From Blastococcus sp. (GTDB lineage Bacteria > Actinomycetota > Actinomycetes > Mycobacteriales > Geodermatophilaceae), in assembly GCA_025465355.1 (NCBI GenBank), contig JAODNN010000123.1:1-63344 (forward strand): a DNA stretch of 63,344 nt, given 5' to 3'. A program made the translations under genes and the position numbers. The notes beneath the pieces are model-generated. The model was given only the letters and a program-made list of their open reading frames with translations, ran no database searches and was not told where the DNA came from. This document shows, piece by piece, positions 1-63,344 of the stretch. Positions within the stretch are counted from its first letter, which is position 1, and each line of letters begins with the position of its first letter.

Positions 1-1521
1 GTGGTGGCCGTCATCGGTGACGGTGCCCTGACCGGCGGCATGGCATGGGAGGCGCTGAACAACATCGCGGCGGCACAGGACCGCCCCGTCGTCATCGTGG
101 TCAACGACAACGGCCGCTCCTACTCGCCGACGATCGGCGGCGTCGCCGACGCCCTGGCCACGCTGCGGCTGCGGCCGGGCTACGAGCAGGCCCTGGACGC
201 CGTCCGGCAGGCGCTGCACCGCGCACCGGTCGTCGGGTCGGCGCTCTATGACGCGCTGCACGCGATCAAGAAGGGCCTCAAGGACGTCCTGTCGCCCCAG
301 GGCATGTTCGAGGACCTCGGCATGAAGTACGTCGGCCCGGTCGACGGGCACGACATCAAGGCGATGGAGTCGGCGCTGCGCCGGGCACGGGCATTCGGTG
401 GCCCGGTGATCGTGCATGCCGTCACCACCAAGGGCTACGGCTATCCGCCGGCGGAGACCGACGAGATCGACGCCTGGCACGCCACCGGGATCTTCGACCC
501 CGACAGCGGGACCAGCGCCCGCAAGGCCGGCCTGGCCTGGACCGACGCGTTCGCCGACGAGCTGGTGCGAATCGGCGGGGAGCGGCCGGACATCGTGGCG
601 ATCACCGCGGCAATGCTGCACCCGACCGGGCTGGCGCCGTTCGCCGAGCGTTTCCCGGAGCGCACCTTCGACGTCGGGATCGCCGAGCAGCACGCGCTGA
701 CCTCGGCGGCCGGCCTCGGCATGGCCGGGCTGCACCCGGTGGTGGCGGTCTACTCGACCTTCCTCAACCGTGCCTTCGACCAACTCCTGATGGACGTCGC
801 GCTGCACCGCCAGCCGGTGACGGTCGTGCTGGACCGCGCCGGCGTGACCGGCGACGACGGCGCCTCGCACAACGGCATGTGGGACATGTCGATCCTCTCC
901 GTCGTCCCGGGGCTGCACCTGGCCGCGCCGCGCGACGAGACCACGCTGCGCGAGGCGCTCCGCGAGGCGGTGCGGATCACCGACGGGCCGTCGGTGATCC
1001 GCTTCCCGAAGGGCGCCCTGCCTCCGGACATCCCTGCGCTCGAGCGCCGCGGCCCCGTCGACGTCCTCCGCCGTGGGGAGCGACCGGACGTGCTGCTGGT
1101 CGCCGTCGGCTCGATGGTGCCGATGTGCCTGGCGGTCGCCGAGCGGGCGGCCGACCATGGCATCGAGGTCACCGTCGTCGACCCGCGGTGGGTGCTGCCG
1201 GTGGCCGAAGAGCTCGTCGCCCTCGTGCCTGATTACCGGCTCGTCGTCACGGTCGAGGACGGCGGCCGGGCCGGGGGAGTGGGGGCGACGCTCACCCAGG
1301 CTCTGCAGGACCGCGACTGCGACGTCCCGGTCCGTGCCCTCGGGCTTCCGCAGCGGTTCTTCGAGCACGGCAGCCGCGGGCAGGTGCTCGCCGACGCCGG
1401 CCTCACCGAACAGGACATCGCCCGCCGGATCGCCGAGTGGACCGCCGGTCTCGCCGAGCGTGCCGAGGACCGCGGGCCGGAGCGCAACGTCGTTGCCGAC
1501 GCTCCGGTCGAGGGGCCCTGA
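1..1521 (+). CDS. dxs: 1-deoxy-D-xylulose-5-phosphate synthase, 5'-truncated by window edge
   Basis: Condenses pyruvate and glyceraldehyde 3-phosphate to DXP, the first step of the non-mevalonate isoprenoid pathway, using thiamine diphosphate; cytosolic. The visible part opens at the ThDP-binding motif [15 protein letters not shown], continues through the transketolase pyrimidine-binding domain ([19 protein letters not shown], then [18 protein letters not shown]) and ends with the C-terminal transketolase domain. About 506 codons are present where the family has about 620-640, so roughly 130-150 N-terminal residues lie outside the window. The GTG at base 1 is therefore not the true start. The TGA is followed two bases later by a thiamine-binding protein gene, a suggestive neighbour for a ThDP enzyme. 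Identification is firm. Confidence 0.96.
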
Positions 1522-1523
1522 CG

Positions 1524-1802
1524 GTGATCGCGGAGATCCAGGTCGCTCCGTCGCCGCCCGGCACGGCCGAGAACCCGCACGCGCACGTCGAGGCCGCGAT
1601 CGCGGTGATTCAGGCGTCCGGTCTGCGCTACGAGGTCGGCGCGCTCGGGACCACGCTGGAGGGCGACGACGACGCGGTCTGGGCCACGCTGCGGGCGGCC
1701 CACGAGGCGATGCTCGCCGCCGGCGCGACCGGTGGGATCTCCCACATCAAGGTGGCCTCGGTCGGCCGCACGATGGACAGCCTGACCGGGAAGTTCCGCT
1801 AG
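1524..1802 (+). CDS. MTH1187/YqgV family thiamine-binding protein
   Basis: Small cytosolic protein (92 aa) of the MTH1187/YkoF-like family (DUF77), whose members bind thiamine or hydroxymethylpyrimidine; no enzymatic reaction is established. Visible family features are the N-terminal strand VIAEIQVAPSPPGT, the central YEVGALGTTLEGDDDAVW stretch and the C-terminal KVASVGRTMDSLTGKFR. I chose the GTG at 1524 because the alignable protein begins there, a GAGGGG ribosome-binding site sits 8-13 bases upstream, and the longer frame from 1437 would run through the dxs 3' end as arginine-rich junk. It starts two bases after the dxs stop, so the two are probably co-transcribed. Confidence 0.88.
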   Translation: MIAEIQVAPSPPGTAENPHAHVEAAIAVIQASGLRYEVGALGTTLEGDDDAVWATLRAAHEAMLAAGATGGISHIKVASVGRTMDSLTGKFR

Positions 1803-1898
1803 GTCCGTAGGCCTGCCGCCGAGAGCGCCGCTCGACCGGGGTGCGGCGGCGGAGGGCCTCAGCGGGCTGACCTGCATCCGGCCACCGTCCTGGCCCAC

Positions 1899-1946
1899 CG
1901 TTCCGCGTCCTGGCTCACAGTGGGAGGTGAACCAGGACGCGGAACG
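1899..1946. terminator. 15-bp perfect hairpin between convergent genes
   Basis: Bases 1899-1913 are the exact reverse complement of 1932-1946. After one mismatch the stem continues with four more pairs (TCAC with GTGA), leaving an 8-base loop. It lies between the thiamine-binding gene (stop 1802, forward) and fadB (stop 1973, reverse), the place for a bidirectional terminator. There is no flanking T-run, so intrinsic termination is inferred; it could also be a dispersed palindromic repeat. Confidence 0.6.
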
Positions 1947-1962
1947 ATCAGCTCAGCTGATC
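1946..1962. repeat. Short palindrome GATCAGCT-C-AGCTGATC
   Basis: An exact 8-base inverted repeat around one central C, directly abutting the large hairpin at 1899-1946 and 10 bases from the fadB stop. It may extend the terminator region or be a binding site. No function can be assigned from sequence. Confidence 0.5.
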
Positions 1963-1972
1963 ATCCGGTGGA

Positions 1973-4057
1973 TCAGGCGGGGAGGCTCGCCACCCCGCGA
2001 GGCAGGAACCGGGAACCGGTCACCGCCTCCGAGATCCCCTGCCGGTCCAGGTGCGGGGAGATGCCGCCCAGCCAGAACGGCCAGCCGGCGCCGAGCAGCA
2101 TGCACAGGTCGATGTCCTGCACCGCCTGGACGACGCCCTCCTGGAGCATCAGGCCGATCTCCTCGGCCAGTGCCCGCTCGGCGCGGACGCGGACCTCGTC
2201 CTCGGTCTGCGGGGAGTCGCCCGCGGCGATGCCGGCGAGGTCGGGGTCGACGACGCCGGGCTCCGAGTACACCGACGACTTGCCGAGCTCGACCATCTTC
2301 CGCAGTCCCTCGCCGACGGCGAACCGCTCGGGGAAGGCCTCGTGCATCCGCTCGGCGACGTGCAGCGCCACCGGGGGCCCGACGAGGGTGAGCAGCTCGA
2401 ACGGTGTCATCGGCAGGCCCAGCGGGTCGAGGGCCCGGTCGGCCACGGCCACCGGCGTCCCCTGCTCCACGGCGGCGGTGATCTCGCCGAGGAAGCGGGT
2501 GAGCAGCCGGTTGACCACGAAGGCCGGGGCGTCGGCCACGAGCACACAGCTCTTCTTCAGCGACTTGCCGACGGCGAAGGCGGTCGCCAGCGTCGCGTCG
2601 TCGGTCCGCTCCGCGCGCACCACCTCGAGCAGCGGGAGCACCGCCACCGGGTTGAAGAAGTGCAGGCCGACGACCCGCTCCGGGTGCTCGAGCTTGGAGG
2701 CCATCTCGGTCACCGACAGCGCGGAGGTGTTGGTGGCGAGCACGCACTCGGGCGAGACCACAGCCTCGACCTCGGCGAACACCTGCTGCTAGACCGACAT
2801 CTCCTCGAACACGGCCTCGATGACGAGGTCGGCGTCGGCGAAGGCGTCCTTGCTCAGCGAGCCGGTGACCAGGCCCTTGAGCTGGTTGAGCCTGTCCTGG
2901 TTGAGCCGCCCGCGCTGGGCCAGCTTGTCCAGTTCGCCGTGCACGTACGCCACGCCCTTGTCGACGCGGGCCTGATCGATGTCGGTGAGGACGACGGGCA
3001 CCTTCAGCTGCCTCACGAACAGCATCGCCAGCTGACTGGCCATGAGCCCAGCTCCGACGACGCCGACCTTGGTGATCTTCCGGGTCAGCGACCTGTCGGG
3101 CGCACCGGCCGGTCGCTTGGCCCGCTTGTTGACCAGGTCGAACGAGTAGAGGCTCGCCCGCAGCTCGTCGCTCATCAGCAGGTCGCTCAGGGCGTCGTCC
3201 TCGGCCGCCGTCCCGGCGGTGAAGGCGTCGCCGTCGACGCCCGCCCGCGCCCGGTCCAGCAGCTCGACCGAACGCACGGCACCGGGGGAGGCGTTGCGGG
3301 TCCGCCCGGCGACGATGGCCTGCGCACGGGCGATCGCGTTCTCCCAGCCCGCGCGGTCGACGTCGGCGCGGTTCACCGTGACGGTTCCGCCGAGCACGCC
3401 GGCCGCCCACTCCAGTGAACGCTCCAGGAAGTCGGCCGGCTCGAACACCGCGTCGGCGATGCCGAGCGTGGCCGCCTTCGGTCCCGGCGTCATCTTGTTC
3501 TGCGCCAGGGCGTTCTCGACGATCACGGTGACTGCCGGGTCGATGCCGATCAGGTTCGGCAGCAGCTGCGTGCCGCCCCAGCCGGGCACCAGGCCGAGGA
3601 AGACCTCGGGAAAGGCGATGACCGACGTCGTGGCGATGGTCCGGTAGTGGCAGTGCAGCGCCAGCTCCAGGCCACCGCCGAGCGCCGCGCCGTTGACGAA
3701 GGCGAACGTCGGGATCGACGAGTCCTTCAGCCGGCGGAACACCCGGTGCCCGGTCTCGGCGATCTCCCGCGCCGCCGCGGCGTCGGTGACCGACGGGATG
3801 CCGGAGAGGTCCGCGCCGACGGCGAAGATGAACGGCTTGCCGGTGACCGCGATGGCCGCGGGCGCCGGGCTGTGCGCAGCGATCTCGTCCAGGGCGGCGT
3901 CGAGCGAGGCGAGCCCGCCCGGGCCGAACGTGGAGGGCCGGGTGTGGTCGTGCCCGTTGTCGATGGTGATCAGCGCGAGCTCGCCGGCAACCCCGGGCAC
4001 CCGCAGGTACCGGACCTTCGCCTCGGTGACGACCTCGTTCTCGAAGACGGCAGTCAT
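1973..4057 (-). pseudogene. fadB: FadB-like multifunctional beta-oxidation protein, interrupted by an amber codon
   Basis: Alpha subunit of the fatty-acid oxidation complex: enoyl-CoA hydratase plus 3-hydroxyacyl-CoA dehydrogenase. N-terminal crotonase domain (about residues 1-250, with FAVGADLSGI and GAALGGGLELAL), then the NAD-binding motif KVGVVGAGLMASQLAM near residue 335, then the dehydrogenase C-terminal domain to residue 694. Codon 423 (bases 2789-2791) is TAG. The protein reads EEMSV-stop-QQVFAEVEAVVSPE, and the reading frame is unchanged on both sides. Lysine (AAG) normally occupies this position as I recall the family, so one A-to-T change explains it. As written, the product stops at 422 aa and lacks the rest of the dehydrogenase. 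The ATG overlaps the fadA stop (TGATG), so the pair is an operon. Sequencing error and recent inactivation cannot be told apart here. Confidence 0.88.
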
Positions 4058-5262
4058 CAGTTGGTCGCCCCTTCCCAGTTCGGGTTCTCCCAGATCACGG
4101 TGCCGCCCATGCCGAAGCCGATGCACATGGCGGTCAGGCCGTAGCGGACGTCGGGCCGCTCGGCGAACTGCCGGGACAGCTGGGTCATCAGCCGCACGCC
4201 CGAGGAGGCCAGCGGGTGGCCGACGGCGATCGCGCCGCCCCACGGGTTGACCCGTTCGTCGTCGTCGGCGATGCCGTAGTGGTCCAGGAAGGCCAGCACC
4301 TGGACGGCGAAGGCCTCGTTGAGCTCGAACAGGCCGATGTCGTCGATGGTCAGGCCGGTCGAGGCCAGCGCCTTCTCCGTCGACGGGATCGGGCCGACGC
4401 CCATGACCTCGGGCTCGACACCGGCGAAGCCGTAGCCGACCAGCCGCATGCCGATGGTCAGGCCGAGCTCGCGGGCGACGTCCTCGGCAGCGAGCAGGCA
4501 GCTCGTGGCGCCGTCGTTCAGGCCGGCCGCGTTGCCGGGGGTGACGTGCCCGTGTGGCCGGAACGGCGTCTTCAAGGTCGCGAGGCCGTCGAGGGTGGTG
4601 CCGGGCCGCGGCGGCTCGTCGGCCGTGGCCAGGCTCCAGCCGTTCTCGGCCGAGCGGGTGGCGACCGGGACGAGCTCCGGGCCGATCTGGCCGTTGGCCA
4701 GCGCCTTGGCGTACTTCTGCTGGCTTCCCAGCGCGAAGGCGTCGGCGCGCTCCTTGGTCAGCTGCGGGAAACGGTCGTGCAGGTTCTCCGCCGTCGAGCC
4801 CATGACCAGCGCCGACTCGTCGACCAGCTTCTCCGACACGAAGCGAGGGTTGGGGTCGACGCCCTCGCCCATCGGGTGCCGGCCCATGTGCTCCACGCCA
4901 CCGGCGATCGCGACGTCGTACGCGCCGAACGCGATGCCGGACGCCGTCGTCGTCACCGCGGTCATCGCGCCGGCGCACATGCGGTCGATCGAGAAGCCGG
5001 GCACCGACTTCGGCAGCCCCGCCAGGAGGGCGGCGGTGCGGCCGAGGGTCAGTCCCTGGTCGCCGATCTGGGTGGTCGCCGCGATGGCGACCTCGTCGAT
5101 CCGGTCGGCCGGCAGCGCCGGGTTGCGCCGCAGCAGCTCGCGGATGCAGCGCACGACCAGGTCGTCGGCGCGCGTCTCGGCGTAGATGCCCTTCGGGCCT
5201 GCCTTGCCGAACGGGGTGCGCACGCCGTCGACGAAGACGACCTCACGCAGCAAGCGGGACAT
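4057..5262 (-). CDS. fadA: Acetyl-CoA acyltransferase (thiolase)
   Basis: Beta-ketoacyl-CoA thiolase (401 aa), which cleaves 3-ketoacyl-CoA with CoA to give acetyl-CoA and a shortened acyl-CoA; partner of the FadB-like protein downstream. Visible motifs: acylated cysteine in DRMCAGAMTAV, FELNEAFAVQ, the histidine signature GGAIAVGHPLASSG, and the second cysteine in AMCIGFGMGG. I placed the start at the ATG at 5262 (MSRLLREVVFVDG) because GGAGG lies four bases upstream (5267-5271) and family homology begins there; the longer frame upstream is unlike a thiolase. The stop overlaps the fadB start by one base. Confidence 0.94.
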   Translation of the reverse strand: MSRLLREVVFVDGVRTPFGKAGPKGIYAETRADDLVVRCIRELLRRNPALPADRIDEVAIAATTQIGDQGLTLGRTAALLAGLPKSVPGFSIDRMCAGAMTAVTTTASGIAFGAYDVAIAGGVEHMGRHPMGEGVDPNPRFVSEKLVDESALVMGSTAENLHDRFPQLTKERADAFALGSQQKYAKALANGQIGPELVPVATRSAENGWSLATADEPPRPGTTLDGLATLKTPFRPHGHVTPGNAAGLNDGATSCLLAAEDVARELGLTIGMRLVGYGFAGVEPEVMGVGPIPSTEKALASTGLTIDDIGLFELNEAFAVQVLAFLDHYGIADDDERVNPWGGAIAVGHPLASSGVRLMTQLSRQFAERPDVRYGLTAMCIGFGMGGTVIWENPNWEGATN

Positions 5263-5311
5263 GGGACCTCCGCAAGAGTTCTGGGCCGCACGGAAGGAGC
5301 GGCGCCCATAA

Positions 5312-5327
5312 GTTACCCGTCGGTAAC
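5312..5327. promoter_or_regulatory. Inverted repeat GTTACC-N4-GGTAAC upstream of fadA
   Basis: Exact 6-base inverted repeat with a 4-base spacer, about 50 bases upstream of the fadA ATG. This size and position fit an operator for a TetR-type regulator, a common arrangement for actinobacterial beta-oxidation genes. The regulator itself is not in the window, so the role is inferred. Confidence 0.45.
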
Positions 5328-5498
5328 AGTGGAGGCCAGCCCGGCCCACTGCTCCGTGCACTCACCAGCAGAGTCGTCCGCGGGACCGGGCCCCGCGCTC
5401 ACGAATCGGTGACGACCGAGAGCTGGGATCGGTGTCGGAGGTGAAGTTCCGCGCCTTGCCCCCCGACCTCGGGCCCGACACGCGGATCGGGGGGGCGC

Positions 5499-5510
5499 CG
5501 TCACGTGACG
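5499..5510. promoter_or_regulatory. 12-bp palindrome CGTCACGTGACG upstream of the injection-system operon
   Basis: Perfect palindrome about 220 bases before the first injection-system gene, in otherwise non-coding sequence. It is a possible operator for that operon. In GC-rich DNA a 12-base palindrome can occur by chance, so the call is weak. Confidence 0.3.
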
Positions 5511-5729
5511 ACGCGCCGCCCGGGTGGCCGCTCGGATCGCAGCCGGTTACGGCGCGGGCCGGGCCAGGGGAATGCTCCGCGCTCGGTCGGGTGTCCGGCG
5601 CCGGGTGGCGCCGACGGCCCACCGGAGCAGATCCGACGGAACGGGGCGAGCGATGGCACCGGGGATGCGGCGGGCACGCAGCAGCGGACCGATCGAGACT
5701 GCCGGGCCGGATCCTGCGCGGGTCCGGCG

Positions 5730-7805
5730 GTGAGCCCCGAGGTCGACGCGGTCAGCCGGCACGTCGTCACCGTGCTCACGGTGCTCGAACGGCTCGACGC
5801 GGCGCTGTCCGCGGCCGTGGACGGCCGGGAGCCTTCCGCGAGGACTGCTCCCCGACCGCTGCTCTCCCCGGACGAGCATCCCGCCGACTCCCGGTTCCGT
5901 CATCTCGCGGACGCCTACCGGCTGTCCCCGGTCGAGCTGGACCTGCTCCTTCTCGCCATGGCACCCCAGCTCGACGTCCGGTACGGGGAGCTTTTCGGCT
6001 GCCTGCAGGGGGACCCCGCTCGGCATCGCCCCACCGTCTCCGTGGCACTCGGCCTGCTGGGCCTGACCCCGGCCCAGCGGGTGGTGGCCAGGCAGGTGCT
6101 GACGCCGACGTCGCGGCTGGTGGCCCCCGGACTGGTGCGGCTGCACGACCCCTCCGGGCAGCCCGGGAGCCCCTTGCCCGACCGTGAGCTGTCGGTCGAC
6201 GACCGACTGGTCGCCTATGTCACCGGCCACGACGGCATGGACGCCGCACTGTCCGAGGTGGCCGACGTCGTACGGATCGCCCCGACCGGACCCGGGATCG
6301 ACCGGCTCGTGGTCGCCGACGAGGTCCGTGCGCAGCTTGCGTCTCTCCAGCGCCGGCCGCAGCGGCTCTGTCTGCTGCGGGGGCCCGAGGGGTCCGGCCG
6401 CCAGGGCGCCGCCGAGGTCCTGGCGCAGGCCTGGGGCGTCACGGCCCTGCTGCGTGTGCAGACCGATCGGCTGCCCTTCGAGGACCCGGCGCGGTTCGCC
6501 GCCCTGGTGCAGGCGGTGAGCCGGGAGGCCCGGTTGCAGCGAGCGGCCCCCTTCTGGGAGCGGTTCGACGTGCTCCTGGAGGAGCCACGCGAGCCCCTGC
6601 GGGACCTGGTGCAGGCAGCGCTGTCGAGCGAGCCGCACGCATTCGTCAGCGCGTCGGGGGACTGGCCGGCGCGGAACGGTCCGGCCCTGGCCGAGGTGGT
6701 GCTGACGTCAGGCACGACAGGTCAGCGCGCCGAGCTGTGGCGGCGCCGACTCGACGCCTCCGCCCCGGACGGTGCGACGGCCGGGGGCCCGGCTGCGGAG
6801 GACCTCGCGGCGCTCGCGGCAGCGTTCCGGCTCGGTCCGAGGGCGATCGGCGCCGCGGTCGCCGAGGCGCGGAACTCGGGGGCCGCGGTCACCGCAGCGG
6901 CTCTGGCGGCGGCCGCCCGCCGTCAGGGCTCCGCGGCACTGGCCGGCGAAGGACGGCGGGTCGAGCAGCCCTACGGCTGGAACGATCTCGTGCTGCCGCC
7001 GGACCGGCTGCAGCGGTTGCACGCGCTGGGCGACCGGATCCGCTTCCGGGCCACGGTGTACGACCTGTGGGGTTTCGCGGCGACGGTCGGCCCGGCACGC
7101 GGCACGGCCGCCCTCTTCACCGGTCCGTCCGGCACCGGCAAGACCATGGCCGCGGGCATCCTCGCCGGCTCGCTCGGCCTCGACCTGTACCGGGTCGACC
7201 TGGCCGGCGTCGTCAGCAAGTACATCGGGGAGACCGAGAAGGCCCTCGCCCGCATCTTCGCCGCTGCCGAGGCGACGAGCGCGGTGCTCTTCTTCGACGA
7301 GGCCGACGCGCTGTTCGGCAAGCGCACCGAGGTGCGCGACGCCCACGACCGCTACGCCAACGTCGAGGTCTCCTACCTGCTGCAGCGGCTCGAGGAACAC
7401 GACGGCGTCGTCGTCCTGGCCACCAACCTGCGCAAGAACATCGACGAGGCCTTCCTGCGCCGGCTGCAGTTCGTCGTCGAGTTCCCCCTTCCCGACCGTG
7501 ACCACCGCCGGCTGATCTGGCAGCGGATGTTCCCCGCCGCGGCTCCGCTGGACCCCGCGTTGGACCTGGACCTGCTGGCCGAACGCTTCGAGCTGTCCGG
7601 CGGCAGCATCCGGAACGTCGCGGTGGAGGCGGCATTCGCCGCCGCCGTGTCCGGTCGTCCGATCGGCCCGGACCACGTGTCGACGGCCCTGCGGCACGAG
7701 CACCAGAAGCTCGGCCGGGTGCCCGCCGAGCACCTGTGGGCGGGGTCCGGTGACGGCCCCTCGTCCCCGAACGGCCACGTCCCTCTCGCAAGGAGTGCTC
7801 CATGA
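5730..7805 (+). CDS. AAA+ ATPase of contractile injection system (Pvc15/Afp15-like)
   Basis: Large cytosolic AAA+ ATPase, 691 aa from the chosen start. The C-terminal AAA domain has Walker A GPSGTGKT at about residue 465, Walker B VLFFDEADALFGKR at about 519, then the sensor stretch ATNLRKNIDEAFLRRLQF. An N-terminal half carries a degenerate P-loop (GPEGSGRQ, with arginine for lysine), as seen in ATPases of extracellular contractile injection systems, where they are thought to act in assembly or sheath handling. The GTG at 5730 was preferred over the frame's upstream GTG at 5505 because the intervening 75 codons lack the high-GC third-position bias; no strong ribosome-binding site decides it. 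It heads a run of overlapping genes, ending ATGA with the DUF4157 gene. The family is clear; the exact start is not. Confidence 0.9.
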   Translation: MSPEVDAVSRHVVTVLTVLERLDAALSAAVDGREPSARTAPRPLLSPDEHPADSRFRHLADAYRLSPVELDLLLLAMAPQLDVRYGELFGCLQGDPARHRPTVSVALGLLGLTPAQRVVARQVLTPTSRLVAPGLVRLHDPSGQPGSPLPDRELSVDDRLVAYVTGHDGMDAALSEVADVVRIAPTGPGIDRLVVADEVRAQLASLQRRPQRLCLLRGPEGSGRQGAAEVLAQAWGVTALLRVQTDRLPFEDPARFAALVQAVSREARLQRAAPFWERFDVLLEEPREPLRDLVQAALSSEPHAFVSASGDWPARNGPALAEVVLTSGTTGQRAELWRRRLDASAPDGATAGGPAAEDLAALAAAFRLGPRAIGAAVAEARNSGAAVTAAALAAAARRQGSAALAGEGRRVEQPYGWNDLVLPPDRLQRLHALGDRIRFRATVYDLWGFAATVGPARGTAALFTGPSGTGKTMAAGILAGSLGLDLYRVDLAGVVSKYIGETEKALARIFAAAEATSAVLFFDEADALFGKRTEVRDAHDRYANVEVSYLLQRLEEHDGVVVLATNLRKNIDEAFLRRLQFVVEFPLPDRDHRRLIWQRMFPAAAPLDPALDLDLLAERFELSGGSIRNVAVEAAFAAAVSGRPIGPDHVSTALRHEHQKLGRVPAEHLWAGSGDGPSSPNGHVPLARSAP

Positions 7806-8689
7806 CCACCATGCGACGTCCGCTGGCCCGTCAGGACCGGAGCGCCCCGACGGCAGCCGCTCCGGCGGGGGAGCGGGCCACCCGGACGGCATCCGCCGGC
7901 CGGCCGTTGCCCGGCGCGGTCAGGGCGCGGATGGAGACGGCGTTCGGGGCCGACTTCTCCGACGTGACGGTGCGGGAGGACGGCGCCACCGCTGCCCTCG
8001 ACGCGGTGGCGGTCACCCGCGGGAACCAGATCTCGTTCAGCCCGGGGATGTACGACGTGCACAGTCCTGAAGGGCTGGAGGTCATCGGGCACGAGTTGGC
8101 ACACGTGCTGCAGCAGCGGTCCGGGCGCGTCCACGGGTCCGGCGTCACCGAGGTTCCCGCGCTCGAGTCCGAAGCACACGAGGCGGGGCGGCAGGCAGCG
8201 CACGGCGCATCCGTGATGACGCGGGACGGGGAGGGCGCGTCCGGCGAGCAAGGGGCGGTCCCATCCACGACCGCACCGCAAGGCTCGGCCCCCGCCGGAG
8301 CGGTCGCCCAGCCGTCGCGCGTCGGGGACTTCTTCCGCCGGCTGTTCCGGCGAGGGAACGGCGCCCCTGCCGCGGCGCCCGGCCCTGTCGGCCCGGCACC
8401 CGCACCGGGTCCTGGTCCTGGTCCTGGTCCGGGTCCTGGTCCGGGTCCTGGTCCCGCCGTCGGAGCGGCGCCGCGCGCACGGCAGCGCAGCTTCTACGCG
8501 AACCAGGAGGACGTCATCTACGGCAACCTCGACGAGGTCCAACACATGCTCCGGCAGCAGGCCCAGCAGGCCCAGCCGCAAGCCCCGCGTCCCGCGTTGC
8601 CGCAGACCGGCGTACAGCCGGGGCAGGTCATCGATCGGAACGAGCTGCAGAGGGCATTCGAGCAGCGGGCCAGGAAGCGGATCCAGTGA
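7802..8689 (+). CDS. DUF4157 (HExxH metalloprotease-like) protein of injection system
   Basis: 295 aa. Residues about 37-120 form a DUF4157 domain (PLPGAVRARMETAFGADFSDV, a predicted zinc-binding HELAHVLQQ with H97, E98 and H101, then an ESEAHEAG segment). A basic patch (FFRRLFRRG) follows, then a proline/alanine linker with eight Gly-Pro dipeptides (residues 203-218), and a C-terminal glutamine-rich segment ending in charged helices. DUF4157 is a known companion of extracellular contractile injection systems and often forms the N-terminal part of candidate effectors. It may be cargo, or a leader or chaperone for cargo; the C-terminus resembles no toxin I know. The ATG overlaps the ATPase stop. 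Confidence 0.85.
   Translation: MTTMRRPLARQDRSAPTAAAPAGERATRTASAGRPLPGAVRARMETAFGADFSDVTVREDGATAALDAVAVTRGNQISFSPGMYDVHSPEGLEVIGHELAHVLQQRSGRVHGSGVTEVPALESEAHEAGRQAAHGASVMTRDGEGASGEQGAVPSTTAPQGSAPAGAVAQPSRVGDFFRRLFRRGNGAPAAAPGPVGPAPAPGPGPGPGPGPGPGPGPAVGAAPRARQRSFYANQEDVIYGNLDEVQHMLRQQAQQAQPQAPRPALPQTGVQPGQVIDRNELQRAFEQRARKRIQ
8408..8455 (+). repeat. Eight tandem hexamers GGTCCN encoding (Gly-Pro)8
   Basis: Eight consecutive in-frame copies of GGTCCT, GGTCCG or GGTCCC inside the DUF4157 gene. They encode a flexible Gly-Pro linker between the protease-like domain and the C-terminal segment. Such arrays change copy number by slippage, so linker length may vary between strains without breaking the frame. 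Confidence 0.9.
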
Positions 8690-8698
8690 CGGGGACCG

Positions 8699-9259
8699 GT
8701 GCTCGTGCTCGATGACCTGGACCGGACGTTGCGGGAACTGCTGCTGGGGCAGGTGCCCGACCTGGCTGCCGATCACCTCCACTTCGAACCGCCCGACACC
8801 GACTTCACCCCTGCAGTGCCGGCGGTCGACCTGTTCCTCTACGACGTGCGGGAGAACCGCCAGCTGCGCAGCAACGACTGGGAGCTCGACCGGCCGGGGA
8901 ACGGCTCGGTGACCAAGCGCCGCGCGCCGAGGCGGGTGGACTGCTCCTACCTGATCACCGCCTGGGCCGGCGATCCGTTGAGTGAGCACCTGCTGCTCGG
9001 CCGGGTGCTCCGCGCGCTGCTGCAGTCGCCCGTGATCGCCGGGGACACGCCACAGGGGGAGCTGGCCGGCCAGCAGCTGCCGACCAGCATCCTTCAGCCG
9101 ACCCTGCTGCAGGGCATCGGCGAGTTCTGGCAGGCGATGGGCAACAAGCCTCGCGCCGCCGTCCATCTCACGGTCACCGCCGCCGTCGACACCGCTACGC
9201 CCTCGACCGTCCCCGAGGTACGTGAACCGACGATCCGCATCGTCTCCAAGGAGCCCTGA
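8699..9259 (+). CDS. DUF4255 family tail terminator-like protein (Pvc16/Afp16-like)
   Basis: 186 aa (184 if translation starts at the GTG at 8705). It matches the DUF4255 family: an N-terminal helix LDDLDRTLRELLLGQ, then VDLFLYDVRENRQLRSNDW and CSYLITAWAGDPLSEHLLLGRVLRALL. In injection systems of the Afp/PVC type the equivalent protein (Afp16) is thought to cap and terminate the tube and sheath at their end distal to the baseplate, setting final length. It follows the DUF4157 gene by nine bases and ends two bases before the first sheath gene. Confidence 0.85.
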   Translation: MLVLDDLDRTLRELLLGQVPDLAADHLHFEPPDTDFTPAVPAVDLFLYDVRENRQLRSNDWELDRPGNGSVTKRRAPRRVDCSYLITAWAGDPLSEHLLLGRVLRALLQSPVIAGDTPQGELAGQQLPTSILQPTLLQGIGEFWQAMGNKPRAAVHLTVTAAVDTATPSTVPEVREPTIRIVSKEP

Positions 9260-9261
9260 CC

Positions 9262-10470
9262 ATGCCTCAATACTTCGCGCCCGGCGTCTACGTCGAGGAG
9301 GTCACCTCGGGGATCAAGCCCATCTCGGGCGTCGGCACCAGCACCGCCGGCTTCGTCGGAGCAGTGGCCGACGACGTGACGATGCCCCTCCGGCCGGGTC
9401 AGGTGGATGCGCACTACGCGGTGGCCCCGGAGCACGAGGCGCGCCTGACCACGAGCTGGGAGGCGTTCACCCAGGCCTTCGGCGACCTGCAGTTCGGCAA
9501 CCTCGTGCTCGCCCACGCGGTCTACGGGTTCTTCAACAACGGCGGCAGCCGGTGCTGGGTGACCCGCGTCGCGGCTCCGGCGCCGAGCGGCGACCACCCC
9601 GATGCGCCCGACGTCGACGCCGTGGCCACCTCGTCGGTGACGGCGGCCCTGGACACCTTCAAGGCCATCGACGAGATCGCCATCGTCGCGGTGCCCGGGG
9701 CGACCTCCGATGCCACGCAGAACGCGGTGCTCGACCACTGCGAGAACAAGCACCTCCAGGACCGCTTCGCGGTCCTCGACGGGCGTCGCACCACCGAGGC
9801 CACCCGCGACGCCGTCCAGGGCGGCACGCGGGACTCCAGCTACGGAGCGATCTACCACCCGTGGCTCCGGGTCTACGACCCCGTGTCCAACGGCTCGCTC
9901 ACCGTGCCCCCCAGCGGGCACGTCGCCGGCGTCTTCGCCCGGGTCGACACCGAACGCGGGGTGCACAAGGCCCCCGCCAACGAGGTGGTCCGTGGCGCCC
10001 TCGACGTGGCGACCGTGGTGAGCCGTGAGGACCAGGCGGGTCTCAACCCCGAGGACATCAACGTGATTCGCCGCTTCGGCGCCAACGTGACGATCTTCGG
10101 GGCGCGCACGCTGGGTGGAAAGGAGGACCCCGAGTGGCGCTACGTGAGCGTCCGGCGGCTCTTCCTCTTCCTGCGGGACTCGATCAACGCGGGAGTGCAG
10201 TGGACCGTGTTCGAGCCCAACGACGCGGCCCTGTGGGGCAAGCTGCGCCGCAACGTCGGCGCGTTCCTCACCAACGTCTGGCGGTCCGGGGCGCTGGTGG
10301 GAGCCACGCCTGCACAGGCGTTCTACGTCCGCTGCGACGAGACGCTGAACCCTCCGGAGGTCCAGGCGCTCGGCCAGGTCGTCGTAGAGATCGGGGTCGC
10401 GGTGGTCCGACCGGCCGAGTTCGTGATCTTCCGCATCAGCCAGTGGGCCGGCCCCGCGGCGGCCGCATGA
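9262..10470 (+). CDS. Contractile sheath protein 1
   Basis: Phage tail sheath family protein, 402 aa. The N-terminus APGVYVEEVTSGIKPISGVG is the classic handshake strand of sheath proteins, and the C-terminus holds the conserved core (FEPNDAALWGKLRRNVGAFL, FYVRCDETLNPPEV, ending PAEFVIFRI). It should polymerise around the inner tube and contract to drive it out. AAGGAG eight bases upstream supports the ATG at 9262. The stop overlaps the ATG of a second, shorter sheath gene; both share the FYVRCD..NPPEV and FEPND blocks, which shows an old duplication. Confidence 0.95.
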   Translation: MPQYFAPGVYVEEVTSGIKPISGVGTSTAGFVGAVADDVTMPLRPGQVDAHYAVAPEHEARLTTSWEAFTQAFGDLQFGNLVLAHAVYGFFNNGGSRCWVTRVAAPAPSGDHPDAPDVDAVATSSVTAALDTFKAIDEIAIVAVPGATSDATQNAVLDHCENKHLQDRFAVLDGRRTTEATRDAVQGGTRDSSYGAIYHPWLRVYDPVSNGSLTVPPSGHVAGVFARVDTERGVHKAPANEVVRGALDVATVVSREDQAGLNPEDINVIRRFGANVTIFGARTLGGKEDPEWRYVSVRRLFLFLRDSINAGVQWTVFEPNDAALWGKLRRNVGAFLTNVWRSGALVGATPAQAFYVRCDETLNPPEVQALGQVVVEIGVAVVRPAEFVIFRISQWAGPAAAA

Positions 10471-11600
10471 GCGCCGTCCCGTTCCCCGCCCCCGCTGTCA
10501 TGCGACCGCTGCCCGGGATCTCCCGGGAGCTCGTCCTCCCGGAGCAGCGACCGGCCGAGCCGCCGACCGGCGTGTGCGCTCTGCTCGGCGTCGCCGGGCG
10601 CGGTCCCCTCTACACGGCCGTGCCGCTGCGGCGGGCCGACGAGTTCGCCGCCGTGTTCGGTCCCGCGCCGGAGGGCAGCCACCTCGCCGCGGCGGTCGAG
10701 GGATTCTTCAGCTGCGGCGGAGCATCCTGCTACGCCATCCGGGTGGAGCCGGCAGACCCCGACTGGCTGACACGAGGGCTGGCCGCGCTGGCGCCGTTGG
10801 CGGACGCGGACCTGGTCGCCGTCCCGGACCTCGCGGCGGCAACTCCCGGTCGCTGGCTCGAGCTGCAGAAGGAGCTACTCGACGATTGCGAACGCAGCGG
10901 CGCCCGGTTCGCCGTCCTGGACTCCCTCCCCGGGGCGAGCGCCGCGGACGTTCGTGCCCAGCGGGACGGCCTGCAGAGCCGCTTCGGCGCGCTGTACTTC
11001 CCCTGGGTGCGCCTCGCCGGCGGGCAGGTCGTGCCGCCCAGTGGCCACGTGGCCGGGGCCTACGCGGCCAGTGACGCCGCCCGGGGAGTGGGCGCGGCCC
11101 CTGCCAACCTGGAACTGGCCGGGGTCTTCGACCTCGTGCCCGCGCCGACGCCGGCGGAGCTGGCCGACCTGAGCGCCGCCGCGGTGAACCCGTTGCGCAG
11201 CCTGCCCGGGCGGGGCATCCGCGTCTGGGGTGCTCGCACGCTGGCCGGCCCCGACCAGCCGGAGTGGACGGCGATCGGGGTCTGCCGGCTCTTCCTCTCC
11301 CTGGCCCGCTGGCTGGCCGCGACCGCCCCCGCCCTCGCCTTCGAGCCGAACGACCTCACGTTGTGGATCCGGATCCGCCGTCAGCTGACCGAGCGCCTCT
11401 GGCGGCTGTGGCGCGAGGGCAGCCTGGCCGGCGCCGCCCCCGACAGTGCGTTCTACGTGCGGTGTGACGCCGGGACCAATCCGCCCGAGGTGCGCGATGC
11501 GGGTCTCGTCGTCACCGAGATAGGGCTGGCGCCGAGCGTGCCGGCCGAGTTCGTCGTCGTCCGGCTCGTCCAGCAGGACGGGCGCACCACCTTCGCCTGA
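10467..11600 (+). CDS. Contractile sheath protein 2
   Basis: Second sheath paralogue, 377 aa. It shares with its neighbour the VPPSGHVAGAYAASDAARGV stretch, WGARTLAGPDQPEW, FEPNDLTLWIRIRRQL and FYVRCDAGTNPPEVRDAGLVVTEIG. Its N-terminus differs: instead of the canonical APGVYVEE strand it begins MSAVPFPAPAVMRPLPGISRE. In Afp/PVC particles the main sheath (Afp2) is accompanied by minor sheath proteins at the baseplate or end layers, and this copy may play such a specialised part. Translationally coupled through ATGA. Confidence 0.93.
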   Translation: MSAVPFPAPAVMRPLPGISRELVLPEQRPAEPPTGVCALLGVAGRGPLYTAVPLRRADEFAAVFGPAPEGSHLAAAVEGFFSCGGASCYAIRVEPADPDWLTRGLAALAPLADADLVAVPDLAAATPGRWLELQKELLDDCERSGARFAVLDSLPGASAADVRAQRDGLQSRFGALYFPWVRLAGGQVVPPSGHVAGAYAASDAARGVGAAPANLELAGVFDLVPAPTPAELADLSAAAVNPLRSLPGRGIRVWGARTLAGPDQPEWTAIGVCRLFLSLARWLAATAPALAFEPNDLTLWIRIRRQLTERLWRLWREGSLAGAAPDSAFYVRCDAGTNPPEVRDAGLVVTEIGLAPSVPAEFVVVRLVQQDGRTTFA

Positions 11601-11647
11601 ACAGACCCGCTGACCCACCCGGGCAGCCGAACAGGGAGGCCGACACC

Positions 11648-12085
11648 GTGGCCGCTGGAGATCGCACCGATCCGTACCGCTCCTACAACTTCCTGGTCGA
11701 GATCGACGGGATCACCCGCGCGGGTTTCCGGGACTGCTCGGGCCTGGACTCCAGCTCACCGGCCATCGAGTACCGGGAGGGCAACGACCGGCAACTGTCC
11801 ACTCGCAAGATCCCGGGCCTGGTGAGCTTTCCGAACATCAGCCTGAGCCGCGGTATCACCGACGATCCCGAGCTGTGGGAGTGGCGGCTGCAGGCGGCTC
11901 AGGGCACCGTGTCCCGGCGCAACGGGTCGATCGTGCTGCTCGACGACGCCGGCGAGGAGAAACTGCGCTGGAACTTCCGCGAGGGCTGGCCGACCCAGTG
12001 GAGCGGTCCGACGTTCGACGCCACCGGGAGCGACGTGGCGATCGAGGTCCTCGAGATCGCCCACGAGGGGCTGACCCGTGGCTGA
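11648..12085 (+). CDS. Inner tube protein 1 (gp19-like)
   Basis: 145 aa protein of the T4 gp19-like tail tube family (Afp1/Afp5-like). Typical features: DPYRSYNFLVEIDGITRAGF at the N-terminus, the CSGLDSSSPAIEYREGND loop, LSRGITDDPELWEWRL, and a C-terminal ending FDATGSDVAIEVLEIAHEGL. Stacked hexamers of this protein form the rigid needle inside the sheath. It starts at a GTG preceded by AGGGAGG, 47 bases after the second sheath gene. Confidence 0.93.
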   Translation: MAAGDRTDPYRSYNFLVEIDGITRAGFRDCSGLDSSSPAIEYREGNDRQLSTRKIPGLVSFPNISLSRGITDDPELWEWRLQAAQGTVSRRNGSIVLLDDAGEEKLRWNFREGWPTQWSGPTFDATGSDVAIEVLEIAHEGLTRG

Positions 12086-12491
12086 CGGTGCTCCGGCGGC
12101 GCCGTTCCCCGGGACGCCGGGCATCGAGGCGCCGTCCACCGAGACGGCCTTCACGCTGCCGCTGGGGTACCGCGATCCCGACGGCGTCCTGCACGGCGAG
12201 GGCACGATGCGGCTGGCCACCGCCTTCGACGAGATCGCCCCGCTGAAGGACCCGCGCGTGCAGGCCAATCCCGGCTATCTGGTGGTCATCCTGCTGTCCC
12301 GGGTGATCACCCGCCTGGGGACGCTCCCGGATCTCACGCCGCGCATCGTCGAGGGGTTCTTCGCCGCCGACCTGGCATACCTCCAGGACCTCTACAACCG
12401 GCTCAACGACCCCGGCGGGGGACGCCTGCTCGTGGCCTGCCCGCACTGCAGTGGCGAGTTCGAGGTGGACACGGGGAGCCCGGGGGAATGA
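12078..12491 (+). CDS. Putative tail assembly (chaperone-like) protein of injection system
   Basis: 137 aa, lying between the two tube genes as is common in contractile injection loci. Central helical segment (GTMRLATAFDEIAPLKDPRVQ and VVILLSRVITRLGTLPDL) and a C-terminal CPHC pair followed by an acidic tail (EFEVDTGSPGE), resembling half of a zinc ribbon. Small genes at this position in phage tails are usually assembly factors rather than structural parts. The function is inferred from position and overall similarity to tail-assembly proteins in such loci; it overlaps its neighbours at both ends. Confidence 0.65.
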   Translation: MADGAPAAPFPGTPGIEAPSTETAFTLPLGYRDPDGVLHGEGTMRLATAFDEIAPLKDPRVQANPGYLVVILLSRVITRLGTLPDLTPRIVEGFFAADLAYLQDLYNRLNDPGGGRLLVACPHCSGEFEVDTGSPGE

Positions 12492-12676
12492 GGCGCTACC
12501 CCTCGCAGCGGCTCCGGGAGGAGGTGGCGTACGTGGCTCATCACCTGCACTGGTCCTACCGGGAGCTGATGGGCATGGAGCACGGCGAACGTCTGGTGTG
12601 GGTGGCCCAGGCCGCGCGACTGGCCGGACCGGACGGGGCGCCGCACGCGGCTCCGGACGACGGTCGGTGGCGGTGA
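12488..12676 (+). CDS. Small GpE/DUF6760-like tail protein
   Basis: 62 aa, helical, with YPSQRLREEVAYVAHHLHWSY followed by ELMGMEHGERLVWVAQAARL. Small proteins of this look (W-Y-x-x-L-M-x-M-x-x-x-E) follow the assembly-chaperone gene in phage-tail and injection loci, like the second chaperone product in lambda-type tails. ATGA overlap with the preceding gene supports that it is real despite its size. The role in assembly is inference. Confidence 0.65.
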   Translation: MRRYPSQRLREEVAYVAHHLHWSYRELMGMEHGERLVWVAQAARLAGPDGAPHAAPDDGRWR

Positions 12677-12683
12677 GCGGCGG

Positions 12684-13166
12684 ATGACGGCTCCGGGCGC
12701 ACGACGCGATCCCTACGCGGGGCTGCGGTTCCGCATCCAGCTCGAGGGACTGGAGGTCGGCGGCTTCAGCGAGGTCAGCGGCCTCGAGGCGGTCGTGGAG
12801 ACGACGACCTACCGGGAAGGCGGCGAGAACTCCTTCGAGCACAAGCTCGCCGGGCCCGTCGCATATCCCCGCAACGTGACGCTGCGCCGCGGCCTCACCG
12901 ACAGCGCCGACTTCTGGGACTGGCTGGATCAGGTCGGCCTGGGGCTGGTGATCCGCCGGAACCTCACGATCATGCTGCTGGGCGTCGACGGCGAGCCGGC
13001 GCTGCTGTGGGACTGCCGCGGGGCCTTCCCGGTCCGCTGGAGCGGGCCCGAGCTGAACGCGACGTCCCCTGTCGTGGCCTTCGAGACCCTCGAGCTGGCG
13101 CATCACGGCATCACCCGCGCCCGCGGCCGAAGCCTCATCGCCTCGGTCACGCGGAGGGTCCTGTGA
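12684..13166 (+). CDS. Inner tube protein 2 (gp19-like)
   Basis: Second tube-family protein, 160 aa. The layout matches the first: DPYAGLRFRIQLEGLEVGGFSEVSGLE, TTYREGGENSFEHKLAGP, VTLRRGLTDSADFWDWL, RWSGPELNATSPVVAFETLELAHHGI. It carries about 15 extra C-terminal residues. In Afp/PVC systems one tube paralogue forms the shaft and another forms the initiating layer on the hub; this copy, nearest the baseplate genes, may be the adaptor. The ATG at 12684 follows the small DUF6760-like gene by seven bases. The stop overlaps the next gene's GTG. Confidence 0.92.
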   Translation: MTAPGARRDPYAGLRFRIQLEGLEVGGFSEVSGLEAVVETTTYREGGENSFEHKLAGPVAYPRNVTLRRGLTDSADFWDWLDQVGLGLVIRRNLTIMLLGVDGEPALLWDCRGAFPVRWSGPELNATSPVVAFETLELAHHGITRARGRSLIASVTRRVL

Positions 13167-14263
13167 CCGGCCCGACGCTGCCGCCCGTGGACCCGACGTG
13201 GGCGGATGCGCTGGATGCCCGGTTGCTGCGGCGCCTCCTCGGCCGCCGTCCCCGGCTGTCACCGGCCGCCCGGCGCGGCCTCGACCGGCTCGCGCTCGGG
13301 GAGCGGCGGGTGCCGGTGTCGTTGCGCCTGGCCCGTCGCGCCCACGTGGCGGAGGAGGAACCGGCCGGGCCGGCCCTGACCGTCGTCCACGCGATCGGCC
13401 GGGCCGCTGCCGACGCGGGGCGTGCTGCCGACATCGTCCGGCAGCCGGCCCGGCGGGCGGACGAGTATCCGCGTTCCGCCCGACCGGAGGCCGGCCCGGT
13501 GCGGCAGGAGGACGGCGACGCGAGCACCGCGGTCGGAGGGCGGCGGCAATCCGCACCGGGCCCCGAGCCGGAACCCATGAGGACCGCGCGGCCGTCCTGG
13601 GCCCCGGGGCAGGGCCGGCTTCGGGTCGTGCCCGCGGTCAAGGCCGGTGAGGGAGCGGCCGGTCCGGTCGTGGCGTCCATGCGGGCAACGGGCGCGCCGG
13701 TCGCCCGCCGCGGAACCGCCGGTCGTGACGGGTACCCCGGAACGGGGACGCGAGGGCGCGCAGTGGGAGCATCTGCGCCGGTCAGCGCGGTGGCCGGGGC
13801 CCTCCCCGCCCGACCAGGCAGCCCCGTCTCTCCCGCCCCAGCGCCACGCGTGCGCCCCGCGCCGCGTGACCCGGCGCGGACCGGCAGACCGCAGGTGCCG
13901 GCTTCCCGGAGAGGCGCCCGCTCTTCCTCGGTCGCCCCCCGCGCGGTGGTGCAGCCCCGGGCCCCGTCCGCCCCCGGCCCGACCCGACCGGCGCATCCCC
14001 GCGCATCCTCCGCGCCGCCGTCGCGGGCCGGGGAACCGCCCGCCGGTGGACCGCCGGCCGCGACTCCGCCGGCACGTGCGGCCTCGGGCGGCGCGGTCCA
14101 GCCGCTGCGCGCGGCCGCGACCGAGCCCGTGTCCGAGGCGGCCAGGTCCACAGTCGACGACGTCGTGGAACAGGTGCTCCGCCGGCTGGGCCGGGAGTTC
14201 GCGGTGTCGGCCGAGCGTCGCGGGCTCCGCGGCGGCGAACGTGGTGGGGAGCTGGGCCGATGA
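13163..14263 (+). CDS. Proline/alanine/arginine-rich injection-system protein of unknown function
   Basis: 366 aa, not recognised. The N-terminal ~75 residues look folded (DALDARLLRRLLGRRPRLSP, then LALGERRVPVSLRLARR). A long basic, disordered-looking stretch rich in Pro, Ala, Arg and Gly follows (about 95-320). It ends in a short amphipathic helix (TVDDVVEQVLRRLGREF, about 331-347). It lies between the second tube gene and the LysM baseplate gene, coupled at both ends (GTGA and ATGA). The position is where linker proteins such as Pvc6 sit. A tape measure would be larger and mainly helical, so that role is only a possibility. Third-position GC stays high throughout, so it is a real gene. Confidence 0.75.
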   Translation: MTGPTLPPVDPTWADALDARLLRRLLGRRPRLSPAARRGLDRLALGERRVPVSLRLARRAHVAEEEPAGPALTVVHAIGRAAADAGRAADIVRQPARRADEYPRSARPEAGPVRQEDGDASTAVGGRRQSAPGPEPEPMRTARPSWAPGQGRLRVVPAVKAGEGAAGPVVASMRATGAPVARRGTAGRDGYPGTGTRGRAVGASAPVSAVAGALPARPGSPVSPAPAPRVRPAPRDPARTGRPQVPASRRGARSSSVAPRAVVQPRAPSAPGPTRPAHPRASSAPPSRAGEPPAGGPPAATPPARAASGGAVQPLRAAATEPVSEAARSTVDDVVEQVLRRLGREFAVSAERRGLRGGERGGELGR

Positions 14264-14907
14264 CGCTGGCCAAGCTGACCATCTGGCCCGAGATCGGGTT
14301 GCCGGTCGTCGCCCTCTTCAATCCTCAGCAGGTGTCGATCAGCAAGAGCGCGCAGTGGCGGCGGATCGCCGTCGCGGAGAGCGACGTCATGCGCGCGCAG
14401 TTCACCCACGGTGAGCCGGCCGCGCTGAGCCTGGACCTGCTCTTCGACACCTACGAGCTCGGGCTCGACGTCCGGCTGCTCACCAGGCAGGTCGAGACGC
14501 TGGCCACGGTCCGGGGCCACGGGAGCATCCACCGGCCGCCGGTGTGCAAGCTGGTCTGGGGCGCGCAGGGCGTGTTCTTCGAGGGCGTGCTCACGGCGGT
14601 CACCTCCACCTTCACGCTGTTCTCGCCGCTGGGCTCCCCGGTCCGTGCGCGGCTGGAGTGCACCTTCACCGAGTGGCTGTCGGCCCGGCGCGAGGCGCTC
14701 CTGCAGCACAAGCAGTCGCCCGACGTCGCCAAGACCCGTGTCGTCCGGCGTGGCGACACGCTCAGTGCGATCGCGGCCGAGGAGTACGGCGATCCGGCAG
14801 CCTGGCGGCCCATCGCCCGGGCCAACGGAATCATCGACGCCCGCCGGCTGCCGCCCGGCCAGGTGCTCACCATCCCCGTTCTCCAGCCCGCCGGCGGTGC
14901 GCCGTGA
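14260..14907 (+). CDS. LysM-domain baseplate protein (Pvc7/Afp7-like)
   Basis: 215 aa. The N-terminal ~150 residues match the contractile-system baseplate protein that joins tube and hub (LFNPQQVSISKSAQWRR, LSLDLLFDTYELG, PPVCKLVWG, FTLFSPLGSPVRARLECTF). Residues about 157-206 are a LysM domain (VVRRGDTLSAIAAEEYGDP and ANGIIDARRLPPGQVLTIP), probably docking rather than peptidoglycan binding in this setting, as in T4 gp53 and Afp7. The gene is coupled to its neighbours by ATGA upstream and GTGA downstream. Confidence 0.9.
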   Translation: MTLAKLTIWPEIGLPVVALFNPQQVSISKSAQWRRIAVAESDVMRAQFTHGEPAALSLDLLFDTYELGLDVRLLTRQVETLATVRGHGSIHRPPVCKLVWGAQGVFFEGVLTAVTSTFTLFSPLGSPVRARLECTFTEWLSARREALLQHKQSPDVAKTRVVRRGDTLSAIAAEEYGDPAAWRPIARANGIIDARRLPPGQVLTIPVLQPAGGAP

Positions 14908-16082
14908 CCGGGCCGGGAAGCCGCGCCGCGGCCGGCTCCCGCGGTGGGCCGTCCGGCAGCCTGGCGACCGGCCTGGCCGCGGGTCTGCTGGACGGCCTGC
15001 CCGGCGGCCCGGTGGCCGGAGGCACCGCGGTCGGGACCGACCGGCCCACGCCCGCGTTCGCGCTGCGGGTCGGTGGCCTGCCGCTGCCGGCCGAGGTGGC
15101 GTCCGACGTGATCTCGGTCAGCGCCTTCCAGGACGTCGGCCTTCCGGGGATGTTCACGGTCCGGCTGATCGACTGGAACCCCGACCGGCGGGTGACGACG
15201 TGGTCGGACGGGCCGCCCTTCGAACCAGGGGCTCCTGTCGAGGTGCTCCTGGGCTACGTCGGGGCGCTGACCTGCGTGCTCATCGGGGAGATCACCGGGC
15301 TCGAGCTGGAGATCGACGGCGACCAGCCGCCGACGGTGCTCGTGCGCGGCTACGACCGTAGGCACCGGTTGATGCGGGGTCAGCTCACCCGCACCTACGT
15401 GGGCGTCACCGACAGCGACATCGCCCGGCGGATCGGCGCCGAGCGGGGGCTCGCGGTGACGGCGACCAGCACGACGGTGCGCAGCGCACACGTGTTCCAG
15501 CACAACCAGACCGACCTGGAGTTCCTCACCCAGCGGGCCCGGCGGATCGGCTACGAGGTCGGCATCGACGACCGCACGCTGCTGTTCCGCCCACGGCAGC
15601 GTCCGCGGGTGGCCACCGCCGTCCTCCGCCGGGACGTCGACCTGGTGTCCTTCGCCCCGCGGCTGACCACCATGGGACAGACCAGCGCCGTGGTCGTGCA
15701 GGGCTGGAACCCCGGGCAGCCCGACCAACAGCTGCGCGCGGTCGTCGGCACGGACGATCCCGGTGCCCGGGGCGCCGGCTCCACCGATCCGCGCACCGCG
15801 GGCGCCCTCGAGGTCGGCAACCGGACGCTGGTCCGGCCGCTCGCCGACCGTGCCGAGGCCGAGTCGATGGCCGGTGCGCTGGCCGACCGCACCCGTCCGT
15901 GGCGGATCACCGGGCCGGGCACGTGCATCGGCCGCCCGGACGTACGGGCGGGCGAACTGGTCCGCATCGAGGGACTGGGCAGCAGGTTCTCGGGCGACTA
16001 CGCCGTCACCTCGGCGACGCACACCTTCTCCCCGTCGATGGGCTACCGCACGGACTTCCAGGTGGAGAGGCGGTTCCCGTGA
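14904..16082 (+). CDS. Baseplate hub protein (gp27-like, late control D family)
   Basis: 392 aa from a GTG that overlaps the LysM gene stop. A low-complexity Gly/Ala N-terminus (about 45 residues) precedes a hub fold of the late-control-D/gp27 type: FALRVGGLPLPAEVASDVIS, PGMFTVRLIDWN, VEVLLGYVG, VLVRGYDRRHRLMRGQLTRTY, FQHNQTDLEFLTQRARRIGY, and a C-terminal GELVRIEGLGSRFSGDYAVT strand region. It should form the trimeric hub on which the tube starts. In Afp/PVC this hub is fused to the spike as one protein (Afp8/Pvc8); here the spike is the next gene. Confidence 0.9.
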   Translation: MTGPGSRAAAGSRGGPSGSLATGLAAGLLDGLPGGPVAGGTAVGTDRPTPAFALRVGGLPLPAEVASDVISVSAFQDVGLPGMFTVRLIDWNPDRRVTTWSDGPPFEPGAPVEVLLGYVGALTCVLIGEITGLELEIDGDQPPTVLVRGYDRRHRLMRGQLTRTYVGVTDSDIARRIGAERGLAVTATSTTVRSAHVFQHNQTDLEFLTQRARRIGYEVGIDDRTLLFRPRQRPRVATAVLRRDVDLVSFAPRLTTMGQTSAVVVQGWNPGQPDQQLRAVVGTDDPGARGAGSTDPRTAGALEVGNRTLVRPLADRAEAESMAGALADRTRPWRITGPGTCIGRPDVRAGELVRIEGLGSRFSGDYAVTSATHTFSPSMGYRTDFQVERRFP

Positions 16083-16735
16083 ACGAACTCGACGAACTCC
16101 TGCCGTCAGCGGGCAGCGACACCCCGTGGCCGGGCGTCGCGATCGGCGTCGTCACCAGCAACGCCGACCCCGAGCACCTCGGGCGGGTGAAGGTCCGCTT
16201 CCCCGCGGTGTCGGAGACCGTCGAGAGCACCTGGGCGCCGGTGATGACGCCGATGGCGGGAAAGGAGCGCGGACTGCAGATGCTGCCCGAGGCAGGAGAC
16301 ACCGTCGTGGTGGCGTTCGAGCAGGGTGACGTGAACCGGCCTTTCGTCCTCGGTGGCTTCTGGAACGCGGCCCAGCACCCCCCGGAGGGCGACAGCGCCG
16401 GCAACGCCGTCCGGCTGATCCGCTCGCGCAGCGGGCACGCCATCCGGCTCGACGACACCGAGGGCGCCGAGCTCATCCAGATCATCGACAAGAGCGGCAA
16501 GAACACCATCACCATCGACACCGCGAAGAACGAGATCACTGTGCACGCCGCCGGTCCGGTCACCGTCACCGCCGACGGCGACCTCGAGCTCACGGCCAGG
16601 GGCGACCTGAAGCTCCAGGGCCGGCAGGTGACGGTTGCCGCGGACCTGAAGCTCTCCCTGTCCGGCCGGCAAGGCGCCGAACTCACCAGTACCGGCCCGC
16701 TCGCCGTGCGGGGATCGACCGTCGACATCAACTAG
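16079..16735 (+). CDS. Spike protein (gp5/VgrG-like OB fold and beta-helix)
   Basis: 218 aa, starting at a GTG overlapping the hub stop. Residues about 19-110 are a gp5-type OB fold (IGVVTSNADPEHLGRVKVRF, WAPVMTPMAGKERGLQMLPEAGDTVVVAFEQGD, PFVLGGFWN). The rest is a repetitive beta segment with gp5/VgrG-style repeats (IRLDDTEGAEL, ITIDTAKNEITVH, VTVTADGDLELTARGDLKLQG). It should form the trimeric needle below the hub. Hub and spike encoded separately echo T4 gp27/gp5, without the lysozyme domain of gp5. Confidence 0.92.
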   Translation: MNELDELLPSAGSDTPWPGVAIGVVTSNADPEHLGRVKVRFPAVSETVESTWAPVMTPMAGKERGLQMLPEAGDTVVVAFEQGDVNRPFVLGGFWNAAQHPPEGDSAGNAVRLIRSRSGHAIRLDDTEGAELIQIIDKSGKNTITIDTAKNEITVHAAGPVTVTADGDLELTARGDLKLQGRQVTVAADLKLSLSGRQGAELTSTGPLAVRGSTVDIN

Positions 16736-16775
16736 CAGCAGTCAGCCGACCGACACGAGAACCGGAGGCATCCCG

Positions 16776-17156
16776 ATGGGCCAGCCCGCCGCCGCGCAGG
16801 GTGACCTGGTGACCGCAAACGACACGCATCTGGTGGTCATCTCTCAGGTCCCGACAACCGTCGTGCTGCCGTTCGCCGGCCCGCTCACCGACGGCCTGAG
16901 CCCGAATGTGCGCATCGGGGGCCGGGCCGCCGCGGTCGTCGGCAGCGGGGCGCACAACCAGCCTCCGCACATCGCGCCCGGGGGAGCCTTCAGCCGGCCG
17001 CCCACCAACGTGGCCACGGTGCAATCGGGCAGCACCACCGTACGGATCAGCGGGAGGTTCGCGGCCAGGGCAGGGGACCCGGCGCTCACCTGCAACGACC
17101 CGGTGGACGTGCCGGCCGGCACGGTCGGTGCCCTCGGCCCCGTGCGGATCGGCTGA
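16776..17156 (+). CDS. PAAR-like spike-tip protein
   Basis: 126 aa protein with the layout of PAAR-like tips of contractile systems: short N-terminus GQPAAAQGDLVTANDTHLVV, glycine-rich beta turns (IGGRAAAVVGSGAHNQPPHI), and the conserved AARAGDPALTCNDPVDVPAG near the end. Histidines and a cysteine are placed as in metal-binding tips. It should cap the spike and sharpen the puncturing point. It has its own start 40 bases after the spike stop, with a CGGAGG site before the ATG. Confidence 0.87.
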   Translation: MGQPAAAQGDLVTANDTHLVVISQVPTTVVLPFAGPLTDGLSPNVRIGGRAAAVVGSGAHNQPPHIAPGGAFSRPPTNVATVQSGSTTVRISGRFAARAGDPALTCNDPVDVPAGTVGALGPVRIG

Positions 17157-17157
17157 C

Positions 17158-17553
17158 ATGGCGGGAGAGTTCCTGGGCCGGGGATGGGCCTTCCCGATCG
17201 CAGTGGAGGAGCACGGCGCCATCGCCGGGGTCGCCCTCGAGGACGCCGTCCGCCAAGCGATCTGGGTGGTGCTGTCGACCGCACCCGGTGAGCGGGTCAT
17301 GCGCCCGACGTTCGGCGCCGGCCTCGCCGACCTGGTCTTCGCGCCGAACACCCCGGCCACCCACGGACTGGTGGCCAGCGCCGTCCGGGACGCCCTGGTG
17401 GAGTGGGAGCCGCGCATCGACGTCCTCGACGTGGCCGTCACCGCGGATCCGGGGCAGCCCACGCGACTTCTGGTGGAGGTGGACTACGCGGTCCGGGCGA
17501 CCAACAGCCGGTTCAACCTGGTGTATCCCTTCTATCTCCAGGAGCCGGCGTGA
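17158..17553 (+). CDS. GPW/gp25 family baseplate wedge protein
   Basis: 131 aa. Family signature is plain: FLGRGWAFPI near the N-terminus, DAVRQAIWVVLSTAPGERVMRP-FGAGL, and VEVDYAVRATNSRFNLVYPFYL at the C-terminus. gp25-like proteins sit at the inner baseplate, where they nucleate the sheath, equivalent to Pvc9/Afp9. It starts one base after the PAAR gene stop and overlaps the next gene by GTGA. Confidence 0.95.
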   Translation: MAGEFLGRGWAFPIAVEEHGAIAGVALEDAVRQAIWVVLSTAPGERVMRPTFGAGLADLVFAPNTPATHGLVASAVRDALVEWEPRIDVLDVAVTADPGQPTRLLVEVDYAVRATNSRFNLVYPFYLQEPA

Positions 17554-20500
17554 CCCGGCCCGCGCCTCCGGTCGACCCGCGGGGGTACTCCGACCTGGTT
17601 GCCGACACCACGCGGCTGGCACAACTGCTCTCGCCGTGGCGTCCACCCGAGGGCGGCACGGACCTCGGCGGTGCGCTGGTCGCGCTCTTCGCCGGCATGG
17701 CCGACCAGGTGCTGCAACGGCTCAATGCCGTCCCGGAGCGGGACTTCCTCGCCTTCCTGGAGCTCCTCGGGGTGGAGCCTCTGCCGCCCCGGGCAGCGCA
17801 GGTGCCGCTGACCTTCAGCCCGCCGGCCGGTAGCGCCACCCCCGGGTTGGTGCCCGCCGGGACCCCCGTCGCAGCCCCGGGACAGCCGCCGGTCCGGTTT
17901 TTCACCGAGCGCGACCTGGTGGTCAGCCCCGCCGTCCTGACCGCGGCCGTGGTGCTGGACCCGGTGGCCGACCGTCGCGCCGACGTCACGGCCGCGGCGA
18001 CCGGCGCATCCGACGAGGCGTGGCCTGCGTTCGCCGGCAACTCCCTCATCCCGCACGCGCTGTACGTCGCCCACGACGAGTTCGCCGTCCTGCCGCGCCC
18101 GCGCATTCTCGGCGTGACCGTCACGTTCGCCGACGCCGCGGGCCGGGACGCTTTCGCGGTGCCCAACGTGGAGTGGGCGCGTTGGGACGGGGCGGCCTGG
18201 CAGCCGCTGCCGCAGCCGCCGCCCGGAGGCTCGCCGGTCGGTGACACCGGCTGGGCGGTTTCCCTCGGCGACATCGGCGTGCCCGAACCGGTCCCGGTGG
18301 CCGGCCGCACCGCCCGCTGGTTGCGCGCCCGGCTGACGAAGGCCCTCGGCACGGTCCCCGGGGTGGACCGGGCCGTCGTCCACGGCGTGACGGTGACGGC
18401 GGACGTCACCGACGTGGCGCGGGTCGCTCCCACGGCCGGTTTCACCGGCGCGGTGCCGGTGGACCTGGCCGGGGACGCCTTCCCGTTCGGTGAGCAGCCC
18501 CGGTTCACCGACACGTTCACGCTCGGCAGCGACGTCTTCGGCCGCGCCGGCGCCGAGGCGACCCTGGACGTGACGATCAGCAGTGGCCTGCCCGTACCGC
18601 CGACGCCGTCCGACGATCTGGTCCTCGTGTGGGAGGTGGGTGGATCCGACGGCTGGGTGCCGGTGGGCCGCTCCGGTCCCGGTGTGGCTCCTCCGCGCGG
18701 CGCCGGATTCGCCGACGGCACGTCGGCGCTGACCACCAGCGGCACGCTCCGGTTCACCGTTCCGCCGACCGGCGGTCCCGTCGTCCTCAACGGCGTGAGC
18801 GGATGGTGGCTGCGGGCGAGGATCGCCGCGGGGAACTACGGCCACGGCGCGAGCTACCAGCCGGCCGCGGACCCCAGCAGGCCTCCTGTCCTCGTCCCGG
18901 CCACGTATGCCCCTCCGGCCGTGTCGGGGCTGCTGGTCAGCTGGCGGTTCCATGGCGAGGAGCCCAGCGGGGCCCTGGCCACGGTCGACGGCGACGACGC
19001 GGAGGACCGCACCGGCCTGACCGCGCCGTTCCCGGCATTCCATGCCGTCCCGGCGGACCGCCCGGCTCTGCACCTCGGGTTCGACCGGCCGTTCCCGAAC
19101 CGGCCGGTGCTGCTGCACGTGCAGGTCGACGCCGCAGCCGATCCCGACGGCGGGGCAGCCGCTCCGGTTCCGCTGGTCTGGGAGTACGCCGCTGCGGCCG
19201 GCTGGGCGGATCTGGGCGCGGTCGACGAGACTCGCGGGCTGAGCCGCTCGGGACCGGTGGGTTTCATCGGCCCGGCGGACCTGGTGCCGACGCCGATGTT
19301 CGGCCGCACCCTCTGCTGGCTCCGCGTGCGTCCGGCGGTCCCCGGGCCGGTGCCCTCCCCGCGGCTGCGCCGGATCCTGCTCAACACCGTGCCGGCGACC
19401 GCCGCCGTGCCGGCCGCGGACGAGGTCCTCGGCGTCAGCGACGGGTCACCCGGCCAGCGCTTCCGGACGACGCGTACGCCGGTGCTGAACGGGGAGCGGG
19501 TGGACGTGCTGACGGCGGGGGAGTGGCGGACCTGGGAACGGACCCCGGACCTCGCCGGCTCCGGCCCGCTCGACCGGCACTACGTGCTGGACCGGGAGCA
19601 CGGCGAGGTGCTCTTCGGCGACGGGCGTCACGGCGCCGTACCGCCCACCGGGAGCCCGGTGCGGGCGACCTACCGTTCGGGCGGCGGCAGCGCGGGGAAC
19701 CAGCCCGCGGGCGCCGTGACCCAGCTGGAGGTCGCGCTCGCCGGGGTGGACCGGGTCGTCAACCATGAGCCGGCCGCGGGCGGTGCCGACACCGAGCCAC
19801 TGGAGCGGGTGCGTGTCCGGGGACCGGTCGCGCTGCGTCACGGCGGTCGCGCGGTGGCCGCCGAGGACTATCCCGACCTCGCCGTGGCCGCCTCGCCGGA
19901 CGTGGCGCGCGCCCTGGCCGTCCCCGTCCCGGTCAACCCCCTGGACGTGCCGTGGATCGTCCCGGTGCCCGTCGACCCCGGCGGGTCCGGTCCGGCGACG
20001 TCCGGTGTCCCGTCGCCCGTGGCCTCGGTGCTCTGCCGAGCACCGGCGGGGGACGTCGCCGGCCATCGGCCGCCGGCGGCCGGGCGGGTGGCCGTGGTCG
20101 TGGTGCCCGAGTCCGACGACCCCCGGCCGGCGCCCAGCCGGCAGCTGCTGGACGAGGTCGCGGACGCGCTGCGGCTGCGCAGTCCGGCAGTGCTGGGAGC
20201 GGCGGGCCTGACGGTGACCGGTCCGGAATGGATCGAGCTGACGGTGCGGGTCACCGTGGCGGCGACCGACCTGGCCGCGGCGGGGTCGTTGCCCGGTGCG
20301 GTCACCACGGCGCTGGACCGCTACCTGCACCCCCTCCACGGTGGGCCGGAGGGCACCGGCTGGGTCTTCGGCCGGGCGCCGCACCGTTCGGATCTGCTCG
20401 CCCTCCTGATCGGCCTCCCGGGGATCGACCACGTGGTCGCCCTCGACATGCAGGAGAGCCCGTCCCGCGCCGGGCTCGACCGCGAGCAGCTGGCCCGGAC

Positions 20501-20558
20501 GCTTGTCTGGTCGGGGCGGCACGCGGTGGCCGTCGTTCCCTCGGGGCAGACGCCATGA
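17550..20558 (+). CDS. Large baseplate assembly protein (gpJ/Pvc11-like)
   Basis: 1002 aa, the largest component. Similar to 'putative baseplate assembly protein' of injection systems: N-terminal wedge region (LVADTTRLAQLLSPWRPPE, VALFAGMADQVLQRLNAVPERDFLAFLELLG), repeated beta domains with LVWEYAAAAGWADLGAV-like blocks, then the conserved VLDREHGEVLFGDGRHGAVPPTGSPVRATY and a gpJ-like C-terminus (RVRGPVALRHGGRAVAAEDYPDLA, EWIELTVRVTVAA, LDRYLHPLHGGPEGTGWVFGR). It should form the baseplate wedge with the next protein. Its GTG overlaps the gp25 stop. Confidence 0.92.
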   Translation: MTRPAPPVDPRGYSDLVADTTRLAQLLSPWRPPEGGTDLGGALVALFAGMADQVLQRLNAVPERDFLAFLELLGVEPLPPRAAQVPLTFSPPAGSATPGLVPAGTPVAAPGQPPVRFFTERDLVVSPAVLTAAVVLDPVADRRADVTAAATGASDEAWPAFAGNSLIPHALYVAHDEFAVLPRPRILGVTVTFADAAGRDAFAVPNVEWARWDGAAWQPLPQPPPGGSPVGDTGWAVSLGDIGVPEPVPVAGRTARWLRARLTKALGTVPGVDRAVVHGVTVTADVTDVARVAPTAGFTGAVPVDLAGDAFPFGEQPRFTDTFTLGSDVFGRAGAEATLDVTISSGLPVPPTPSDDLVLVWEVGGSDGWVPVGRSGPGVAPPRGAGFADGTSALTTSGTLRFTVPPTGGPVVLNGVSGWWLRARIAAGNYGHGASYQPAADPSRPPVLVPATYAPPAVSGLLVSWRFHGEEPSGALATVDGDDAEDRTGLTAPFPAFHAVPADRPALHLGFDRPFPNRPVLLHVQVDAAADPDGGAAAPVPLVWEYAAAAGWADLGAVDETRGLSRSGPVGFIGPADLVPTPMFGRTLCWLRVRPAVPGPVPSPRLRRILLNTVPATAAVPAADEVLGVSDGSPGQRFRTTRTPVLNGERVDVLTAGEWRTWERTPDLAGSGPLDRHYVLDREHGEVLFGDGRHGAVPPTGSPVRATYRSGGGSAGNQPAGAVTQLEVALAGVDRVVNHEPAAGGADTEPLERVRVRGPVALRHGGRAVAAEDYPDLAVAASPDVARALAVPVPVNPLDVPWIVPVPVDPGGSGPATSGVPSPVASVLCRAPAGDVAGHRPPAAGRVAVVVVPESDDPRPAPSRQLLDEVADALRLRSPAVLGAAGLTVTGPEWIELTVRVTVAATDLAAAGSLPGAVTTALDRYLHPLHGGPEGTGWVFGRAPHRSDLLALLIGLPGIDHVVALDMQESPSRAGLDREQLARTLVWSGRHAVAVVPSGQTP

Positions 20559-21568
20559 CCCGCCTCCGGCCGGTCCTCGACGACGTCACCTACGCCGACC
20601 TGGTCGCGCAGGCCCGGCGCACGATCCCGGCGCTCGCGCCCGACTGGACGGACCACAACCCCGGCGACCCCGGGATCACGCTCGTCGAGCTGTTCGCCTG
20701 GCTGGCCGAGATGCTCGTCTACCAGGCCGACCAGTTGCCGCCCGACCGCACCGATGCGTTTCTCACGCTGCTCAACGGGCCGGGCTGGGCCCGCACCACC
20801 GACCTCGACACAGCGGTGCGCGACACCCTTGCGACGCTGCGCGGTCCGTGGCGGGCGGTCACGGCGGACGACGTCGTCCGCCTGCTGACCGAGGTGTGGC
20901 CGGCAGACGACGCGTCGCGGCCGCCGTTGCGACGCGCGCACTGCGTGCCCGAGCGGGACCTCGCGACGGCACCGGCCGGGGACGTGGCGGCACCGGGACA
21001 CCTGAGCATCGTCATCGTCCCGGAGCCGGCACCGGACGGCGCAGACCTGCCGGTCGCGTCACCGGAACTGTGCGCGGCGGTGCTCGAGTGGTTGGAGCCG
21101 CGCCGGCTGCTCGGCGTCCGGCACCACGTGGTCCCCCCGGTCTACGTGCCGGTCACGTCGACCGCCCGCCTCGTGATCCGCGAGGACTACGCCCCGGCGA
21201 CCGTCGCCCGTAGCGGGGTGCTGACCGACGAGGCCATCGCGGACGAGGTGGGCCGGCAGGGGGCGGCCGCGCTCGCCGCGTACCTGCACCCGGTCACCGG
21301 CGGGGCCGACGGGACGGGCTGGCCCTTCGGGCGGGACGTGCACGCCTCGGAGATCTACGCCGTCCTGGACCGGCTGCCCGGGGTGGACTTCGTCGACGGG
21401 CTGCGCTTCGTCGACCCGGCGCCCGACCGGCAGATCATCGCCGGCGGTGACCTCGTGGGCGTGCGGCTGGCGCCGCACGAACTGGTCGACCTCACCGTCG
21501 TCGACGACCGTGGCCGCCAGGGGCAGCTCTCGGTGACGTGGTCCCGGCTGGCCGGGGGCGCGACGTGA
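20555..21568 (+). CDS. Second baseplate wedge protein (Pvc12-like)
   Basis: 337 aa, related to the C-terminal part of the preceding protein: [29 protein letters not shown] at the N-terminus (typical of baseplate J-family), a [12 protein letters not shown] segment, and [28 protein letters not shown], which matches the LHPLHGGPEGTGWVFGR block of its neighbour. Two such proteins normally heterodimerise into baseplate wedges (T4 gp6-like). Translationally coupled by ATGA on the left and GTGA on the right. Confidence 0.9.
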   Translation: [337 protein letters not shown]

Positions 21569-22239
21569 GCGCACCGGCCGGCGGACCGCTTCCCGGGGCA
21601 CCTGCTCCGGGCAGCAGCTACCTCGAGGCGCTGCCGGCCGTCTACCGGGAGGCCGACGAGGTCGGCGACCGGTTCCTCGGCCGGTTCCTGCTGGCCTTCG
21701 AGCACGTGCTGCACGGCCTGGGCGACGCCGATGTCGCCGGTTTCCCGCGCGGGCTGGGCGAGCAACTGAGCGACGCGGGGCGGTATCTGGACCCGTCCCG
21801 GACACCGCACGAGTTCCTCGACTGGCTCGCCGGCTGGGTCGCCCTGAGCCTGGCGGAGGACTGGACGGAGGACGAGCAGCGCCGCTTCCTCGCCCGGGCC
21901 GTCCCGCTGTACCGGCTGCGCGGCACCGCGCGCGGCCTGACCGAGCTGCTGCGGGCCTACACCGGCGACCTGCCGGTCACCGTCTACGAGTTCGACAACG
22001 TGCCGCACTACTTCCAGGTGGAGCTCACCCTGGGGCTCAGCCTGCGCGACCCCGACTTCGAGGCCCGCAAGCAGCGTCGCCAGCGCACCGCGATGGCGAT
22101 CATCGACCAGCAGAAGCCGGCGCACACCTTCTACTCGTTCCGCTTCCGCGACGTGCCGACCATGCAGATCCGTGTCCACTCGACCGTCGGTGTCGACGCG
22201 GTGCTCGGCTCCGTCGCCGACCCAGGAAAGGCCGGATGA
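21565..22239 (+). CDS. gpI-like tail protein
   Basis: 224 aa of the P2 gpI-like / 'phage tail protein domain' family: SSYLEALPAVYREADEVGDRFLGRFLLAFE near the start, then DLDPSRTP-like (YLDPSRTPHEFLDWLAGWVALSL), and the hallmark RRFLARAVPLYRLRGTARGLTELLRAYTG. It joins the baseplate wedge to fibres in P2-type tails. The gene overlaps both neighbours (GTGA, ATGA). Confidence 0.9.
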   Translation: MSAPAGGPLPGAPAPGSSYLEALPAVYREADEVGDRFLGRFLLAFEHVLHGLGDADVAGFPRGLGEQLSDAGRYLDPSRTPHEFLDWLAGWVALSLAEDWTEDEQRRFLARAVPLYRLRGTARGLTELLRAYTGDLPVTVYEFDNVPHYFQVELTLGLSLRDPDFEARKQRRQRTAMAIIDQQKPAHTFYSFRFRDVPTMQIRVHSTVGVDAVLGSVADPGKAG

Positions 22240-23621
22240 TCCCCATGGCCGACTACACCGAGCCCGACTACGTCGACCGGCGGCTGCGCTACTTCGACGG
22301 GCAGTTCCTGCGGGAGCAGGACTTCATCGACGAGCAGCGCTACCACGTCGACCGCGAGCGGCGGCTGGCGCGCGTGGCACACACGCCGGGCATCGTGGAA
22401 GGCCTGGCGGTCACCGCCGTCCCGAACGCGCCCAAGGTCACCATCGCCCCAGGCACGGCGATCGACGGGCTCGGCAGGCTTCTCGTGCGGGGAGACGCGG
22501 GCGAGCCGCTGGACCTCACCGAGCTGGTCAACAGCGACAGCGACGTCGTGGTCATCGTCGGACTGACCTACAACCGGGAGGAGGCCGGTGCTCCGCAGGG
22601 CGGGGCGAGCCCCCGGTGGAGGGAGAACCCGCGGATCGTCCGATGGCTCGAAGGCTCGGCCGACGCGCCGCCCGAGGACATGACCGTCCGGCTGGCCCGG
22701 GTCACCCTGCTGCACCCCGATGGGACGGCCGGCGTGGATCCCGGGTGGGCGCCGGCGGTGAGCGGACTCGGCGTGCGCGGGCCGCTCAGCGTCGCGGGGT
22801 TGGCCTCGTTCCCCGGCGGTGTCGCCGGTGCCCGAGGGGCCAGCGGGGCAGAGCCGGCACCGCTGAGCGTGCGCAGCCGGCTCCAGGTCACCGGACCGCC
22901 CGCGTTCGACAGCACCACGCGCGTCGATCTGGTCAACGGGTCCAACGACTTCGGGCGTACCAATCTCGTCCTCACCGGCCGGTACCAGGACGGCAACGAC
23001 GGGTGGGTCTTCGGCAGCGGCGCACGGAACTCGATCGTCTTCGCGCGGAACACCGCCGCGAGCGGGCAGGCGGTCGGCGCGATCGGCGATGAGCAGGTGT
23101 CGCTGCAGCTGGACGGCGGGTCCCGGCGCCTCGGCGTCCTCACCCGGGCGCGCGGCAACGATCCGGCGGTGACCATCGCCCAGGAGGGCACGGTCCACCT
23201 GGGCAGTGCCGATCGGCGGGCCAACCTGGATGTGGAGGGGGAGGTCGACGTCTCCCTGGATCTCACCGTCCTGGGGGGCCTCGCCTCCGCTGAGGTCGGC
23301 CAGTGGAGCACCATCGTGTTCTCGGCCGCCCAGACTGTCCAGATCACGATCGGCCCCAGATCCCCGCACAACGTCATCGTCGTGCGCCGACGGGGCGGCA
23401 TCATCCTCAGTGCCTCGGTCATCGTGCCCTCGGGCACGGAAGGCGAGTGGATCGGCCAGTACACCTTCTTCGATCCGGTGAACCAGACCCTCGGGGTCAT
23501 GGCCCCCCTCTTCCAGGGCACTCCGATGTCGGCCAATGCCCAGCGGGCCTCCCTGCCGCCGGGGTCGAGCCCCGTCGTGCTCTATCTCGAGGTCCACCAC
23601 GTCACGACCCTGGAGGGCTGA
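22236..23621 (+). CDS. Putative tail-fibre / receptor-binding protein
   Basis: 461 aa (458 if started at the second ATG, 22245). The N-terminal ~100 residues match a domain found on baseplate-attached proteins of contractile systems (RRLRYFDGQFLREQDFIDEQ, RHVDRERR-like segment, GIVEGLAVTAVPNAPKVTIAPGTAIDGLG). The remainder is beta-rich and without recognised motif: a variable Gly/Ala middle and a C-terminal region (IIVPSGTEGEW-like) that could be a receptor-binding tip. Position after gpI is where fibre genes sit. The attachment role is reasonably inferred; receptor binding is a guess. Confidence 0.7.
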   Translation: MIPMADYTEPDYVDRRLRYFDGQFLREQDFIDEQRYHVDRERRLARVAHTPGIVEGLAVTAVPNAPKVTIAPGTAIDGLGRLLVRGDAGEPLDLTELVNSDSDVVVIVGLTYNREEAGAPQGGASPRWRENPRIVRWLEGSADAPPEDMTVRLARVTLLHPDGTAGVDPGWAPAVSGLGVRGPLSVAGLASFPGGVAGARGASGAEPAPLSVRSRLQVTGPPAFDSTTRVDLVNGSNDFGRTNLVLTGRYQDGNDGWVFGSGARNSIVFARNTAASGQAVGAIGDEQVSLQLDGGSRRLGVLTRARGNDPAVTIAQEGTVHLGSADRRANLDVEGEVDVSLDLTVLGGLASAEVGQWSTIVFSAAQTVQITIGPRSPHNVIVVRRRGGIILSASVIVPSGTEGEWIGQYTFFDPVNQTLGVMAPLFQGTPMSANAQRASLPPGSSPVVLYLEVHHVTTLEG

Positions 23622-23623
23622 CG

Positions 23624-23821
23624 ATGGATCTCCGTGCGCAGCTGGAACAGCGGCTGGTGGTGCTCCACGAGGAGCTCGCGGCCGGGCGCCGGCTCCTTGT
23701 CGAGCTGCAGGCGCGCCAGGCCGAGGTCCAGGACACCCTGCTGAGGATCACCGGCGCCATCCAGGTGCTCGAGGAGGAGCTGGCCGCCAGCCCCTGCGTC
23801 GAGCCGACGACCCCCGGCTGA
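23624..23821 (+). CDS. Small coiled-coil protein closing the injection-system operon
   Basis: 65 aa. Almost the whole protein is one predicted coiled coil (LRAQLEQRLVVLHEELAAG, LLVELQARQAEVQDTLLRITGAIQVLEEELAA) with leucines in heptad spacing. It follows the fibre gene by two bases and its stop is 18 bases from the convergent ribonuclease D stop. Not recognised; the small size and heptads suggest an oligomeric structural or chaperone part. High third-position GC argues for a genuine gene. Confidence 0.65.
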   Translation: MDLRAQLEQRLVVLHEELAAGRRLLVELQARQAEVQDTLLRITGAIQVLEEELAASPCVEPTTPG

Positions 23822-23839
23822 GTCGGTCCGGCCGGTCGT

Positions 23840-25204
23840 TCAGGCCCGGGTGACGGCCTCGGTCAGGAGGTCGCGGGTCAGCTCGATCTGCCACTCCCGG
23901 GCGCCCCCGGCGCGGAGCACGTCGGCGACGGTCGCGGGGTCCCGCGGCTCGGGCGGGCTCCACATCAGCCGGCGGACCAGATCGGGGGCGAGGATGTTCT
24001 CCACCGGGACGGCGTGCTTCGCCGAGAGCTCGGCGAGACCGGCGCGGGCGGCCTGCAGACGGGTGGCCGCCGCGGGGTCCCGGTCGCCCCAGCGGTTCAC
24101 CGGCGGCGGTCCGTCGCCTGGCTTGCTGTGCAGGGGCAGCTCGGCTTCCGGGAGTGCCCTGCCGCGGGCCAGCGCGCCGAACCAGGTGGCCACCAGCTTG
24201 CGGTTGGCCCGCCCGCGGAAGACCGGAAGCTCGAGCAGTGCACCCTCGTGCGCCGGGTCGGCCTGGACGGCGGCGACCATGGCGGAGTCGGGCAGCACCC
24301 GCCCGGGAGCGATGTCGCGACGCCGGGCCATCTCGTCCCGGGTCTGCCACATCGACCGCAGCATCCCGAGCTGGCGGCGGCTGCGCAACGCGTGCATCCC
24401 CGACGTGCGACGCCAGGGGTCGGTCTTGGGGGCCGGCGGACCGGCGGCCAGGATCGCCTCGAACTCCTGCTGGGCCCAGTCGGACTTCCCCTGTTCGGCG
24501 AGGATCCCGGCGAGGGCGTCGCGGAGGTCGACGAGCACCTCGACGTCGAGCGCCGCGTAGACCAGCCACTCCTCGGGCAGTGGCCGGGTGCTCCAGTCGG
24601 CGGCGGAGTGCCCCTTCTGCAGCGAGTAGCCGAGCAGGGACTCGACGACCGCGCCCAGTCCGACGCGGGGCAGGCCGGCCAGTCGGGCGGCGAGCTCGGT
24701 GTCGAAGATCCGCCGCGGGACCAGCCCGATCTCGGCCAGGCAGGGCAGGTCCTGGTTGGCCGCGTGGAGCACCCACTCCTCGTCGCCGATCGCGTCCTGG
24801 ATCACCGAGAGGTCGGGGAGCGGGACGGGGTCGATCAGCCCGGTGCCCGAGCCGTTGCGGCGCAGCTGGACCAGGTAGGCGCGCTGGCCGTAGCGGTAGC
24901 CCGAGGCGCGTTCGGCGTCGACGGCGACCGGTCCGCTGCCCCCGCGCAGCGCCTCGGCGTACTCGACGAGCTGGGTCGAGGTGTCCACCACCGGGGGCAG
25001 GCCGTCGCGCGGAGCGAGCAGCGGAATCGCAGCGGGGACGGTGTCGTCGGGCGCGGTGTTGTCGGGCGCGGTGTTGTCAGGCGCGAGGGCCTGCTCCGGC
25101 TGCGGAGTGGGCTCGGTGCTCAGTTGCCGTCCACCTTCTTGCCGTTCCTGGTCGGATCGGACCGCCGGGATCCGGTCGCGTCCGAACGGGGATTCCGCAG
25201 GCAA
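23840..25204 (-). CDS. rnd: Ribonuclease D (DEDDy 3'-5' exonuclease with HRDC)
   Basis: Trims 3' ends of RNAs, mainly tRNA precursors. Exonuclease domain about residues 60-240 shows the DEDDy signature: VDAERASGYRYGQRAYLVQL, AANQDLPCLAEIGL with FDTELAARLAG, and WLVYAALDVEVLVDL. An HRDC-like region follows (ALRSRRQLGMLRSMWQTRDEMAR). The start is uncertain: the longest frame opens at a TTG (25204) with no ribosome-binding site, while GGTGGA precedes a CTG at 25123 (LSTEPTPQ). I give the longer form. The N-terminus holds a 15-base tandem repeat, listed separately. Confidence 0.9.
   Translation of the reverse strand: MPAESPFGRDRIPAVRSDQERQEGGRQLSTEPTPQPEQALAPDNTAPDNTAPDDTVPAAIPLLAPRDGLPPVVDTSTQLVEYAEALRGGSGPVAVDAERASGYRYGQRAYLVQLRRNGSGTGLIDPVPLPDLSVIQDAIGDEEWVLHAANQDLPCLAEIGLVPRRIFDTELAARLAGLPRVGLGAVVESLLGYSLQKGHSAADWSTRPLPEEWLVYAALDVEVLVDLRDALAGILAEQGKSDWAQQEFEAILAAGPPAPKTDPWRRTSGMHALRSRRQLGMLRSMWQTRDEMARRRDIAPGRVLPDSAMVAAVQADPAHEGALLELPVFRGRANRKLVATWFGALARGRALPEAELPLHSKPGDGPPPVNRWGDRDPAAATRLQAARAGLAELSAKHAVPVENILAPDLVRRLMWSPPEPRDPATVADVLRAGGAREWQIELTRDLLTEAVTRA
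25040..25084 (-). repeat. Three tandem 15-bp repeats in the rnd N-terminus
   Basis: Three consecutive near-identical 15-base units (25040-25054, 25055-25069, 25070-25084) encode the sequence APDNTAPDNTAPDDT, a disordered linker before the exonuclease domain. Units differ by one base each, which indicates recent slippage. Confidence 0.85.
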
Positions 25205-25259
25205 CGAGGAAGGAGGATCACCGGCTCAGCGGGCACGAACCCGTCTGGCGGTACCGATG

Positions 25260-25895
25260 TTAGAGAGTCTCGCTCGGGGTGCGGTCGGAGGGACCCAGCA
25301 GCCGTACGCCGGGCGGTGGCAGGCCGGCCGCGTTGCCGACGACGTCCAGCCATGCCTGCAGGTGCCGGTCGAGGTCGGTGTCCTCGGCCGTCCACGAGGC
25401 GCGCATCTCGACGTCGACGGTGTGCTCCGGGCCGGCCAGGTCGCCGAAGCGGGTCGAGGCGGTTCGGGTGACGGTGCCGCCGACGTTGTGGTGACCCGCG
25501 CCGGCCTCGCTCAGGGCGTCGGTGAGCCAGCTCCAGGCGACCTCGGAGAACATCGCATCGTCGACCAGTTCCTCGTCGGTCGCGGCCGACAGGTAGCCCA
25601 CGCAACGGATCGTGCCGTTCCAGGACTCGTGTCCGTCGGGGTCGAACAGCACGATGAACCGGGCGCTGGCGATCTCGATCTCGTCGTCCGTCCCGTCCGG
25701 CTCGGACACGTGCGCGCCCACGGCGTGCGCCCAGGGGGCGAGCCGCTGAGGTGCAGGAATGTGCTCGAGGACGATCTCCGGGCGGGCCTGGACCCGGGCC
25801 AGGGCGTCCAGGACAGCACGGAACGCGGCCGGGGGTTCGTCCCCGCCGGCGTCCCTGCCTCTGTCCCCGGCGCTGGCCAGGTTGTGTGGCTCCAC
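25260..25895 (-). CDS. DUF3000 family protein
   Basis: 211 aa actinobacterial conserved protein of unknown function, family DUF3000. Recognised from ALARVQARPEIVLEHIPAPQRLAPWAHAVGA, RFIVLFDPDGHESWNGTIRCVGYLSA and VAWSWLTDALSEAGA. It begins at GTG 25895. The gene regularly lies beside hemE and ribonuclease D in actinobacterial genomes as far as I know, which fits its position here. No catalytic motif is visible. It is divergent from hemE with about 118 bases between the starts. Confidence 0.85.
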   Translation of the reverse strand: MEPHNLASAGDRGRDAGGDEPPAAFRAVLDALARVQARPEIVLEHIPAPQRLAPWAHAVGAHVSEPDGTDDEIEIASARFIVLFDPDGHESWNGTIRCVGYLSAATDEELVDDAMFSEVAWSWLTDALSEAGAGHHNVGGTVTRTASTRFGDLAGPEHTVDVEMRASWTAEDTDLDRHLQAWLDVVGNAAGLPPPGVRLLGPSDRTPSETL

Positions 25896-26013
25896 GTCCG
25901 CAGGGTAGGCCGCCGGTTAACACACCGCGCCCGACGCGCCGCAGGGGAGTGCCCTGACACGTCCGGGGACGGCGGGCCGACCGGCCCGTGGACGTCTGGG
26001 AGGATCGGCGGTC

Positions 26014-27099
26014 GTGAGTTCCGCTTCGGCCCCGGTGCCGTCCCCTGCTGGGTCGCACCCGGCCGATTCCGACCTGGTCCGCGCGGCCCGAGGGCTGCCC
26101 GTCGGCCGGACCCCCGTGTGGTTCATGCGTCAGGCCGGGCGGTCACTGCCGGAGTACCGGGAACTGCGCGCCGGGACGGCGATGCTCGAGGCCTGCCAGG
26201 ATCCCGACCTCGTCACCGAGATCACCCTGCAGCCGGTCCGCCGGCACGGGGTGGACGCCGCGATCCTGTTCTCCGACATCGTGCTCCCGCTGGTCGTGGC
26301 CGGCATCGACATCGAGATCGAGCCCGGTGTCGGCCCCGTCGTCGCGTCGCCGGTGCGCTCGGTCGCCGACGTCGACGCGCTCCCGGCCCTCGACCCGGAA
26401 CGGCTGGCGTTCCTGGAGACGGCCGTGCGCCAGCTGGTCGCCGAGCTCGGCGCGACGCCGCTGATCGGCTTCGCGGGCGCGCCTTTCACCCTCGCCACCT
26501 ATCTCATCGAGGGCGGCCCGTCGAAGGAGCACGCCCGCACCAAAGCGTTCATGTACGCCGAGCCGGAGGCCTGGTCGCGGCTGCTCGACCGGCTCGCGGT
26601 CTCGGCCGCGACCTTCCTGCGCGCGCAGGTGGACGCCGGCGCCTCGGCGGTCCAGCTGTTCGACTCGTGGGCCGGCGTGCTGTCGGCCGCCGACTACGCC
26701 GATCGCGTGCTGCCCCACTCCCGCGCGGTGTTCGACGGTCTGGGGGAGCGCGGCCCGGGTGGGCGGGACGTGCCACGGATCCACTTCGGCGTCGGCACGG
26801 GAGAGCTGCTGCCGCTGATCGGTGATGCCGGTGCCGACGTCGTCGGCGTGGACTGGCGGGTCCCCCTCGACGAGGCAGCCCGCCGGGTCGGCCCCACCCG
26901 CTCGCTGCAGGGCAACCTCGACCCCGCCGTCCTGCTGGCCGACCGGGCGACCGTCGACCGCGAGGTCCGCCGGGTCGTCGAGCAGGGCCGCGCCGCTCGC
27001 GGCCACATCTTCAACCTCGGCCACGGCGTGCTGCCCGACACCGACCCGGGCGTGCTCACCCACGTCGCCGAGCTGGTGCACGAGCTGACCACGCGATGA
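26014..27099 (+). CDS. hemE: Uroporphyrinogen decarboxylase
   Basis: Converts uroporphyrinogen III to coproporphyrinogen III by removing four acetate carboxyls; cytosolic, first committed haem step after the tetrapyrrole branch to cobalamin. 361 aa from GTG 26014. Motifs: the N-terminal signature [57 protein letters not shown], and [10 protein letters not shown] with [11 protein letters not shown] near the end. Stop overlaps the hemY ATG, so hemE, hemY (and probably hemQ) form an operon. Confidence 0.97.
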
Positions 27100-28469
27100 C
27101 CGCGCGCCGTCGGCTCGTCGTCGTCGGCGGGGGCATCACCGGGCTCGCGGCCGCGTTCGAGTGGCGACGCCGGCGTCCGGACGACGAGATCGTCGTGCTG
27201 GAAGCGGCTGACCGGCTCGGCGGCAAGCTGCACCGCGTCGAGCTGGCGGGGCACTGGTACGACAGCGGCCCCGAGGCGATGCTGGCGCGGGTCCCCGAGG
27301 CGGTGCGGCTGGTCGAGGCACTCGGGCTGGGCGACCGGCTGGTGGCGCCTGCCACCACACAGGCGTCGGTCGTCCTGCCCGACGGCCGGCATCCGCTGCC
27401 GGCCGGCACGGTCCTCGGGGTCCCGGCCGCGGCCGACGGTCTCGAGGGGCTGCTGTCCCCGGGCGGCGTGGCGCGGGTGCGGGCCGAGACCGACCTGCCG
27501 CCCCTGCGGGTGGCCGGAGACGTCTCCGTCGGCGGCCTGCTGCGCGAGCGGCTGGGCGACGAGGTCGTCGACCGGCTGGTCGAGCCCCTGCTCGGCGGTG
27601 TCTACGCGGGCCGGTCCGACGAGCTGTCACTGAGGGCCACGATGCCGGCTCTCGCCGGGCAGCTGGCATCGGCCGGGTCGGTCCTGGCCGCCGCGGCCGC
27701 CGCGCGCGACGCGGGGGCCCGCAGCCGCGGGGACGCCGACGGGCCGGTGTTCGCGACCGTCGCCGACGGCATCGGCTCCCTCCCGGAGGCGCTCGTCACG
27801 GCCGCGGCTGCCGACGTCCGGCTCCGGACGCCCGCCCACGCGCTCCGGCGGACGGCGGCCGGCTTCGAGCTCTCGGTGGGTCCCGCGGCCGCTCCCGAGG
27901 TGCTGACCGCGGACGCCGTCCTGGTGACCGCACCGGCGCCCAAGGCCGCGCGTCTCCTGGCCGAGGCCGTGCCGGGCGCGGTCGAGCCGCTGCGCGGGAT
28001 CCCCTACGCGTCGATGGCCGTCGTCGCGATGGCGTTCCCGGCGCAGGACGCCGACGCCGGCTCGGGGCTGCTCGTGCCGCCGATCGCGGGACGGCTGGTC
28101 AAGGGCGTGACCGTGTCGTCGGCGAAGTGGCCGCATCTGGCGGGCGGCCCGCTGCTCGTGCGTTCCTCGGTGGGCCGGTTCCGCGACGAGTCGGAGCTGC
28201 AGCGCTCCGACGAGGACCTGACCGCAGCCGTCGTCGCCGACGTCGCGGAGCTCCTGGGGCTCGCTCGGCCGGAGCCGCTCGAGACGCGCCTGGTGCGCTG
28301 GGGCGGGGGGCTGCCGCAGTACCTGGTCGGTCACCCGGGCCGGGTGGCGGCGATCCGTGCCGCGGTGGGGGAGGTGCCCGGGCTGGCGATCGCGGGCGCC
28401 GCGTTCGAGGGCGTCGGCGTCCCCGCCTGCATCCGCGACGCCTACCGGGCGGTCGACTCGCTGCTCTAG
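27096..28469 (+). CDS. hemY: Coproporphyrinogen III / protoporphyrinogen oxidase (HemY/CgoX)
   Basis: FAD-dependent oxidase, 457 aa. N-terminal dinucleotide motif [19 protein letters not shown], second strand [15 protein letters not shown], and C-terminal FAD-binding [18 protein letters not shown]. With HemQ downstream and no HemN or HemF seen here, the likely reaction is oxidation of coproporphyrinogen III to coproporphyrin III, the route used by actinobacteria and firmicutes; sequence alone does not separate this from protoporphyrinogen oxidation. ATGA overlap with hemE. Confidence 0.92.
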
Positions 28470-28549
28470 TCGTCCTTGGGTGAGGACTCTGAGCGATCGC
28501 CCGACCCCCGCGCCATCGGCGTGCGTGCACCGCGCGGGACAATGGACGC

Positions 28550-29272
28550 ATGAGCGAGGACGCGCAGGCCGGAGAACGCAGCATCGGCAAGCGGGCGAAC
28601 GAACTGAACGCCGCCATCCGCTACACGATGTGGTCGGTGTTCAAGCTGGCCCGACCGCTCGGTGACGACGAGCGCACCGCGGCGGCTGACGAGGTGTCCG
28701 CGCTGTTCGACGAGCTGGCCGGCAAGGGCGTCGTCGTCCGTGGCGTCTACGACCTCGCGGGCCTGCGGGCCGATGCCGATCTCATGGTCTGGTGGCACGC
28801 CGAGACGCCGGAGGCCCTGCAGGAGGCCTACACCCGCCTGCGCCGCAGCACGCTCGGGCGGCACCTGGACCCGGTGTGGTCGCAGATGGCGCTGCACCGG
28901 CCGGCGGAGTTCAACCGCAGCCACATCCCGGCGTTCCTGGCCGACGAGGAGCCGCGCCAGTACGTCTGCGTGTACCCCTTCGTGCGGTCCTACGAGTGGT
29001 ACCTGCTGCCCGACGAAGAGCGCCGGTTCATGCTGGCCGAGCACGGGAAGATGGCCCGCGGGTATCCCGACGTCCGCGCCAACACGGTGGCCTCGTTCGC
29101 GCTCGGTGACTACGAGTGGATGCTGGCCTTCGAGGCCGACGAGCTGCACCGCATCGTCGACCTCATGCGGGAGCTGCGGGCATCGACCGCGCGGCGGCAC
29201 GTCCGCGAGGAGGTGCCGTTCTACACCGGCGTCCGCAAGCGGATCGCGGAACTGATCCAGGACCTGCCGTAG
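28550..29272 (+). CDS. hemQ: Coproheme decarboxylase (HemQ/ChdC, chlorite dismutase family)
   Basis: Final step of the coproporphyrin-dependent pathway: oxidative decarboxylation of coproheme to haem b. 240 aa. Family features: [11 protein letters not shown] at the N-terminus, [22 protein letters not shown] with the catalytic tyrosine, [11 protein letters not shown] with the axial haem histidine, and [15 protein letters not shown]. It starts 80 bases after hemY, within the same direction. The ferrochelatase of this route is not in the window. Confidence 0.94.
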
Positions 29273-29303
29273 GAGGCAAGGCCGGACTCAGCAAGGGCCG
29301 GAC

Positions 29304-29726
29304 TCAGCCCTCGGCAGGCTGCAACCGGATGCTGAGCGAGTTGATGCAGTAGCGGTCGCCGGTGGGGGTCTGCGGCGCGTCGTCGAAGAGGTGTCCGAGG
29401 TGGCTGTGGCAGGTGCCGCAGAGGACCTCGGTGCGGACCATCCCGTAGCTGCGGTCCTCGCGGAGGACGACGTTGTCCTCCGCGGACGCCTCGTAGAACG
29501 ACGGCCACCCGCAGTGCGAGTCGAACTTCGTCTCCGACCGGAACAGCTCCGCGCCGCACGCCCGGCACGAGTAGACGCCGATGGTCTTGGTGTCGACGTA
29601 TTCGCCGGTCCAGGCGCGCTCGGTGCCCGCCTGGCGGAGAACGGCGTACTCCTCCGGGGTCAGTTGGGCGCGCCACTCCTCGTCGGTCTTGGCGACGGTC
29701 GGCTGGTTGTCCGCGGACGTGGTCAT
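29304..29726 (-). CDS. msrB: Peptide-methionine (R)-S-oxide reductase
   Basis: Reduces methionine-R-sulfoxide in proteins. 140 aa from the ATG at 29726. All MsrB marks are present: zinc-binding cysteine pairs in YSCRACGAELF and LCGTCHSHLGH, FDSHCGWPSF, and the catalytic cysteine in GDRYCINSLSIRL. The longer frame upstream of 29726 is arginine-rich and was rejected. It is convergent with hemQ, about 31 bases between stops; that gap holds a direct repeat GCCGGACTCAGC-type (twice). Confidence 0.96.
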   Translation of the reverse strand: MTTSADNQPTVAKTDEEWRAQLTPEEYAVLRQAGTERAWTGEYVDTKTIGVYSCRACGAELFRSETKFDSHCGWPSFYEASAEDNVVLREDRSYGMVRTEVLCGTCHSHLGHLFDDAPQTPTGDRYCINSLSIRLQPAEG

Positions 29727-29782
29727 GGGTCCACGGTACGACCGGTGCGGACGGCGCCGACGCGGGACGGAACACTGGGCGG

Positions 29783-30250
29783 GTGACCTCCCTGGATCGA
29801 CCCCTTCCCGACGTGTGGTTCGCCCGCGACCTGCCGGTACTCCGCGCCATCGCACGGCTCGTGGACGACTCCGCCCACGGGAGCTCGCCCTACCTGCTCG
29901 GCGCTGTCGTGCCCGCCAGCGGCCTGCCCAAGGCAGAGGTGATGGCGGCAGCGAAGGCGTTGCTGTCGGCGGGCTACGTGGAGGTGCTGACCAACCACGC
30001 CGGCGACATCGTGCGGTTCACCGGCATCTCGCCGGAGGCGCGACGGCTGGCCGGCCTCTGGCCGACCCCGCAAGGGGAGTGGGACCGGCTGCTCGAGCAG
30101 CTGACCGCCCGGGCGGAGAACGCACCGACCGAGGTCGAACGGGAGCGGTGGCGGGCGTTCGCGGACGCGGCGGCCGCGGTGGGCCCGGACGGTGGCGCGC
30201 TGCTCATGTCGGCCCTGATCGGCGGCTACGTCCCGCGCCCCCGCAGTTGA
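29783..30250 (+). CDS. Unknown protein, possible winged-helix fold
   Basis: 155 aa, not recognised. Starts at GTG 29783, back-to-back with msrB. Sequence suggests helices with a short beta hairpin (LPDVWFARDLPVLRAIARLVDD, SGLPKAEVMAAAKALLSAGYVEVLT, IVRFTGISPEARRLAGLWP), a pattern like a winged-helix DNA-binding domain, followed by a helical C-terminal half. The stop codon itself is supplied by the palindromic element at 30245-30309, so the last residues may have been altered by that insertion. Confidence 0.6.
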   Translation: MTSLDRPLPDVWFARDLPVLRAIARLVDDSAHGSSPYLLGAVVPASGLPKAEVMAAAKALLSAGYVEVLTNHAGDIVRFTGISPEARRLAGLWPTPQGEWDRLLEQLTARAENAPTEVERERWRAFADAAAAVGPDGGALLMSALIGGYVPRPRS

Positions 30251-30309
30251 TCATCGGCGTATGGCTGTCCGACACGCCGTCGGGGGCAGCCATACGCCGA
30301 TGATCAACT
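30245..30309. repeat. Dispersed palindromic element, copy 1 (23-bp perfect arms)
   Basis: Bases 30245-30267 are the exact reverse complement of 30287-30309, with a 19-base loop that itself can pair (CCGAC with GTCGG). The arms begin AGTTGATCATCGGCG. A diverged second copy sits at 40911-40969. The element provides the stop codon of the preceding gene and lies between it and the cold-shock terminator, so it may also act in termination. Confidence 0.85.
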
Positions 30310-30333
30310 CTGGATCCCGCCCGCACGAACGAC

Positions 30334-30367
30334 AGCGCCCCCGCCCGGAGAACCGGGCGGGGGCGCT
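30334..30367 (-). terminator. Intrinsic-type terminator of the cold-shock gene
   Basis: Perfect 15-base stem (30334-30348 with 30353-30367, rich in G and C) closed by the loop AGAA, 17 bases beyond the cold-shock stop. The base run after the stem on the reverse strand (GTCGTTCGTG) is only weakly T-rich. Confidence 0.75.
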
Positions 30368-30383
30368 GGTGCTGATCAGATGA

Positions 30384-30587
30384 TCAGAGCGCGGTGACGT
30401 TCGCCGCCTGCGGGCCCTTCTGGCCCTGCTCGATGTCGAACGCGATCCGCTGGCCTTCATCAAGCGAGCGGTACCCGCTGGACTGGATGGCCGAGTAGTG
30501 GACGAACACGTCCGGTCCGCCACCGTCAGGGGTGGCGAAGCCGAACCCCTTCTCGGCGTTGAACCACTTCACTGTTCCTTCGGGCAT
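30384..30587 (-). CDS. Cold-shock protein
   Basis: 67 aa single cold-shock domain, an RNA/ssDNA chaperone that melts structured mRNA. RNP1-type motif [10 protein letters not shown] and RNP2-type DVFVHYSAI are intact, with WFNAEKG at the N-terminus. The ATG is preceded by AGGAGCG. The gene ends before a clear terminator and has an untranslated leader of about 60 bases from a likely promoter near 30654-30684. Paralogues are usual in actinobacteria, so I give no specific symbol. Confidence 0.95.
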
Positions 30588-30900
30588 TGCTCGCTCCTAG
30601 CTGAGGTCGTGCGTCGGGGTCCTGCCATAGCGCAGGGCCTTCCCGACAGCGTCACCCTAGCCGTCCTTGGCGCATTGAGGACAACAGGGACGGCGAATTG
30701 TGATATTCGAATACACGCCGGACGCCCGCGGCCGCCACCACGGAGGCCGCGGGAGACGTCCCGGAGCGCCTTCTGGCCGACGTCCAGCCGCTCTGCTCTT
30801 GCGGATTTCCTGCGGAATTCTCGACGGGACGGTGCGGTCGCTCCCCGAGAGTCGTCGGTGCCGGGAACGACCCGGTGCCGACCAGCCAGGAGACGCCGTC
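30588..30900. other. Intergenic region upstream of the cold-shock gene
   Basis: About 310 bases without a gene. The left part is the cold-shock leader and promoter; around 30695-30715 there is an unusually AT-rich patch (AATTGTGATATTCGAATACA) for this genome, possibly a promoter for the small forward gene at 30901. The remainder has no feature I can support. Confidence 0.5.
30654..30684 (-). promoter_or_regulatory. Candidate promoter of the cold-shock gene
   Basis: On the reverse strand, TTGTCC (-35-like, 30679-30684) and TAGGGT (-10-like, 30654-30659) are separated by 19 bases, placing a start of transcription about 60 bases before the coding start. The spacing is a little long. Inferred from pattern only. 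Confidence 0.4.
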
Positions 30901-31176
30901 ATGGAGACCGCTTGTGCACCGCCCGCCCGCTTCGTCGCCTACGCGGACGGGGCCCCCATGATCCTTCGGGACATCGAGGACCTCCATGACGCCGACCTCG
31001 AGAACGAGCTGGCCGCTCGGCTGACCGAGGCCTCCGGCACTCCCGGCCCGCGCGCCTTCGATGCGGCCGCCGTGGCGGCCGCGACCGGTGTGTCCCGGCT
31101 CGTCGCCCAGTCCGGGCGCGCCGCGCTCCTGGCCCACGACCTCGGCACGCGTGCGGCCTTCCTCACCGGCCGCTGA
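30901..31176 (+). CDS. Small unknown protein
   Basis: 91 aa, unrecognised. The ATG at 30901 follows CAGGAG with good spacing. Residues include an acidic helix (DIEDLHDADLENELAARL), an alanine-rich stretch (AFDAAAVAAATGVSRLVAQ) and a C-terminal helix. No membrane segment or signal peptide. It lies upstream of two regulator paralogues on the same strand, but 240 bases separate them, so a shared transcript is not shown. Codon bias is normal for the genome. Confidence 0.5.
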   Translation: METACAPPARFVAYADGAPMILRDIEDLHDADLENELAARLTEASGTPGPRAFDAAAVAAATGVSRLVAQSGRAALLAHDLGTRAAFLTGR

Positions 31177-31417
31177 TCAGCTCGCGGCAGCGCGCATGTC
31201 GGACTGCGAGACGGAGCGGCGTCGATTGCGGCCAATGAGATCGGGCGGAGTGCTGGCCACGCGCGGTCTTCAGGGTGCACGATTGGCTTCCCAGCCACCG
31301 TCGGTGTGACGGCCGGCCCCGCGCACCGCACGTCGGGTGGGCGGAGGTCGTCGCAGGACGGCGGTGATGTCGCCAGTCGTGGTGATGCCCTCTGGGCTGG
31401 CTGCAGGTGGTCGGCAC

Positions 31418-32428
31418 ATGGACAGCGCCGAGATCGTCCGCGAGGTCGACGGCATCGCCGCGGAACCCGGCACCTTGGCCGAGCGTGCTGAGGCGCTGCT
31501 GGCGCAGTTGCAGCGGGTGGTGCGGTTCGATGCCGGCTGGATCGCCCTGTTGCCGCCCGATCAGGACGAGCATGTCTCCCTGGCCCGGGTGGGCTACGAC
31601 GAGCGGGTCTCCGGCTATCTCGACAGTGCATCCGTGCTCGGGGACGTCGAACTGGCGGGCCTCCGCCGCCCGCGCCGACCGATCCGGGGCTGTGACATGC
31701 CGTTTCCACCGGCGGAGTTACCCGGCTGGGCGGACTACCTGGCGCCGGCCGGGTTCCGGGACGGCGTGACCGCCGGGCTGTTCACCCCGCACGGGCACTA
31801 TCTGGGCCTGCTCGCCCTGCACACCGAGGTCGCGGACCAGGTGAGCGACGTCGCCCGGGATCTGATCGGGTTGCTCGCCGCGCCGATCGCCTTCGCCGTG
31901 GATCCGCTGCGCTCGATGGCGACGGTCGCCAGGTTGGTCCACGGTGCCGCCGCCGGAATCCTGCTCGCGCCGTCCGGCGCTCTGCTGCCCCTTCCCGGCC
32001 TACCGGGCCACCGGCTGCTCGCGCCCGGGTCCGGTGTCCTCGTGGCGGCAGCCCTCCAGCTGGCAGAGGGTGGTCCGTACGCCTCGTTCCTCGCCCCGGC
32101 CCAGGGGACGGATGGCGCGGAGACCGTCCGGATCACCGTGCTGGCAGCCCCCCGGGAACTCGAGCTGTTCGCCCCGGCGGTGGTGCTCATCTCGCCGGCG
32201 GGTGATCTGCACGGGCTCAGCCATCGGGAGCTGCAGCTGCTGGGGCTGTTGGTGACCGGGGCGTCGGACGAATGGATCGCGGTGGCCATGGGTATCGCGA
32301 CGGACGCCGTCGCCCGCCACCTCGACCGGGTGGGAGCGAAACTCGTCGCGTCCTCCCGCACCGCGGCCGCCGCGCGAGCTCTGCGGCTGGGGATGTTCAT
32401 GCCCTCCTCGTTCTTCGTGCGCGACTGA
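31418..32428 (+). CDS. GAF-like / degenerate LuxR-type regulator, paralogue 1
   Basis: 336 aa. N-terminal region about 1-165 resembles a GAF sensor (AERAEALLAQLQRVVRFDAGWIALL, then GYLDSASVLGDVELAGL and GVTAGLFTPHGHYLGLLALH). The C-terminus about 265-330 has the shape of a LuxR-type helix-turn-helix (LSHRELQLLGLLVTGASDEW, IAVAMGIATDAVARHLDRVGAKL) with diverged recognition-helix positions. GGTGG before the ATG at 31418 supports this start over the upstream frame. A close paralogue follows 20 bases later. Regulatory role inferred. Confidence 0.7.
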   Translation: MDSAEIVREVDGIAAEPGTLAERAEALLAQLQRVVRFDAGWIALLPPDQDEHVSLARVGYDERVSGYLDSASVLGDVELAGLRRPRRPIRGCDMPFPPAELPGWADYLAPAGFRDGVTAGLFTPHGHYLGLLALHTEVADQVSDVARDLIGLLAAPIAFAVDPLRSMATVARLVHGAAAGILLAPSGALLPLPGLPGHRLLAPGSGVLVAAALQLAEGGPYASFLAPAQGTDGAETVRITVLAAPRELELFAPAVVLISPAGDLHGLSHRELQLLGLLVTGASDEWIAVAMGIATDAVARHLDRVGAKLVASSRTAAAARALRLGMFMPSSFFVRD

Positions 32429-32448
32429 GCCGACGGAACGCACACGCC

Positions 32449-33480
32449 ATGACTGCCTGGAAGGTGGAGTCGGTGCCTCTCCGGCTCGAACTCGTCCGGA
32501 TCGCCAACACGCCGGCCACCCTGCAGGAGCGGGCAGAGGCTGTCCTGGTGGCGCTGGAGCGCGTCGTGCCCTACGACGCCGCCTGGCTCGCCACCCGCGA
32601 CCCCGAGCAACGCCGGCATACCCCGGTGGCCACCGCGGGCCGTGCCGAGCCGCTGCGCCGGAACTTCCAGAGACCGGACGCCGACGACGACGTCGAGGAG
32701 CTCGGGCTCAACCGCAGCCGACCCCCGATGCTCGCCAGCGAGATCCCGGTCCCCCTGCCCGAGACGCTCGCCTGGGGGGAGTACCTGCTGCCGGCCGGAT
32801 TCCGCGGCGGCCTGGCCGCCGGGCTCTTCACCTCCGGTGGGCGGCACATAGGCTTTCTCAGCCTGCTCACCGATGACCCGTCCCGCCCGAGTCAGGCCGA
32901 CCGGCAGGCCGTCGCCGCGGTCACGGCAGTCATCGCGCACGGGCTGGACCGAACCCGGGAGATCGCCGCGACCGCCCGGATCATCCGGTCGGCGAGCGCA
33001 GGTGTCCTACTCACCCGCGGCGGGGACACCGTGCCCCTGCCAGGAATGCCTGACCACCGCGTGGTGGCCCCCGGCTCGCCGGTCCTTGACGTGGTCGCGC
33101 GGGAGCTGGCCGACAGCGACACCTACGCCACCTTCCTCGCCCCCGACACCACGACCGGGGACGACGGTCCGCTGGTGCGGGTCAGCGCACTGGACTGCGC
33201 CTGCCCGGCTCTGGACCACCTGTCCGCCGCAGTGCTCGTCTCCCCGCCGGGGGACGTGCGAGGCCTCACCTCTCTGGAGCTGCGGGTGCTGGGATTCCTG
33301 GTCGAGGGGCCCGTGCAGCTGCCCGCCACCGCGGCGGCCCTCGGCGTCGACCAGCGCACTGTGCTTCGTGCCCTTCGCAGGAGCATCGCTGCGCTCGAGG
33401 CCACGAACCTCACCGCCGCCACCGTGCGCGCGCTCCGTACCGGGCTCCGCATCCCCCCGGGGCTGGCCGCTCGGACGTGA
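32449..33480 (+). CDS. GAF-like / degenerate LuxR-type regulator, paralogue 2
   Basis: 343 aa, same plan as the gene just upstream: LQERAEAVLVALERVVPYDAAW, GYLLPAGFRGGLAAGLFTSGG-type core (WGEYLLPAGFRGGLAAGLFT) and a C-terminal LTSLELRVLGFLVEG block leading to a more altered helix-turn-helix (AAALGVDQRTVLRALRRSIAAL). Both proteins share the GVLLA or GVLLT segment followed by a proline-rich loop (LPLPGLPGHRLLAPGS and VPLPGMPDHRVVAPGS). The two arose by tandem duplication. Ligand and targets are unknown. Confidence 0.7.
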   Translation: MTAWKVESVPLRLELVRIANTPATLQERAEAVLVALERVVPYDAAWLATRDPEQRRHTPVATAGRAEPLRRNFQRPDADDDVEELGLNRSRPPMLASEIPVPLPETLAWGEYLLPAGFRGGLAAGLFTSGGRHIGFLSLLTDDPSRPSQADRQAVAAVTAVIAHGLDRTREIAATARIIRSASAGVLLTRGGDTVPLPGMPDHRVVAPGSPVLDVVARELADSDTYATFLAPDTTTGDDGPLVRVSALDCACPALDHLSAAVLVSPPGDVRGLTSLELRVLGFLVEGPVQLPATAAALGVDQRTVLRALRRSIAALEATNLTAATVRALRTGLRIPPGLAART

Positions 33481-33522
33481 TCGGCACCCTGCTGACGACG
33501 GAGGCCGAGCGGCTCGGAGGCT

Positions 33523-34332
33523 TCAGCCGGGCCACATCCCGGCGAAGTGGTGCACGGGGCCGTGGCCCGAGCCGATGTCCAGGGCGCTGCCGCCCTCGAG
33601 TGCCCGTTGCAGGTAGGTCCGTGCCTGCTCGACGATGCCCGGCAGGTCGGAGGTGCCCGATCGGGCGGACAGGGCGGCTATCGCCGAGGACAACGTGCAG
33701 CCCGTTCCGTGCGTGGCCGTCGTGGCCACTCGGGGGCGCCTGATGGTCCACACGCCCTCGGCGGTGGCGAGGACGTCGGTGCTGTGGGATCCCCCGAGGT
33801 GGCCGCCCTTGAGAAGAACGGCCCGCGGGCCCAGCGCGAGCAGGTCGACCGCCTGCTCTCCGAGCGTGTCGAGGGTGGTGGCGGGGGTGGTGCCCAGCAG
33901 CGCGGCCGCCTCCGGCACGTTGGGTGTCACCAGGTCAGCGATCGGCAGCAGGTCGTTGCGCAGAGCGGCGACGGCGTCCTCGTCGATGAGCCGATCCCCG
34001 CTGGTGGCCACCATGACGGGGTCGCAGACGATCGGCCCACAGTCCCGTTCCCGCAGCACCGTCACGACGGCGTGCACGACCTCGGCGGTGCCGAGCATGC
34101 CCAGTTTGGTGGCGTGCACCTCGACGTCGTCGAGCAGGGTGCCCAGCTGGAGGCCCACGAAATCCGCCGGAATGGGATGCACTCCCGTCACCCCGCGGGT
34201 GTTCTGTGCCGTCAGCGCGGTGACCACCGCGGTGCCGTACACCCCGAGGGCGCTGAAGGTCTTCAGGTCGGCCTGTATCCCCGCGCCGCCGCTGGGGTCA
34301 CTTCCGGCCACGGTCAGAGCGGTCGCGGTCAT
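33523..34332 (-). CDS. thiD: Hydroxymethylpyrimidine / phosphomethylpyrimidine kinase
   Basis: Phosphorylates HMP to HMP-P and HMP-PP for thiamine assembly. 269 aa. Motifs: [27 protein letters not shown] at the N-terminus, [26 protein letters not shown], and the anion hole [17 protein letters not shown]. Start at ATG 34332, overlapping the thiE stop (ATGA). Last gene of the cytX-thiM-thiE-thiD salvage operon, controlled by the TPP riboswitch at its head. Confidence 0.96.
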
Positions 34333-34991
34333 GACGCCTTCCTGCGGGCGAGGGTGCCGCGCAGCCGGCGAGCCGCCAGGGCCGGATCGGTCGCGGCGCA
34401 GATGTCGGAGACGACGCAGATCCCGTCGACCGCGGTCGCCCACACAGCGGCGGCGTTGGTGGCATTGATCCCCCCGATCGCCACGGACAGCAGGCCGCCG
34501 GCCCGTGCGGTCGCGGCGAGGGCGGCGATGCCCGCCAGGCCCAGCCCCGGTCCAGCGTCGGGCTTGGTGGGGGTTCCCCAGACAGGGCTGAGCCCCACCA
34601 CGTCCACCGTGCCCGCGGGGAGCGCGAGGGCACGCCGCAGATCGTCGGCGCTTCCCACCGACAGCCCCAGCACGAGGTCGGGACCGATGAGCTCACGGAC
34701 CTTCGCCGGCGGCAGATCGTCCTGTCCCACATGGACACCGTCCGCCCCCGCGAGCAGGGCGACGTCGACGGCGTCGTTCACCACGACGGCCACGTGCGGT
34801 GCATCGACGAGCGCCTCCCGGACGGCCAGGGTGAGCTCGTACAGCGCTCGGCGCGAGGCACGCTTGTCCCGTACCTGGACCGCCGTGACCCCGCCCGCAA
34901 CGCCGGCCCGGACCACGTCGGTCACGCCGTGGGGGCGCGAGAGCTCGGTGTCGGTGACCAGGTAGAGCGTGGGGTCGAACGCGGGTCTCAC
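34329..34991 (-). CDS. thiE: Thiamine-phosphate synthase
   Basis: Couples HMP-PP with hydroxyethylthiazole phosphate to give thiamine phosphate. 220 aa TIM-barrel. Visible: [68 protein letters not shown] and the loop [14 protein letters not shown] took the GTG at 34991 ([12 protein letters not shown]), which overlaps the thiM stop; the frame continues open upstream inside thiM but is not ThiE there. Confidence 0.96.
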
Positions 34992-35794
34992 GCCACTGTC
35001 CGGACGTCGGCCTCCGCCAGATCGTCCGCGGTGAGGGCGTCCAGCGCATCGATCCAGGCGATGGCGAACGAACCGGGCCCCGGTGCGCGGCGCGCAGCCG
35101 CCGAGGCGGCGAGGGCGACGTGCGCATGCGCCGCGACCGCGCCGGTCAGCGGATCGTCGGTGACCGCGAGGTAGGCAGCCACCAACGCTCCCAGCGCGCA
35201 TCCGGCACCGGTCGTCCGCGTGAGCAACTGGTCGCCTCCGCCGACGCGGACCGTGCGGACACCGTCGGTGATCAGATCCACCGCTCCGCTCACCGCGACC
35301 ACGCCGCCGGTTCGACGCGCCAGCACGGCGGCGGCCTCGAGGGCGTCGTCCGCGGCCGCGGTGGAGTCGACCCCCCGGCCGCCGGCGCCCGCGCCGGCCA
35401 GCGCCATCACCTCGGAGGCGTTGCCCCGCACCACCGTCGGGCCGATGTCCGCCAGCTCCGCCGCGACTCCCGTGCGGAAGCCCAGGCCGCCGACGGCCAC
35501 CGGGTCGAGCACCCACGGCGTCCCCGCAGTTCCCGCCGAGCGGGCCGCCAGGAGCATCGCCTCGGCCGTCCGCTCGTGGACGGTTCCGACATTGACCAGG
35601 ACCGCGGAGGCGATCGCCGCGAACTCGGCGGCCTCCTTCGGCTCGTCCACCATGGCCGGCGCCGCTCCCACGGCCAGCAGGGCATTGGCGGTGATCGTCT
35701 GCACCACGGTGTTGGTCAGGCAGTGCACCAGGGGGGCGGTGTCGCGCAGCGCGGTCCGGGCTGCACGGAGCGAGGTGGCATTCATGTCGGTCAT
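34988..35794 (-). CDS. thiM: Hydroxyethylthiazole kinase
   Basis: Phosphorylates the thiazole moiety salvaged from thiamine. 268 aa ribokinase-like fold: LVHCLTNTVVQTITANALLAVGAAPAM near the start, VRGNASEVMALAG, and the C-terminal DQLLTRTTGAGCALGALVAAYL with the catalytic cysteine loop GAGC. The ATG at 35794 overlaps the cytX stop; an internal ATG at 35785 (MNATS) is an alternative. Together with thiE and thiD it makes a thiazole and pyrimidine salvage route. Confidence 0.95.
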   Translation of the reverse strand: MTDMNATSLRAARTALRDTAPLVHCLTNTVVQTITANALLAVGAAPAMVDEPKEAAEFAAIASAVLVNVGTVHERTAEAMLLAARSAGTAGTPWVLDPVAVGGLGFRTGVAAELADIGPTVVRGNASEVMALAGAGAGGRGVDSTAAADDALEAAAVLARRTGGVVAVSGAVDLITDGVRTVRVGGGDQLLTRTTGAGCALGALVAAYLAVTDDPLTGAVAAHAHVALAASAAARRAPGPGSFAIAWIDALDALTADDLAEADVRTVA

Positions 35795-37167
35795 CCCTCC
35801 GCCCGGGTGGGCCGGGCCGGCTCGATGGGGGTGGTGGTGCGGGGACCCGCGAACGGCAGGGCCACGAGGAGGGCCACGGCGAACGATGCGAGCGACGCCG
35901 ACAGCCACGGGTGGCCGAGGGTGTGGAGCTCGGTCCCGAGGCCGGTCCAGAAGTCCGACCAGCGCGGGATGGCACCCGGGTTCACCAGCTGGTAGACGAC
36001 GAATCCGGCGGCCCAGGCGATCAGCATCGCCGGTCGCACCGGAGCGTCCGAGGAGATGTCCCAGCCGGCTGCGCGGCCGCGCAGCCAGCACGCGATCAGC
36101 GCTCCCGTGAGCGGGATGAAGACGCCGCCGATCAGATAGAGGAAGTTCGTGTACTGGTTGATGTCGATGGTCAGTGCCGTGGCCACCGTCAGCGCGCCGA
36201 TCCCGACGGTCAGCACCCGCCGGTCCCAGCGCGGCACGATGTTCTGGATCGAGACCGCGGTCGAGTAGACGTTGGCGAAGCTCTGGTCGGTCTCGCGCAG
36301 CACCAGGACGGCGAAGGCCACGGCGCCCAGCGGGAGCGACAGGAAGAGGTCGAAGATCCGGTTCGGGTCCTGGTGCACTTCGGCCAGGGCCAGGACACCG
36401 ACCAGCAGGCACAGGATCTGGGTGGCCCCGTAGCCGGCGAACCCGCCGGCGAAGGCGGAGCGGCCCGAGCGCGCGTGCCGGGAGTAGTCGGCGCCCAGCG
36501 GCACCCACGAGATCGTCAGGGCGACCGCGGCGTCCACGGCCAGCCAGAAGCCGCCCCAGGTGCCGGTGACGTGGGCCGCGGGTTGCCGCAGCAGCCCGAC
36601 GATCAGTACCGCGAGCGCCACGACGACAAGGGCGGACACGTACTTCCGCAGGACGCGGATGGCCCCGAGCGGCCGGATCGTGAGGCCCGTCGTGACCAGT
36701 CCGGCCAGCAGCACGGACGCCCAGTGGGGAAGCGAGACCAGCGTCTGAATCCCCGTGGCGATCACGACGAGTTCGAAGACCGCCCATCCGAGGCACTGGG
36801 CGATGTTGAGCGCCGTGGGCAGGAAGGAGGCCTTCGCGCCGAGCAGCCCACGCATGAGCACCATCGCGGGCGCACCGGTGCGCTGGCCGAGCACCAGCGA
36901 CGGCCCGAGCATCGTGCCGCCGATCAGGGTGCCGACCACGATGGCCGTCACCGCCGCGGGCAGGCTCAACGGGCCCGTACCGAACGGCGTCAGGATCGAC
37001 AGCGCTCCGGCGAACCCGAGCAGGCTGACTCCGAGATTCCCCCAGAACCCCACCTGGTCGAGCAGGCCCAGGGTTCGCGGCGGGGCCTCCAGCAGAGTCG
37101 CCGGGGCCTCGGTACCGGCCGGGTCGATCCCGTCGGGCCTTCCGTCCGGCCTGGTGAGTGCGGACAT
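35791..37167 (-). CDS. cytX: CytX-type hydroxymethylpyrimidine permease (NCS1 family)
   Basis: 458 aa integral membrane transporter of the purine/cytosine permease (NCS1) family with about 12 hydrophobic segments (for example NLGVSLLGFAGALSILTPFG, AAVTAIVVGTLIGGTMLGPS). Sequence resembles CodB-like permeases; the position behind a TPP riboswitch and ahead of thiM-thiE-thiD points to uptake of the thiamine precursor hydroxymethylpyrimidine, the role assigned to CytX. Start ATG 37167 with GGGAGAGGTG upstream. Substrate is inferred from context. Confidence 0.85.
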   Translation of the reverse strand: MSALTRPDGRPDGIDPAGTEAPATLLEAPPRTLGLLDQVGFWGNLGVSLLGFAGALSILTPFGTGPLSLPAAVTAIVVGTLIGGTMLGPSLVLGQRTGAPAMVLMRGLLGAKASFLPTALNIAQCLGWAVFELVVIATGIQTLVSLPHWASVLLAGLVTTGLTIRPLGAIRVLRKYVSALVVVALAVLIVGLLRQPAAHVTGTWGGFWLAVDAAVALTISWVPLGADYSRHARSGRSAFAGGFAGYGATQILCLLVGVLALAEVHQDPNRIFDLFLSLPLGAVAFAVLVLRETDQSFANVYSTAVSIQNIVPRWDRRVLTVGIGALTVATALTIDINQYTNFLYLIGGVFIPLTGALIACWLRGRAAGWDISSDAPVRPAMLIAWAAGFVVYQLVNPGAIPRWSDFWTGLGTELHTLGHPWLSASLASFAVALLVALPFAGPRTTTPIEPARPTRAEG

Positions 37168-37183
37168 GTCGAAACACCTCTCC

Positions 37184-37302
37184 CTTCGCCGGTACGAGCC
37201 GGATCAGGTTCAAGCGGTCGGTGGCTCCGCAGTCGGCGGCGCAGTGCGCCACCTGTGCTCAGCCGCCCTCTCAGCCCGTTCGGACGGGCTCCCGCGGGGA
37301 CG
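37184..37302 (-). promoter_or_regulatory. TPP riboswitch (THI element)
   Basis: On the reverse strand the aptamer core GGGCTGAGAGGGCGG (around 37262-37276) and the second conserved box TTGAACCTGATCCGG (around 37199-37213) are both present, with a variable arm between, as in TPP-sensing riboswitches. It is followed by a ribosome-binding site and the cytX ATG about 17 bases on, which suits control of translation initiation. The 5' end of the element lies only about ten bases from the cobC-cobA stop. Confidence 0.92.
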
Positions 37303-37311
37303 AGGAGCAGC

Positions 37312-39159
37312 CTACGTGCCTGTGGTCTCCGCGGTGAGGGGCTCCCGTGTCAGCTCGACGACGTCGCCGACCACCCACACCGCCGGAGGACGGATGGCTT
37401 CCTCGGCCATCGTCTGCGCCAGTCCGCCGAGCGTCGTCCGGACCGTCCGCTGCATCGGGGTCGACCCGTCCGCGATGACCGCGACGGGCGTGCCTTCCGG
37501 TCTCCCGTGCTCGACGAGGGCCGCAGCGATGGCCGGGGCCGTGGCGACACCCATGAGGACGACGAGGGTGCCGCGCAGGCGTCCGAGCGCCGGCCAGTCC
37601 ACCAGCGACTGCGGATGTCCCGGTGGGACATGCCCGGACACGACGACGAACTCGTGCGTGAGCCCCCGGTGAGTCACGGGGATGCCGGCGAGCGCCGGGA
37701 CGCCGACCGCGCTCGTCACCCCGGGCACCACGTCCACCGGGACCCCCGCGGCCAGGCACGCCTCGACCTCCTCCAGGCCGCGGCCGAACACGAACGGGTC
37801 GCCGCCCTTGAGCCGGACCACCCGCTTGCCGGCCCGGGCGTGCTCGATCAGCAGGGCGTTGATCCGCTCCTGGGCCATCGACCGACCCCGTGGCAGTTTC
37901 GAGGCGTCGATCACCTCGATTCCGGCAGGAAGCGACCCGACGAGCGACTGTGGGGCGAGGTGATCCACCAGCAGGACGTCGGCCCGCGCGAGCTCCTGCT
38001 GCCCCCGGACGGTGATCAGCCCAGGGTCACCCGGGCCACCACCGACGAGCACGACGCGCCCGACGGGTGCGTCCGACGGCTCGGCTCGGATCGTCTCCGT
38101 CGTCGTCGGGGGCCCGGGGATGGCCGGGCTGTGCACCCCGGTCCCGTCCAGGATGCGGTCGAGGGCGGAGGCGAACCCGCGTGAGGTCCTCGGATCGCGG
38201 ACGGCGATCCGCAGGTGGTCGGCCGACAGTCCCGGAAAGGTGTCTCCCCGGCGGACCGCCCACCCCGCGTTCCGCAGCGCGAGGCGCACCCGGGCGCCGT
38301 CAGGGACCCGCACGAGCACGAACGAGGCGCTCGGCCGGCCGACCACCTCGACCGCGGGGGGCAGCGCGGCGAGCAGCGCCGTCCGCCACGACGCCAGCTC
38401 ACGCGCGGCGTGGGCCGCCTCCATCCGCGCGGCGGGGGAGGAGCAGGCCGCGAGGGAGGCCAGCGCCGGAGTGGACACCGACCAGTGCGGCTGCTGATCG
38501 CGCAGCGCGGTGATCAGCTCCGGCGCGCCCAGGGCGTAGCCGACCCGTAGCCCGGCCAGCCCCCACGTCTTCGTCAGGCTCCGCACCACCAGCAGGCCGG
38601 GCACGTCCCGGCGGGCCGCCAGGGATTCCGGTTCGCCCGGAACCGTGTCGGCGAACGCCTCGTCCACGAGCAGCACCCGGCCAGGGCGGGCCAGTGCGAC
38701 GAGGCTGTCGGCGGGATGCAGGACGGACGTCGGGTTCGTCGGGTTGCCCAGAACGACGAGGTCGGCGTCCTCCGGGACGGCGGCCGGATCCAGCCGATAG
38801 CCGTCAGCCGGGTCGAGGAGCAGCCGTTCCACCGGGTGCCCTGCCGCCCGGAGCGCGACCTCCGGCTCGGTGAACGACGGGTGGACGACGACCGCCCGCC
38901 GGGGCCGCACCGCGCGGGCGAGCAGGGTGAACGCCTCCGCTGCGCCGGCGGTCGGCAGCACCTCGTCGGGGGAGCGTCCGTGGGCCTTCGCGACGGCCTC
39001 GGTCGCCGGGCGTGGGTCGGGATAGGCGGCCGAGGCGTCCACCGCCTCGTGCAGCACGCTCCGCAGCCAGGCCGGCGGTGTCCCGGCGCGCACATTGACA
39101 GCGAGGTCCACGAGGCCGGGGGCCAGCTCGGCGTCCCCGTGGTGGCGCAGGTCGCTCAC
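37312..39159 (-). CDS. cobC-cobA: Fused threonine-phosphate decarboxylase (CobC) and uroporphyrinogen-III C-methyltransferase (CobA)
   Basis: 615 aa two-enzyme fusion. Residues about 1-340 are a PLP-dependent class I/II aminotransferase-like domain: the PLP lysine is K197 in SLTKTWGLAGLRVGYALG, and LLVDEAFADTVPGE holds the aspartate. It should decarboxylate threonine phosphate to the aminopropanol linker of cobalamin. After a Pro/Thr-rich linker, residues about 367-610 are SUMT: VVLVGGGPGDPGLITVRG, VVRLKGGDPFVFGRGLEEVEA and VVPGVTSAVGVPALAGIPVTHRGL; it methylates uroporphyrinogen III to precorrin-2. GTG start at 39159 overlaps the cobE stop. Both activities are inferred from domains; the fusion brings together one early and one late step. 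Confidence 0.9.
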   Translation of the reverse strand: MSDLRHHGDAELAPGLVDLAVNVRAGTPPAWLRSVLHEAVDASAAYPDPRPATEAVAKAHGRSPDEVLPTAGAAEAFTLLARAVRPRRAVVVHPSFTEPEVALRAAGHPVERLLLDPADGYRLDPAAVPEDADLVVLGNPTNPTSVLHPADSLVALARPGRVLLVDEAFADTVPGEPESLAARRDVPGLLVVRSLTKTWGLAGLRVGYALGAPELITALRDQQPHWSVSTPALASLAACSSPAARMEAAHAARELASWRTALLAALPPAVEVVGRPSASFVLVRVPDGARVRLALRNAGWAVRRGDTFPGLSADHLRIAVRDPRTSRGFASALDRILDGTGVHSPAIPGPPTTTETIRAEPSDAPVGRVVLVGGGPGDPGLITVRGQQELARADVLLVDHLAPQSLVGSLPAGIEVIDASKLPRGRSMAQERINALLIEHARAGKRVVRLKGGDPFVFGRGLEEVEACLAAGVPVDVVPGVTSAVGVPALAGIPVTHRGLTHEFVVVSGHVPPGHPQSLVDWPALGRLRGTLVVLMGVATAPAIAAALVEHGRPEGTPVAVIADGSTPMQRTVRTTLGGLAQTMAEEAIRPPAVWVVGDVVELTREPLTAETTGT

Positions 39160-39512
39160 GGGAACTCGGTCACGGCCATCGCGACGGTGACCCGGCCGTG
39201 CACGGTCTTCCCGACGACGAGGGAGCCGCCGCCCGCCAGCGCCGCCGCCTCGGCCACTGACCCGGTTCCCACCTCCGCCGCGACCCGCAGCGACGGTGAC
39301 GGGACCGCCACCGTCGCGAGCTCGGCGGCGGCGTAGCCGGTCAACGGCCAGCTCCGCCGCGCGGCGGCCGCCGCGATGCCGGGCTCGGCGGCCCGGGCGG
39401 ACAGGGTGGCGAGTTGCACGTCCGTCGAACCCGGGGGGAGCAGCGTGTCCACGGCCGCGAGCACCTCGTCCGCGCTCACCCCGGAGGACGCCCCGATGCC
39501 GACCGTGATCAC
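39156..39512 (-). CDS. cobE: CobE / CbiG C-terminal domain protein
   Basis: 118 aa protein matching the CobE/CbiG C-terminal family (VITVGIGASSGVSADEVLAAVD at the start, then VGTGSVAEAAALAGGG near the end). In the anaerobic pathway CbiG opens the lactone of cobalt-precorrin-5A; CobE alone is only its C-terminal half and its role in the aerobic route is not settled. The start is GTG 39512, overlapping the cobB stop; the gene overlaps the cobC-cobA fusion by GTGA. No N-terminal CbiG domain is found anywhere in the window. Confidence 0.87.
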   Translation of the reverse strand: MITVGIGASSGVSADEVLAAVDTLLPPGSTDVQLATLSARAAEPGIAAAAARRSWPLTGYAAAELATVAVPSPSLRVAAEVGTGSVAEAAALAGGGSLVVGKTVHGRVTVAMAVTEFP

Positions 39513-40903
39513 GTCAGCGCCTGCGCGCGACGGGCGCTCGCCGCGGCGGCGAAGCGGGTGGCCAGCTGGGGGGAGCCGGCCCAGTTCAGGTGCAGGTACG
39601 AGGCGTGCACCGAGCCCTGGACGAAGCCTTCCGGGCCGTCGGCGGTCCACTGCCAGGCGGCGGCGGGACCGGCAGGGGGGTCGCTGACGGTTCGGTGGAA
39701 CTCGTGGCCACGCACCCGGGTGCCGGCCGGTGCGAGGAAGGAATCCGTGACCGCCACTCCGGTCCGGTAGCCGAGGGTCAGCCGCGGCGCCATCGTGGCG
39801 GCGGCGTCGAGCACGCCGCACATCGGGACGCCGTCCAGGCTCCGGGCGAGGTAGAGCAGCCCTGCGCACTCGGCGGCGATCGGGGCGCCCTCCGCCGCGA
39901 GTCGCGCGACGTCGGCGCGCAGCGACCGGTTGGCCGACAGCTCCGCCGCGTAGACCTCGGGAAAGCCCCCGCCGATCACGAGCCCGGCGGTACCGGGTGG
40001 CAGCACCTCGTCATGGAGGGGATCGACCGTCACGACCTCGGCGCCCGTGGCCGCCAGCAGCTCGGCGTTCTCCGCGTAGCCGAACGTGAACGCCGGCCCT
40101 CCCGCGATCGCGATGCGCGGCCGGCCGTCCACGGGGGTGACCTCTTCCGCGGGGTCCCACGGCCGGGCGTCGAGCGGGGGAGCGGTGCCGGCAAGGGCCA
40201 GGACGGCGTCCAGGTCGACGCCGTCGGCGACCACGTCGCCCAGCCGCGCAACCGTCGCGACAGCGTCGGCCGACCGCTCGGCGGCGGGCACGAGCCCCAG
40301 GTGACGTGAGGGCGTGTGCAGCTGGTCCAGCCTGCGGATCGCGCCGACGACGGGCACCCCGGCCGCGCCGAGCGACTCGCGCAGGATCGCTTCGTGCCGG
40401 TCGCTGCCGACCCGGTTGAGGATCACCCCGCCGAGCCGGATGCCGGCGTCGAAGGTGGCGAACCCGTGTACCAGGGCCGCGACGCTGCGCGCCTGTGCGG
40501 AGGCGTCCACCACGAGCACCACGGGCGCACCGAGCACGGCGGCGACGTGCGCGGTGGAGGCGTAGCCCGGCTCGACCGCCGGATGGGAGGCGCCGTCGAA
40601 GAGCCCCATGACCCCCTCGATGACGGCGAGCTCGGCCGGCCGCGGGTGCATCGCGCCGCGGAGGAAGAGCGGGGCGATGCGCTCCTCGCCCACCAGCCAC
40701 GGGTCGAGGTTGCGGCCCGGCCGGCCGGCCGCCAGACCGTGATAGCCGGGATCGATGTAGTCGGGGCCGACCTTGTGGGGGCTCACCGTGAGGCCACGGG
40801 CGGTGAACGCGGCGATCAGCCCGGTGGCGATCGACGTCTTCCCGGCGTTGCTGCTCGGCGCCGCCAGCACCACGCGGGGGACGGCTGCGCTCACGGCGCG
40901 CAC
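39509..40903 (-). CDS. cobB: Hydrogenobyrinic/cobyrinic acid a,c-diamide synthase
   Basis: Amidates the a and c carboxylates with glutamine and ATP. 464 aa. P-loop-like N-terminal LAAPSSNAGKTSIATGLI, HKVGPDYIDPGYH, a class I glutamine amidotransferase domain with AECAGLLYLARS (nucleophile cysteine) and HEFHRTV, and GGGFPEVYAAELSAN. A GTG at 40903 is the longest start; GTG 40894 is equally possible. About 90 bases, including a palindromic element, separate it from cobO. Confidence 0.95.
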   Translation of the reverse strand: MRAVSAAVPRVVLAAPSSNAGKTSIATGLIAAFTARGLTVSPHKVGPDYIDPGYHGLAAGRPGRNLDPWLVGEERIAPLFLRGAMHPRPAELAVIEGVMGLFDGASHPAVEPGYASTAHVAAVLGAPVVLVVDASAQARSVAALVHGFATFDAGIRLGGVILNRVGSDRHEAILRESLGAAGVPVVGAIRRLDQLHTPSRHLGLVPAAERSADAVATVARLGDVVADGVDLDAVLALAGTAPPLDARPWDPAEEVTPVDGRPRIAIAGGPAFTFGYAENAELLAATGAEVVTVDPLHDEVLPPGTAGLVIGGGFPEVYAAELSANRSLRADVARLAAEGAPIAAECAGLLYLARSLDGVPMCGVLDAAATMAPRLTLGYRTGVAVTDSFLAPAGTRVRGHEFHRTVSDPPAGPAAAWQWTADGPEGFVQGSVHASYLHLNWAGSPQLATRFAAAASARRAQALT

Positions 40904-40975
40904 TCCGAGTTGATCATCGGCATCTGGCTGCCGACACGCCGGCCCCGCGCAGCCACTCGCCGATGATCACGGAGG
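40904..40975. repeat. Dispersed palindromic element, copy 2 (diverged)
   Basis: Arms TGATCATCGGC (40911-40921) and GCCGATGATCA (40959-40969) pair perfectly, followed inward by three mismatches and six further pairs (TGGCTG with CAGCCA). Outer CTCCG and CGGAG also pair. It shares the arms and the loop core CCGACACGCCG with the copy at 30245-30309. It lies in the cobO-cobB gap of the same operon. Confidence 0.75.
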
Positions 40976-40991
40976 AGGGGGCGGGGGGTGC

Positions 40992-41606
40992 TCACCACTC
41001 GATCCCTCGCTGGCCCTTCTGGCCGGCGTCCATGGGGTGCTTGATCTTGGTCATCTCGACGACCAGGTCGGCGGCCTCGATCAGCATCGGATGGGCGTCG
41101 CGGCCGGTGACCACGACGTGCTGGTTCCCGGGCCGGTTCACGAGCGTCTCCACCACCTCGTCGACCTCCACCCAGCCCCACTTCATCGGGTACGTGAACT
41201 CGTCGAGGACGTAGAAGCGGTGCGCCTCCGCAGCGAGATCGCGCCTGATCTGGGCCCAGCCCTCGGCGGCATCCGCGGCGTGGTCGGTCTCGCTGCCCTG
41301 GCGGCGCGACCAGCTCCAGCCGCTGCCCATCTTGTGCCACACGACCGGGCCGCCCTCGCCGGTCGTCTCGTGCAGCCGGCCCAGGGCGGTCAGCGCGGTC
41401 TCCTCACCGACCTTCCACTTGGCGCTCTTCACGAACTGGTAGACCGCGATCGGCCACCCCTGGTTCCACGCCCGCATGGCCATCCCGAACGCGGCGGTCG
41501 ACTTGCCCTTCATCTCCCCGGTGTGGACGGCGAGCAGGGCGCGGGTGCGCCGCTGCCGGGTGGTGAGCCCGTCCTCGGGCACGACCGGGACCTGTCCCTG
41601 GGGCAT
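40992..41606 (-). CDS. cobO: Cob(I)yrinic acid a,c-diamide adenosyltransferase
   Basis: Transfers adenosyl from ATP to cobalt of the corrinoid. 204 aa CobA/CobO-type: P-loop-like HTGEMKGKSTAAFGMAMRAWN, IRRDLAAEAHRFYVLDEFTYPMKWGWVEVDEV, and VVVTGRDAHPMLIEAADLVVEMTKIKHP. The ATG at 41606 is one base after the chelatase stop, so translation is coupled. Downstream is a palindromic element then cobB. Confidence 0.95.
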   Translation of the reverse strand: MPQGQVPVVPEDGLTTRQRRTRALLAVHTGEMKGKSTAAFGMAMRAWNQGWPIAVYQFVKSAKWKVGEETALTALGRLHETTGEGGPVVWHKMGSGWSWSRRQGSETDHAADAAEGWAQIRRDLAAEAHRFYVLDEFTYPMKWGWVEVDEVVETLVNRPGNQHVVVTGRDAHPMLIEAADLVVEMTKIKHPMDAGQKGQRGIEW

Positions 41607-41607
41607 G

Positions 41608-43653
41608 TCAGGCTGCTTCCCGCGCGGTCCGGACGGTCGCCGCCAGGGTGTCGGCGGCCACCTCCTCGAGCCGCAGGATCTGCGCGCCGAGGTACTGGCC
41701 GAGGGTGCCTGCCAGCCCCAGCCGCACGGGCCCGGACTCGCAGTCGACGACGACGCTCGCCGTCCCGGTGGCCGCGAGCAGGCCGGCGGCGGCGTAGGTG
41801 TCGGCGAGGTGCGTGCCGCCCCGCGGTCCGGTCGCTCGGCCGTCGGTGACCACGACCAGTAGGGGACGGCGCTGTGGATCGCGCACGCGCTCCACTCGGA
41901 GGGTCTCGTGCGCCCGCAGCAGGCCGGCCGCCAGCGGCGTACGTCCCCCGGTGGGCAGATCGGTCAGCCGGGCCGCGGCGGCCTCGACCGACCAGGTCGG
42001 AGGCAGCGCCAGCTCGGCTGCCGCCCCGCGGAAGGTGACCAGCCCGACCTTGTCCCGGCGCTGATAGGCGTCCAGCAGCAGCGACAGGACGGCGCCCTTC
42101 ACCGCACTCATCCTGGAACGCGAGCCCATCGAGCCACTGGCGTCGACGACGAACAGCACGAGGTTGCCCTCGCGGCCCTCGAGGGTCGCCTGGCGCAGGT
42201 CGGGCCGTTCGATGCGCAGGCCGGCGCCCGTCCGCCCACGGGCGATCTGGTGGGGGGCCGCGGCGAGGACGGTGTCGGTCAGGTGCAGGCGGGTGACCGA
42301 TCCGGCCGGCTGTGCGGAGCCGACCACCCGACCCCGTTCCGACCGCGCCCGCGAGCGTCGTCCTGCCGCTCCGGCACCGATTCCGGGTACCTCCAGCCGG
42401 CGGGTGCGGAACGGGTCGGACGGTGCGGCGGCGGCGCGTTCAGGCGCCGGGGAACCGCTGTCAAGATCACGGGATGTCGACGGTTCGCCCGCGGAGCCGC
42501 TATCGAGATCACGCGATGTCGATGGTTCGCCCGCGGGGTCGCTGTCGAGATCACGGGATCTCGGCGGTTCGCCCGCGGGGCCCGGATGCCCGCCTCCGTC
42601 GGGGCCGCCTCCGTCGTCGTCGGGGTCGTCGTCCGGTCCGTCGTCAGGGCGGCCGTCGGCGAGCGCCTGGTCGAGGGTGTCGTCGTCCAGGCCCGGAGCG
42701 TCGAACGGATTGCGCCGGCGGCGGTGCGGCAGGGCAAGGCGGGCGGCGACTCGCACGTCGTCCTCGGTGACCTCGTCGCGTCCGCACCACGCAGCGTGCG
42801 CGATGGCGGCCCGGGCCGTGACGATGTCCGCGCGCAGGCCGTCGACGTCGAACGCGGCGCACACGGAGGTGACCTGCCGCAGGGCACCGTCGGAGAGGAC
42901 GACGTGCGGCAGTCGTGCCCGTGCCTCGACGATCCGGCGGGCCAGCGCGCCTTCCTCCGCCGCCCAGGCTGCGGCGAAGCCGGCCGGATCGGCGTCGTGG
43001 GCGAACCGTCGGCGCACCACCTCGGCGCGTTCGGCCGGGTCCCGGGGCGCGGCCACCTCGACGGTCAGCCCGAACCGGTCGAGCAGCTGGGGCCGCAGCT
43101 CGCCCTCCTCGGGGTTCATCGTCCCGACCAGCAGGAACCGGGCCGCGTGCCGCACCGAGACGCCTTCACGCTCGACGTAGGCGGTGCCCAGGGCCGCGGC
43201 GTCCAGGAGGAGGTCCACCAGGTGGTCGTGCAGCAGGTTGACCTCGTCGACGTAGAGCACGCCCCGGTGCGCAGCCGCCAGGAGCCCCGGTTCGTACGCC
43301 TTGACACCCTCGGTCAGGGCCCGTTCGAGGTCGAGCGATCCGACGACGCGGTCCTCCGAAGCACCGACCGGCAGCTCGACCAGTCGGGCCGGCCGGTCGT
43401 GTCCCGGGACGCCGATGTCGTGGGGCCCGTCGGGGCAGCCGGGATCCGGCGCAGCCGGATCGCAGGCGAACCGGCAGCCGGCGACGACGGCGACCGTTGG
43501 CAGGACGGCGGCCAGCGCCCGGACGGTCGTCGACTTGGCGGTGCCCTTCTCGCCGCGCACCAGCACGCCGCCGACGGCGGGGGAGACGGCGTTGAGCAGC
43601 AGGGCCAGGCGCATGTCGTCCATGCCGACGACGGCGCCGAAGGGGAAGGTCAT
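41608..43653 (-). CDS. Putative cobaltochelatase ChlI/ChlD-type subunit (AAA+ and VWA)
   Basis: 681 aa, fused I and D subunits of a magnesium/cobalt chelatase. N-terminal AAA+ with Walker A GEKGTAKSTT and Walker B GVLYVDEVNLLHDHL, FLLVGTMNPEEGELRPQLLDRFGL; then an acidic, repetitive linker (about residues 335-420); then a VWA integrin-like domain with MIDAS motif VVDASGSMGS. Paired with the CobN subunit encoded at 58988, it should load cobalt into hydrogenobyrinic acid diamide. The ATG at 43653 overlaps a 9-codon upstream frame and lies 65 bases after a cobalamin riboswitch. Confidence 0.9.
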   Translation of the reverse strand: MTFPFGAVVGMDDMRLALLLNAVSPAVGGVLVRGEKGTAKSTTVRALAAVLPTVAVVAGCRFACDPAAPDPGCPDGPHDIGVPGHDRPARLVELPVGASEDRVVGSLDLERALTEGVKAYEPGLLAAAHRGVLYVDEVNLLHDHLVDLLLDAAALGTAYVEREGVSVRHAARFLLVGTMNPEEGELRPQLLDRFGLTVEVAAPRDPAERAEVVRRRFAHDADPAGFAAAWAAEEGALARRIVEARARLPHVVLSDGALRQVTSVCAAFDVDGLRADIVTARAAIAHAAWCGRDEVTEDDVRVAARLALPHRRRRNPFDAPGLDDDTLDQALADGRPDDGPDDDPDDDGGGPDGGGHPGPAGEPPRSRDLDSDPAGEPSTSRDLDSGSAGEPSTSRDLDSGSPAPERAAAAPSDPFRTRRLEVPGIGAGAAGRRSRARSERGRVVGSAQPAGSVTRLHLTDTVLAAAPHQIARGRTGAGLRIERPDLRQATLEGREGNLVLFVVDASGSMGSRSRMSAVKGAVLSLLLDAYQRRDKVGLVTFRGAAAELALPPTWSVEAAAARLTDLPTGGRTPLAAGLLRAHETLRVERVRDPQRRPLLVVVTDGRATGPRGGTHLADTYAAAGLLAATGTASVVVDCESGPVRLGLAGTLGQYLGAQILRLEEVAADTLAATVRTAREAA
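42448..42573 (-). repeat. Three tandem 42-bp repeats in the chelatase linker
   Basis: Three imperfect 42-base units (about 42448-42489, 42490-42531, 42532-42573) encode 14-residue repeats based on GEPSTSRDLDSGSA in the acidic linker between the AAA+ and VWA domains. The repeat keeps frame, so it changes only linker length. The boundaries are approximate. Confidence 0.8.
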
Positions 43654-43717
43654 GCGGGTCGACCGCGCATCGAAGGCATCCTCTCCCCGGGTGTCCACGC
43701 CCGGAGGTGGCAGGAAC

Positions 43718-43873
43718 GACGGCGAGAGTTTCCTGGCTCCCGGATCGACGCCCGCCCCCGACCTTCCCGCCCCCGACAAGACCTTCGGGTGCAGTGGTCG
43801 TACCTGGGGGCGGCCTCCCCGGTCACAGTGGCGGGACCACGCCGGAGTTCCACCGGCTTCCTCCACTGCCGTC
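43718..43873 (-). promoter_or_regulatory. Cobalamin riboswitch upstream of chelatase operon
   Basis: On the reverse strand: closing stem GACGGC/GCCGTC at the ends, then the B12-box pattern GGAAGCCGGTGGAA-CTCCGGCG, GGTCCCGCCACTGTGA, and the 3' GAGCCAGGAAACTC element. This is the classic cobalamin aptamer order. It lies 65 bases upstream of the chelatase ATG and should repress the chelatase-cobO-cobB-cobE-cobC/cobA operon when adenosylcobalamin is plentiful. Confidence 0.93.
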
Positions 43874-43941
43874 GCAGTTTGCGGGCCCATTCGATCATGC
43901 CGGGGCTGCGCGCCGACAGTTGCCCGCTGCCCGGGCGGAGC

Positions 43942-45447
43942 TCAGCGCGCGCCGAAGCCGCTCCCGGGCGGCAGCAGGGGCAGATCGGTCGGCGGACCGG
44001 CCTCGATCGCGCGCCACAGGGCGTCGGTGTCGGCGTGGTCCGCGACCAGGTCGCCCAACCGGTCGAGCCGGGCCTCGCGCACAGCGGCGAAGTCGGTGTC
44101 CGGGACGACGGCGAAGCGCCGCCCGCTGATCCGGGCCACCTCCGTCAGGAACGCCCGGCGGAAGCCGTCGTTCTCCAAGGCCCCGTGCCACGCCGTCCCG
44201 AAGGTGGAGCCGGAACGCGCGCCGTCCAGGAACGGCTCGGTGCCGTCGTCCACGCACACGATGCCGTGGTGGATCTCGTAGGCCTGGACCCGCGCGCCGA
44301 GAGCCTCCCCGACCGGCCGGCCCAGGGTCTTCTCGCGGGCGAAGCGGACGTCCGCCGGCAGCAGGCCGAGCCCGGGAACGGTTCCTGTCCGGGACTCCAC
44401 GTCGTCGGTGATGGTCCGGGCCAGCATCTGGTGGCCACCGCAGATGCCGAGCAGCGCCCCACCGGCTGCCGCACGCCGCAGCACCGCGTCGGCCAGGCCG
44501 CTCTCCCGGAGCCACGCGAGGTCGGCGACCGTGGCCCGCGTCCCCGGCAGCACCACGAGGTCGGCGTCGGCGAGCTCCTCGGGGCGCGTTGCGTACCGCA
44601 CGAGCACGCCGGGCTCGGCGGCGAGTGCGTCGAGATCGGTGAAGTTCGACAGCCGGGGCAGCCGGACCACGGAGACCCGGAGTACGTCCTCCCCGCGTGG
44701 CTGTCCGGCGGCGGGCGTCCAGTCCGCGATGCCGAGGGAGTCCTCGACGTCGAGTTCCAGGCCGGACAGCCACGGCAGGACGCCGAGCACCGACCGGCCG
44801 GTGAGCTCGCGGAGGCGTTCCAGGCCAGGGGTGAGCAGCCGGACGTCGCCGCGGAACTTGTTGATCAGGAATCCGGTGACCAGCCGCTGGTCCTCGGGTG
44901 GCATGAGCGCCACCGTGCCGTACAGCGCGGGAAAGACGCCGCCGCGGTCGATGTCGCCGACCACGACCACCGGGAGCCGCGCCGCCGTGGCGAGCCCCAT
45001 GTTGGCGATGTCGTCCGCCCGCAGGTTGATCTCGGTGGGGGAGCCGGCGCCCTCGCACACGACGACGTCGAACCGGGAGCGCAGGTCGGCCAGGCAGTCG
45101 AGGACCTGCTCCAGCAGCGCCGCCTTCATCGGCCGGTAGGACAGCGCCGTCACCTCGGCGACCGGCTTCCCGAGGACCACGACCTGACTGGAGTTGTCCC
45201 CACCCGGCTTGAGCAGCACGGGATTCATCGCCGCCTCCGGCTCGACGCGGGCGGCCGCGGCCTGCATCACCTGGGCCCGGCCGATCTCGGCGCCGTCGGC
45301 GGTCACCATCGAGTTGTTGCTCATGTTCTGCGCCTTGAACGGCGCGACCGACACGCCCTGCCGGACCAGCCAGCGGCAGATTCCCGCGGTCACGACCGAC
45401 TTGCCGGCATCCGACGTCGTCCCCGCGACCAGCAGCGCGCCGCTCAT
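43942..45447 (-). CDS. cobQ: Cobyric acid synthase
   Basis: Amidates the b, d, e and g carboxylates of adenosylcobyrinic acid a,c-diamide. 501 aa. P-loop-like LLVAGTTSDAGKSVVTAGI, KAQNMSNNSMVTADGAEIGRA, KPGGDNSSQVVV, then the glutamine amidotransferase part with LLGICGGHQMLA and the catalytic histidine in EIHHG. The ATG at 45447 overlaps the cobD stop. The downstream gap of 68 bases to the riboswitch separates this from the chelatase operon. Confidence 0.96.
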   Translation of the reverse strand: MSGALLVAGTTSDAGKSVVTAGICRWLVRQGVSVAPFKAQNMSNNSMVTADGAEIGRAQVMQAAAARVEPEAAMNPVLLKPGGDNSSQVVVLGKPVAEVTALSYRPMKAALLEQVLDCLADLRSRFDVVVCEGAGSPTEINLRADDIANMGLATAARLPVVVVGDIDRGGVFPALYGTVALMPPEDQRLVTGFLINKFRGDVRLLTPGLERLRELTGRSVLGVLPWLSGLELDVEDSLGIADWTPAAGQPRGEDVLRVSVVRLPRLSNFTDLDALAAEPGVLVRYATRPEELADADLVVLPGTRATVADLAWLRESGLADAVLRRAAAGGALLGICGGHQMLARTITDDVESRTGTVPGLGLLPADVRFAREKTLGRPVGEALGARVQAYEIHHGIVCVDDGTEPFLDGARSGSTFGTAWHGALENDGFRRAFLTEVARISGRRFAVVPDTDFAAVREARLDRLGDLVADHADTDALWRAIEAGPPTDLPLLPPGSGFGAR

Positions 45448-46385
45448 ACGGCAGCCCGCCGCGGCAGCCGGGCCGCGGCCGAGAGGATCGCCGCGGCCAG
45501 CCACACGGCCCGGGACAGCCGGACCGCGCGGGGGATGTCGGCGGGTCCTGGCGGGCGGCCGTCGCCCAGCGCCGGACGGTCCTCGACCCGGCCGTCGTAG
45601 CTGTTCCGCCCACCCAGGCGCACGCCGAGGGCCCCGGCCGCGGAGGCCTCGCACCGGCCCGCGTTCGGGCTGGGATGCGCGGCGCCGTCCCGCAGCCAGG
45701 TCCGGAGCGCGCCGCCGGCCGATCCTCCGGCCAGGGGAGCGCAGGCGACGGTGAGTGCGGCGGTCAGCCGGGCGGGCAACCAGTTGGCGGCATCGTCCAG
45801 CCGCGCCGCCGCCCAGCCGAATCGTTCGTAGCGCGGCGAGCGGTGACCCACCATGGCGTCGAGGGTGTTCACCGCGCGGTAGCCGAGGAGACCCGGCAGC
45901 CCGGCCACCGCGCCCCAGAACAGGGGCGCGACAGCGGCGTCCGCGGTGTTCTCCGCGACCGACTCCACCGTGGCCCGCGCCAGCTCCGGTTCGTCCAGGG
46001 AACGGGGATCGCGTCCGGCGAGCGCCGGCAGCACCGCCCGGGCTCCCGGCACGTCGCCGGCGGCCAGTGCCGTGTGCATGCGGCGGGCCGCTTCGCCGAG
46101 CGAGGTCCCGCCGAGCACTGCCCAGGTGCCGGCGGCGGTGAGAACCACTCGGGCGGACGGATACCGCCGGGTGCGCATCTCCAGCACTCTCCCGAGCCCG
46201 GCCGCCGCGGCGGTGAGCGCCACGGCGTACACCGTCCCGGCGAGGCGCGAATCGCGCCAGACCCGTTGCTCGAGGGCGGCGGCGGCCGTGCCGAACCCGG
46301 CCACGGGATGACCACGCCGGGGGTCGCCCAGCACCAGATCCGCTGCGGCGCCGAGGGCGAGTCCGGTGGCTGTCGTCGCGTCCAT
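45444..46385 (-). CDS. cobD: Adenosylcobinamide-phosphate synthase (CobD/CbiB)
   Basis: Integral membrane enzyme attaching the aminopropanol (phosphate) linker to cobyric acid. 313 aa from ATG 46385; an upstream in-frame ATG at 46394 is possible. Family blocks: LVLGDPRRGHPVAGFGTA, RATVESVAENTADAAVAPLFWGAVAGLPGLLGYRAVNTLDAMVGH, RYERFGWAAARLDD, and NAGRCEASAAGALGVRLGG. Several hydrophobic segments. Its start is 52 bases from the divergent cobL start, so a two-way promoter region lies between. Confidence 0.95.
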   Translation of the reverse strand: MDATTATGLALGAAADLVLGDPRRGHPVAGFGTAAAALEQRVWRDSRLAGTVYAVALTAAAAGLGRVLEMRTRRYPSARVVLTAAGTWAVLGGTSLGEAARRMHTALAAGDVPGARAVLPALAGRDPRSLDEPELARATVESVAENTADAAVAPLFWGAVAGLPGLLGYRAVNTLDAMVGHRSPRYERFGWAAARLDDAANWLPARLTAALTVACAPLAGGSAGGALRTWLRDGAAHPSPNAGRCEASAAGALGVRLGGRNSYDGRVEDRPALGDGRPPGPADIPRAVRLSRAVWLAAAILSAAARLPRRAAV

Positions 46386-46437
46386 CCCGCCCATCGTGTC
46401 AACCGCGCTCCGGGGGCTGTCCCTAGCATCGGCGGAC

Positions 46438-47673
46438 ATGCGTGTTCCCAGCCGCGATGGCGGCGCCGGACCCGTCGTGGTCGTCGGCATCGGTGCCGAC
46501 GGCTGGGACGGCCTCTCGCCGTCGGCCCGTCGCGCGATCGAGGCGGCGGACGTGGTGCGGGGGAGCGGTCGGCAGCTGGCTCTCCTGCCGGCCGGGGTCA
46601 CCGCCGAGCGGGTGCCGTGGCCCTCGCCGATGGGGCCGGCGCTGCAGGGGCTTCCGGCCGCCCACCCCGGCTGCCGCGTCGTCGTCCTTGCCAGCGGCGA
46701 CCCCATGTACTCGGGCGTCGGCACGTCACTGGTGCGGCTGCACGGGCCGGCCGCCGTCGAGGTGATCCCGCACCCCTCCTCGGTTACCCTGGCGTGCGCG
46801 CGGCTGGGCTGGGCGGTCGAGGAGACCACGGTCGTGTCCGTCGTCGGCCGATCCCTCGACCTGCTCACCCCCCACATGACGCCGGACAGGCGGCTGCTCG
46901 TGCTGGGCTCCGACGGCCGCACCCCGGCGGACATCGCCCGTCGCCTGACGGAGCGGGGCTACGGCCGGAGCCGGGTCACGGCGCTCGCCCAGCTGGGCGG
47001 GCCGGCCGAGGGCAGCTGTTCGGGCACCGCGGCCACCTGGCCCCACGCGGACACCGACCCGCTGGTGGTGACCGCGATCGAGGTGGTGGCCGATCCGGGA
47101 ACCGTCCCGCTGCCGACCGTGCCCGGCCTGCCCGACGAGGCCTTCGACGACGACGGCCAGCTGACCAAGCGGGACGTCCGTGCGGTGACGCTCGCCCGGC
47201 TCGGCCCCCTCCAGGGCCAGCTGCTCTGGGACGTCGGCGCCGGAGCGGGCTCGATCGGCATCGAGTGGATGCGCACCCACCGGTCCTGCTCCGCCGTCGC
47301 CGTGGAGTCCCACCGGGACCGGGCGCACCGGATCGCGGAGAACGCCGCCCGCCTGGGCGTGCCCGATCTCCGGGTGGTCGAGGGCCGGGCGCCGGACGCC
47401 CTGGCGGGCCTACCGGCGCCCGACGCGGTATTCGTCGGCGGTGGCGCGACGACGCCCCGGCTGCTCGAGACCTGCTGGGAGGCGCTGCGCCCGGGCGGGC
47501 GGCTGGTCGCCAACGCCGTCACGGTGGAGAGCGAGGCGGTGCTGGCCGGCTGGTTCGCCCGGGTCGGAGGGGAGCTGGTCCGGATCGGCGTGCAGCGGGC
47601 GGAGCCGGTCGGCTCGTTCACCGGCTGGAAGCCGGCGATGCCCGTGACGATCTGGTCGGTGACCAAGCCATGA
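46438..47673 (+). CDS. cobL: Precorrin-6B C5,15-methyltransferase (CbiE-CbiT fusion)
   Basis: 411 aa bifunctional enzyme. N-terminal half is the CbiE-type tetrapyrrole methylase (VVVVGIGADGWDGLSPSAR, VVVLASGDPMYSGVGTSLVR, IPHPSSVTLACARLGW). C-terminal half is the CbiT-type class I SAM methylase (DVRAVTLARLGPLQGQLLWDVGAGAGSIGIEWMR, ENAARLGVPDLRVVEGRAP). It methylates C5 and C15 and decarboxylates the acetate at C12. Overlaps cobM by ATGA. Confidence 0.96.
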   Translation: MRVPSRDGGAGPVVVVGIGADGWDGLSPSARRAIEAADVVRGSGRQLALLPAGVTAERVPWPSPMGPALQGLPAAHPGCRVVVLASGDPMYSGVGTSLVRLHGPAAVEVIPHPSSVTLACARLGWAVEETTVVSVVGRSLDLLTPHMTPDRRLLVLGSDGRTPADIARRLTERGYGRSRVTALAQLGGPAEGSCSGTAATWPHADTDPLVVTAIEVVADPGTVPLPTVPGLPDEAFDDDGQLTKRDVRAVTLARLGPLQGQLLWDVGAGAGSIGIEWMRTHRSCSAVAVESHRDRAHRIAENAARLGVPDLRVVEGRAPDALAGLPAPDAVFVGGGATTPRLLETCWEALRPGGRLVANAVTVESEAVLAGWFARVGGELVRIGVQRAEPVGSFTGWKPAMPVTIWSVTKP

Positions 47674-48410
47674 CGGTTCACTTCATCGGTGCCGGCCCGG
47701 GCGCAGCGGATCTGATCACCGTGCGCGCCGCACGGCTCATCGCATCGTCCCCGGTCTGCCTCTACGCCGGCGCGCTCGTGCCGCGGGAGCTGCTCGACAC
47801 CGCCCCGGAGGGGGCCCGCCTGGTCGACACGGCGGACCTCGATCTCGACCGGATCACCGCCGAGCTGGTGGGGGCGCACGAGGCCGGACTCGACGTCGCC
47901 CGGCTGCACTCGGGCGACCCGGCTGTCTACAGCGCGATGGCCGAGCAGATGCGCCGGCTCGACGCGGCGGGTGTGCCCTACGACGTCGTCCCGGGGGTTC
48001 CGGCGTTCGCGGCGGCGGCGGCGTCCCTCAAGCGGGAGCTGACCGTGCCGGGCGTGGGCCAGACCGTGATCCTGACGCGGACGTCCGCGCGATCCACTCC
48101 CATGCCGCCGGGGGAGGACCTCGCCACGCTCGGAGCCGCGCACGCGACGCTGGTCCTGCACCTGGCCGTGCAGCGGATCGCCGAGCTGGTGCCCGAGCTG
48201 GTGCCGAACTACGGCGCCGACTGCCCGGTCGCCGTCGTCGCGCGGGCCAGCCGGGACGACGAGCTGATCCTGCGCGGCACGCTGACCGACATCGCCGCCC
48301 AGGTCGAGGCAGCCGGGGTGAAGCGGACCGCGGTGGTGATCGTGGGATCGGTGCTTGCGGCGGAGGAGTTCCCCGACAGCCACCTGTACTCGACGACCCG
48401 CTGCCGGTGA
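47670..48410 (+). CDS. cobM: Precorrin-4 C11-methyltransferase
   Basis: Adds a methyl at C11 to form precorrin-5. 246 aa tetrapyrrole methylase: VHFIGAGPGAADLITVRAARL, CLYAGALVPRELLD, LHSGDPAVYSAMAEQMRRL, VVPGVPAFAAAAASLKRELTVPGVGQTVILTRTS. The LKRELTVPGVGQT stretch separates CobM from related C20 and C17 enzymes. ATGA-coupled to cobL; its stop is five bases from the convergent cbiD stop. Confidence 0.96.
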   Translation: MTVHFIGAGPGAADLITVRAARLIASSPVCLYAGALVPRELLDTAPEGARLVDTADLDLDRITAELVGAHEAGLDVARLHSGDPAVYSAMAEQMRRLDAAGVPYDVVPGVPAFAAAAASLKRELTVPGVGQTVILTRTSARSTPMPPGEDLATLGAAHATLVLHLAVQRIAELVPELVPNYGADCPVAVVARASRDDELILRGTLTDIAAQVEAAGVKRTAVVIVGSVLAAEEFPDSHLYSTTRCR

Positions 48411-48415
48411 GCCTG

Positions 48416-49510
48416 CTAGGCGCGGCCCACGACGGTGCCGGCGCGGTCGATCACGACCACGTCCACCTCGACCGGTGCCTCCCGCAGCACGCTCACCGCG
48501 GTCTCGCGGGCTCCGGCCGCGACGAGGGCGCCCAGGGGTATCCCCGCGGCCTGGCACTGCTGCAGCGCGTCGAGCGCGGTGTTGGCCGCCCGGACGCCGT
48601 CCACCAGTTCCGTGGACCCGCCCGCCTCCTCGACGAGGGTCGCCAGGGCCTGCGGGTCGACCTGGGACCGCGCCGAGTGCAGGTCGAGATGGCCCTGGGC
48701 GAGCTTGGTGAGCTTCCCGATGCCGCCGGCGATGGTCAGCCGGGGCACCGGATGGCGGCGCAGGTACTTCAGCACCGCGCCGGCGAAGTCGCCCATGTCC
48801 AGCAGCGCGTCCTCGGGCAGGCCGTACAGCTCGGTGACGACACGCTCGCTCGTCGAGCCGGTGCATCCCGCGACGTGCTGGTGCCCGGCGGCGCGGGCGA
48901 CGTCGATGCCGCGGCGGATCGAGTCGATCCAGGACGAGCACGAGTAGGGGACGACGACGCCCGTCGTCCCCAGGATCGACAGGCCACCGAGGATGCCCAA
49001 CCGCGGGTTCCAGGTCCTGCGCGCCAGCTCCTCGCCGTTCTCGACGGAGACCTCGACCACGACGTCGCCGGTGCCGCCGTGCCGGGCCGCGACCGCCGCG
49101 ACGTGCTCGGCGATGAAGCGTCGCGGCATCGGGTTGATGGCCGGTTCCCCGACGGGCAGCGGCAGACCCGGCTTGGTCACGGTGCCCACGCCAGGGCCTG
49201 CTCGGAAGACCACGCCACAGCCGGGGTCGCCGTGGGTGACGCGCACCGACACCAGCGCGCCGTGGGTCACGTCGGGGTCGTCCCCGGCGTCCTTCACGAT
49301 GCCGGCCGTCGCCTCAACTCCGGTCCTGAGCGACTCCTGGGCCAGCGCGAAGGCCGGGTGCTTGTCGTGGGGCAGGTGGATCGACACCGGATCGGGGAAC
49401 TCGCCGGTGAGCAGGGCGGTGTACGCGGCGGTCGCCGCGGCGGTCGCGCAGGCGCCGGTCGTCCAGCCGTAGCGCAGGCCCGTGCTGCGCTCCCGTCCCG
49501 CCGTGGTCAC
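48416..49510 (-). CDS. cbiD: Cobalt-precorrin-5B C1-methyltransferase-type enzyme (CbiD)
   Basis: 364 aa with the CbiD signature: TGLRYGWTTGACATAAATAAYTALL, VSIHLPHDKHPAFALAQ, VKDAGDDPDVTHGALVSVRV, NPRLGILGGLSILGTTGVVVPYS, GCTGSTSERVVTE. In the anaerobic pathway it methylates C1. Here it stands among aerobic-type genes (CobG, CobK, CobN) with no CobF in the window. I placed the start at GTG 49510 because longer frames (to 49567) would overlap the divergent cobK gene; GTG 49525 is another choice. Confidence 0.93.
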   Translation of the reverse strand: MTTAGRERSTGLRYGWTTGACATAAATAAYTALLTGEFPDPVSIHLPHDKHPAFALAQESLRTGVEATAGIVKDAGDDPDVTHGALVSVRVTHGDPGCGVVFRAGPGVGTVTKPGLPLPVGEPAINPMPRRFIAEHVAAVAARHGGTGDVVVEVSVENGEELARRTWNPRLGILGGLSILGTTGVVVPYSCSSWIDSIRRGIDVARAAGHQHVAGCTGSTSERVVTELYGLPEDALLDMGDFAGAVLKYLRRHPVPRLTIAGGIGKLTKLAQGHLDLHSARSQVDPQALATLVEEAGGSTELVDGVRAANTALDALQQCQAAGIPLGALVAAGARETAVSVLREAPVEVDVVVIDRAGTVVGRA

Positions 49511-49587
49511 CTGATCAGCATGCACGGCAGTGATCGGTGGCCCCGCACCCGCCGAGATTCGCCGCACGCCGGTGTCCGGGGGAACGG

Positions 49588-50337
49588 TTGACAGGCCGGG
49601 TGCTGATCCTCGGGGGCACGGGGGAGGCCCGGCGGCTGGCGACGGCGCTGGTCGAGGACGGGATCGATGTGCTCAGCTCACTGGCGGGCCGGGTCGCGGA
49701 CCCGGTGCTGCCGCCCGGGGATGTCCGTGTCGGCGGGTTCGGCGGCGCCGCCGGACTGGTGGCCTGGCTGCGGGCAGAGCCGGTCGCGGCGCTGGTCGAC
49801 GCGACCCATCCCTTCGCGGCCACGATGACCGCCTCGGCTGCCGAGGCGACCGGCGTCACCGGCACCCCGCTGCTCCGACTCCAGCGACCGGGATGGACGC
49901 CGCAACCGGGAGACGACTGGCGCTGGGTGGACTCGCTCGCCGAGGCCGCCGCGGCGGTCAGCGGTTTCGCGCACGTCTTCGTGACCACCGGCCGGCAGGG
50001 GCTCGGTGCCTTCGCGGGGCTTCCCGGTGAGGTGCTGGTCCGCTCGGTCGATCCGCCCGGTTCGTCGCTGCCGCAGCGGACGACGGTCGTCCTCGCCCGG
50101 GGGCCGTTCACGGTCGATGAGGAGCTCGCACTGCTCCGGGAGCACCGGGTCGACGTCGTCGTCACCAAGGACAGCGGTGGCGGGATGACCTCCGCCAAGC
50201 TCGCCGCCGCCCGCGAACTCGGCCTGCCGGTTGTCATGGTCCGTCGCCCGCCTGCGCCCACCGGGGTGCCGGTCGTGGCGACCGTCGAGGAGGCGACGGC
50301 CTGGGTCCGGGACCGGCTGGGACGTCAGGCCGGGTAG
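49588..50337 (+). CDS. cobK: Precorrin-6A reductase
   Basis: NADPH-dependent reduction of precorrin-6A to 6B. 249 aa from TTG 49588 (preceded by GGGGGAAC); GTG 49600 also fits. CobK marks: RVLILGGTGEARRLATALVE, LSSLAGRVADPVLPPG, VGGFGGAAGLVAWLR, DATHPFAATMTASAAEA, and VVVTKDSGGGMTSAKLAAARELGLPVVMVRRPP. The last bases overlap the convergent cobIJ stop by 13 bases. Upstream it is divergent from cbiD. Confidence 0.93.
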   Translation: MTGRVLILGGTGEARRLATALVEDGIDVLSSLAGRVADPVLPPGDVRVGGFGGAAGLVAWLRAEPVAALVDATHPFAATMTASAAEATGVTGTPLLRLQRPGWTPQPGDDWRWVDSLAEAAAAVSGFAHVFVTTGRQGLGAFAGLPGEVLVRSVDPPGSSLPQRTTVVLARGPFTVDEELALLREHRVDVVVTKDSGGGMTSAKLAAARELGLPVVMVRRPPAPTGVPVVATVEEATAWVRDRLGRQAG

Positions 50338-51818
50338 GTCCGCGGCGTCCAGACGGCTCCCGAGCCGCTGACGCGGGTCTGCGAGGAGCCGACGAGGACC
50401 AGGCACCGCATGTCGACCGTGTCGGGGTCCAGGTCGCCCAGCGACGTCACGGTGAGCCGTTCCTCGGGCCCACCGACGTCCCGGCCGACGACGACGACCG
50501 TGTCCGGGGGCCGGGTCTCCAGCAGCACCTTCTGCGCCTCGCCGAGCTGGTGCGGCCGATGCTTCGAGCGCGGGTTGTAGAGGGCGATGACCAGGTCGGC
50601 GGCCGCGGCGTGCCGGAGCCGGTCGACGACGACGTCCCAGGGCTTGAGCACGTCGGACAGAGACAGCACGCAGAAGTCGTGGCCCAGCGGGGCGCCGACC
50701 TTCGCGGCCACGGCCTGGGCCGCGGTCAGCCCGGGCACGATCCGCACGGGCACGTCGGCGAACTCCGGCCGGTCGGCCACTTCGAGCACCGCGGCGGCCA
50801 TCGCGAAGACCCCGGGATCCCCACTGGAGACCACGGCGACGCGGCGTCCGGACCGCGCCAGCTCCAGCGCGTGCGCGGCCCGGTCGGCCTCGACCCGGTT
50901 GTCGCTGGGGTGGCGGGTCTGCCGCGGGTTGGCCGCCACCCGGTCCAGGTAGGGCCCGTAACCGACCAGATCGTCGGCGGCGGCGAGGGCCTCGGCGGCC
51001 TCCGGCGTCGTCCACGCGCGTGAGCCGGGGCCGAGGCCGACGACGACCACCTCGCCCGGGCGGGACCCGGCGGCCGGTTGTTCCGGGACGCTCATCGGCG
51101 GGGTCAGTGGGCTGGGCAGCAGGGCCAGGGAGAAGTACGGGACGCTCGCGGGATCGACGTCGGCCAGCGGCATGGTGCGCTGCTGGCCGGTGGTCGCCCG
51201 CTCGACGTAGAGCGCACGGTCGAGGACGCCGGCGCGCTCGAAGGCCTCGCGCACCTCGGGGAAGGTGCGGCCGAGCTTCATCACCGCCGCGGAGTCCGTG
51301 GTGGCGAGCCACTCGGCGAGCTCGTCGGCGCCCAGGGTGCCGGGCAGCACGGTGAGCACCTCGTCGCGCTCGACCAGCGGCCGCCCGACGGCCGCGGCCG
51401 CGCCGCTGACGCTGGTCACGCCCGGCACGACCTCGGTCGGGTAGCGGTGCGCGAGCCGCTTGTGCATGTGCATGTAGGACCCGTAGAAGAACGGATCGCC
51501 CTCGGCCAGCACGACGACGTCGCGGCCGGCGTCGAGATGGGCCGCCAGCCGGGCGGCGGCGGACTCGTAGAACTCGTCGATCGCGCCCTGGTAGCCGCCT
51601 GGATGGTCGGTCGTCTCGGTCGTGACGGGATAGACCAGCAGTTCCTCGATCTGGCCCTCGCGCAGGTAGGGCGCGGCCAGCGCGCGGGCGACCGACCGCC
51701 CGTGCCGGGCGGCGTGGAAGGCGACGACGTCGGCGGTGCCGATCAGCCGGGCAGCCTTGACCGTGACCAGCTCCGGGTCGCCGGGGCCGAGTCCGACCCC
51801 GTACAGGCGGCCGGTCAT
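50325..51818 (-). CDS. cobIJ: Fused precorrin-2 C20- and precorrin-3B C17-methyltransferase
   Basis: 497 aa. CobI domain about 1-245 ([68 protein letters not shown]). CobJ domain about 257-497 ([86 protein letters not shown]). The fusion is known in actinobacteria such as Mycobacterium. The ATG at 51818 overlaps the cobH stop. Confidence 0.96.
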
Positions 51819-52435
51819 TCTTCCGTGCTCGCGATCGCGTTGACCGCCGCCGCGGTGATCGCGCTGCCGCCGCGGCGGCCCCGCACGACGAGGAAGTCCA
51901 GATCGGAGGCGGCCAGCGCCTCCTTCGACTCGACGGCCCCGACGAAGCCGACCGGAATGCCGAGGACGGCGGCCGGCCGGGGCGCGCCCCTCCCGATCAT
52001 CTCCAGCAGGTGGAACAGCGCGGTGGGGGCGTTGCCGATCGCCACGACGGCGCCGTCGAGCCGGTCCCCCCAGAGCTCCAGCGCCGCGGCGGTGCGGGTG
52101 GTGCCGAGCTCGGCGGCGAGGCCGGGCGTGCGCGGGTCGTTCAGCGTGCAGAGGACGTCGTTGTCCTTCGGCAGGCGGCGCCGGGTGATTCCGGAGGCGA
52201 CCATCTGCGCGTCGCACAGCACCGGCGCGCCGGCGTTGAGGGCATCGCGGGCCCGCTGCACCACACCGGGGGAGTGGGCGAGATCGTCGACCAGGTCGAC
52301 CTGACCGCTCGCGTGGATCATCCGCACCGCCACCTGCGCCACGTCGGCGGGCAGCCCCGTGAGGTCGGCCTCCGCCCGGATGGTGGCGAATGACTGCCGG
52401 TAGATCTCGGCGCCGTCCTTCTCGTACTCGTACAT
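51815..52435 (-). CDS. cobH: Precorrin-8X methylmutase
   Basis: Moves the C11 methyl to C12, giving hydrogenobyrinic acid. 206 aa. Motifs: [24 protein letters not shown], the catalytic histidine in [34 protein letters not shown] and [29 protein letters not shown]. The TGATG junction with cobG overlaps by one base. The longer upstream frame (to 52741) was rejected because cobG covers it. Confidence 0.96.
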
Positions 52436-53601
52436 CAGCTCTTCTCGACTCGATAGCCGGTGGCCGTCGCGAGGACGTCGACGACGTCGCCCCGGGGGCG
52501 ACCGCAGCGACGTTCGCACCCGGCCCAGTGCTGGCGGGCCCCGTCGGCGGGGAGGGTGCCGGTGGTGACAGCCGCGGTGGCGTCGGCACGGACGTCGGCC
52601 CGCGACTTGGCGCAGCCGGGCAGGCCGGCGCACGTGGTGACCCGGAGCCAGGCGCTGCCGGGCTCGAGAACCAGCCCGGCCGCGGCGAGTTCGGCTGCGG
52701 CTCCGGCGTCGGGCCGGTCGGGGATCGCGATGCTGCGCCACGGCGTGAGCTGCGCGTCGGTGGCGAGTTCCGCGATGAGATCTGCCTGGGCGGCGGTCAG
52801 CCGGCCCAGCGGGACGACGGCGACCAGCGCCATCCGCCCGTCGGTCTGGGCCACGGCGCCCGCGGGACCGCTCGCCGGTGAGGGCGGGACGGCGACCGGT
52901 TCGGTGCTCGTGCCACCGACCCGGCCGGCGATCCGCGCCGGTCCGTCCTCGAGCTCGGCCAGCCGCCAGGCGGTGCCGCCCTGCTCCGCGCGCTCGGCCA
53001 GGAAAGCGCGGGTCGCGGCAAGGGCGAGCGCCACCGCGTCGTCCGGCGTGGTGCGCAGGCCGCTGTCGGCGCCGCCGAGGGTGAGCGCCACCGTCTGCGG
53101 GTCCAGGTCGAACAGGCCGACGTCCCCGCCGAGCCCGGCGACGTCACCGCGGCCGTCGTCGAGGGTGACGAGAAACCGGCCCGGCAGGCCGGCGAGCGCC
53201 GGCTCGGCGCACAGCCCGGCGTCGAACGCCGCACTCCACGGGCGGACGTCGACGGAGCCGCCGGGTGTGCGGCCGGAGAGCGTGCTCGCCACGAGATTGC
53301 GGACCCGTTCGTGGGTCGCGCTGGGCAGCAGGCCGCCCGCGGCGAGCCGGTCGCCCAGCTCGCCCTCCCCGCCGGCAGTCAGCCCGCGAAGCTGGACGTT
53401 GCCCCGGCTGGTGAGTTCCAGGGCGCCGTCCCCGAGGTCACGCGCGGCCGTCGCCAGCGTCCGCAGTTGCGTTGCGGCGAGCGCGCCGCCGGGGATCCGG
53501 ATCCGGGCCAGGGCGCCGTCCGCGGCCGCGTGCGTTTCCAGCGCGCCCGGGCAGGAGTCGGCCCGCTCGCGCGTAGGAAGTGCGGTCGGTCCGGGAGACA
53601 T
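52435..53601 (-). CDS. cobG: Precorrin-3B synthase (monooxygenase)
   Basis: Oxygen-dependent formation of precorrin-3B from precorrin-3A, with a 4Fe-4S centre and a siroheme-reductase-like fold. 388 aa. N-terminal ferredoxin-like half ([35 protein letters not shown]), the [18 protein letters not shown] cysteine pair and [11 protein letters not shown] near the C-terminus provide cluster ligands. ATG 53601 fixes the start. Its presence marks an aerobic branch. Operon order cobG-cobH-cobIJ on the reverse strand. Confidence 0.93.
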
Positions 53602-53614
53602 GGCGCTGGCGAGG

Positions 53615-54613
53615 CTACTTCCCGGTCGGCGTCCCCTCGGAGGCGCCGCCGATGGCCGCGGCGGCGAGCTCGGCCGCGAACGGGTGGCCGAAGAGGCCCG
53701 GCAGGCCTCCGGTGTGCACGAAGACGGTGCGCTCACCCGGGTGGACGGCACCCTCGTCGATCGCGGCGGCGAGGCCGGCCAGGGCCTTGCCCGTGTAGAC
53801 GGGATCGAGGATCAGGCCCTCGGTGCGGGCCGCCATGCGCATGGCCTGGGCGGCCGCGCGGGTGAGCATGCCGTAACCCGCGCCGACCCGGTCGTGGTGC
53901 ACGCGGACCCGCCCGGGGGAGGCGTCCAGCGCGGCTGCCAGGGCGGCGACCCGCTCGGCCGCGTCGGGCACTGCCCCGACGTCGATCCCGACCACCCGCT
54001 CGGGCCCGAGGCCCGCGACGAGCCCGGCCATGGTGCCGCCCGACCCCACGGCCACGACGACGTGCGCTGCGTCCGGTGCCTGCTCCCGCAGTTCCGCGGC
54101 GCAGGCGAGGTAGCCACGGGCGCCGACCGGCGAGGAGCCGCCGAAGGGCAGGACGGCGGGGACTTCGCCGCGAGCGCGCAGTCGATCGGCGACCTGCTCG
54201 ACGATGTGGTCCAGCGCAGCGCCGGACGCCGTGCGGGCGAGCACGAGCTCGGCTCCCAGCAGCTCGTCCAGGGCGAGGTTGCCCGGCCGGCCGGTGATCG
54301 GGGTGCCGCCCAGCACCAGGGTCGCCTTCAGCCCGCAACGCGCGGCGGCTGCGGCCGTGCAGCGTGCGTGGTTGCTCTGCACGCCGCCGCTGGTGACCAG
54401 TACGGTCGCTCCGGCCGCGACTGCCTCGCCGATCAGGTGTTCCAGCTTGCGGACCTTGTTGCCGCCGCCGAGGTCGGTCAGGTCGTCCCGCTTGATCCAG
54501 AGATCGTCCTCGCGCAACCCCAACCCGACGGCCAGCCGTGGTGCCGGCTCGAGCGGGGTGGGCCAGCTCGACAGTGCGATCGGTGCGGTGGTCCCCATCA
54601 CGGTGCTCACCAT
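53615..54613 (-). CDS. PLP-dependent ACC deaminase / D-cysteine desulfhydrase family enzyme
   Basis: 332 aa fold type II PLP enzyme: DDLWIKRDDLTDLGGGNKVRKLEHL with the PLP lysine in GGGNKVRK, SGGVQSNHARCTAAAAARCGL, VVAVGSGGTMAGLVAGLG and VFVHTGGLPGLFGH. The family contains 1-aminocyclopropane-1-carboxylate deaminases and D-cysteine desulfhydrases; the glycine-rich NKVRK motif does not settle the substrate. The ATG at 54613 or a downstream ATG at 54598 (MGTTAPIAL) may be used. It starts upstream of cobG in the same direction but has no known link to cobalamin. Confidence 0.87.
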   Translation of the reverse strand: MVSTVMGTTAPIALSSWPTPLEPAPRLAVGLGLREDDLWIKRDDLTDLGGGNKVRKLEHLIGEAVAAGATVLVTSGGVQSNHARCTAAAAARCGLKATLVLGGTPITGRPGNLALDELLGAELVLARTASGAALDHIVEQVADRLRARGEVPAVLPFGGSSPVGARGYLACAAELREQAPDAAHVVVAVGSGGTMAGLVAGLGPERVVGIDVGAVPDAAERVAALAAALDASPGRVRVHHDRVGAGYGMLTRAAAQAMRMAARTEGLILDPVYTGKALAGLAAAIDEGAVHPGERTVFVHTGGLPGLFGHPFAAELAAAAIGGASEGTPTGK

Positions 54614-54778
54614 GTCGATCCTGCCGAGGCGGACGCGTGAAGGACACCGGTCATTTCACCGTGTGCAGGTGTGACACCGTCGTTCGAGATCGACATGCAC
54701 TCGGAGTACCTGCGGGCTGACCTCCTGTTCGCGACGAACCGGCTGACGTCCCGGTCAGGACCCGGAGTCAGTCCCCCC

Positions 54779-55894
54779 CTACTCGGTCCAGTGCTGCTCC
54801 AGCCTCGGATCATCCGCCGGCACCGAGCGCAGGGACGCCAGCAGGTCCTCGACTGCCGCCAGGTCGTCCGTCGCCTGGAGCGAGGCCACGGTGCCCGGGG
54901 CAACCTCGATCTCGACGGAGGCCCGGGCGCCGTCGGTCGTGGGGCTGATGAGGGCCTGATGACCGCCGAGGTCGATCAGTCGTGAACCGACGGACGCGTG
55001 GCTCAGCATCGGGACGGCATCCTGGCCATGGACGACCTCCACCAGTCGCTCCTGCCCGTCGTCCCTGAACCGCACGTACCAGTCCAGGCCGGTGCGCGTC
55101 GTGTCGTAGGGAGCGCCGGTGCGCCGGTGGACGGCGGTCCATGCCGGTGCGACAGCCGGGTCCCAGGAGACCTCGGAGCCGTCGGTGGATGTCGCGGCGA
55201 GGACCCTCCGCGCTTCGTCGAGGGGGAGCCCAGCGGCCTCGGCGACCCACTGCCGACCGTCGTCGTCGCTCCAGATCCAGCGCTGGAAGGGTTCTCCGAC
55301 GTCGAAGGCGAAGAGGCGGGCGGGCCGACCGTCGACGGTGTCCGCGGCCGATCCCCCCAAGACCTTCTCGTCGATCGTCGCCTGAAGGGGGCCGAGGACC
55401 GCGAGCCGTCCGGTCACCGTGCCGTCCAGCCCGATCCGCAGGACCGCGAGGGACGGCGGCAGGCACCAGCCGGTCGCCGTCGTCGACCGGGCGAAAACGG
55501 CGTCCAGGGACCAGCCGGCCGGGACGTGGTCGGGAAGCAGACGGATGCCGGCTTCCTCGGCGTCGATCGGCTCGGCGTACCCGGTGCCGCAGTCCAGCGT
55601 GCCGTCCGAGGCGACCGCCGCAGGCACGACTCCGGGAGCGCGGGAATCCTCGGGAAGGACGGCGCTGAGCACGAGCGGGACAGCGGTCAGGAGGGCCGCC
55701 GCCGCGGCCACGAGGGTCAGCCGGTGCCGCCAGGCCGGCTGTCGCGACCCGGCCCGCGGGGGCAGGGCCGTGGCCCGAGCCTGGTCGACCCTCCGGCGAG
55801 CCGCCAGGAGCACCTGGTCGTCCGCCGGCGTAGCCGAGGTCGGCTGCCGGAGCGGGTCGGCGTTCCGCAACAGGATGTCCAGGTCAGCGGTCAT
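54779..55894 (-). CDS. Membrane-anchored anti-sigma-like protein
   Basis: 371 aa. Cytosolic N-terminus of about 60 residues, one transmembrane segment (LTLVAAAAALLTAVPLVLSA, about 60-80), then an extracytoplasmic domain with no known motif. The gene follows an ECF sigma gene with 11 bases of overlap. This layout (sigma factor then one-pass membrane protein) is typical of sigma/anti-sigma pairs. No zinc anti-sigma signature is visible, so the role is inferred from position and topology. Confidence 0.72.
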   Translation of the reverse strand: MTADLDILLRNADPLRQPTSATPADDQVLLAARRRVDQARATALPPRAGSRQPAWRHRLTLVAAAAALLTAVPLVLSAVLPEDSRAPGVVPAAVASDGTLDCGTGYAEPIDAEEAGIRLLPDHVPAGWSLDAVFARSTTATGWCLPPSLAVLRIGLDGTVTGRLAVLGPLQATIDEKVLGGSAADTVDGRPARLFAFDVGEPFQRWIWSDDDGRQWVAEAAGLPLDEARRVLAATSTDGSEVSWDPAVAPAWTAVHRRTGAPYDTTRTGLDWYVRFRDDGQERLVEVVHGQDAVPMLSHASVGSRLIDLGGHQALISPTTDGARASVEIEVAPGTVASLQATDDLAAVEDLLASLRSVPADDPRLEQHWTE

Positions 55895-56450
55895 GTGGCA
55901 CCTCCGGGGAGCCCAGAACAGGGTGGGGGAACAGGGGTCGAGGGGCGTCGGTCGGGTCGGGCGACCGCTCACCGAGCAGTGCGACGAGACGCCGGCGGGC
56001 CCGGTGCAGTCGCACTTTGAGCGCGCCCTTCGAGCAGCCCACCGCCGCCGCGGCCTCCTCGTGGCTGAGCCCGTCCCATGCGATGAGCGTGAGCAGCTCC
56101 CGGTCGGCATCCGGCAGTCGGCGCAGGGCGGTGGTGACGGGGTCGTCCTGCACCGGCTCCGGCCACGAGACATCGGCGTCGTCCTGGCTGTTGTCGGCGA
56201 TGCGGTCGGACAGGGCGGCACGCCGGCGGCGGCTGCGCCGGACGTTGGCGCTCACGTGCCGGGCCACACCCAGCAGCCAGGGCAGGCCGTAGGGCGGCAC
56301 CTCGTCGAGCCGGCGCCAGGCCACCACGAACGTCTCGGCGACGACGTCCTCGACCTCGTCGGGAAGGACGTGTCGACGGGCATACCGGAGAACCGCCGGC
56401 GCATGCTCGAGCCAGAGACGGTCGAACACCTGCTCCGTGCTGTCGCTCAC
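55884..56450 (-). CDS. ECF-family RNA polymerase sigma factor
   Basis: 188 aa from the GTG at 56450, preceded by AGAGGTG. Region 2 (about 10-80) includes FDRLWLEHAPAVLRYARRHVLP and EDVVAETFVVAWRRLDEVPPYGLPWLLGVARHV; region 4 (about 115-165) includes LPDADRELLTLIAWDGLSHEEAAAAVGCSKGALKVRLHRARRRL. Longer starts to 56528 would only add unconserved residues. Probably autoregulated with the membrane protein downstream, as such pairs usually are; I could not fix a promoter. Confidence 0.92.
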   Translation of the reverse strand: MSDSTEQVFDRLWLEHAPAVLRYARRHVLPDEVEDVVAETFVVAWRRLDEVPPYGLPWLLGVARHVSANVRRSRRRRAALSDRIADNSQDDADVSWPEPVQDDPVTTALRRLPDADRELLTLIAWDGLSHEEAAAAVGCSKGALKVRLHRARRRLVALLGERSPDPTDAPRPLFPHPVLGSPEVPHDR

Positions 56451-56464
56451 GGCGACACCTCTGC

Positions 56465-57889
56465 GTGACCCACACCCAGGAGTGTCCGGATCAGTGCGGA
56501 CGGTTACAGGACGCCCCTCGATGCGCATGCATCGCTATCGGGGGAGCCTCCGGCACAACCTGCGTCCGCGGCCTGATTTCCCTCTCTGAGCTGCGGTTTC
56601 TGTCAGTACCTCCCGCTAGTTTCGGTCTTGTCGGACGCACGCTGAGGGAGGAGGTCGACGATGTCGGATGGCGCTCGGTCGTCGACCAGATCCTGGCGCT
56701 CGACCCCGCTGACGAGGATCCCGCCGACCTCGGCGACGCCGAGCTGCTGCCGACCGTCGAGGACCTGCAGGCGGCCATCAACAAGCTCACCGCCCGGCTG
56801 ACCCGCGTCGTCCGCACCACCGACGTGCGGGAGGTCTATCGCGACGACGGCATGGGGTCGATGAAGTCCTGGCTGACCGGGCACTGCCGCGTGGCAGGGC
56901 GCGACGCGGTGGCGCTCGTCAGGGCCGGCCGCGGGCTCGAGGAGCTGCCCGAGGTCGCGGCCGCCTTCGCGGCGGGGGAGGTGACGTCCGCGCACGTCGC
57001 CGTCGTCACCGCCGCTGTCACCCCTGCGCGGATCGCTACCGCCGAACTGCACGGCATCTCGCTCGCCGAGACGGACCGCGTCCTGGCCGGTGCAGCCCGT
57101 CAGCTCGCGCCGGAGGACACCGCGAAGGCGGTACGCCGCTGGGTCGCCGGGGTCGACCCGGACGGCGCCCTGGACGATGCCGCTGACGTCCACCGCCGGT
57201 TCACGACGGCGGTCTCGCTCGGCGGCCGGGTGCACCTGAGCGGGCACCTCGACCCGGTGGGCGCCGAGACCGTGCACACCGCCCTCGAAGCGGTCATGAA
57301 CGGTGACCGGCCGCCTGGTGACATCCGCAGCCATGCCGAACGCCAGGGCGATGCGCTGGTCGAGCTGTGCCGGCGATCGTTGCTGACAGGCGACCTCCCG
57401 GAGGTGCGCGGCGAGCCGGCGCAGGTCCGGGTGGTCATCGACTGGCAGTCCTTGTCGGCAGCCCGGGCTGCTGCGGGGGTGGCTCCGGGCGAGCTTCCCT
57501 TCGCCGGCCCGATCACCCCGGAGACCGCCCGGCGCCTGGCGTGTGACGCGAACGTGGTCCGCGTGATCACTGGTCCGAGCGGGCTGCCGCTGGACGTCGG
57601 ACGGGCGCAGCGCACCGCGACCGCCGCGATCCGCCGGGCCGTCGAGCTGCGGGACGGGCACTGCGTCTTCGCCGGCTGCACGGTCCCGGCTGCCTGGTGC
57701 GACGTCCACCACGTCATCCACTGGGCCCACGGCGGGCCGACGAGCTGCGACAACGCGGCACTGGTCTGCGAACGCCACCACACCTCGGTCCACGAAGGTG
57801 GCTTCGTCCTCCGTCGCGACCCCGAGACCGGGGGCTGGCGGACCTACCGTCCGGACGGCAGCGAGATCGTCACCGCCCGCGGGCCCTGA
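56465..57889 (+). CDS. DUF222 / HNH endonuclease-domain protein, 5' end uncertain
   Basis: DUF222 (13E12 repeat) protein with a C-terminal HNH nuclease domain (HCVFAGCTVPAAWCDVHHVIHW, GGPTSCDNAALVCERHH). These are repeated across actinobacterial genomes and often mobile; the function is unknown. The frame is open from GTG 56465, but the first 58-65 codons have poor codon bias. A strong GGAGGAGG sits before an ATG at 56661 that is out of frame by one with the rest of the protein, which would begin at about GWRSVVDQILALDPADE. So either an unusual start or a one-base indel affects the 5' end. Confidence 0.8.
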   Translation: MTHTQECPDQCGRLQDAPRCACIAIGGASGTTCVRGLISLSELRFLSVPPASFGLVGRTLREEVDDVGWRSVVDQILALDPADEDPADLGDAELLPTVEDLQAAINKLTARLTRVVRTTDVREVYRDDGMGSMKSWLTGHCRVAGRDAVALVRAGRGLEELPEVAAAFAAGEVTSAHVAVVTAAVTPARIATAELHGISLAETDRVLAGAARQLAPEDTAKAVRRWVAGVDPDGALDDAADVHRRFTTAVSLGGRVHLSGHLDPVGAETVHTALEAVMNGDRPPGDIRSHAERQGDALVELCRRSLLTGDLPEVRGEPAQVRVVIDWQSLSAARAAAGVAPGELPFAGPITPETARRLACDANVVRVITGPSGLPLDVGRAQRTATAAIRRAVELRDGHCVFAGCTVPAAWCDVHHVIHWAHGGPTSCDNAALVCERHHTSVHEGGFVLRRDPETGGWRTYRPDGSEIVTARGP

Positions 57890-58134
57890 CACGGAGGCGG
57901 GGGAGTGGCGCGCGGTCAGGCTGGACCGCTGTGCAGTCATCCGGGCTGCACGGTCGGCCTCGGCAGGTGCACAACGGTGGAGCCGGGCACGTTGGCCATC
58001 CTTGACCGATCAGCTCGCGGACCGATGAGTTGCGAGGACGGGTGCGGTCTCCACGTCAGAATCCTGGGCCTCCGACCAGGCGTTCCGCGCCCACGTCGGG
58101 ACCGGCGCATCAACCATCGCGAGAGGGAGCCACC

Positions 58135-58686
58135 ATGGGCAGGATCAGCGTGCACGAGTTCGTCAGCGTCGACGGCGTGTTCGAGAACCCGAGCTGGACG
58201 GCCGACTACGGCTTCACCGAAGAGATGGGCCAGGCGATCGGTGCATTCACGGCATCCAGCTCAGCGATCCTGCTCGGTCGCACGACCTACGAGATGTTCG
58301 CCCCCGCCTGGTCCACCCGCACAGTCGACGACGATCCCGGCGCCCCGTTCTTCAACGACACCCCCAAGTACGTCGTCTCCTCCACCCTGCTCTCCGCCGA
58401 CGACTGGAAGAACTCCACGGTCCTGGGCGCCTACGACGCGCAGGCCATCCGCGACCTCAAGAAGGAGACCACCGGCATCTACATCAGCGGTAGCGGAACC
58501 CTGGTGCGCGCGCTGCTGGCCGATGGTCTCGTCGACGAGCTGCACTTGCTGGTCTACCCGGTCGTGCTGGGGTCCGGGGCCACGCTGTTCCCGGAGGGCA
58601 CCCGGCGCACGCCGCTGGCGTTGGCGGCCCAGGAGGGATTCGACAACGGAGTGCTGCACCTGACCTACACACCTGCAGCGTCCTGA
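58135..58686 (+). CDS. Dihydrofolate reductase-like (RibD C-terminal domain) protein
   Basis: 183 aa of the RibD-C/DHFR-like reductase family: ISVHEFVSVDGVFENPSW at the N-terminus, LLGRTTYEMFAPAWSTR, KYVVSSTLLSADDWKNSTVLG, IYISGSGTLVRALLADGLVDELHLLVYPVVLGSGATLFPEG. Start ATG 58135, with GAGAGGGAG upstream. Stand-alone members usually reduce small NADPH-dependent substrates and are not shown to serve riboflavin synthesis; substrate unknown. Confidence 0.9.
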   Translation: MGRISVHEFVSVDGVFENPSWTADYGFTEEMGQAIGAFTASSSAILLGRTTYEMFAPAWSTRTVDDDPGAPFFNDTPKYVVSSTLLSADDWKNSTVLGAYDAQAIRDLKKETTGIYISGSGTLVRALLADGLVDELHLLVYPVVLGSGATLFPEGTRRTPLALAAQEGFDNGVLHLTYTPAAS

Positions 58687-58816
58687 AGCCTCGTCCCGCC
58701 CCCGACTCCTCCGCCTGGGGCCACCGCTTGCTGCCGACCTCAGCGCGGCCGGCCACCGGTTCTACGAGCGCCTCGGCTTCCACGCGACCCACGAGGGCTT
58801 CGAGCTCCAGCTGTGA
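58687..58816 (+). pseudogene. C-terminal remnant of a GNAT acetyltransferase
   Basis: The frame ending at the TGA 58814-58816 reads LAADLSAAGHRFYERLGFHATHEGFELQL, which matches the final helix and strand of GNAT N-acetyltransferases (FYERLGF signature). No start codon and no upstream acetyltransferase domain exist; the frame runs straight into the end of the DHFR-like gene. About 45 codons survive at most. It is a deletion remnant next to the riboswitch of cobN. Confidence 0.65.
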
Positions 58817-58853
58817 GCGCGCCGGTATCGGCCGCCCGGTACCGTCTGCGCAT

Positions 58854-58947
58854 CACGGCAGTGCGGCAGGAAGCCGGTGGAAGTCCGGCGCGGTCCCGCC
58901 ACTGTGAGCCCGGGGGACCGGGCGAGCCAGACACTCCGGCTGCCGTG
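58854..58947 (+). promoter_or_regulatory. Cobalamin riboswitch upstream of cobN
   Basis: The aptamer's conserved order is intact: CACGGCAG (58854-58861) pairs with CTGCCGTG (58940-58947); between them GGAAGCCGGTGGAAGTCCGG, GGTCCCGCCACTGTGAGC and GCCAGACACTC. A GC-rich stem follows, then GAGG and the TTG start of cobN 41 bases past the element. It should shut off cobN when adenosylcobalamin is high. Confidence 0.93.
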
Positions 58948-58987
58948 CCCGACGACCCGGGGCGCGGACCCCGAGTGAGGTAGCGCG

Positions 58988-61900
58988 TTGAGCGACCGGC
59001 CCGTATTCACCCTGCTGTCCACCAGCGACACCGACCTGCTGTCGGCCCGCGCGAGCAGCGCCACCTGGCGGCTGGGCAACCCGGCCCGCCTCGACGACGG
59101 TGGCGTCGCAGCGCTGGTCGAGGGCAGCGCCCTGGTCGTCGTCCGGCTGCTGGGCGTGCGCCGGCAGTTCGAGGAGCTGCTCGCCCCGCTGGTGGCCGGG
59201 TCGGTGCCGGTCGTCGTCCTCGGCGGCGAGCAGGTGCCCGACGCCGAGCTGATGGAGCTGTCCACCGTCCCGATGGGCGTGGCCACCGAGGCGCACGGCT
59301 ACCTGGCGCAGGGCGGTCCCGACAACCTCACCCAGCTGCACCGCTTCCTCTCCGACACGGTGCTGCTCACCGGGGAGGGCTTCGAGCCGCCGTCCGTGGC
59401 CCCGGACTGGGGGGTGCTCGACCGGGCCGCCCGTACGTCGAGCGGTCCGCGGGTCGCCGTCCTCTACTACCGGGCGCACCACCTGTCGGGGAACACCGCA
59501 TTCGTCGAGGCGCTCTGCACCGCGATCGAGGACGCCGGCGGCCAGGCACTGCCGGTGTTCACCTCCAGCCTGCGCTCCGTCGACCCAGGTCTCCTCGAGA
59601 CACTGCGCACCGCCGACGCCCTCGTGGTCACGGTGCTCGCGGCCGGCGGCTCCCGGCCGGCCACCGCCCAGGCCGGCGGGGACGACGGCGCCTGGGACGT
59701 CGGTCAGCTCGCCGCGCTCGACGTCCCGGTGATCCAGGGGCTCTGCCTCACGAGCAGCCGCGCCGACTGGGCGGCCAACGACGACGGGCTCTCTCCCCTC
59801 GATGTCGGGAACCAGGTCGCGATCCCGGAGTTCGACGGCCGGCTCATCAGCGTTCCCTTCTCCTTCAAGGAGACCGACGCCGACGGCCTGACGCACTACG
59901 TCGCCGATGCCGAGCGCGCGGCCCGGGTAGCGGGCACCGCGGTGGCGCATGCCCGCCTCCGCCACACCCCACCGGCCGAGCGCCGGATCGTGGTGATGCT
60001 GTCGGCCTACCCGACCAAGCACGCCCGTATCGGCAACGCCGTCGGCCTCGACACCCCGGCCTCCGTCGTCCGGCTGCTGGCCGCCATGGCCGATCAGGGT
60101 TATGACGTCGGCCCGTTCGACGGCCCGGATGCGCTGCCGGGCCTCGCCGACCTCGACGGCGACGCACTCGTGCACGCGCTGATCGCCGCCGGCGGCCAGG
60201 ATGCCGACTGGTTGACCGAGGAGCAGCTGTCCGGCAATCCCGTGCGCATCCCGGCCGCGGAGTACCACGCCTTCTTCGAGACCCTGCCGGCTGACCTGCG
60301 CCAGGCGATGGAGCGGCACTGGGGTCCCGCACCGGGGGAGCTGTTCGTCGACCGCAGCAACGACCCCGAGGGCGAGATCGTCTTCGCCGCACTGCGGGCC
60401 GGCAACGTCGTGGTGATGGTGCAGCCACCGCGCGGCTTCGGGGAGAACCCGATCGCGATCTACCACGACCCCGACCTGCCGCCGTCCCACCACTATCTCG
60501 CCGCCTACGGCTGGCTGCGGACAGCCTTCGGGGCGCACGCACTCGTGCACGTGGGCAAGCACGGCAATCTGGAGTGGCTGCCCGGCAAGACAGTGGGGAT
60601 GTCGGCCTCGTGCGGTCCGGACGCCGCGCTCGGCGACCTTCCACTGGTCTATCCGTTCCTGGTCAACGACCCCGGCGAAGGGAGCCAGGCCAAGCGCCGG
60701 GCGCACGCCACCCTGGTCGACCACTTGGTCCCGCCGATGGCCCGCGCCGATTCCTACGGCGACATCGCGCGGCTGGAGCAGCTGCTCGACGAGCACGCCA
60801 ACATCGCGGCGATGGACCCCGCGAAGCTGCCCGCCGTCCGGGCGCAGATCTGGACGCTGATCCAGGCCGCCAAACTCGACCACGACCTGGGTCTGGCCGA
60901 CCGCCCGCACGACGCCGAGTTCGACGAGCTGGTCCTGCACGTCGACGGCTGGCTCTGTGAGATCAAGGACTCGCAGATCCGCGATGGCCTGCACGTGCTC
61001 GGCGCCCCGCCCACCGGTCAGAACCGCGTCGACCTTGTGCTGGCGATGCTGCGCGCCCGGCAGATCTGGGGCGGCGCGGTCGCCCTGCCCGGCCTGCGCG
61101 AGGCGCTCGGGCTGACCGAGGACGGCACCGCCGGCCTGGGGGCGACCGACGCGGTCGAGGAGCAGGCCACGGCTCTGGTGTCGGGGATGGAGTCGCGCGG
61201 CTGGACCGCCCCCGCCGTCCCCGAGGTGGTCCGCGGGGTGCTCGGCCGCGACGACGACGCCGTCGCCGGCGTCCTGCGCTTCGCCGTCGACGAGGTCGTG
61301 CCTCGCCTCGAGCGCACCACCGACGAGCTGACGGCGACCCTGCACGCGCTCGACGGCGGCTACGTGCCCGCCGGACCCTCGGGCTCACCCCTGCGCGGAC
61401 TGATCAACGTGCTGCCGACCGGCCGGAACTTCTACTCCGTCGATCCCCGTGCGGTGCCGTCGCGCCTGGCGTGGGAGACGGGGCAGGCGATGGCCGAGTC
61501 GCTGGTCGACCGTTACCGCGCCGACACCGGCGAGTACCCGCGGTCGGTCGGCCTGTCCGTGTGGGGCACGTCGGCGATGCGGACCTCCGGCGACGACATC
61601 GCCGAGGTCCTCGCGCTGCTCGGCGTCCGGCCGTTGTGGGATGACGCGTCGCGCCGGGTGACCGGTCTGGAGCCGGTTCCGCTCGAGGAGCTGGGCCGGC
61701 CGCGGATCGACGTCACCGTGCGGATCAGCGGTTTCTTCCGGGACGCGTTCCCGCACGTGGTGACGATGCTCGACGACGCGGTCACCCTGGCGGCCTCGCT
61801 GGACGAGTCCGACGACGAGAACTACGTGAAGGCCCATGTGGACGCCGACGTCTCCGCGCACGGTGACCGCCGGCGGGCGACCACCAGGGTGTTCGGCTCC

Positions 61901-62632
61901 AAGCCGGGAGCCTACGGCGCCGGGCTGCTCTCGCTCATCGACAGCCGGAACTGGCGCGGCGATGCCGACCTCGCCGAGGTCTACGCGGTCTGGGGCGGTT
62001 ACGCCTACGGCCGTGGCCTGGACGGCGTCGCCGCACGGCCGGACATGGAGACGGCCTACAAGCGCATCGCCGTCGCCGCCAAGAACGTGGACACCCGCGA
62101 GCACGACATCGCCGACTCCGACGACTACTTCCAGTACCACGGCGGGATGGTGGCCACGGTGCGCGCGCTGACCGGTTCGGCACCCAGGGCCTACATCGGT
62201 GACTCCACCCGGCCGGAGTCGGTGCGGACCCGCTCGCTGGTGGAGGAGACCTCCCGGGTGTTCCGCGCCCGCGTGGTCAACCCCAAGTGGCTGGCGGCCA
62301 TGCGCCGGCACGGCTACAAGGGCGCATTCGAGCTGGCCGCCACCGTCGACTACCTCTTCGGCTACGACGCCACCACCGGCGTCGTCGCCGACTGGATGTA
62401 CGAGAAGCTCGCCCAGACCTACGTCCTGGACCCGGAGAACCGCGAGTTCATGGAGAAGTCCAACCCGTGGGCACTGCACGGCATCGCCGAACGGCTGCTG
62501 GAGGCGGTCGACCGGAAGATGTGGGCGTCACCCGACCCGGAGCTGCTCGCCGAACTGCAGCAGGCCTACCTCGACACCGAGGGCGACCTCGAGGGCGGCG
62601 AGACCGCGGCCCAGCAGGGCGCACCCGCCTGA
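58988..62632 (+). CDS. cobN: Cobaltochelatase subunit CobN
   Basis: Large ATP-dependent cobalt insertion subunit, 1214 aa. TTG start at 58988. Typical CobN sequence: VVVRLLGVRRQFEELLAPLVAGSVPVVVLGGEQ, QGLCLTSSRADW, VHVGKHGNLEWLPGKTVGMSASCGPDAALGDLPLVYPFLVNDPGEG, and ATVDYLFGYDATTGVVADWMYEKLAQTYVLDPENREFMEKSNPWAL near the end. Length is the family norm. The AAA+/VWA partner is at 41608-43653, also behind a riboswitch. The organism therefore has an aerobic-type chelatase with a ChlI/D-like motor in place of CobS-CobT. Confidence 0.97.
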   Translation: MSDRPVFTLLSTSDTDLLSARASSATWRLGNPARLDDGGVAALVEGSALVVVRLLGVRRQFEELLAPLVAGSVPVVVLGGEQVPDAELMELSTVPMGVATEAHGYLAQGGPDNLTQLHRFLSDTVLLTGEGFEPPSVAPDWGVLDRAARTSSGPRVAVLYYRAHHLSGNTAFVEALCTAIEDAGGQALPVFTSSLRSVDPGLLETLRTADALVVTVLAAGGSRPATAQAGGDDGAWDVGQLAALDVPVIQGLCLTSSRADWAANDDGLSPLDVGNQVAIPEFDGRLISVPFSFKETDADGLTHYVADAERAARVAGTAVAHARLRHTPPAERRIVVMLSAYPTKHARIGNAVGLDTPASVVRLLAAMADQGYDVGPFDGPDALPGLADLDGDALVHALIAAGGQDADWLTEEQLSGNPVRIPAAEYHAFFETLPADLRQAMERHWGPAPGELFVDRSNDPEGEIVFAALRAGNVVVMVQPPRGFGENPIAIYHDPDLPPSHHYLAAYGWLRTAFGAHALVHVGKHGNLEWLPGKTVGMSASCGPDAALGDLPLVYPFLVNDPGEGSQAKRRAHATLVDHLVPPMARADSYGDIARLEQLLDEHANIAAMDPAKLPAVRAQIWTLIQAAKLDHDLGLADRPHDAEFDELVLHVDGWLCEIKDSQIRDGLHVLGAPPTGQNRVDLVLAMLRARQIWGGAVALPGLREALGLTEDGTAGLGATDAVEEQATALVSGMESRGWTAPAVPEVVRGVLGRDDDAVAGVLRFAVDEVVPRLERTTDELTATLHALDGGYVPAGPSGSPLRGLINVLPTGRNFYSVDPRAVPSRLAWETGQAMAESLVDRYRADTGEYPRSVGLSVWGTSAMRTSGDDIAEVLALLGVRPLWDDASRRVTGLEPVPLEELGRPRIDVTVRISGFFRDAFPHVVTMLDDAVTLAASLDESDDENYVKAHVDADVSAHGDRRRATTRVFGSKPGAYGAGLLSLIDSRNWRGDADLAEVYAVWGGYAYGRGLDGVAARPDMETAYKRIAVAAKNVDTREHDIADSDDYFQYHGGMVATVRALTGSAPRAYIGDSTRPESVRTRSLVEETSRVFRARVVNPKWLAAMRRHGYKGAFELAATVDYLFGYDATTGVVADWMYEKLAQTYVLDPENREFMEKSNPWALHGIAERLLEAVDRKMWASPDPELLAELQQAYLDTEGDLEGGETAAQQGAPA

Positions 62633-62654
62633 CGCCCGAGCAGGAGAACCCTGA

Positions 62655-63206
62655 TCACAGGTCGATCTCGAGCCGCGTGACGCTCCCGTTGGGCGGGGTG
62701 ACTGCCGGCATGGCGTCGGGGCCGAGCCCGCAGGCGACGGCCTGGACGGCGCGGATCGTGTCGCCGTGGGTGACGAGGGCCACGACGGCGGCCGGCGGCT
62801 CGGCGCACAGGCCCTTGAGGTACGCCTCGACGCGACCGTGCAGCTCGGCCAGGCTCTCGCCGCCGTCGGCCGCCCAGTGCGGGTCGGTCCAGTCCACGAC
62901 GTCCCACAGCTCGCGGGAGGGGCGGCCTTCGAGGGCGCCGTAGCCCTGCTCGCGCAGCGCGGGTGCGAGGGTCACGGCAAGCCCGGTGGCGTGGGCGCAG
63001 TGCTCGGCGGTCTGCACTGCGCGGCGAAGGTCGCTCGAGATGAGGGCGCCGGGCCGCAGGCCCCTCAGCTCCCGCGCGGCAGCGGCGGCCTGGGAATGGC
63101 CGAGCTCGGTGAGCGGGACGTGCGGCGTCTGGCCCTGCAGGAGGCCGGCCGCGTTCCACTCGCTCTGACCGTGGCGGACGAGCAGCAGGGTCAACGGGCG
63201 GGCCAT
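62655..63206 (-). CDS. Histidine phosphatase family protein (phosphoglycerate mutase-like)
   Basis: 183 aa of the histidine phosphatase superfamily. RHG motif LLLVRHGQSEWNAAGLLQGQ with the phosphorylated histidine, ISSDLRRAVQTAEHCA, and the second histidine in VVALVTHGDTIRAVQ. The family includes alpha-ribazole phosphatase of cobalamin synthesis; convergence with cobN makes that attractive, but the sequence also fits general phosphoglycerate-mutase-like phosphatases. No firm gene name is given. Confidence 0.87.
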   Translation of the reverse strand: MARPLTLLLVRHGQSEWNAAGLLQGQTPHVPLTELGHSQAAAAARELRGLRPGALISSDLRRAVQTAEHCAHATGLAVTLAPALREQGYGALEGRPSRELWDVVDWTDPHWAADGGESLAELHGRVEAYLKGLCAEPPAAVVALVTHGDTIRAVQAVACGLGPDAMPAVTPPNGSVTRLEIDL

Positions 63207-63217
63207 GTGGTCGGAGC

Positions 63218-63344
63218 CTAGGTGTAATGCCCAGCCGCGTTGTCGACGGTGATCCGGCTGATCGGTGGGTTTCCGCCGAGTGCGGTGTGGGTGCGGTGAT
63301 GGTTGTAGGTGTGGAGCCAGTCGGGCAAGGCCGCGGCTCGGTCG
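63218..63344 (-). mobile_element. IS481-like transposase, C-terminal end (cut by window edge)
   Basis: On the reverse strand the frame reads ALPDWLHTYNHHRTHTALGG then NPPISRITVDN before a TAG at 63218-63220. YNHHRTHTALGG is the C-terminal motif of IS481/IS3-type DDE transposases. Only the last 42 residues are visible. The start, the catalytic D-D-E and the terminal inverted repeats lie outside or cannot be seen here. Confidence 0.85.

Follow-up and report, generated by a model that had tools for sequence, protein, structure and literature searches.

Hub and spike are joined in one protein, Afp8/Pvc8, in the Afp and PVC injection systems. The three-domain Alg8 has been superposed on Afp8/Pvc8 (PMC8894135). 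The eCIS of the eBAP3 type combine a TssK-like fibre anchor with a Tail_P2_I adaptor and are described as common in Actinobacteriota and Bacillota (PMC12923769), and the Bacteroidales injection systems reported in 2020 include an architecture 1 with two sheaths and two tubes, with gp27, spike and tip encoded by separate genes, and with a hypothetical gene between Tube2 and LysM (PMC7394362). The locus analyzed here occupies positions 5730-23821 of a 63,344-nucleotide window, one whole contig from a Blastococcus-like soil bacterium, and, compared by description, shares the layout of architecture 1, including the slot gene between Tube2 and LysM, although it belongs to another phylum. Its likeness to Afp/PVC lies in the sheath paralogues and in the trunk and initiator tubes (PDB), as well as in the cap, ATPase and gp25 by family name, whereas a third sheath protein, another fibre type (as described in PMC12923769) and a separate tape measure, Afp14 (as described in PMC10066040), are found in Afp/PVC.

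The cluster consists of 20 forward-strand frames, each with a stop at its end only, bearing out the preliminary description of a phage-tail-like contractile machine of about twenty genes. That description had most genes joined by 4-base overlaps; such overlaps are present, at 10 of the 19 junctions, alongside one 8-base overlap and eight gaps of 1-47 bases. Family or domain matches in Pfam, NCBIfam and PHROGs, some below curated cut-offs, were obtained for 18 of the 20 genes. The eCIS core set of sheath, gp19-type tube, gp25, J-type baseplate, hub/spike, PAAR and LysM/CIS_tube lies in one cluster, as do a Pvc16_N cap, an eCIS_core/DUF4157 protein and an AAA+ ATPase, all three over the Pfam cut-off. 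Judged from its sequence, the locus very likely codes for an entire contractile injection particle of phage-tail origin, an eCIS whose fibre is of the type with a TssK-like anchor. It had been proposed that the gene set differs from the best-studied systems, but its features are common to other lineages and published systems: the locus is an intact-looking new Blastococcus member of a known family, with nothing unusual in the gene set taken as a whole. A comparison of gene order with other eCIS loci, as had been recommended, showed that loci from other phyla have their genes in the identical order from DUF4255 through CIS13, and the ten genes from LysM to the small coiled-coil-like gene at the end of the cluster are under purifying selection (dN/dS 0.105-0.386, window against genome G014).

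The first gene encodes a Cis15/Afp15-type AAA+ ATPase (5730-7805; PF00004, E 4e-27; PF22977 WHD, E 6.3e-29), with a start codon set by the gene caller, so that the true start could be upstream. It is followed by a DUF4157/eCIS_core protein (7802-8689; PF13699, E 1.8e-24) with a HELAH motif and a Pro/Gly-rich C-terminal part, a candidate cargo or cargo-adaptor. This is the sole eCIS_core match in the genome assembly (95% complete); sheath and Baseplate_J matches there are likewise confined to this cluster, and a second eCIS or an extra cargo gene in that assembly was rejected. Next come the tail terminator, a DUF4255/Pvc16-type cap (8699-9259; PF14065, E 2e-31), and the sheath and tube genes. 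Between the two tubes lie c1 (12078-12491; 137 aa), which is tail-assembly-chaperone-like (phrog_508, E 1.1e-6; no Pfam family over cut-off), and c2 (12488-12676; 62 aa), a small DUF6760 protein (PF20546, E 1.2e-6, over cut-off) with a weak P2 gpE likeness (Phage_P2_GpE, E 0.031, below cut-off). The baseplate genes comprise a Cis7-type CIS_tube + LysM adaptor (14260-14907; PF19266, E 1.7e-27; PF01476, E 2.8e-7), the hub and spike discussed below, a PAAR tip (16776-17156; PF05488, E 1.6e-10), a gp25-type wedge, Cis9 (17158-17553; PF04965, E 5.6e-27), a Cis11-type TIGR02243/Baseplate_J protein of 1002 aa (17550-20558; TIGR02243, E 2.5e-85), a second TIGR02243-type protein of 337 aa (20555-21568; E 1.8e-40, below cut-off) and a Cis12-type Tail_P2_I/TIGR02242 adaptor (21565-22239; PF09684, E 6.1e-14; TIGR02242, E 4.7e-26). 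The last gene, downstream of CIS13, encodes a 65-aa coiled-coil-like protein (23624-23821; no family over cut-off), which an iterative search placed in 20 loci including the window. A scan of the cluster for promoters and terminators, covering one promoter type, found none.

Two sheaths and two tubes are indeed present (PF04984 twice, PF06841 twice): the main contractile sheath 1 (9262-10470; PF04984, E 3.9e-22; PF17482, E 7.7e-17; tandem_a clade), sheath 2 (10467-11600; PF04984, E 3.3e-14; tandem_b clade), the Cis1-type trunk tube 1 (11648-12085; PF06841, E 2.3e-41) and the Cis5-type tube initiator, tube 2 (12684-13166; PF06841, E 2.2e-36). This duplication had been taken to be unlike Afp/PVC and was rejected as a distinguishing trait, because the PDB holds several paralogues of each component in those systems, with matches of the sheath to Afp2, Afp3 and Afp4 and to Pvc2, Pvc3 and Pvc4, and of the tube to Afp1 and Afp5 and to Pvc1 and Pvc5, that is, three sheath and two tube proteins. 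Of 106 loci, 65 have a sheath in view; ten of these, from five phyla, carry tandem sheaths, and in the tree sheath 2 is a member of an old paralogue clade of ten second sheaths spanning these five phyla (support 96/99). A recent sheath duplication was rejected because tandem_a and tandem_b form separate clades. In profile bits, sheath 2 is closer than sheath 1 to Afp4 (177 versus 124) and Pvc4 (184 versus 127), as well as to 9qgl_4A (202 versus 131), with 222 versus 205 for Pvc2 and 383 versus 454 for 8bky; in absolute bits, the match of sheath 2 to Pvc2 still exceeds that to Pvc4. Sheath 2 is classed as a probable baseplate-proximal adaptor ring. The corresponding values for tube 2 versus tube 1 were 79.8 versus 46.7 (Pvc5) and 79.0 versus 88.8 (Pvc1).

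The separation of a gp27-like hub from a gp5-like spike, also noted in the preliminary description, is real, because the two genes align to consecutive regions of a single model for the fused protein, VgrG_rel (NF033848): the hub (14904-16082), the gp27/GPD part of VgrG, covers model positions 6-348 (E 2.6e-47, below the model cut-off; PF05954, E 1.3e-4, below cut-off), and the spike (16079-16735), the gp5/Phage_base_V part, covers positions 370-544 (PF04717, E 4.6e-28). As an unusual trait the split did not hold up, being found in 58 of the 89 loci compared and also in the published Bacteroidales systems. A recent split in this genome was rejected as well, because the hub falls within a 17-row clade in which every row is split (SH-aLRT 99 in a quick tree).

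The fibre-like CIS13 protein (22245-23621; NF053767, E 1.3e-13, below cut-off) has a variable C-terminal part and an N-terminal domain that is TssK-like in its modeled fold, as in published eBAP3 fibres, the likeness being one of fold only. All 15 PDB matches of this N-terminus in Foldseek at E ≤ 0.001 were type VI secretion system (T6SS) TssK entries or TssK-containing baseplates (best E 3.6e-6), followed by the baseplates of phage phi812 and the Anabaena CIS; TM-scores were about 0.2 over the whole model, in which 314 of 458 residues have pLDDT < 50. Together with Tail_P2_I, this anchor makes up the likeness to the eBAP3-type eCIS. Structure prediction gave no usable model of the C-terminal part. 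For the fibre C-terminus, a profile built from ten relatives hit a phage long tail fibre subunit (E 2e-6) and a myelin regulatory factor chain (E 4.3e-5), with weaker hits to adhesin-like fibres, in columns possibly absent from the window's shorter protein.

The best lead in the locus is the unannotated slot gene at 13163-14263, which occupies the position expected for the spike plug Cis6 and whose product may be plug and inner tether in one. It overlaps tube 2 and the LysM adaptor by 4 bases on either side, and its 366-aa product matches nothing in Pfam, NCBIfam or PHROGs at E 0.1, having neither DUF4157 nor a recognisable enzymatic domain by these collections. N-terminal helices, a middle of about 264 aa rich in Pro, Ala, Arg and Gly, and a conserved C-terminal helix make up the protein; in the AlphaFold2 model, the C-terminal helix (331-352) is near pLDDT 90 and the N-terminal helices (within 19-65) reach about 55-85, with low confidence between them. 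Its context is tape-measure-like, the gene being long, near chaperone-like genes and upstream of the hub genes; a PHROGs search with the slot protein and three relatives gave no tape-measure homology. A long frame (≥ 250 codons) flanks the tube initiator in all 52 loci with c1, initiator and LysM in view, after it in 44 and before it in eight, with no locus having both or neither, and c2 is present in 47 of the 52. Three loci lacking c1 and c2 (L038, L040 and L042) have slot frames of 293-546 codons whose ends, by eye, lack the motif described below. One of the proteins before the initiator (L029) hit an IgA-binding protein model at 43 bits against a cut-off of 1700, taken as low-complexity likeness.

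Most long frames in the 52 loci end in one shared C-terminal motif. The first motif alignment was not unbiased, because its 52 tails had been picked by an Arg/Glu-rich-end pattern and 19 loci left out by hand; the resulting model listed none of the eight frames before the initiator. Alignment A9 consisted of 38 hand-chosen tails, and alignment A11 of seven of the eight tails before the initiator, L034 being left out. The motif test to rely on is a leave-out test against 9311 background tails, from which 72 slot-position frames had been removed, including those of L027, L038, L040, L042, L045 and L080, where the motif is not clear. All 44 tails after the initiator had at most two background tails at or above them, and 22 had none; with a background still holding the slot-position frames of cut-off loci, none of the 44 ranked first. 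At 22.9 bits, with two background tails scoring as high or higher, the window's tail was the weakest of the 44. Among the eight frames before the initiator, six had at most three background tails at or above, L033 had 19, and L034, apparently a broken frame, had 752. In profile comparisons, the tails after the initiator scored 90.4 against those before it and 69.9 against the short slot proteins, the latter value being a probability of matching proteins whose plug status is given by position only; the controls did not exceed 1.9 (60 column shuffles for each comparison) or 0.2 (13 other tail sets). Direct comparison of the tails before the initiator with the short slot proteins gave 0.3 and thus no support.

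In AlgoCIS and the Anabaena tCIS, the plug Alg6/Cis6 is likewise numbered between the tube initiator (5) and the LysM adaptor (7) and has a C-terminal helix (as described in PMC8894135 and PMC8894136), whereas Alg6 is called small (PMC8894135) and has no sequence match to the slot tails. Searched with the slot tail profile, the solved chains of Alg6 and Anabaena Cis6 gave no match, so Cis6 membership rests on position, the helix and a moderate profile score. The sole hits of this profile under E 0.001 were three chains named D_3_633, which we take to be designed proteins.

On balance, we think it somewhat probable that the 366-aa protein is the spike plug of the Cis6 slot. Its C-terminal helix would then occupy the cavity of the hub, the long disordered part would run up the tube as a length ruler, cargo or cargo tether, and c1 and c2 would handle the protein in assembly. 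More tentatively, and at a confidence short of probable, a single gene could serve as spike plug, tape measure and cargo tether in a large group of injection systems that crosses phyla. The C-terminal helix of about 25 residues, seated in the hub, would be the constant part of its product, and the variable part, in frames of about 340 to 1600 codons, would fill the tube and carry a DUF4157 cargo domain in some loci; in loci with a tail-assembly-chaperone-like gene, the single gene would lie before or after that of the tube initiator. The slot protein could instead be an injected effector or cargo only, its C-terminal helix acting as a loading tag and the particle assembling without it. The model for such a protein is Tme of the Streptomyces davawensis CIS, which is described as long, about 70% disordered and DUF4157-bearing, encoded near the tube initiator and just upstream of the baseplate genes, in a group spread over phyla (PMC11126660), and some slot proteins do carry eCIS_core (L101 and L116, two of ten scanned) or an HExxH motif (nine loci). 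However, Tme also has a nuclease domain (PMC11126660), while here DUF4157 resides in a separate gene and the slot protein is devoid of recognisable enzymatic domains; a long frame in all 52 of the loci with c1 would also be more constant than is usual for cargo. We regard the effector-only explanation as unlikely.

The system as a whole might resemble the cytoplasmic CISSc of Streptomyces, kept in the cell, contracting upon stress and acting on the producer. Both come from one phylum, sheath 1 finds its best solved match in 8bky_A (E 1.4e-101), presumably a CISSc, and the cluster has no lysis gene. CISSc have one sheath gene and a fused Cis8, in contrast to the two sheaths and split hub and spike found here. 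CISSc clusters are described as having neither a conventional tail fibre gene nor a typical tape measure (PMC10066040, PMC12237407), whereas the window has a fibre-like gene, which speaks for an outward target. With CIS13, two sheaths and a split hub and spike, the locus departs from the CISSc-like type IId, making this explanation rather unlikely.

Outside the cluster, the window has 41 gene calls, 34 of which were scanned in PHROGs or NCBIfam (the remaining seven lie at 46366-52435 and 58988-62632). Of the ten genes flanking the cluster, nine are housekeeping genes and one has no match at E 1e-20 (NCBIfam), and the 27 scanned in PHROGs contain no virion, terminase, integrase or lysis family, some matching families of unknown function. 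The preliminary view of an injection system without capsid, terminase, integrase or lysis genes accordingly stands for the cluster and the scanned outside genes, including those just outside the operon. TssJLM, ClpV and a two-protein TssB/TssC sheath are not among the families of the 20 cluster genes, and T6SS models for VgrG, PAAR and TssE match them only below cut-off. From its sequence, the cluster looks like neither a prophage nor a T6SS. A decaying prophage tail or R-type tailocin, suggested by a tail module without head genes and a gene order presumably like that of P2-type tails, is highly improbable and was rejected, given 20 open frames, purifying selection, housekeeping genes on both sides, the AAA+ ATPase, DUF4255 cap and eCIS_core protein, and the negative outside-gene scans. 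Beside the same landmark, 14 of 16 Blastococcus genomes have no eCIS gene.

The sequence shows a baseplate of gp25, two J-type proteins, the Tail_P2_I and LysM adaptors, hub, separate spike and PAAR tip, together with tube 2 as initiator, tube 1 as trunk, sheath 2 beside the main sheath 1, and a Pvc16-type cap. By analogy with published relatives, sheath 2 would form the adaptor ring(s) at the baseplate, contact through the CIS13 fibre would open the baseplate, and contraction of sheath 1 would drive tube, spike and PAAR tip into the target membrane; the DUF4157 protein may be cargo or a cargo link to the tube initiator, and the AAA+ ATPase may aid loading.

The Blastococcus locus adds an intact-looking member to a known family, its supposedly odd features being common to other lineages, and the slot protein matters more than the system as a whole. 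One system, CISSc, is reported to make particles of uniform length although it has no tape-measure gene (PMC12237407), and gut systems seem, as described, to lack Cis6 (PMC12210884); the long form may be present in some systems that publications list as having no plug or tape measure. If the proposal is true, length control and cargo anchoring could be probed through simple gene deletions in systems that have such a disordered protein with the shared helix for docking to the hub.

The eCIS cluster on the forward strand (5730-23821) comprises 20 genes, whose frames are open and end in their only stop, with 4-base overlaps at 10 of the 19 gene junctions. Family scans revealed an AAA+ ATPase, an eCIS_core/DUF4157 protein, a Pvc16-type cap, two sheaths, two tubes, a CIS_tube+LysM adaptor, a hub, a spike, PAAR and gp25 proteins, two J-type baseplate proteins, a Tail_P2_I adaptor, and a CIS13-type protein. 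A 137-aa protein (c1; 12078..12491) was similar to phage tail-assembly chaperones (phrog_508, E = 1.1e-6), and the adjacent 62-aa protein (c2; 12488..12676) was assigned to DUF6760, its likeness to P2 gpE being sub-threshold. The DUF4157 protein (7802-8689), the only eCIS_core match in the genome assembly, has a C-terminal part with a Gly-Pro repeat run followed by an end without a family match. The preliminary description of hub and spike as separate genes was borne out by their coverage of successive parts of one fused-protein model (positions 6-348 and 370-544, respectively). Its view that the gene set is unusual was not sustained, the reported oddities being common to many other systems. 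The cluster is an ordinary, intact-looking member of a known family.

To place these features, gene-order strings from 107 loci (106 after removal of one duplicate) were compared, a biased sample in which most loci were obtained through similarity of PAAR or hub and many contigs are truncated. The hub search of 98 genomes gave matches in 21, counting the window's own, and the best 80 of at least 136 relatives found in named genomes with the PAAR profile were used. Hub and spike were split in 63 of the 106 loci, encoded by a single frame in 34, and not scorable in 9. Mapped onto a tree of 89 hub rows (58 split and 31 fused, after omission of eight near copies or duplicates and of rows below 230 residues), the split/fused label required 4 changes, compared with a shuffled mean of 25.7. 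Among the 65 loci with a sheath in view, 10 were tandem (two adjacent sheath genes), 8 alternated as sheath-tube-sheath, and the others had a single sheath. All 10 tandem loci combined a split hub/spike with a c1 or c2 match; the alternating loci were split in 7/8 (1/8 not scorable) and had c1 or c2 in 0/8.

A sheath tree built from 74 of 82 rows placed the first tandem sheaths in one group (99/91) and the second in another (96/99), these groups spanning Actinomycetota, Myxococcota, Chloroflexota, Cyanobacteriota, and Pseudomonadota. In scores against the solved structures, the profile of second sheaths exceeded the first-sheath profile by 53-71 bits on Afp4, Pvc4, and 9qgl_4A (we read the 9qgl chain letters as corresponding to Afp numbering), by 9-45 bits on '2' chains, and by 18-25 bits on '3' chains, and fell 71 bits below it on 8bky; in absolute bits, it scored Pvc2 (222) above Pvc4 (184). 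Given these gains, the most likely role of sheath 2 is that of the baseplate-proximal adaptor, and the same reasoning from profile comparison with solved structures makes tube 2 most likely the tube initiator.

The AlphaFold2 model of the CIS13 protein was confident at approximately residues 51-170, with a dip at 111-130, and poor in the remainder. All 15 PDB matches of this model at E ≤ 0.001 were TssK or TssK-containing T6SS baseplate entries, followed by the phi812 and Anabaena CIS baseplates. Fibres like this protein, termed eBAP3, are described in a published catalogue (PMC12923769), which reports a TssK-like fold together with Tail_P2_I adaptors and a distribution across Bacillota and Actinobacteriota. 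The length of CIS13 counterparts in tandem loci, omitting one truncated copy, varied between 458 residues (window) and 1345 residues, as would be expected for a receptor-binding protein.

The window is one entire contig of a 195-contig assembly, and the cluster is flanked by a thiolase gene and a ribonuclease D gene. In the nearest relative with the cluster, Blastococcus sp. RYN_128 (hub 93% identical), the copy lies on a 19,426-base contig that ends inside the slot gene. The ribonuclease D gene was found in 16/16 genus genomes examined, including the window's; near it (8.4-11 kb stretches), sheath 1, gp25, AAA, and CIS13 gave no match in any of the 14 congeners other than these two genomes. 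The thiolase was in view in 9 of these 14 stretches, at 187 to 5057 bases. Viewed by eye, gene calls between the two genes in the congeners (L178-L191) vary from transporter-like genes and other small operons to almost nothing. Whole-genome hub searches gave no match in 13 of the 14 and, in the remaining congener, one 34% identical match on a different contig. The thiolase-ribonuclease D interval looks like a variable insertion site. For the ten eCIS genes (14260-23821) shared with the RYN_128 locus (L026), dN/dS was 0.105-0.386, with the maximum in CIS13, and 0.157 and 0.148 for the two flanking genes. Synonymous divergence was 0.119-0.275 in nine of the ten, about one-third to two-thirds of that of the flanking genes (0.42 and 0.41), and 0.555 in the 65-aa gene at 23624..23821. 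The lower divergence of these nine genes suggests recent exchange of the cluster, that is, gene flow within the genus. Elsewhere in the window, a fatty acid oxidation alpha-subunit gene (1973-4057, minus strand) is divided by a stop into two frames of the same phase (2789-4057 and 1973-2782), reflecting either a nonsense change or an assembly error; in one congener (L179), it is a single 695-aa frame. A 474-aa gene at 56465-57889, which matches an HNH endonuclease weakly (PHROGs, E = 1.2e-4), is possibly a mobile element.

The slot gene (13163-14263; 366 aa), located between tube 2 and the LysM adaptor, matched no family at E 0.1 in any of Pfam, NCBIfam, and PHROGs. Ten other slot proteins matched only eCIS_core in Pfam (2/10), and two further sets of eight, including short slots and forms encoded before the initiator, gave no match at the curated cut-off. 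AlphaFold2 run on 12 relatives predicted a helix at residues 331-352 (pLDDT about 90) and helices within 19-65, with low confidence between them (mean pLDDT, 53.7); Pro, Ala, Arg, Gly, Ser, and Thr account for 78% of residues 67-330. A c1 or c2 match together with a LysM match was found in 55 loci, 52 of them with the tube initiator also in view (near copies included). Every one of the 52 had a frame of 250 or more codons on one side of the initiator, upstream ('before') in 8 and downstream ('after') in 44, never both; c1 was present in 52/52 and c2 in 47/52.

In most of these loci, the slot protein ends in a common motif, approximately LAxxVYxxLxRRLxIExxRRG. With leave-out motif models (near copies excluded), each of the 44 'after' tails was equalled or exceeded in score by no more than 2 of 9311 other frame ends, and 22/44 by none. 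The ends that scored so high came from two small frames located between c1 and the initiator, one in Thermogemmatispora (L101) and one in an unclassified bacterium (L138), which look like copies of the slot motif. For the 'before' tails, at most 3 background ends scored equal or higher in 6/8, with 19 for L033 and 752 for L034. Profile comparison gave 90.4 between 'after' and 'before' tails, 69.9 between 'after' tails and short slot proteins of alternating loci, and 0.3 between 'before' tails and the latter (control maximum, 1.9). In the interval from the chaperone-like gene to the initiator, small motif-bearing frames lie at L138:4011-4349, L101:4777-5115, and L156:4415-4993, the last also with a HELAH stretch, and the motif is weaker in such frames of L121, L137, and L104. 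Some loci may therefore have two plug-like proteins.

In Afp-based numbering, the slot gene sits at the Afp6/Pvc6/Alg6/Cis6 position. Alg6 and Cis6 have been solved as trimers seated in the spike cavity that faces the tube, and Alg6 has a C-terminal helix and is required for assembly (PMC8894135; PMC8894136). On the simplest account, the slot protein would be a plug that carries a long lumenal tether. The absence of a sequence match to the solved plugs counts against this account, as do slot frames devoid of the motif in three loci that have neither c1 nor c2. In Streptomyces davawensis, Tme is a tape-measure-related effector encoded near the tube initiator, directly upstream of baseplate genes (PMC11126660); locus tags were used to place it before the initiator. 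A potential interaction between a DUF4157 protein and the tube initiator was detected in Streptomyces lividans (PMC13277306). Given the Tme position and this potential interaction, cargo, ruler, and plug roles are each possible for the slot protein, perhaps combined in one chain. No open-access paper was found that names 'Blastococcus' and 'contractile injection' together, and no description of the shared C-terminal helix was found in the portions of the open-access literature searched. The slot gene is the one component of the cluster that merits follow-up.
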